21,039 bases of DNA from positions 1-21,039 of the IMG/VR virus record IMGVR_UViG_3300028195_000028, one strand, 5' to 3'. The position numbers were made by a program, and so were the translations under genes. The DNA comes from a virus. The notes beneath the pieces are model-generated. The model was not told the DNA's origin and did no database searches. It was given only the letters and a program-made list of their open reading frames with translations. Each line of letters starts with the position of its first letter. Within the stretch, counting starts at the first letter, position 1. This document shows, piece after piece, positions 1 through 21,039 of the stretch.

Positions 1-227
1 TTAAAGAGAAGAAACTAGTTATATCGACTGCGGAAGATATGATGGATATGAGGGATGAGTTTATTGAGGCACACCATAAAGAAATTTATGATGACACAGT
101 TACTCTCTGTCACAAACATCATTTAAAACTGCATTCTATATATGGCAAGAAACCTGCTTTAGTCACTGGCCCCAAGCAACAACGCTGGGTAGAAAAAAGA
201 AGAGTAAAAGAATATGGGATTATTTAA
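1..227 (+). CDS. HNH endonuclease-like protein, C-terminal part (5' truncated by window)
   Basis: The frame is open from the first complete codon (position 3) to the TAA at 225-227, so the true start lies upstream of the window; the ATGs at 39 and 42 need not be starts. The visible 74 residues contain a paired His (EAHHKE, codons at 72-77), about ten residues later an LC, then CHKHHLKLH (from 108). This H-H...LC-x2-HH-x2-LH arrangement is the C-terminal half of an HNH nuclease beta-beta-alpha metal finger. The expected upstream Cys pair would lie outside the window. HNH genes commonly sit beside terminase and portal genes in HK97-type phages, where some assist DNA packaging cleavage. The 3' end overlaps the portal start by 14 bases, which implies coupled translation. 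The family call rests on a partial motif, so the exact role is unproven. Confidence 0.6.
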   Translation, partial: KEKKLVISTAEDMMDMRDEFIEAHHKEIYDDTVTLCHKHHLKLHSIYGKKPALVTGPKQQRWVEKRRVKEYGII

Positions 228-1392
228 AAAATGGGTTCAGAAACTGAATCCATCACAACCGCAAATAGCGGCTGCTCAAGGGCAGCAAGGGCCTTTGGCA
301 CCTTCATTGCCCTATGAAAGAGCGTATGAAAGATTAGAAGTAGTTAATCGCGGTGTTAATATGGTTGTTGATGCAGCATCACAAATTAATATAGATGTAG
401 GGGACAAAGAAGCATTTCCTGGAGTAGCAACTATTAGACATAAAAAGCTAGTAACTCTACTTAACAGGAACCCTAACCCATATCAATCAGCAGATGCTTT
501 CAGGAGAAACATCTTCTTAGATATGATTATGGATGGTAATGCTTTTATGTATTATGATGGTGCAAGTTTATACCATCTACCTGCCGAGAACGTTACTATT
601 ACTCCAGATAAGAAAACATTTATCAAAGGGTATGATTATAACGGAACTAAATACAAACCTGATGAGATTATACATATTCAAGATAACTCATCAGATTCAA
701 TATATCGAGGTAAGTCAAGATTAAGCTCAGCTAAACGCTCAATCAACTTGTTATACGATATGAAAGACTTCCAGATGAACTTCTTCAAAAATGGAGCAGT
801 TCCTGGCTTAGTACTAAAGACACCAAATACTCTTAGTGCTAAAGTAAAAGACAGACTAATTAATTCTTGGGCACAGAAGTACAACCCTAAGAGCGGAGGC
901 AGAAGGCCTTTGGTTTTAGACGGGGGTATAGAGATAGACAATATCTCTAATGTGGATTTCAAGAAGTTAGACTTTGAGGATTCAGTAACTAATTTAGAGA
1001 GTACTATTTTAAAAGTTATTGGAATCCCACCAATTTTAATGGATGGTGGTAATAATGCAAACATTAGACCCAACCAGAAATTAATGTATCAAGAGACCGT
1101 TCTACCTTTAGTTAGAAAACTGATTAGTGGTTTAGAGCGATATTTTGGTTATGACCTTGCAGCAGCACTAGAAGACCTCTCGCCCTTACAGGCAGAGTTA
1201 GACGAAAAAGCAAGATACTACAGCACTTTAGTTAACGGCGGAGTACTTACTCCAAATGAAGCTAGAGACGCATTAAGATTAGAGAAGATAGAAGGTCATG
1301 ATGACATACGCATCCCGGCAAATATTGCGGGAAGCGCAAGCAACCCTTCTGAGGGCGGAAGACCTCAGGGAAACGAGGAAAATGATGAATAA
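214..1392 (+). CDS. Portal protein, HK97 family
   Basis: This 392-residue protein is the likely dodecameric portal, the vertex channel through which terminase packages DNA and onto which connector proteins dock. Its length matches the HK97-type family (about 400 residues). Family-typical features are the N-terminal MGLFKKW, the middle stretch around LNRNPNPYQSADAFRRNI (residues about 90-108), FKNGAVPGLVL (about 190-200), and the C-terminal block VIGIPPILMDGG with NIRPNQKLMYQETVLPL (about 268-300). The tail region LVNGGVLTPNEARDALRL (about 340-358) is also characteristic. The start overlaps the upstream HNH frame and has only a weak purine-rich ribosome site (AGAAGAG), so coupling is likely. 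The end overlaps the capsid fusion gene by 11 bases. No truncation or insertion is evident. Confidence 0.93.
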   Translation: MGLFKKWVQKLNPSQPQIAAAQGQQGPLAPSLPYERAYERLEVVNRGVNMVVDAASQINIDVGDKEAFPGVATIRHKKLVTLLNRNPNPYQSADAFRRNIFLDMIMDGNAFMYYDGASLYHLPAENVTITPDKKTFIKGYDYNGTKYKPDEIIHIQDNSSDSIYRGKSRLSSAKRSINLLYDMKDFQMNFFKNGAVPGLVLKTPNTLSAKVKDRLINSWAQKYNPKSGGRRPLVLDGGIEIDNISNVDFKKLDFEDSVTNLESTILKVIGIPPILMDGGNNANIRPNQKLMYQETVLPLVRKLISGLERYFGYDLAAALEDLSPLQAELDEKARYYSTLVNGGVLTPNEARDALRLEKIEGHDDIRIPANIAGSASNPSEGGRPQGNEENDE

Positions 1393-3280
1393 AAAGTTTG
1401 AAATTAACTCATTGTTTGATGTGGTAGAGAAGGACGGTAAGTCTGATACTCTAACAATCAAAGGTTACGCAAATACTGTTTCCAAAGACCGATCTGGCGA
1501 TGTAATCGTTAAGGAAGCTTGGGAAAAGGGTGGTATGGATGATTATCTAAAAAACCCTATTATCCTTGCTTTCCATGACTATTCACGCCCGGTAGGTACC
1601 ACTGTTGATTACAATGTAACTGACAAGGGACTGGAAATTGTTGCAGAAATTAGTAAAGCTGCAGGTGAAGTGTATAACCTAATCAAAGATGGCGTTTTAA
1701 AAACATTTAGCGTTGGTTTTAGCATCAAAGATGCGGACTATGAGAAGGACGTAGATACGTTTTTCATTAAAGATTTATCTTTATATGAAATTAGTGTAGT
1801 ATCTGTGCCCGCTAATCAAGACTCTACTTTCTCTTTAGCAAAGTCGTTTGAAAATGTAGATGAGTATAACTCATTTAAGCAATCATACGAAATTGTAGAA
1901 GCAAAAGAAGATTCAAAAAAGGAAGAGAAGGAACCTTCTCAGGATAACATTCTTAAGGAAATTAATATGGATAAGAAAGAACTACAGGATATGATGGCTA
2001 AGTCTGCTACAGCAGCATTAGACTCATACAAAGCTGAAGTTGCTGAGAAGGCTGAGAAGTCTGCAGCAGAAGCTACACTTAAATCAATTGAAATGGGTAA
2101 AACCAAAGCAGAGAAAACTGCCGAGGCTTTAGAAGCTAAAATTAAAGCAGATGGAGATAACTACTCTAAAGCAATCTCTGAAATGTCAGATGAACTTGCA
2201 TCTGCTAAAGACGAGATGGCTGCTATGCAGAAATCTAAGATGCAATTCTCAGAAGCTGGATCAGATGCTCCTTCTGCAGATGAGTTAAACTCTGCATTCA
2301 TTACTGCTAAGATCTTAGGAAAGTCTATCGATCAAACAGAAGTTGGTAAGAAACTAATCGAAAAAGCTACGCGTTTCTCTGACACTGATTGGGAAACTAC
2401 TTGGAACTCTACAATTTTTGAAGGAATTCAAAATCGTGTTGTAGTTGAGCCACAGTTCCAATCAATTGCTATGAATGCACGTGTTATGAACTTCCCGTTC
2501 AATCCAGACACAGGTGCAGATGCTACATGGGTAGCAGGTGGATCGCTTAATGATGGTGATACAGTTGGTACAGCATTTAATGATGCTTCTTCAGGAACTA
2601 CACAAGCGCACGGCTTAACAGAGGTCACACTGACTGCTTCTAAGCTAGCGACTCGTGAGTACATTGGTTACGAAGAAGAAGAGGATGCATTAATCCCAGT
2701 TGCTGGTATCGTTCGTGATGCTATCATCCGTCGTATGGCTCGTACATCTGACGCTTCTATCTTAGGTACAGGTGTTGCAGCTCCATTTACAGAGCTTGAA
2801 GAGTTAGCTGGTGGCCATGCTAGTAATACAGTAACTACTGGTTCTGCTTCAGACTTAGTTTCTGTTGCTGAAATCTTAACTGCTCGTAAGAACATGGGTC
2901 AGTGGGGAATGAATCCTGCAGATTTAGTTGTATTCTTGTCTCAAGCAGCGTACTACGGTTTACTAGATGCAACTGAGGTTACTACAGTAGATAAGTACGG
3001 TGATAACGCTACAATTAAAGCTGGTGAGTTAGGTAAACTATGGGGAATGTCTTTAGTTGTTTCTGATGCTTTCGAAGCAACAGCTACAGGTAAAGCACAA
3101 GGAATTATTGTTAACCCTAATAATTACTTAGTAGGTAACTACCGCAACATGACAGTTGAGACAGCTACAGATGTAGTTGCACAACAGAAGGCTATGGTTG
3201 CAACCCGTCGCTTTGGCTTTATAGCTAAAGAGGCTGGAGCAGCTAGTAAGGCTTCAATGGCGTTAATTAAGTTCGGCTAA
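1382..3280 (+). CDS. Prohead protease - major capsid protein fusion (HK97 fold)
   Basis: I chose ATG 1382 (or 1385), preceded by the purine-rich CGAGGAAA; upstream in-frame ATGs from 1298 would add about 28 residues encoded inside the portal gene. The product is 632 residues. Residues about 1-170 resemble the Caudovirales prohead protease (peptidase U35/S78): H65 in LAFHDYSRPVG, S110 in TFSVGFSI, and the LYEISVVSVPAN block with E136 are the likely active-site elements. Residues about 196-290 are Lys/Glu/Ala-rich and helical, like the HK97 scaffolding delta domain. From about 300 to the end lies the HK97 capsid fold (PF05065 type), with SDTDWETTWNSTIFEGI, ATREYIGYEEEEDALIPVA and a C-terminal TRRFGFIAKE. 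The capsid part uses many CGT arginine codons, as expected for a highly expressed protein. The gene is followed by an intrinsic terminator. Confidence 0.9.
   Translation: MMNKKFEINSLFDVVEKDGKSDTLTIKGYANTVSKDRSGDVIVKEAWEKGGMDDYLKNPIILAFHDYSRPVGTTVDYNVTDKGLEIVAEISKAAGEVYNLIKDGVLKTFSVGFSIKDADYEKDVDTFFIKDLSLYEISVVSVPANQDSTFSLAKSFENVDEYNSFKQSYEIVEAKEDSKKEEKEPSQDNILKEINMDKKELQDMMAKSATAALDSYKAEVAEKAEKSAAEATLKSIEMGKTKAEKTAEALEAKIKADGDNYSKAISEMSDELASAKDEMAAMQKSKMQFSEAGSDAPSADELNSAFITAKILGKSIDQTEVGKKLIEKATRFSDTDWETTWNSTIFEGIQNRVVVEPQFQSIAMNARVMNFPFNPDTGADATWVAGGSLNDGDTVGTAFNDASSGTTQAHGLTEVTLTASKLATREYIGYEEEEDALIPVAGIVRDAIIRRMARTSDASILGTGVAAPFTELEELAGGHASNTVTTGSASDLVSVAEILTARKNMGQWGMNPADLVVFLSQAAYYGLLDATEVTTVDKYGDNATIKAGELGKLWGMSLVVSDAFEATATGKAQGIIVNPNNYLVGNYRNMTVETATDVVAQQKAMVATRRFGFIAKEAGAASKASMALIKFG
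1955..1969 (+). promoter_or_regulatory. Internal ribosome binding site and start codon for capsid-only product
   Basis: AAGGA at 1955-1959, a 7-base spacer, and ATG at 1967-1969 lie in the same frame as the protease-capsid fusion. The placement falls exactly between the protease domain and the delta domain, which makes chance less likely. Confidence 0.55.
1967..3280 (+). CDS. Possible separate major capsid protein from an internal start
   Basis: Inside the fusion frame an AAGGA (1955-1959) lies 7 bases before an in-frame ATG at 1967, a better initiation site than that of the fusion itself. Starting there gives 437 residues beginning MDKKELQDMM, which is how free-standing HK97-type capsid precursors typically begin: a helical delta (scaffold) domain followed by the capsid fold. 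This would let the phage make many copies of capsid per copy of protease from one frame. Use of the site is inferred from the sequence; it has not been shown. The alternative is that only the fusion is made and the protease releases itself. Confidence 0.55.
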   Translation: MDKKELQDMMAKSATAALDSYKAEVAEKAEKSAAEATLKSIEMGKTKAEKTAEALEAKIKADGDNYSKAISEMSDELASAKDEMAAMQKSKMQFSEAGSDAPSADELNSAFITAKILGKSIDQTEVGKKLIEKATRFSDTDWETTWNSTIFEGIQNRVVVEPQFQSIAMNARVMNFPFNPDTGADATWVAGGSLNDGDTVGTAFNDASSGTTQAHGLTEVTLTASKLATREYIGYEEEEDALIPVAGIVRDAIIRRMARTSDASILGTGVAAPFTELEELAGGHASNTVTTGSASDLVSVAEILTARKNMGQWGMNPADLVVFLSQAAYYGLLDATEVTTVDKYGDNATIKAGELGKLWGMSLVVSDAFEATATGKAQGIIVNPNNYLVGNYRNMTVETATDVVAQQKAMVATRRFGFIAKEAGAASKASMALIKFG

Positions 3281-3305
3281 TACTGACTTAACTAATAGTT
3301 GAAAT

Positions 3306-3338
3306 AAAACTGGTTAGGGTAATGCCTAGCCGGTTTTT
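3306..3338 (+). terminator. Intrinsic terminator after the capsid gene
   Basis: ACTGGTTAGG (3309-3318) pairs over 10 positions, with two G-T wobbles, with CCTAGCCGGT (3325-3334). The loop is GTAATG and a T5 run follows (3334-3338). The preceding AAAA (3306-3309) can extend the stem with the T run and may make it weakly bidirectional. It lies 26 bases after the capsid stop and before the connector gene, so it probably reduces transcription from capsid into the neck genes. Confidence 0.85.
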
Positions 3339-3360
3339 ATAAGTGAATTAAGGAATTGAA

Positions 3361-4380
3361 ATGGCAGATTTATACACAGTTAGTGAGTACAAAGCATATG
3401 CTGGTATTAATAGCACTACTCGCGACTCAGAAATAAATCTATTAAGAAGCCAAATTAGTGCACTTATAAAAACCTACTGTGGGCGTAGTTTCATAGATAA
3501 CTACAGCACAGCAAAGACAGAATACTTCGACACTACCGGTGGCGATACTTCTGTTTTCCCAACTGAACTACCTATCGTAGAAGTAGTACAGTTATTTGAG
3601 CGTAAAAACTCAAAGACAGATAAAACAACTGTCGAAAACAACCACGCAGATAGTAATAATTACTATCTCTTAGAATCAGGTACTGCACAATGTACTATTT
3701 CTTCTAATACTACTGAATCGACTTGTATTAATAATGACACTTTCACAGGGTCAGGCTTAAATGATCTAACAATCACTGGATACAACGCAAATACGTCGTC
3801 AGGTGAGATTGGACGTAGCTATAAAGTACAAATTGATGGTACAGGAACTCCAGACACGTTTAAATGGTCTCGTGATGGAGGGAATAATTGGAAAGAAACG
3901 ACTGTAGCAATAACAGGTTCTAGTCAAACTTTAGAGGGCGACATAGCTGTAACTTTTGCAGCCACTACTGGACATACGAGCGGAAATGCATGGGCATTTA
4001 CGTCTGAGAGATGGACCGGTGAATGTAGTGATACATCTTATACAACACAAGCAACTTGCGAGTCAGCAGCAGAATTTTGGACTGCAGACAGACAATATGA
4101 AATAGATGCTGAAGGACAAGAAATTACTAGAAATATTATTAGTTTCCCTAAAGGCCCTAAATCTGTAAAACTTGTGTATAAAGGTGGGTTCTCCTCTACT
4201 CCAGCAGAATTGAAGCTAGCTTGCTACGATTTGACTACTTACTATTTAAAGAAAGAATCAACTCCAGCAAAGTCTATGCCAGGCTCGGATATTAAAAATA
4301 TCTCACGCAGCCAGTCGCTTCACTCTGAATTCCCCCCACACATAAAACGTATCTTGGAGCATTATAGGCATATTAGCTAA
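3361..4380 (+). CDS. Head-tail connector (gp6-like) with a large internal insertion
   Basis: The start has AAGGA six bases upstream. The N-terminal part (MADLYTVSEYKAYAG, then LLRSQISALIKTYCGRSF, residues about 1-45) and the C-terminal part (FPKGPKSVKLVYKGGFS, AELKLACYDLTTYYLKKE, residues about 260-298) are those of the HK97 gp6-type connector ring that binds the portal. Such proteins usually have about 100-200 residues; this one has 339. The excess is residues about 105-245, which carries C111-x10-C122, a beta-rich module with TGTPDTFKWSRDGG and TFAATTGHTSGNAW, and then C222-x10-C233-x6-W240. The insertion falls between YYLLE and RQYEIDAEGQEI, a plausible surface loop. The stop TAA shares its last base with the ATG of the next gene. 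Confidence 0.75.
   Translation: MADLYTVSEYKAYAGINSTTRDSEINLLRSQISALIKTYCGRSFIDNYSTAKTEYFDTTGGDTSVFPTELPIVEVVQLFERKNSKTDKTTVENNHADSNNYYLLESGTAQCTISSNTTESTCINNDTFTGSGLNDLTITGYNANTSSGEIGRSYKVQIDGTGTPDTFKWSRDGGNNWKETTVAITGSSQTLEGDIAVTFAATTGHTSGNAWAFTSERWTGECSDTSYTTQATCESAAEFWTADRQYEIDAEGQEITRNIISFPKGPKSVKLVYKGGFSSTPAELKLACYDLTTYYLKKESTPAKSMPGSDIKNISRSQSLHSEFPPHIKRILEHYRHIS
3691..3726 (+). repeat. Cys-motif copy 1 in connector (C-x10-C)
   Basis: It encodes C111 and C122 of the connector with TTEST just before the second Cys, matching the C-x10-C and TTxxTC pattern of copy 2. There is no Trp after it; F128 lies in roughly that place. It opens the connector insertion. Confidence 0.5.
4024..4080 (+). 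repeat. Cys-motif copy 2 in connector (C-x10-C-x6-W)
   Basis: It encodes C222, C233 and W240 with TTQAT before the second Cys. Its spacing is identical to the first gpJ copy (18998-19054). At base level, 4042-4058 matches 19949-19965 (second gpJ copy) at 15 of 17 positions. It closes the connector insertion. Confidence 0.65.
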
Positions 4381-5645
4381 TGAGCGCAGACGCACTATCC
4401 AACTTTCTTAAACGTAATATTGTAAAAATATTCGAAAACGACCTTAGAGATTCTTTAGAAGGAGTAACCCACCGTCTAACCTTGAATAGGGCTGAATTAT
4501 CTACACTACTAAGGGGCAAGTTATCCCTTACAAAGGATGAAGCCGATGAAGCAATTACAGAGATTGAGGGTTCCCTACTGAAACACAGATTCATAGAAAA
4601 CGAGTCTAGTAATGAGGGAGGGAGTGTGTGGGTGGCTTCTTCAAAGAAAACCAAATTAAACCCTAGACCCGTAGCTAACCCTTATAAATCCTTCTACAAT
4701 TGGAAGAAGAACTTATACAAAAATACACTAAAGGACCTAAGTTCCGGTAGTAAATTAAAAGATTTTGGAGAGAATTTACACTTAGGGCATGGAGCAGCAG
4801 GCGGCGTTGCAGTAGTTACACACCGTAGTATGAAAGCAACGAAGAAACTAATGAGTAAAGGGGCAAAAAAAGCTGGTGTAAACGCGGAAGCAATGATTAC
4901 AGAAATGGAGGCTATCTCTTTAGAGGTAGATCGTATCTTAGGTAAAATAGACTTAAAATTAAAAGCTGATGATGCCTTTACAGCTAGAAGTGCCTTAAAG
5001 AAGACGTACACACTAAATATAGAGCTACAGTGGGGGAAGTCTAACTTATCAGAAGGTCAAAAAGAAAAGCAAATAAAAAATGCTATAGCATCTTTTGTAC
5101 AGACTGTAATTGACAACCCAGGGGCTTATCTAGAGGTGGGGGGATCTCCTTCTATGCTCAATTGGGTGGATAAGGCGTTGGACACTGCTATAATTGGCAA
5201 GAAAAAGATCAAAGACCAAGTTAAAACTACTAAAGCATCTCATTCTATAAAATCCAAAATTAAGAAAGGGAAGAAGCCTCTACCTACCACTCTACCTAGA
5301 ATCAGGGACACCAGGGGTAGGTTCACTTCACCCGCAGCGATACAAAACATAATCCAATCTCAGATAACTGAAAAAGTTAAAGAGAATATGGGGGAAGGCG
5401 GTTCACTAGTAAATAGAACAGGACGATTTGCAGAATCGGTTACTATTACAAATGTTACGCAAACTAGACAAGGGTCATTGACTGCTTTTTATAATTATAT
5501 GAAGTATCCTTATCAGACTTTTGAAAGAGGATTCAAACAAGGGTCAACACGAAGAGACCCTAGATTATTAATTCATAAGTCTATTAGAGAAATAGCACAA
5601 AAATTAGTTCATCGTAAACTAAATATTAAATCAAGGAGAGTATAA
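4380..5645 (+). CDS. Neck/head-completion-like structural protein of uncertain function
   Basis: The protein has 421 residues and starts on the last base of the previous stop (TAATG). It is basic and has no signal peptide or membrane segment. The N-terminal 300 residues are not recognised; they include a short LHLGHGAAGG (about 132-141) followed by helical Lys-rich sequence, and a Lys-rich stretch near 275-300. The C-terminal domain (about 310-421) has NRTGRFAESV (from R346) and later SIREIAQKL; a conserved TGR-x2-xSV element is typical of HK97 gp10-like neck or tail-completion proteins. Its place between connector and tail-terminator-like genes is where lambda Z or HK97 gp10 sit. I infer a neck protein with a long N-terminal extension; this could be wrong. 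Confidence 0.45.
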   Translation: MSADALSNFLKRNIVKIFENDLRDSLEGVTHRLTLNRAELSTLLRGKLSLTKDEADEAITEIEGSLLKHRFIENESSNEGGSVWVASSKKTKLNPRPVANPYKSFYNWKKNLYKNTLKDLSSGSKLKDFGENLHLGHGAAGGVAVVTHRSMKATKKLMSKGAKKAGVNAEAMITEMEAISLEVDRILGKIDLKLKADDAFTARSALKKTYTLNIELQWGKSNLSEGQKEKQIKNAIASFVQTVIDNPGAYLEVGGSPSMLNWVDKALDTAIIGKKKIKDQVKTTKASHSIKSKIKKGKKPLPTTLPRIRDTRGRFTSPAAIQNIIQSQITEKVKENMGEGGSLVNRTGRFAESVTITNVTQTRQGSLTAFYNYMKYPYQTFERGFKQGSTRRDPRLLIHKSIREIAQKLVHRKLNIKSRRV

Positions 5646-6079
5646 TGGCAGGTAAAGCACGTTCAGCAATAGTGAATGCACTTATTACTAAGTTAAAACT
5701 TATTGACGGCTCTGGCTCTTTTAATATTGATTTAGCTAATAATGTTACTAATAAACTGATTTTTTGGGACGAAGTAAATGACTTTCCATATGTTTCAGTA
5801 GTAGCAGGAAACGAAGTACGAGAATACTTACCCGGCGGGTTTAAGTGGGGTATGCTAGGATTAAACATACGAATGTATGTGTATGGTGAAGAGCCTTTAG
5901 ATGAACTTGAAAAAGTTCTATATGATATTGAAACCCAGATTGATGCTAATAATGTATTAACATACGATACTGGTAAACAGACTGAGCAGATGACGATATT
6001 AAGTATCGCAACTGACGAAGGATTACTTGCTCCATATGGAGTGGGTGAGATTACCTTAGAAGTAAGGTATCAAATATAG
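5645..6079 (+). CDS. Tail terminator / tail completion protein-like
   Basis: This 144-residue protein starts at ATG 5645, overlapping the previous TAA by one base, with a strong AAGGAG just upstream. Compact alpha/beta proteins with a DFPYVSVVAGNEVREYLPGG block (residues about 47-66) and an acidic helix LDELEKVLYDIETQID (about 86-101) are found at this position in many siphophages. They are thought to cap the tail tube, as lambda gpU does, and to join it to the head. Its size matches gpU-type proteins (about 130-150 residues), and the slot directly before the tail tube gene matches the lambda Z-U-V order. A head-closure role cannot be excluded from sequence alone. Confidence 0.6.
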   Translation: MAGKARSAIVNALITKLKLIDGSGSFNIDLANNVTNKLIFWDEVNDFPYVSVVAGNEVREYLPGGFKWGMLGLNIRMYVYGEEPLDELEKVLYDIETQIDANNVLTYDTGKQTEQMTILSIATDEGLLAPYGVGEITLEVRYQI

Positions 6080-6148
6080 TCTACAACGGTAAATAGACAA
6101 TAGTCGAATAACCCGTTAATGACAAGTTAAAAATACAGGAGAGCTAAA

Positions 6149-7279
6149 ATGGCTTTATCTTTAAGCAGAAATGCAACGTTCTATGCGTCATACGTGGCAG
6201 CAGGAACATCAACTTGGGTAGGTAATGGTACTAACCCATCAGATTCGGATACTTTCGAGATTCCAATTCTAGACGGATTTTCATTCTCACAGGCAACTGG
6301 TACACAGAATGTAACTCTAAACGAAGCAGGTGCAACACCTAAACGTGGTCAAAAGATCTTCAATACATCTTTAGAGCCCGTTGATTGGAGTTTTACTACT
6401 TACATGCGTCCTTTTACAGACAGCGCAGATTCAGATAAGCACTCAGCAACTGAGAAGTTACTTTGGAACGCTTTAGTATCTAATACACAAACTAATAATA
6501 CCTCTACAGGTGGTATCGCTTGTGACACAACAGATATGACTATTGATTTTGAAGACTCAGAGCATAACCAGCTACTTAAGTTTACTGGTTGGTTCGCTTT
6601 TTCTGATTCATCATTAACGTACGAATTGGCTAATATGTGTATTACATCAGCTTCAATTGACTTTGATATTGATGGTATCGCTCAGATCACTTGGACAGGA
6701 TTTGCTACTTCAGTTACACAGGTAGACGCAGATTACCCAGACGAGTCAGGACATCTTACAGACGGGTACGTACCTGCAAATACAGATGCAGACTTCATCC
6801 TTAACAGACTTAGTACTGTTACTTTGACTTCTACAATCTCTGGTAGTTCAAAAGTTTACACATTCCCTCTAACAGGTGGAAATGTTACTATTGATAATGG
6901 CTTATCGTTCGTAACTGCAGAAGAACTAGGCAAGATTAATACACCAATTGATCACCAAGTTGGAACTCGCGCTATCTCTGGCAACTTTACTTGTTACTTA
7001 GATTCAGCAGCACTAAGTTCAAAGGTTATGTATGATGATATCTTAGCAGATATCAATGGTGCAGCACCTGACGTAACAAACGTTTTTGACATTGATCTTA
7101 AAATCGGTGGCGCAAGCGCTCCATTTGTACAATTCGATATTCCTAGAGCTCACTTAGAGCTTCCGTCTATTGATACTGCAGATGTTATGGGTGTTACAGT
7201 TAACTTCACAGCACTAGAAAGTGACTTTGCTGGAGAAGACGAAATGACAGTTAATTATAAAGGACTAACTAGTACTTAA
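6149..7279 (+). CDS. Major tail tube protein
   Basis: The product has 376 residues and is acidic, Ser/Thr-rich and predicted beta-rich, with no hydrophobic segment. A strong AGGAG lies upstream after a 69-base gap, the second largest gap in the window, and an intrinsic terminator follows, both fitting an abundant protein. It precedes the frameshifting chaperone gene, the fixed position of lambda gpV. Two parts are apparent: an N-terminal tube-like domain (about 1-205), and a second beta-rich half (about 205-376) containing SFVTAEELGKINTPIDHQVGTR. Such double-domain tube proteins occur in other siphophages. Arginine is mainly CGT or CGC, like the capsid part. The subunits should stack around the tape measure protein to form the tail tube. 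Confidence 0.8.
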   Translation: MALSLSRNATFYASYVAAGTSTWVGNGTNPSDSDTFEIPILDGFSFSQATGTQNVTLNEAGATPKRGQKIFNTSLEPVDWSFTTYMRPFTDSADSDKHSATEKLLWNALVSNTQTNNTSTGGIACDTTDMTIDFEDSEHNQLLKFTGWFAFSDSSLTYELANMCITSASIDFDIDGIAQITWTGFATSVTQVDADYPDESGHLTDGYVPANTDADFILNRLSTVTLTSTISGSSKVYTFPLTGGNVTIDNGLSFVTAEELGKINTPIDHQVGTRAISGNFTCYLDSAALSSKVMYDDILADINGAAPDVTNVFDIDLKIGGASAPFVQFDIPRAHLELPSIDTADVMGVTVNFTALESDFAGEDEMTVNYKGLTST

Positions 7280-7293
7280 TATTTAATGTCTTT

Positions 7294-7322
7294 AGTAGGG
7301 TGCTTAGGTGCCCTACTTTTTT
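7294..7322 (+). terminator. Intrinsic terminator after the tail tube gene
   Basis: AGTAGGGTGC (7294-7303) pairs with GTGCCCTACT (7308-7317) through a TTAG loop; the outer seven pairs are Watson-Crick and the inner ones include wobbles. A T6 run follows (7317-7322). It lies 14 bases after the tube stop and just before the chaperone ribosome site. Confidence 0.85.
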
Positions 7323-7347
7323 ATTTATAAAACACAGGATATACAAA

Positions 7348-7794
7348 ATGACAACAGCAACAACAACAGCAACACCAAGTATTCAGAGTTTATCTGACTT
7401 ACTTACTTCAAGTAAAACAGCGACAGTCGAATTCCCGGGTTACCCAGGTTTCGAAGTACAACTTACTTATTTAGCACGCGACGAGATGCTAAAGCTACGT
7501 AAAAAGGCAGTTACTACGAAAATTAATCGTAGAACTAGACAGCCAGAAGAAGAGCTTAATGAGGAAATTTTCCTTAAAGAGTACATTAAGGCAGTAATCA
7601 AGGGCTGGAAAGGCTTAAAGATGACTTACTTAGTTCAGCTTATCCCGGTAGATGAGGACAAAATTGCAGATATGGAAGCAACTTTACCTTTCAACCACGA
7701 TAATGCAGAAATTTTAATGCAGAACTCTGGTGACTTCGACTCATGGTTGACAGAGGTTGTAGGTGACCTTGCAAATTTTACGAAGAGCAACTAG
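7348..7794 (+). CDS. Tail assembly chaperone, gpG-like (unshifted product)
   Basis: I chose ATG 7348 because it has AGGA eight bases upstream; the in-frame ATG at 7300 lies inside the terminator hairpin and has no ribosome site. The product has 148 residues: a Thr/Ala-rich N-terminus, then a domain with TVEFPGYPGFEVQLTYLARDEMLKL (in part residues about 26-50) and an acidic C-terminal region. Size, position between tube and tape measure genes, and the frameshift near its end identify it as the lambda gpG counterpart. Many copies coat the tape measure protein and help tube polymerisation, and they are absent from the virion. It stops at TAG 7792-7794, 13 bases after the slippery heptamer. Confidence 0.85.
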   Translation: MTTATTTATPSIQSLSDLLTSSKTATVEFPGYPGFEVQLTYLARDEMLKLRKKAVTTKINRRTRQPEEELNEEIFLKEYIKAVIKGWKGLKMTYLVQLIPVDEDKIADMEATLPFNHDNAEILMQNSGDFDSWLTEVVGDLANFTKSN

Positions 7795-8177
7795 ACTATT
7801 GGACAAAACAGATAGATAATCATTTCACAGGCGTTGGAGAGAATTTCGATAAACAAAAACGCATTGATATGATGATCCAAATGGAAGAGAACGGTATGGA
7901 GGTAGATTGGTCTACCTTAGATGAGGATGAAGTAGTTTTTCCTTATGAAATACAGGAAGCCTTTCAAGTTTGGAACTATTTGACAGACCAATGGGATGGT
8001 ATGAGTGGTACCTATTTCGGCAAGCAAATGGCCGGGATAAAAGATGTTATGGAGTTACTTGAAGTAAGTAACCAAAAAGAAATATTCAAGCTGGTAAAGA
8101 TTATTGACGGGAAGTACGCAAAACACGTTAATAAGAAGCAGAAGCAACAACAGCAGACGGGGCCTACTAAGGCTTAG
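7348..8177 (+). CDS. Tail assembly chaperone, gpG-T-like -1 frameshift fusion
   Basis: The -1 frame is open from the slippery site to TAG 8175-8177. Slippage after AAT TTT (N-F) continues with TAC at 7779 and gives YEEQLDYWTKQIDNHF and onward, for a fusion of 276 residues (144 before, 132 after). The extension ends in a basic Lys/Gln-rich tail. The stretch from 7779 to the first ATG at 7869 has no stop and no ribosome site before that ATG, so independent initiation is unlikely. In lambda, the T domain binds the tail tube protein while the G part sits on the tape measure. The TMP gene follows after 14 bases. Confidence 0.87.
7761..7779 (+). promoter_or_regulatory. Programmed -1 ribosomal frameshift site
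   Basis: The heptamer AAATTTT (7773-7779) reads A AAT TTT in the zero frame, a canonical X XXY YYZ slippery sequence; re-pairing gives AAA TTT in the -1 frame. AGGTGA at 7761-7766 lies seven bases upstream and resembles a Shine-Dalgarno sequence, a known type of stimulator. I saw no strong stem-loop immediately downstream. The site lies 13 bases before the gpG stop, as in tail chaperone genes generally. Confidence 0.88.
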
Positions 8178-8191
8178 CGGAAGAGAATAAA

Positions 8192-11100
8192 ATGGCAGGA
8201 AAGTACGATAAGAATATTAAGATTACAGTTGATGACAATGGCTCTTTAAAACAAAAGACCAAAGACGTCAATAAGCTTAATAAAGCAGTCGACAAAAATA
8301 ATAAGAAATCTGGCAACCTTGATAGAAATATGAAGGGTAATGCCAAGATGTCTGCTAACGCCTCTAAAAACTTCTCTAAACAAGCTCAAGGAATGCAAGG
8401 CGTGCTGGTTCCTGCCTACGCAGAAGTCGCAGCACGTGTATTTGCGCTAACTGCTGCTTATACCGCTCTACAGAGAGCTTCTCAGTTCGGAATACTACTA
8501 AAAGGACAGCAAGAGTACGCCGCTCAAACTGGTAAGAACATGGCACAGATCGCTAGAACTATTCAGAAAGCTTCTGGATATATGCTAGACTTTCAGGAAG
8601 CGTCTACCAGCACGGCGTTGGCGACTACAGCAGGTTTAACTGCTAAACAGATCGAAAGAATGACTAAAGGTGCTCGTGCAGCCTCGGTTGCTCTTGGTAG
8701 AAATATGGGCGATGCGATGGATCGTTTGACTCGTGGTATTGTAAAGGCCGAGCCTGAAATTCTAGACGAGCTAGGTGTAATTATTAGACTTGATAAAGTA
8801 TATAAAGATTTTGCTCATTCTATAAATAAGACTACTACAGAGCTTACTGAGATGGAGAAGCTAACCGCACGTAATGCCGCCATAATGGGACAGTTAGAGG
8901 GCAAATTCGGGGACATCGCTACTAGCATACCTGCGGATGCTTTCGCGAAATTAAGCGCTAGTTTCACTGATATACTACTAAACGTAGGTTCTGGAGCTAC
9001 TACTTTTCTAACCCCTTTCATAGATAAACTTGCGGAAGCAGAGAACCTGTTGAAAGGTATAATGCTGTTAGTAGCTAGAAGCTTGTTATCTAAAGTATTC
9101 CCTGTCTTTAAGGACATGGGCGCTAAGCTAGACAGCTACTCAAAAACCCTATTAAAAGCAGGACAAACTTTAGAAAAGGTTAAGAGAAATTTCTTACTAT
9201 CTTCCGGGGTAAGTTCGGTAATGCTAAAAGGGCAGGAGACTGCCGGCAAGAAGCTGTTCTCCCTTTTAGGGGAATGGGGTGGTAAAGCTCTCGGTAAAGC
9301 AATGGCTAATAAAGGTAATATGTCTGCGGCAGAGCTATTAGGCAAGCATATGGGTACCAGTGCGGGTAAAGGGCTAATGTCATCCCTTTCACATGCAAAG
9401 AGGGATTTACAGAGACAAAAAGATCTAGGAGTTAAGGACCCTACAGTGGAGACTCCGGCGTTTAAGGGAGCTACCCAGGCTCAAATTGACCTAATAGATA
9501 AGGCAGTAAATAGTTTTAAATTGTTCGGAAAAGAGATTCAAAATATTTCAAAAGCTTCTAGAGGATCTTTCGTACTTAAACTGGTAGAAGGCTTACATAG
9601 TGTAGGAGGCGCAGCCCTAAATGCAACTAAATATGTGGCAAATGCAGGTGCTTCCTTTATGCAAGGCGCTAGAAGTGCTTCCATATTAAAGGCTCAAGGT
9701 TTTAGCTTAGGGGCGATGTTCAAACTGCTAGTATTTAATACTAACAATACCGCTAAAGGTATGGATAAGTTTAAGACTGAGTTAACTAAGTCATCTAGAG
9801 TAGCATCCGCGTTCACTTTAACACTACAGGCAATGAGTACTGCTTTGAATTTTGCGGTATCTATTCTAAGTATCAAAATGATGGTACAGTGGATAGGAAG
9901 AGAAATACTAGATTGGAATCAGGCCGCTACTAATGCACACAAGGCCGTAGACGACCTGACAGATACCCTTACTGAATCTATGGCCGCTATGAAAAAGCAG
10001 GTAAGCACACGGGGTAATATAGGGGACTCTATTGCGGATTCTCTTAGGTCCTCAGAGACAAAGAATAATATGGCCAGTGGTCTATCTGAGGCTATGAATG
10101 AGGCTGTTGAAATGATGTCCTCAGAGGCACTTGCCGCAGATAAGTGGGGAACCCTTTTAGACGACTTCATGGACTCAGTAGGTATAGGTCTAGCAGATAA
10201 GCTGGAGGAGTCTATTGGAAAGGCTTTAACCAATTTATCCTTCACTATGTCCCCCGACGAGTGGCTGAAGTTCAAAGAAGATACAAGTCTTAGAGACAAA
10301 CTAGTAGGCTCTATAGACCCTAACGCAGGCGCTTCAGAGAAGCTAATGGTAGGTACAGCATCTACTCTTGTAGGAGCGGGGGCACTCGCCACAGGGGTAC
10401 TATCCATAAGCACAGCCTGGGGAGCAGCCATCGCTGCTGCAACAGGTTTCTTTGGGGTAGCAGCAGCAGGGCTATCGGCACTTATATGGCCTGTAACTTT
10501 AATTGTAGGAGGGTTAGGGGCACTTTATTATGGTTTTACCAATCTTAAGGAAGGAGTGTATAAACTTACTAAGACTTCTGAAGAAGCTGCCGATGCAGTA
10601 ATATCTGTACTAGACGGAGTAAACGCGGGTACATTAACTCCAGAATTAGCAGTACGAAAGCTAGGCGATGAGCTAGATATGTCCAAAGAGAAGGCACTGT
10701 CTTACTATAGCGACTTAACAGCCGCTGCAAAACTACACGCGGAAGTAACTAAGTCTCAGACAGACGCTATAAAGAACTTAACTGATTCTATGGGTAACTT
10801 AGTAAAAATACGTGACAGCTTCCTAAAAGGCATGATTAAGGGAGGAGACCTTAGGGACTTCGCGAAGTCTGCAAAAGGGTCTATAGCTTCGGTCTCGGAT
10901 AAGCTAGTTACAGATACTGTTAAGTTTAGAGAACTGAATGATAAGAATATGTTTGGAGCAAACTACTCAAAACTTCCTGAGGACGCACAGACCATTCTTA
11001 AACACTGGGATACTCAATTAAAAGTAGCCCAAAAAGGTTTAATAGCTATTCAAAATAGGATATATTCAGACGAGGAGCAGAAGACTAAAGATAAAAATGC

Positions 11101-14100
11101 GGCGCAGAGGCGTATAAACGATATTACTAAAATGAAGGGCACCGCTGAGGCGTATGAATACTCGGTTGTTTGGAGAAAGACGTACGCTGAAGTAATGAAG
11201 GCAGACTCCTCATTAACAGAGACACAAGCGTATAATGCAACAGCTCGACGTATGGTTCATAAGCTAGCGGGAGGAGACGCAGAGAAGCAGTACAACCTAG
11301 AACTAAAACTATCCTCGGAGTTAGAGGCTAATAAGTTAAAAATAGTAAACTTAGATAAGTACGGCACTTCTGCAACAGAAGCAAAATCTAAAATACTAGT
11401 AGAAAACCTTAAAAAAGAGAAGCAAATAGCAGAGGGTAGGTTTGCCTTCCGAATAGCGTCAGAAACGCTATCAGCAGAGGAAGAGAAGCAACTTCAACAA
11501 ACTATAGACAATATAGATACTAAAATAAAGCACGCTAGCAGAACTGCAGGCAAATTAAATAAAAGATTCCATGAAGTTGCGGGAACCACACAAACCATTT
11601 CGGATATTCTCAGTGCTGCATTAGTGGATAATGAATTCATAGTAGATGCAGATTTCGAAGCACACAAAGTTCAGGTAATTGATACAGCTTTTAATAAATT
11701 AAACAATTCTCTAGATGAAACATTCCAAGAAACGCAGAAAGTAACTTATGCAATGGATTTATTGAGAAATAAATTTGGGAAAGATATCTTCAATACTACT
11801 TCCGGCATGAAACTTTGGAAGAAGTGGACCTCTTTATTTACCCAAGAGGGTAAGTTATTAAAAGCTAAGCAGAAACAAATCAGAGACGAGCTGTACAAAA
11901 TAGTTCTAGAGTCTGACAATATAGGAATACACACAAACTTAGTTAGTCTTAAAACTGATATGTTGGAGCTAGAGATGAACGTCTTGGATAAGTCCAATGA
12001 TAATATCAAAAAACAGACACAGTTAGCCATGATGGTATTAGCTTTTGAAAAGACAAAGAAAGAGTTAAAAGAATTAGAGGCTACAGAGCAGTATGCGCCC
12101 GTAAAACTATTCTTTGAAGAGTCCCTGGCGGGCATGGGTCAGACAATTAGCGGAGTAATCTCTGACGCACTTATGAGAAAGGAACCGGACGATGATCTAT
12201 CCACAAAAGATAGAATACGTCTAGCTCTGGCACAGACAGCTTCGGATGCTACAGGAGAAATGGTTAGCGGCTTTATAACTAAGGGCACTAGGTCCTTACT
12301 AGCTTCTGCAACCGAATCCATATTTGGGAAAGATGCAGCTAATGCTATATTTCCTCCATCGGAACGAGATAAGTTAATGAAAACCTTAGAGGATATGAGA
12401 GAGCTTATATCTGCTCAGCTAAACCAGCTATCTAATGGTGTAATTCAAGTAGTTGATATATCTGACCCAGAGGCTCGCGCCAAGAAGGCGGAGTCGTTGG
12501 CGTATGACTCTATGTTTGGTAATACAGGCATAGTTATGAACTCATCAATATTTGCAGATAAAACCGAAAGAGATTGGTTCGAGAAGCACTTGTCTGGCTT
12601 CATTAAAGAGTCTACTACTGCTGAAGGGTTTGTAATGAGCAATTTCGCTGATTTACAGAAAAAAATTAATACAGCCCTCCAAGGTCGAGTATCTACTATG
12701 GATGAGTATCAAAAGTTCTTAATTAAAAGCAAGGCGGGCGATATTGTAAATAATAAACCCACAGATAAAGATTCAGAAGGGTTTTCCTCATGGTTCAAAA
12801 ACCTTTTCTCAGATACTACAAAGATAAGTGTTCCCGTAGGTGGAGTAAATGTCGGTACGGATATAAAGAGTATAAAGAAGGTATTTAGTAGTGCAGTAGA
12901 CGCTGTCGAGGATTTTACGTCTTCTACAGAAACCGCAGTACAGATTATAGAGAAGAGTACTGAAACGGTTTCTGTAGAAAATAAACTGAAAAAGCTTGCT
13001 AGACCCCCTATGTCAGAGGAAGATAAATTATATTGGGAAAACCGGTCTAAAGAGTTTACTGATAACTCTAATAAAAGGGTGGCTGCAGAGAAGAAAGCTC
13101 AAGATTTACTAGACGCTATACCTTCCAAATTGGAGCAAGCTATAGATAAGTTGAAGATAGTAGCTGTAACTCAGAAGGATATTTCCAATGGTAAGTACTT
13201 GCCTACTTTATCCGCCTCCGGGTACAAGGTAGGGGGGTATAGTAATGACGAGGATGCACAAGATATGCTAGACGTTAATACTGAAATCATGGGTAAGTTC
13301 TCAACAGGTAGTTACTTAGAGCAGAACCCAGACTTCTTTCTAAAAGATCTAGAAAACCTAAGAATTAGACTGGTGCAGAGTTTCAAAGACCAGCAAGGCA
13401 ATACATTAGGGGGAGGGCTTAACCAGGAAGAGGGGTTACTGATTATACGTGATTTCGAGAGCCTTGTACATGAGCTAGCTCACAGCCTTTTTAAGGGCTT
13501 CAAACCTGAATGGAACAATTATCTTACTAAAAGTGGAGAAGACTACCAAAATTTTTGGAAGGAACAGAATTACCTTGCAGCATCAGGGGACGCTTCGGTT
13601 AAGAATGATATATTTGACTCATTTAATAAATCAGTCTATACCAAGGACCAAAACATAGAAGAGATTATAGTAAGAACTGTGGATGCAATGTCAAAGGCTC
13701 AGGTAGGTACTACTGTACAGGACGTAACTCCTGAGTATATGTGGAACTCGTATACGCAGGACTTCAAGGAAATGCTACGAATACTGGCTAATCCTACTTA
13801 TAAGAGTGATAGGGCCCTAGATACTCTTCCTAAAGCTTTGCAGGATATTGTCACCAGTCGCAATAACGCTGATGGGTATATAAAGAAAAACGTAGAGCCT
13901 TGGATAAAAGTACCTGCTAATATCGCTCAGCAAATAAACGAACAATTTGAGAGAATGATATCGAGCGGAAAGGCCTCTTATAAAGGAGAAACTCTATGGC
14001 GTAGCCCATTAGATGGGTCTTTTGAGACTAGTGATCTTAAGAAGTATGGCCCCAACTCCCCGATTAACGCGAATGGTAAACGTACCCCTCAGCCTGAGTG

Positions 14101-15403
14101 GTATGAGCTAGATACAAGAGTTCGTGCGGGGGAGAGAAAATGGAAGAATAATAAGAGAGGCAAATGGCTACAAGATGCCCAGGACGGGCAGTCTAAGGCT
14201 AAAGGCACAGACAGTAAAGGACAAGGAGAGTTATTTAGGTTAATACCTGCCCTAGAGGGCCTAACCAAGACTTTAGATACTAAAGTGATACAGTCCATGA
14301 ACGGGTCTATAGCTCTAGGCAACGTATTCGATCCTAAGAACGGGAAAAATGCTAGGAGTATGTTGGTGCAGCTTATACTACAGATACTTCCTACTCTTTT
14401 CCCCTCGAAGGAAGCTACTAGCGAGTATACTACGGATCCTACAGAGATGCTAATGAATGGGGGATCCTCTTTCAAGAAGAGAGCCATTTCAGACACGAAT
14501 AGGCCTCTAGGGAATTACGGTCCTACGGCATCAGAGCTAGACGAGGGCAATGTTTTAGAGATGTTCTGGAATATAGGCTTAAGAATTGGAGAGAAAATTA
14601 ACGAGGCTCTAGGTATTAAGGACCGCACAAATTCTATAGACCAAATGAAAGCACCGCAAAAATTTGAGTATACCAACCCTTATAGCGTAGATGCCGATAG
14701 TAACATAGGGCAGAAACTGGAAAGCATTGTTCTAAGTACCCCAACATTAGAGTTACAGAACGCAGCACTAACTGCAGCGATTAATGCTTCAAATGGAAGA
14801 GGCGGGTCTACTAAGGTGGAGGTTGTAAACCCTCTGGACATTAAGACCCCTACGACAGTATCTCCAGGCCAGCCGGCCCCCGTTACTGATCCAAAAGGGG
14901 ATGCTACTACTAACCAACTGAGTACGGATTTAAGAAGATCAATGGCATCAAATCTTAATTCCCAGATACAAAATGATAACCTAAATGCCCGAGCATTTAT
15001 TACTAATTCCTTATCTCAGGTAGGTACAAATATGATGAGCGGTGCAATAAATAGTTTTTTTGGGTTCGCTAATGGTGGTGTAGCTAAGGGGGGTTTCAGA
15101 GCCTTTGCAAACGGCGGAACTGTTACTAAACCTACTCTTGGTTTGGTTGGTGAAGGTAAGTACAACGAAGCGGTAGTGCCGCTACCAGATGGTAAGTCTA
15201 TCCCAGTAATGGGGTCTGCGGGCTCTACTGAAAATAACGTTACAGTTAATGTTACAGTTGATAAGGATGGGAACGCGGAATCTGATACTAATAGTGGTAT
15301 GGACGGGGATAAAGCTAAAGCTCTTGGGTACATGGTATCTCAAGCAGTACAGCAAGAGTTAGTTGAACAACAGAGACCGGGAGGGCTACTAAGTAGTTAT
15401 TAA
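8192..15403 (+). CDS. Tape measure protein with embedded HExxH metallopeptidase-like domain
   Basis: This 2403-residue protein starts at ATG 8192 after GGAAGAG. It should set tail length and leave the tail ahead of the DNA at infection. The N-terminus (1-70) is charged and Lys/Asn-rich, followed by VLVPAYAEVAARVFALTAAY (71-90) and helical sequence typical of TMPs. Hydrophobic stretches lie at about 540-575 and 726-782; the latter is Ala/Gly-rich and long enough for two or three membrane-crossing helices. Extended helical or coiled-coil sequence fills much of the middle (about 930-1330). Residues about 1645-1865 look like a folded domain with HELAH at 1760-1764 and EE at 1823-1824, a gluzincin-like zinc site. 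The C-terminus has FANGG repeats and GLVGEGKYNEAVVPLPDG, common in TMPs. Arginine is mostly AGA/AGG. The protein may be processed by cleavage. Confidence 0.92.
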   Translation: MAGKYDKNIKITVDDNGSLKQKTKDVNKLNKAVDKNNKKSGNLDRNMKGNAKMSANASKNFSKQAQGMQGVLVPAYAEVAARVFALTAAYTALQRASQFGILLKGQQEYAAQTGKNMAQIARTIQKASGYMLDFQEASTSTALATTAGLTAKQIERMTKGARAASVALGRNMGDAMDRLTRGIVKAEPEILDELGVIIRLDKVYKDFAHSINKTTTELTEMEKLTARNAAIMGQLEGKFGDIATSIPADAFAKLSASFTDILLNVGSGATTFLTPFIDKLAEAENLLKGIMLLVARSLLSKVFPVFKDMGAKLDSYSKTLLKAGQTLEKVKRNFLLSSGVSSVMLKGQETAGKKLFSLLGEWGGKALGKAMANKGNMSAAELLGKHMGTSAGKGLMSSLSHAKRDLQRQKDLGVKDPTVETPAFKGATQAQIDLIDKAVNSFKLFGKEIQNISKASRGSFVLKLVEGLHSVGGAALNATKYVANAGASFMQGARSASILKAQGFSLGAMFKLLVFNTNNTAKGMDKFKTELTKSSRVASAFTLTLQAMSTALNFAVSILSIKMMVQWIGREILDWNQAATNAHKAVDDLTDTLTESMAAMKKQVSTRGNIGDSIADSLRSSETKNNMASGLSEAMNEAVEMMSSEALAADKWGTLLDDFMDSVGIGLADKLEESIGKALTNLSFTMSPDEWLKFKEDTSLRDKLVGSIDPNAGASEKLMVGTASTLVGAGALATGVLSISTAWGAAIAAATGFFGVAAAGLSALIWPVTLIVGGLGALYYGFTNLKEGVYKLTKTSEEAADAVISVLDGVNAGTLTPELAVRKLGDELDMSKEKALSYYSDLTAAAKLHAEVTKSQTDAIKNLTDSMGNLVKIRDSFLKGMIKGGDLRDFAKSAKGSIASVSDKLVTDTVKFRELNDKNMFGANYSKLPEDAQTILKHWDTQLKVAQKGLIAIQNRIYSDEEQKTKDKNAAQRRINDITKMKGTAEAYEYSVVWRKTYAEVMKADSSLTETQAYNATARRMVHKLAGGDAEKQYNLELKLSSELEANKLKIVNLDKYGTSATEAKSKILVENLKKEKQIAEGRFAFRIASETLSAEEEKQLQQTIDNIDTKIKHASRTAGKLNKRFHEVAGTTQTISDILSAALVDNEFIVDADFEAHKVQVIDTAFNKLNNSLDETFQETQKVTYAMDLLRNKFGKDIFNTTSGMKLWKKWTSLFTQEGKLLKAKQKQIRDELYKIVLESDNIGIHTNLVSLKTDMLELEMNVLDKSNDNIKKQTQLAMMVLAFEKTKKELKELEATEQYAPVKLFFEESLAGMGQTISGVISDALMRKEPDDDLSTKDRIRLALAQTASDATGEMVSGFITKGTRSLLASATESIFGKDAANAIFPPSERDKLMKTLEDMRELISAQLNQLSNGVIQVVDISDPEARAKKAESLAYDSMFGNTGIVMNSSIFADKTERDWFEKHLSGFIKESTTAEGFVMSNFADLQKKINTALQGRVSTMDEYQKFLIKSKAGDIVNNKPTDKDSEGFSSWFKNLFSDTTKISVPVGGVNVGTDIKSIKKVFSSAVDAVEDFTSSTETAVQIIEKSTETVSVENKLKKLARPPMSEEDKLYWENRSKEFTDNSNKRVAAEKKAQDLLDAIPSKLEQAIDKLKIVAVTQKDISNGKYLPTLSASGYKVGGYSNDEDAQDMLDVNTEIMGKFSTGSYLEQNPDFFLKDLENLRIRLVQSFKDQQGNTLGGGLNQEEGLLIIRDFESLVHELAHSLFKGFKPEWNNYLTKSGEDYQNFWKEQNYLAASGDASVKNDIFDSFNKSVYTKDQNIEEIIVRTVDAMSKAQVGTTVQDVTPEYMWNSYTQDFKEMLRILANPTYKSDRALDTLPKALQDIVTSRNNADGYIKKNVEPWIKVPANIAQQINEQFERMISSGKASYKGETLWRSPLDGSFETSDLKKYGPNSPINANGKRTPQPEWYELDTRVRAGERKWKNNKRGKWLQDAQDGQSKAKGTDSKGQGELFRLIPALEGLTKTLDTKVIQSMNGSIALGNVFDPKNGKNARSMLVQLILQILPTLFPSKEATSEYTTDPTEMLMNGGSSFKKRAISDTNRPLGNYGPTASELDEGNVLEMFWNIGLRIGEKINEALGIKDRTNSIDQMKAPQKFEYTNPYSVDADSNIGQKLESIVLSTPTLELQNAALTAAINASNGRGGSTKVEVVNPLDIKTPTTVSPGQPAPVTDPKGDATTNQLSTDLRRSMASNLNSQIQNDNLNARAFITNSLSQVGTNMMSGAINSFFGFANGGVAKGGFRAFANGGTVTKPTLGLVGEGKYNEAVVPLPDGKSIPVMGSAGSTENNVTVNVTVDKDGNAESDTNSGMDGDKAKALGYMVSQAVQQELVEQQRPGGLLSSY

Positions 15404-15405
15404 TT

Positions 15406-15948
15406 ATGGCAAATTTTAACACAGAAGTAAATATTAACCCAGATAGAGGCCTTAAGGCAGACAGCAAGCCTAGGGTTCTAGCTGCAACGTACGGAGATGG
15501 GTACGAACAGAGAGTAGCCGCGGGTATTAATAATACCCCCGAAGTTTGGAACTTAACGTGGAAGAACCGTACCTCCGCCGAGGCCAACAAGATCATCAAA
15601 TTCTTAGAGGATCAAGGTGGCGTAACTGCATTTGATTGGTACCCTACGGGGTATGACATATCTAGCACGGCTACCAGCGCTGCCACTAAAAAGTTGATAG
15701 ATACTAGTCAGTATTTTACTGCTAGATACCTAAATACTACGGTCACGGATTCCGGGGGCACCACTACCACAGTTACAGCTATAGACAGTGCTACTCAGTT
15801 ATCTCTAGCGGCGGACATAATTTCTAGTGCGGAGGCCTACACTCTTTACCCTTATAAAAAGTATAAGTGTGAAAAGTGGAGTACTCAACATAATATATCA
15901 GGTCACCAAACTATTACAGCAACCTTTACAAAGGTATTTGAACCATGA
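15406..15948 (+). CDS. Minor tail protein, lambda gpM-like, with inserted beta module
   Basis: ATG 15406 lies two bases after the TMP stop with no clear ribosome site, so coupling is likely. Residues 23-80 carry the gpM family blocks YGDGYEQR, AAGIN and FLEDQGG...FDWYP, and 152-180 carry KYKCEKWSTQHN with a final beta strand. Lambda gpM has about 109 residues; this protein has 180. The excess is residues about 82-148, between FDWYP and the CEKWS block: a Thr/Ser/Ala-rich beta module with KKLIDTSQYF, TTVTAIDSATQLSLAADI and EAYTLYP. In lambda, gpM helps complete the tail tip beneath the tube. The stop overlaps the next start as ATGA. Confidence 0.8.
   Translation: MANFNTEVNINPDRGLKADSKPRVLAATYGDGYEQRVAAGINNTPEVWNLTWKNRTSAEANKIIKFLEDQGGVTAFDWYPTGYDISSTATSAATKKLIDTSQYFTARYLNTTVTDSGGTTTTVTAIDSATQLSLAADIISSAEAYTLYPYKKYKCEKWSTQHNISGHQTITATFTKVFEP
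15649..15849 (+). other. Inserted beta-module coding segment within gpM-like gene
   Basis: It encodes residues about 82-148 of the gpM-like protein, absent from lambda gpM. It is Thr/Ser/Ala-rich with alternating hydrophobics, contains TQLSLAADI, and has no Cys. The boundaries are estimated from where similarity to gpM stops and resumes. Confidence 0.55.
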
Positions 15949-16817
15949 GCGATAAAATTACTAGTGATATTCATGGCTTTGAGCCTGGGGCCGTTATTGA
16001 GTTATTTGAACTTGACCTGACTACAGGTAGTGCCCCTTCCTCTGAGCCTACTCTTAGGTGGCACTCAGGTCAGAACGAAAATCTTCAAGAAATAGTATGG
16101 CAAGGTAATAAATATTCTGCCTTTCCTATTGAGGCAGAAGGTTTTGAATTTTCAGGAAAGGGAGCAATCCCTAGACCTACAGTCACGGTAGCTAATATTA
16201 CCTCTATATTATCTAGTGTTATTAATAGTTATGATGATTTGATAGGGTCAAAAGTTACTAGAAAGAAGACCTTTGCGAAGTATCTAGACAATTACTGTTA
16301 TACTAGCGGGTACCCTGTCGCAGGAGTGTGCACAGGGGAGTCTGGAGGAGACCCTAGTTTAAGTAAGTCAGATTGTTTAGATGTTAATAAGAATGGTTCC
16401 GTAGGTACTTGGACAGCGTATAACCAAACTACTTGCGAAGCTGCAACGGGGCCAGGCATATGGTATGCATCAGCCTTGGCCGATGATACTGCACACTTCT
16501 CTGATGAGATTTGGTACATAGATAGGAAGGCCGTTGAGACTCGTACTCATATTCAGTTTGAGCTAACTGCAGCACATGACATACACGGAGTAAAGCTGCC
16601 CTCTAGGACTGTAGTTGCTAACTCTTGCCCTTGGTTATACAAAGGCACAGAGTGTGGATACTCTGGGGCTAATTACTGGGATGTTAATAACAATACAGTA
16701 GTAACCTCCTCAGACGATGTTTGTGCTAAAACTTTCAATGCTTGTGAACTTAGATTTCCGGAGTCAGTTGAGAGCCCTTTTGGGGGGTTCCCTGGAGCTG
16801 GTATTAATATGGGATAA
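15945..16817 (+). CDS. Minor tail protein, lambda gpL-like, with Fe-S cysteine set and an inserted Cys motif
   Basis: This 290-residue protein starts in an ATGA overlap with gpM. The N-terminal domain (about 1-115) has the gpL-type LRWHSGQNEN and WQGNKYSAFPIEAEGFEFSG. The C-terminal domain has SCPWLYKGTECGYSG and DVCAKTFNACELRF; its four cysteines C228, C237, C260 and C267 have the spacing C-x8-C-x22-C-x6-C. As I recall it, that equals the lambda gpL Fe-S ligand spacing (C173, C182, C205, C212). So a [4Fe-4S] cluster at the tail tip is likely. Residues about 118-180 are extra relative to lambda and hold C129-x14-C144-x11-W156 and C164-x8-W173. The next gene starts four bases after the stop. 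Confidence 0.85.
   Translation: MSDKITSDIHGFEPGAVIELFELDLTTGSAPSSEPTLRWHSGQNENLQEIVWQGNKYSAFPIEAEGFEFSGKGAIPRPTVTVANITSILSSVINSYDDLIGSKVTRKKTFAKYLDNYCYTSGYPVAGVCTGESGGDPSLSKSDCLDVNKNGSVGTWTAYNQTTCEAATGPGIWYASALADDTAHFSDEIWYIDRKAVETRTHIQFELTAAHDIHGVKLPSRTVVANSCPWLYKGTECGYSGANYWDVNNNTVVTSSDDVCAKTFNACELRFPESVESPFGGFPGAGINMG
16329..16463 (+). repeat. Cys-motif copy 3 in gpL-like gene (C-x14-C and C-x8-W)
   Basis: It encodes C129, C144, W156, C164 and W173. The C-x14-C spacing and the C-x8-W spacing are the two halves of the second gpJ copy (C-x14-C-x8-W), as though the motif were partly duplicated. ACTTGCGA here (from 16431) is also present in the connector copy. Confidence 0.55.
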
Positions 16818-16821
16818 CCCA

Positions 16822-17535
16822 ATGAATGAAAAGACTTTAGAAGATTTTAGAAAGCACACGGAAGACTCTTACCCTAAAGAAGCCTGCGGCTTCATTATTG
16901 GGGTAGGAAAGAAAGAGAGGTACTTCCCTGCTAATAATATTGCAGAGTTTGCTGAGGAGCACTTTATAATAGACCCAGTAAGTTACGCAGATGCAGAGGA
17001 TATAGGGGCAATTATAGGGGTATGTCACTCACACCCTAATGAGGGGTGTGAACCCTCTGAAGCGGATAAGGTTGCTTGCGAAACCTCTAATAAACCTTGG
17101 CATATTTTAAGCTGGCCAGGGGACAGATTACATAGCTGGGAGCCCTCGGGGTACGAAGCCCCTATAGTAGGTAGACAGTTCAGCTATGGAGTACTAGACT
17201 GTTGTACATTACTTAGAGATTACTACAAAAAAGAATTAAATATAGATTTTAAGTGTCATAGTGGTCAAGACGGGTGGTGGGATAAAGGCGAGAATAGATA
17301 CTTAGATAACTATAAAGAACAAGGTTTTGTACAGATAAAAGATGAAGATGATATACGAAAATATGATATATTTCTTATAAAATTAGTTTCACCTGTACCA
17401 AACCACGCGGCAGTTTTCATCGGAGACGATAAAATTTTACATCACGTACACGGTAGACTATCTAATAGGGAGCTTTATGGCGGATATTGGAGAAAGCATA
17501 CCACGCATCATTTAAGGCACCAATCACTATGTTAA
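16822..17535 (+). CDS. Tail assembly protein, lambda gpK-like (JAMM + NlpC/P60)
   Basis: I chose ATG 16822, four bases after the gpL stop; the upstream in-frame ATG at 16717 would overlap gpL by about 100 bases. The product has 237 residues and two enzymatic domains. Residues 1-110 are a JAB/MPN domain with E20 and H69-S-H71-P, S79 and D82 (JAMM pattern HxH-x7-S-x2-D), a putative zinc isopeptidase-type site. Residues about 118-237 are NlpC/P60: YGVLDCCTLLRDYY with nucleophile C127, and H195 in NHAAVFIGD as the catalytic His. In lambda-like phages gpK is a tip protein thought to process peptidoglycan or tip components. Both active sites look intact. Confidence 0.88.
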   Translation: MNEKTLEDFRKHTEDSYPKEACGFIIGVGKKERYFPANNIAEFAEEHFIIDPVSYADAEDIGAIIGVCHSHPNEGCEPSEADKVACETSNKPWHILSWPGDRLHSWEPSGYEAPIVGRQFSYGVLDCCTLLRDYYKKELNIDFKCHSGQDGWWDKGENRYLDNYKEQGFVQIKDEDDIRKYDIFLIKLVSPVPNHAAVFIGDDKILHHVHGRLSNRELYGGYWRKHTTHHLRHQSLC

Positions 17536-18170
17536 AGAAAGTAAAATTATATGGGGAACTAGCGGAGAAGTATGGTAAAGAGTGGGAACTTGATATTGAG
17601 TCCCCTTCTGAAGCTATAAGAGCCTTAATGGCAAACAACCCCAGCTTCCGACAGTTTGTTAGTACTTCGGAAGAGAGAGGGGTCGGGTATAAAGTAATAG
17701 TTGGAAACAACGAATTAGTGAATATTACAGGAGAACTTTCAAATCCTACAGGTAGACAGGATATTAAAATTGTACCTGTTATTGGAGGAGCAAAACGAGG
17801 GGTTGGCCAAATTATTGTAGGCGCTTTGATGATTTATATCGCTATTCAGACGGGAGTAGTTTTAGCGGACCCCGGTAGTGTTGCAGTATTAGCGGGGGAA
17901 GGGTCCGGGGTTATTATGGGTACAGCACTGTCTTCTACAGGCATGATGGCAGTTAAGTTTGGAGGAGCTTTAATATTAGGAGGCATAGCAGCTATGTTAG
18001 CTCCTACCCCTCCTCCTCTTTCAGATGCGGCTAAAGCAGAGAATTACTCTTTTAATGGAGCCGATAATACGACAAGGCAGGGAGGGGCTATACCCGTATG
18101 TTATGGGCAGCTTATGGTAGGCGGAGCAGTTATTAGCTCAGGAGTTTCACCGGAGGATTACACACCATGA
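17529..18170 (+). CDS. Tail assembly protein, lambda gpI-like
   Basis: I chose ATG 17529, overlapping the gpK stop by seven bases; the in-frame ATG at 17487 lies well inside gpK. The product has 213 residues. The N-terminal 85 residues (MLKKVKLYGELAEKYG, EAIRALMANNPSFR) resemble the beta-grasp domain of the gpI family. Two hydrophobic Gly/Ala-rich segments follow, at about 93-111 (VGQIIVGALMIYIAIQTG) and about 133-158, then a Pro-rich APTPPPLSDA and a C-terminal tail with GGAIPVCYGQLMVGGAVIS. This architecture is characteristic of gpI, which acts with K and J at tail-tip assembly. Its stop overlaps the gpJ start as ATGA. Confidence 0.85.
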   Translation: MLKKVKLYGELAEKYGKEWELDIESPSEAIRALMANNPSFRQFVSTSEERGVGYKVIVGNNELVNITGELSNPTGRQDIKIVPVIGGAKRGVGQIIVGALMIYIAIQTGVVLADPGSVAVLAGEGSGVIMGTALSSTGMMAVKFGGALILGGIAAMLAPTPPPLSDAAKAENYSFNGADNTTRQGGAIPVCYGQLMVGGAVISSGVSPEDYTP

Positions 18171-20572
18171 GTGAGAAAGATTGGATAAGAGGCTCGGGAG
18201 GCGGAGGCAAAGGCGGAGGTGGAGGAAGTGCTACAGAGGATGACGATTCCTTATTTTCTGCATCAAAAGCACGCGTAGTTGATTTAGTTTCCGAAGGAGA
18301 AATTGTAGGACTACTAGCAGCTGAAAAGTCTATATACCTAAACGAGACACCTTTAAAGGACTCAGCAGGAAACTATAACTTTGACGATGTTACGTATGCT
18401 ACTAGGGAAGGTACTAATATTCAGACATATATCCCCGGTTTCTCTGGTACAGAACAGGAAGTCCCGGTAGGCGTCATTGTAAAGAAAGCAGCCCCGGGTG
18501 CTCTCATTAGATCTTTTAGCTCGACTACTGTAGATGCAGTGCGCGTACTATTGTATACCCCCGCACTACTCGATGGGGATAACGATAGAGGAGACCTACA
18601 TGGTTCAAGTGTTGCCTTCAAAATATACTTAGAAAAGGACAATAATGGTTCTTGGGTAGAGATGAAGTCCTCTTCTTTTGAAGGTAAGACTTCGTCTAAG
18701 TACGAAAGAGCCTTCAGGTTAGATATACCTTCTGCTTGGAAGACTTCGGGGTTTACACAAATTGCTATTAAGGTAGAAAGAACTACAGCAGACTCTACCT
18801 CTACTAAATTAAGTAATGAGTTATACTTTGGTGCATACACAAAAATTATAGACAATAAATTAAGGTACCCTAATAGTGCCCTAATGGCTCTACAGATAGA
18901 TGCTAGACAGTTTACTAGTATTCCTAAACGTGGATATGAAATAAAGGGTGTAAAAGTAAAAGTCCCTAGTAACTATACTCCATACGACCCCGGGCATTGT
19001 TCTCTATCCGGGTATAGGCGTAAGGACAGGTGTACCCAAGCAGGAGGTACCTGGACAGGTACCGCTGCAGGAGGGACTCTATACTCAGGTTCGTGGGATG
19101 GCACATTCGACACAGAGTGGACCTGTAACCCTGCGTGGGTTATGTATGACCTATGTACGGATGAGAGGTACGGGCTGGGTAAGTGGCTAGCAGCTAACCA
19201 ATTAGACAAGTGGTCCCTTTATGAGATTGCTAAGTACTGTGACGCAGTGGACAATTCTGGCAACTTTGTTGGGGTTGACGACGGCTGGGGTAATAAAGAG
19301 GCTAGATTTGCATGTAATATGTACTTACAGAGCAGGGCCGAAGCGTATAAAGTACTAAATGATATTTCCTCCATATTTAGAGGAATGATATACTGGCAAC
19401 AGGGGCAAATCTCTGCTGTGCAGGACGCGCCCAAAGACCCCGTGATGAGCTTTTCAGATGCCAACGTTATAGAAGGTAAGTTTACATACGAAGGTACTTC
19501 CAGAAAACAGCGACACAATGTAGCACACGTTACTTGGAACAACCCAGAAGACTTTTATAGGCAGAACGTTGAGTACGTTGAAGATGCACAAGGAATTGTA
19601 AATGCTAATAACCAGATATTTTCGACAGATGTAAGTGCGATAGGCTGTACATCTCAAGGGCAGGCACGTAGAGTAGGAAAGTGGATTCTGTATACGGAAA
19701 GGTATGAAACTGAAACAGTGACTTTCTCCACGGGTATGGAAGGTGCTGCAATTAGACCTGGAGATATTATTAAAATAGCGGACTCGCACAAAGCAGGGGT
19801 ACGTTATGGGGGCAGAATAGCCTCAGGTAGTACAACTACTACTATTAAATTAGATGCAGCTACTTCAGTAACCGCGGGTAAAACATACAAACTATCTTTA
19901 ATTAATACTGAAGAAGCGTGTATACAGTCTGGAGTTAAACAAGGTGAGACAACTCAAGAAACTTGTTTAAACGCCCACGTAGATAATGAGTGGAAACCTT
20001 ATGTATGGGTAGAGACAAAAGACGTAGTTACTATTGGTACTACTGAAAGCATTACAGAGATAACGGTAACCTCCGCATTTGCTAATACTCCTACTACTAA
20101 TTATATGTGGATTTTAGAAGAGATAGGTACAGTAGAGGCACAAGACTTTAGAGTATTAATGACTAGGGAGTCTGGCTCTAATATAGTGGAAGTGTCCGCA
20201 CTTAAGTACCACGAGGCCAAGTATGGGTATATTGAAGAAAATATAGCGTTCTCTTCTAAATCTACTAGTAGTTTACCTAACCCAAGTGACCCAATACCTG
20301 CACCTACTAATATGAGTATTAGTGAAGAATTGTATATTGATTCAATGGGGAATGTTAAGAACAGGGCCACCTTTAGCTGGGATGCTCCAAACACGGCCGG
20401 TACAGCAACTACTTACCCGTACATTGCGTCTTATTACGTAGAGTGGAGAAGAAAGGCTCCTGCTATTACAAACTGGACTTCAATGGGGGAGACCTCTGCG
20501 CAGAGCATCACTATTGATGATGCACCTGCAGGAACTTTAGAATTTAGAGTTAAAACAAGGAGAATTTTCTAA
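18167..20572 (+). CDS. Tail tip / host specificity protein, lambda gpJ-like, N-terminal portion
   Basis: The product has 801 residues. After a Gly-rich start (residues 10-20) come gpJ blocks: ARVVDLVSEGEIVGL, SIYLNETPL, SSKYERAFRLDIPSAW, LRYPNSALMALQIDARQF, VPSNYTP, YSGSWDGTF, MYDLCTDERYGLG, and GCTSQGQARRVGKWILYTE. The domain GDIIKIADSHKAGVRYGGRI (532-551) is the family's beta barrel. A fibronectin type III-like domain occupies about 711-795. Relative to lambda, inserts with paired Cys lie at about 273-305 (C278-x10-C289-x6-W296) and about 582-615 (C585-x14-C600-x8-W609). The protein ends abruptly after the FN3 strand LEFRVKTRRIF; lambda gpJ has 1132 residues. The following frame appears to continue it. 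The tip fibre normally contacts the host receptor. Confidence 0.88.
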   Translation: MSEKDWIRGSGGGGKGGGGGSATEDDDSLFSASKARVVDLVSEGEIVGLLAAEKSIYLNETPLKDSAGNYNFDDVTYATREGTNIQTYIPGFSGTEQEVPVGVIVKKAAPGALIRSFSSTTVDAVRVLLYTPALLDGDNDRGDLHGSSVAFKIYLEKDNNGSWVEMKSSSFEGKTSSKYERAFRLDIPSAWKTSGFTQIAIKVERTTADSTSTKLSNELYFGAYTKIIDNKLRYPNSALMALQIDARQFTSIPKRGYEIKGVKVKVPSNYTPYDPGHCSLSGYRRKDRCTQAGGTWTGTAAGGTLYSGSWDGTFDTEWTCNPAWVMYDLCTDERYGLGKWLAANQLDKWSLYEIAKYCDAVDNSGNFVGVDDGWGNKEARFACNMYLQSRAEAYKVLNDISSIFRGMIYWQQGQISAVQDAPKDPVMSFSDANVIEGKFTYEGTSRKQRHNVAHVTWNNPEDFYRQNVEYVEDAQGIVNANNQIFSTDVSAIGCTSQGQARRVGKWILYTERYETETVTFSTGMEGAAIRPGDIIKIADSHKAGVRYGGRIASGSTTTTIKLDAATSVTAGKTYKLSLINTEEACIQSGVKQGETTQETCLNAHVDNEWKPYVWVETKDVVTIGTTESITEITVTSAFANTPTTNYMWILEEIGTVEAQDFRVLMTRESGSNIVEVSALKYHEAKYGYIEENIAFSSKSTSSLPNPSDPIPAPTNMSISEELYIDSMGNVKNRATFSWDAPNTAGTATTYPYIASYYVEWRRKAPAITNWTSMGETSAQSITIDDAPAGTLEFRVKTRRIF
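18998..19054 (+). repeat. Cys-motif copy 4 in gpJ-like gene (C-x10-C-x6-W)
   Basis: It encodes C278, C289 and W296 with CTQAGGTWT, the same spacing as the connector copy at 4024-4080. It sits between the conserved gpJ blocks VPSNYTP and YSGSWDGTF, where lambda gpJ has only a short loop. Confidence 0.65.
19919..19993 (+). repeat. Cys-motif copy 5 in gpJ-like gene (C-x14-C-x8-W)
   Basis: It encodes C585, C600 and W609 with TTQETC. It replaces the short hairpin loop following KTYKLSL in the gpJ beta domain. Bases 19949-19965 match 15 of 17 with 4042-4058 in the connector. Confidence 0.6.
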
Positions 20573-20574
20573 TG
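20557..20574 (+). promoter_or_regulatory. Ribosome binding site at the gpJ split
   Basis: AAGGAG (20557-20562) lies 9 bases before ATG 20572, and that ATG overlaps the gpJ-like stop (TAATG). This supports re-initiation at the second half. The same sequence could instead stimulate a -1 slip at TTTTC just before the stop. Confidence 0.5.
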
Positions 20575-21039
20575 ATATATTCACCCTATGCCAGTGTTGA
20601 AGCTGAAATATACGGAAAACTTTATGCTCCGGAGGACGTAACTAATTTTAATATGGTTGCTCAAGGAGATAAAGCATATTTAACCTGGACAACTGTATCT
20701 GATTTAGATGTGTTAACTGGGGGGTCATATTGGATTCGCCATACTAGTAAAACTACGGGGGTTACTTGGGCAGGGTCTACGGATGTTACTAAAACTGTGC
20801 CTGGTAATACGGATAACTATTTAGCACCTTTATTATCGGGATCATATTTAATAAAAGCCTTAGACTCTTCTGGTAACGAGTCAGCTAATGCAGGCTTTAT
20901 AACATCCAATGTTGCGGATATTTTAGCTCTTAATGTAGTACACACATCTAACCAACATACGTTATTTGGGTCTAATACTGCGGACAAAGGAGTTAATGAT
21001 TCTAGAAATTCTAATATATTCTACGACTCTAGTGATAAT
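20572..21039 (+). CDS. gpJ-like continuation with fibronectin-type domain (3' truncated by window)
   Basis: The frame is open from ATG 20572 to the last base, 156 codons with no stop. The product begins MIYSPYASVEAEIYGKL, the linker that in single-chain gpJ proteins joins two fibronectin type III-like domains. A second such domain follows, with AYLTWTTVSDLDVLTGG (residues about 39-55), YWIRH, and a closing strand SGSYLIKALDSSGNES (about 96-111). The region after residue 115 is Asn/Ser-rich and not recognised. It lies in the -1 frame relative to the upstream gpJ part. I infer it is the second half of a split gpJ; a separate tip protein is the alternative. Confidence 0.7.
   Translation, partial: MIYSPYASVEAEIYGKLYAPEDVTNFNMVAQGDKAYLTWTTVSDLDVLTGGSYWIRHTSKTTGVTWAGSTDVTKTVPGNTDNYLAPLLSGSYLIKALDSSGNESANAGFITSNVADILALNVVHTSNQHTLFGSNTADKGVNDSRNSNIFYDSSDN

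Follow-up and report, generated by a model that had tools for sequence, protein, structure and literature searches.

A short Cys-Cys-Trp motif in phage connector and tail proteins, a probable portable unit as yet without a name

A Cys-Cys-Trp unit of ~19 residues was found in the connector, gpL and gpJ proteins of a single phage fragment. It appears to be a so far unnamed module that evolution has moved repeatedly into surface loops. Its copies form one sequence family, are present in unrelated proteins, behave as inserts and have been gained and lost recurrently. The canonical motif is [G]-C-S-x3-Y-T-[TDN]-x3-C-x3-G-G-x-W, giving a spacing of C-x10-C-x6-W. As a named family it was found in neither Pfam, PHROGs nor the open-access literature searched, though it does lie inside the models for gp8 and gp10 of T4-type phages.

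The window analysed was the whole 21,039-base virus record IMGVR_UViG_3300028195_000028, a linear fragment. It contains a lambda-like head-tail and tail-tip module with portal, connector, major tail protein and gpM/L/K/I/J, and a tape-measure-sized ORF also lies within this module. Judged by eye, the single ORF at 1298–3280 seems to fuse the prohead protease with the major capsid protein. The features of the three motif-bearing genes are given in Table 1.

Table 1. Motif copies and associated features of the window; bits are scores of the reduced profile described in the text.
Feature	Position	Strand	Evidence or remark
Head-tail connector (gp6-like adaptor) ORF, 339 aa	3361..4380	+	phrog_442 head-tail adaptor E 2.6e-22; Pfam HCP 2.6e-12
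Connector insert, residues ~78-240, left edge uncertain	3592..4080	+	alignment with shorter homologues
Half copy C111-x10-C122, CTISSNTTESTC, without Trp	3691..3726	+	7.7 bits
Beta-rich domain between both connector copies	3706..4008	+	tblastn, residues 116-216
Canonical copy C222-x10-C233-x6-W240, CSDTSYTTQATCESAAEFW	4024..4080	+	28.5 bits
Minor tail protein L (gpL) ORF, 290 aa	15945..16817	+	Pfam Phage_tail_L 6.5e-59
Cys-rich gpL insert, residues ~123-173	16311..16463	+	missing from lambda, SSU5 and S-H1 gpL
Split motif copy in gpL	16329-16463	+	inside Cys-rich insert; 7.3 bits
Conserved gpL Cys 228/237/260/267, separate from motif	16626..16745	+	gpL sequence comparison
gpJ-like tail tip protein ORF, 801 aa	18167..20572	+	phrog_31 E 3e-234
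gpJ insert relative to lambda, between SNYxP and YSGxWDG	18983..19075	+	alignment with lambda
Canonical copy C278-x10-C289-x6-W296, CSLSGYRRKDRCTQAGGTW	18998..19054	+	11.3 bits
Longer copy C585-x14-C600-x8-W609	19919..19993	+	tip of predicted beta-hairpin; 2.8 bits

The preliminary description had listed five motif segments, and all five were present in the window with translations as described. The window proteins were scored with a profile stripped beforehand of the copy from the window itself and of a near-identical connector-type copy, and the five best-scoring places were exactly these segments. When 3,500 proteins were shuffled at constant composition, 10 bits was never attained, while 4 scored at least 6 bits and 45 at least 2 bits. 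Judged against these shuffled scores, the full connector copy and the first gpJ copy are certainly not due to chance. A chance origin is unlikely for the connector half-copy and for the split copy in gpL, and for the second copy in gpJ the profile score taken by itself is not significant. The C-x10-C-x6-W core, with Y-T and G-G each at a constant place, is therefore above chance, strongly so for the connector and first gpJ copies; the split copy in gpL and the longer one in gpJ are divergent members.

Alignment of the connector with its relatives placed both copies inside an insertion, as had been proposed. The insert was carried by 15 connectors, including that of the window, and most of residues ~78-240 was missing from 17 others (34–42% identity). 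The right end of the insert is the motif tryptophan itself, and the two cysteines and tryptophan of the canonical copy were retained in 15 of 15 aligned insert-bearing connectors. The beta-rich domain between the two copies gave tblastn matches to tail and structural proteins of Cellulophaga, Maribacter and Roseobacter phages, suggesting that this domain may itself be portable. It contains the Asp-box-like sequence SRDGGNNW.

The gpJ model matched the lambda gpJ structures 8xcg and 8iyk (Foldseek). Lambda gpJ lacks both motif segments, which had been placed at positions where lambda has short loops: in lambda and SSU5 gpJ the sequence SNYN directly joins Y-G-WDG at the site of the first copy, and a short turn occupies the site of the second. 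The two cysteines and the tryptophan of both copies were invariant in 27 gpJ relatives, and for the second copy this invariance, together with a predicted secondary structure matching that of the first, provides the support. Both gpJ copies are fixed in the phage clade of the window and are therefore ancestral within it. Further copies have accumulated around them, with an extra tandem copy following the first in L048, L070 and L267, and more copies nested between the cysteines of the second in L048, L050, L071 and others.

The possibility that the segments are ancestral, fixed parts of each family thus held for the gpJ copies within the clade and, as far as fixation goes, for the connector copy among the insert-bearing connectors aligned, but not for gpL, where the sites are variable. 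The actively variable places of the motif are gpL and some of the extra gpJ sites. The Cys-rich gpL insert, for which lambda gpL has no counterpart, as previously described, spans two sites, S1 (near 16353) and S2 (near 16420–16463), at which relatives hold full copies. The S1 insert of L060 and L061 consists of exactly 19 codons from TGT to TGG, flanked by ESGA and DPS, while L267 and L268 carry a different copy at this site and L062–L068 a third, making three separate lineages. At a third site, S3, between Cys 237 and Cys 260, relatives hold an inserted beta-cassette, which in some includes the motif and in others lacks it. On the tree of the gpL core the Fitch method required 3 changes at S1, 4 at S2, 5 at S3 and 1 for a C-terminal array. 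The four conserved cysteines of this region are distinct from the motif and may have the Fe-S role known from lambda gpL.

Pairs of closely related gpL genes differed in the same manner. L033 and L020 differed in a sharply bounded segment, both flanks of which were mostly 73–93% identical when computed per 30-base DNA block, and L011 and L049 were mostly 90–100% identical up to a cassette of ~340 bases bearing the motif. That such close relatives differ by whole cassettes suggests that phages exchange these segments with one another. The segment between Cys 237 and Cys 260 was a swapped beta-repeat cassette of the GGSGY..APTV type, roughly 90–115 residues long, in L049, L052, L073, L047 and L279; the gpL DNA of L047 and L279 was mostly 90–100% identical outside this cassette and only ~50% within it, with the Cys/Trp motif in just one of the two. 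A separate beta-rich insert of ~80 residues (IIIKKTISGATQANPIVITT...) follows residue 31 in L069 and L071, forming a further variable site.

To examine the distribution of the motif, the pattern C-x4-Y-T-x4-C-x3-G-G-x-W was sought in the DNA of 2.9 million viral contigs. This gave 77 places, of which 75 were stop-free and inside ORFs, and three controls with the same letters at shifted spacing gave 0, 2 and 5 places, confirming the anticipated enrichment over random Cys/Trp spacing. Nearly all control places were attributable to chance; one (L312) was an apparent genuine one-residue variant, and the remainder were mostly interrupted by stops or in unconvincing frames. Clustering of unmasked sequences by BLAST joined nearly all ORFs, and the motif was masked for grouping. 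The 75 masked ORFs then formed 22 groups at a BLASTP threshold of 1e-8, or ~20 after one likely chance match was dropped and one split family merged, a count in which very distant relatives might fuse some groups. Hosts that could be identified included gpL, a tail fibre protein, a virion protein of phrog_2941, an amidase-like protein and a match to the crAss-type muzzle model; some of the carriers that could not be named adjoin tail genes. A tblastn search of phage records with a 20-residue consensus, a query too short to be sensitive, returned four matches, and the proteins of L179 and L205 had no relatives among phage records. The idea of a mini-domain moving among structural genes is borne out by these inserts, which occur in unrelated virion proteins of many phages and, in the connector, gpL, gpJ and T4-like gp10, at places where families that are otherwise conserved have indels.

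When the PDB was searched with a profile of 26 copies at an E-value limit of 10, just three sequences matched, each a wedge protein from a T4-type baseplate: T4 gp8, for which the match was weak (E 0.015), and the gp8-like protein and gp10 of a second T4-type phage. The T4 copies lie at residues 142–161 of gp8 (C142-C153-W, GMCSIASLTDKDECLKLGGKWTPS) and 331–350 of gp10 (C331-C342-W350, HCVGADSDDEVECSVLGGTWEQS). These segments (gp8 140–163 and gp10 domain 3, 328–352) have the same Cys-Cys-Trp order with G-G before the tryptophan, and differ from the canonical copy in a spacing of C-x10-C-x7-W instead of x6. They were the best matches in the PDB, Pfam and PHROGs, and the phrog_977, Pfam Phage-Gp8 and Gp10_D3 models recognise motif copies. 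The copy was present in gp8 of 7/7 T4-like phages examined, whereas gp10 had it in T4, 44RR, Acj9 and Matisse but not in Milchi or Vibrio phage K567; in these phages the motif is thus a fixed part of gp8 and a variable part of gp10, each within one protein. The connector, gpL and gpJ matched gp8 and gp10 in the motif only, and whole-protein homology was not found. No description of the gp8/gp10 segment as a separate portable unit was found in the literature searched, and a review of the T4 tail discusses no gp10 cysteine other than Cys555.

A slightly stricter pattern, run over bacterial and archaeal genomes totalling 257 billion bases, gave 16 stretches, compared with 47 matches to that pattern in the viral set. 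The bacterial carriers that could be named were mostly exported or surface types, namely TadE/G-like pilus proteins, PilY1 and multihaem cytochromes. The TadE/G-like carriers combine von Willebrand domains with tandem motif arrays, and in the vWA/TadG-like proteins of L241 and L248, of the Tad-pilus type, these arrays are of a 17-residue form of the motif. The balance of the evidence leans slightly towards a tiny unnamed domain common to phage virions, bacterial pili and other exported proteins, serving as a general-purpose disulphide-stapled hairpin cap that passes between unrelated genes and has gone unnoticed as such in two T4 baseplate proteins.

The connector and second gpJ copies had been noted to match at 15 of 17 bases, more than codon constraint would require. 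The match itself is correct; the excess is not, as identity holds for only 3 of the 5 codons that they share, and the probability of at least 3 from codon usage alone is 0.39. Nor, in a check that had been proposed, were copies within one genome closer to each other than copies from different genomes, the amino-acid identities being 0.425 and 0.460, respectively. This comparison comprises only 15 within-genome pairs and was restricted to the clade of the window because an earlier between-locus set was biased by the search pattern. Recent DNA-level duplication inside a genome was rejected on both results, since copies that differ as much within genomes as between them do not indicate internal copying. 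Judged from the sequence comparisons, the motif would most likely have spread by recombination between phages.

The absence of any excess of within-genome similarity also bears on two other explanations. Rickettsia palindromic elements are short in-frame inserts in unrelated genes, and a selfish coding DNA of this kind could produce the precise presence or absence of inserts and the reuse of the same sites. Such elements are palindromic repeats at the DNA level, whereas the Cys-Cys-Trp motif is conserved only as protein, with identical-codon rates of 0.40–0.48 between genomes, and occurs in a single reading frame, nearly always free of stops; the DNA-level conservation between copies of one genome that marks Rickettsia palindromic elements was not found, which makes selfish DNA an improbable source. 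The second explanation, that hairpin turns repeatedly and independently gained Cys-x10-Cys-x6-Trp as a good stabiliser, would account for within-genome copies being no closer than others and for the divergence of some copies. Convergence on this scale is nevertheless unlikely, as serine after the first cysteine, Y-T, T/D/N, Q/K and G-G-T-W co-occur across unrelated hosts, and complete copies sit as blocks with sharp edges amid closely related flanks. The motif is short, and for single copies convergence might retain a small share of the probability.

AlphaFold models of both gpJ copies placed the first cysteine at a strand, the second in a short helix and the tryptophan at the opening of the next strand, and in the connector copy the helix and tryptophan strand were visible. 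Confidence was 81–90 for the second gpJ copy and 64–73 for the first, which was above its surroundings, and was low for the connector motif; the gpJ fragment model was poor except at fragment residues 350–441. The unit is probably a disulphide-stapled portable micro-domain of ~19 residues that is exchanged as a cassette between virion proteins. The fixed Cys-Cys spacing, the extracytoplasmic carriers and the shared predicted layout suggest a disulphide-stabilised knob. The first cysteine would close a strand, and a short Y-T loop would cap the short helix bearing the second cysteine, from which the G-G turn would lead into the tryptophan at the start of the returning strand. With this layout the motif could replace a beta-hairpin turn with the host fold undisturbed. 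Phage proteins fold in a reducing cytoplasm, which counts against a stapled cap; the putative disulphide would form once the phage has left the cell or, in the bacterial carriers, in the periplasm.

A metal-stabilised knob, the other form proposed in the preliminary description and considered here with zinc or iron as the metal, is very improbable: the alignment of 26 copies has two invariant cysteines, and lambda gpL binds metal at another place in its sequence, but a third or fourth conserved ligand is absent from the alignment. Disulphides in phage tails are established in phage Milano, whose tail, including the baseplate wedges, contains many that link subunits (PMC10811340). The motif carriers are likewise tail and baseplate proteins, and the two cysteines could bond neighbouring subunits and lock the tail as in Milano. 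The bonds in Milano stabilise tail and baseplate between subunits, in one phage group and with no recurring sequence module (PMC10811340), whereas the cysteines of the motif are paired with a constant x10 gap, both across unrelated hosts and within tandem arrays, which fits a bond within the motif and leaves an inter-subunit cross-link unlikely.

Another parallel to the putative disulphide-stapled unit is provided by the Ig-like domains of phage structural proteins, which according to Fraser et al. 2006, as cited in PMC8718954, are portable over unrelated virion proteins and have been proposed to make weak surface contacts. These are whole beta-sandwich folds, while the motif is a Cys-paired segment of 19 residues in loops, and no Pfam match to Ig-like (Big) domains was found for the window connector, gpL, gpJ or the 26 copies. 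Known portable virion domains are whole folds of this type, and the motif would be a much smaller exchangeable part. Its benefit would most likely be that of a rigid, stable surface cap, presumably exposed, that stiffens loops or gives a weak contact surface. The motif offers a simple handle on virion surface remodelling and accounts for the Cys-rich insertions in these tail proteins.

Virion proteins would gain, lose and swap the motif as a cassette at insertion-tolerant loops, and the cassette may consist of the motif alone, in tandem or together with beta-domains. As a separate observation, L219 encodes a 1,204-residue protein (595–4206, + strand) containing a long series of degenerate copies, many of which end in G-T-C rather than G-T-W.
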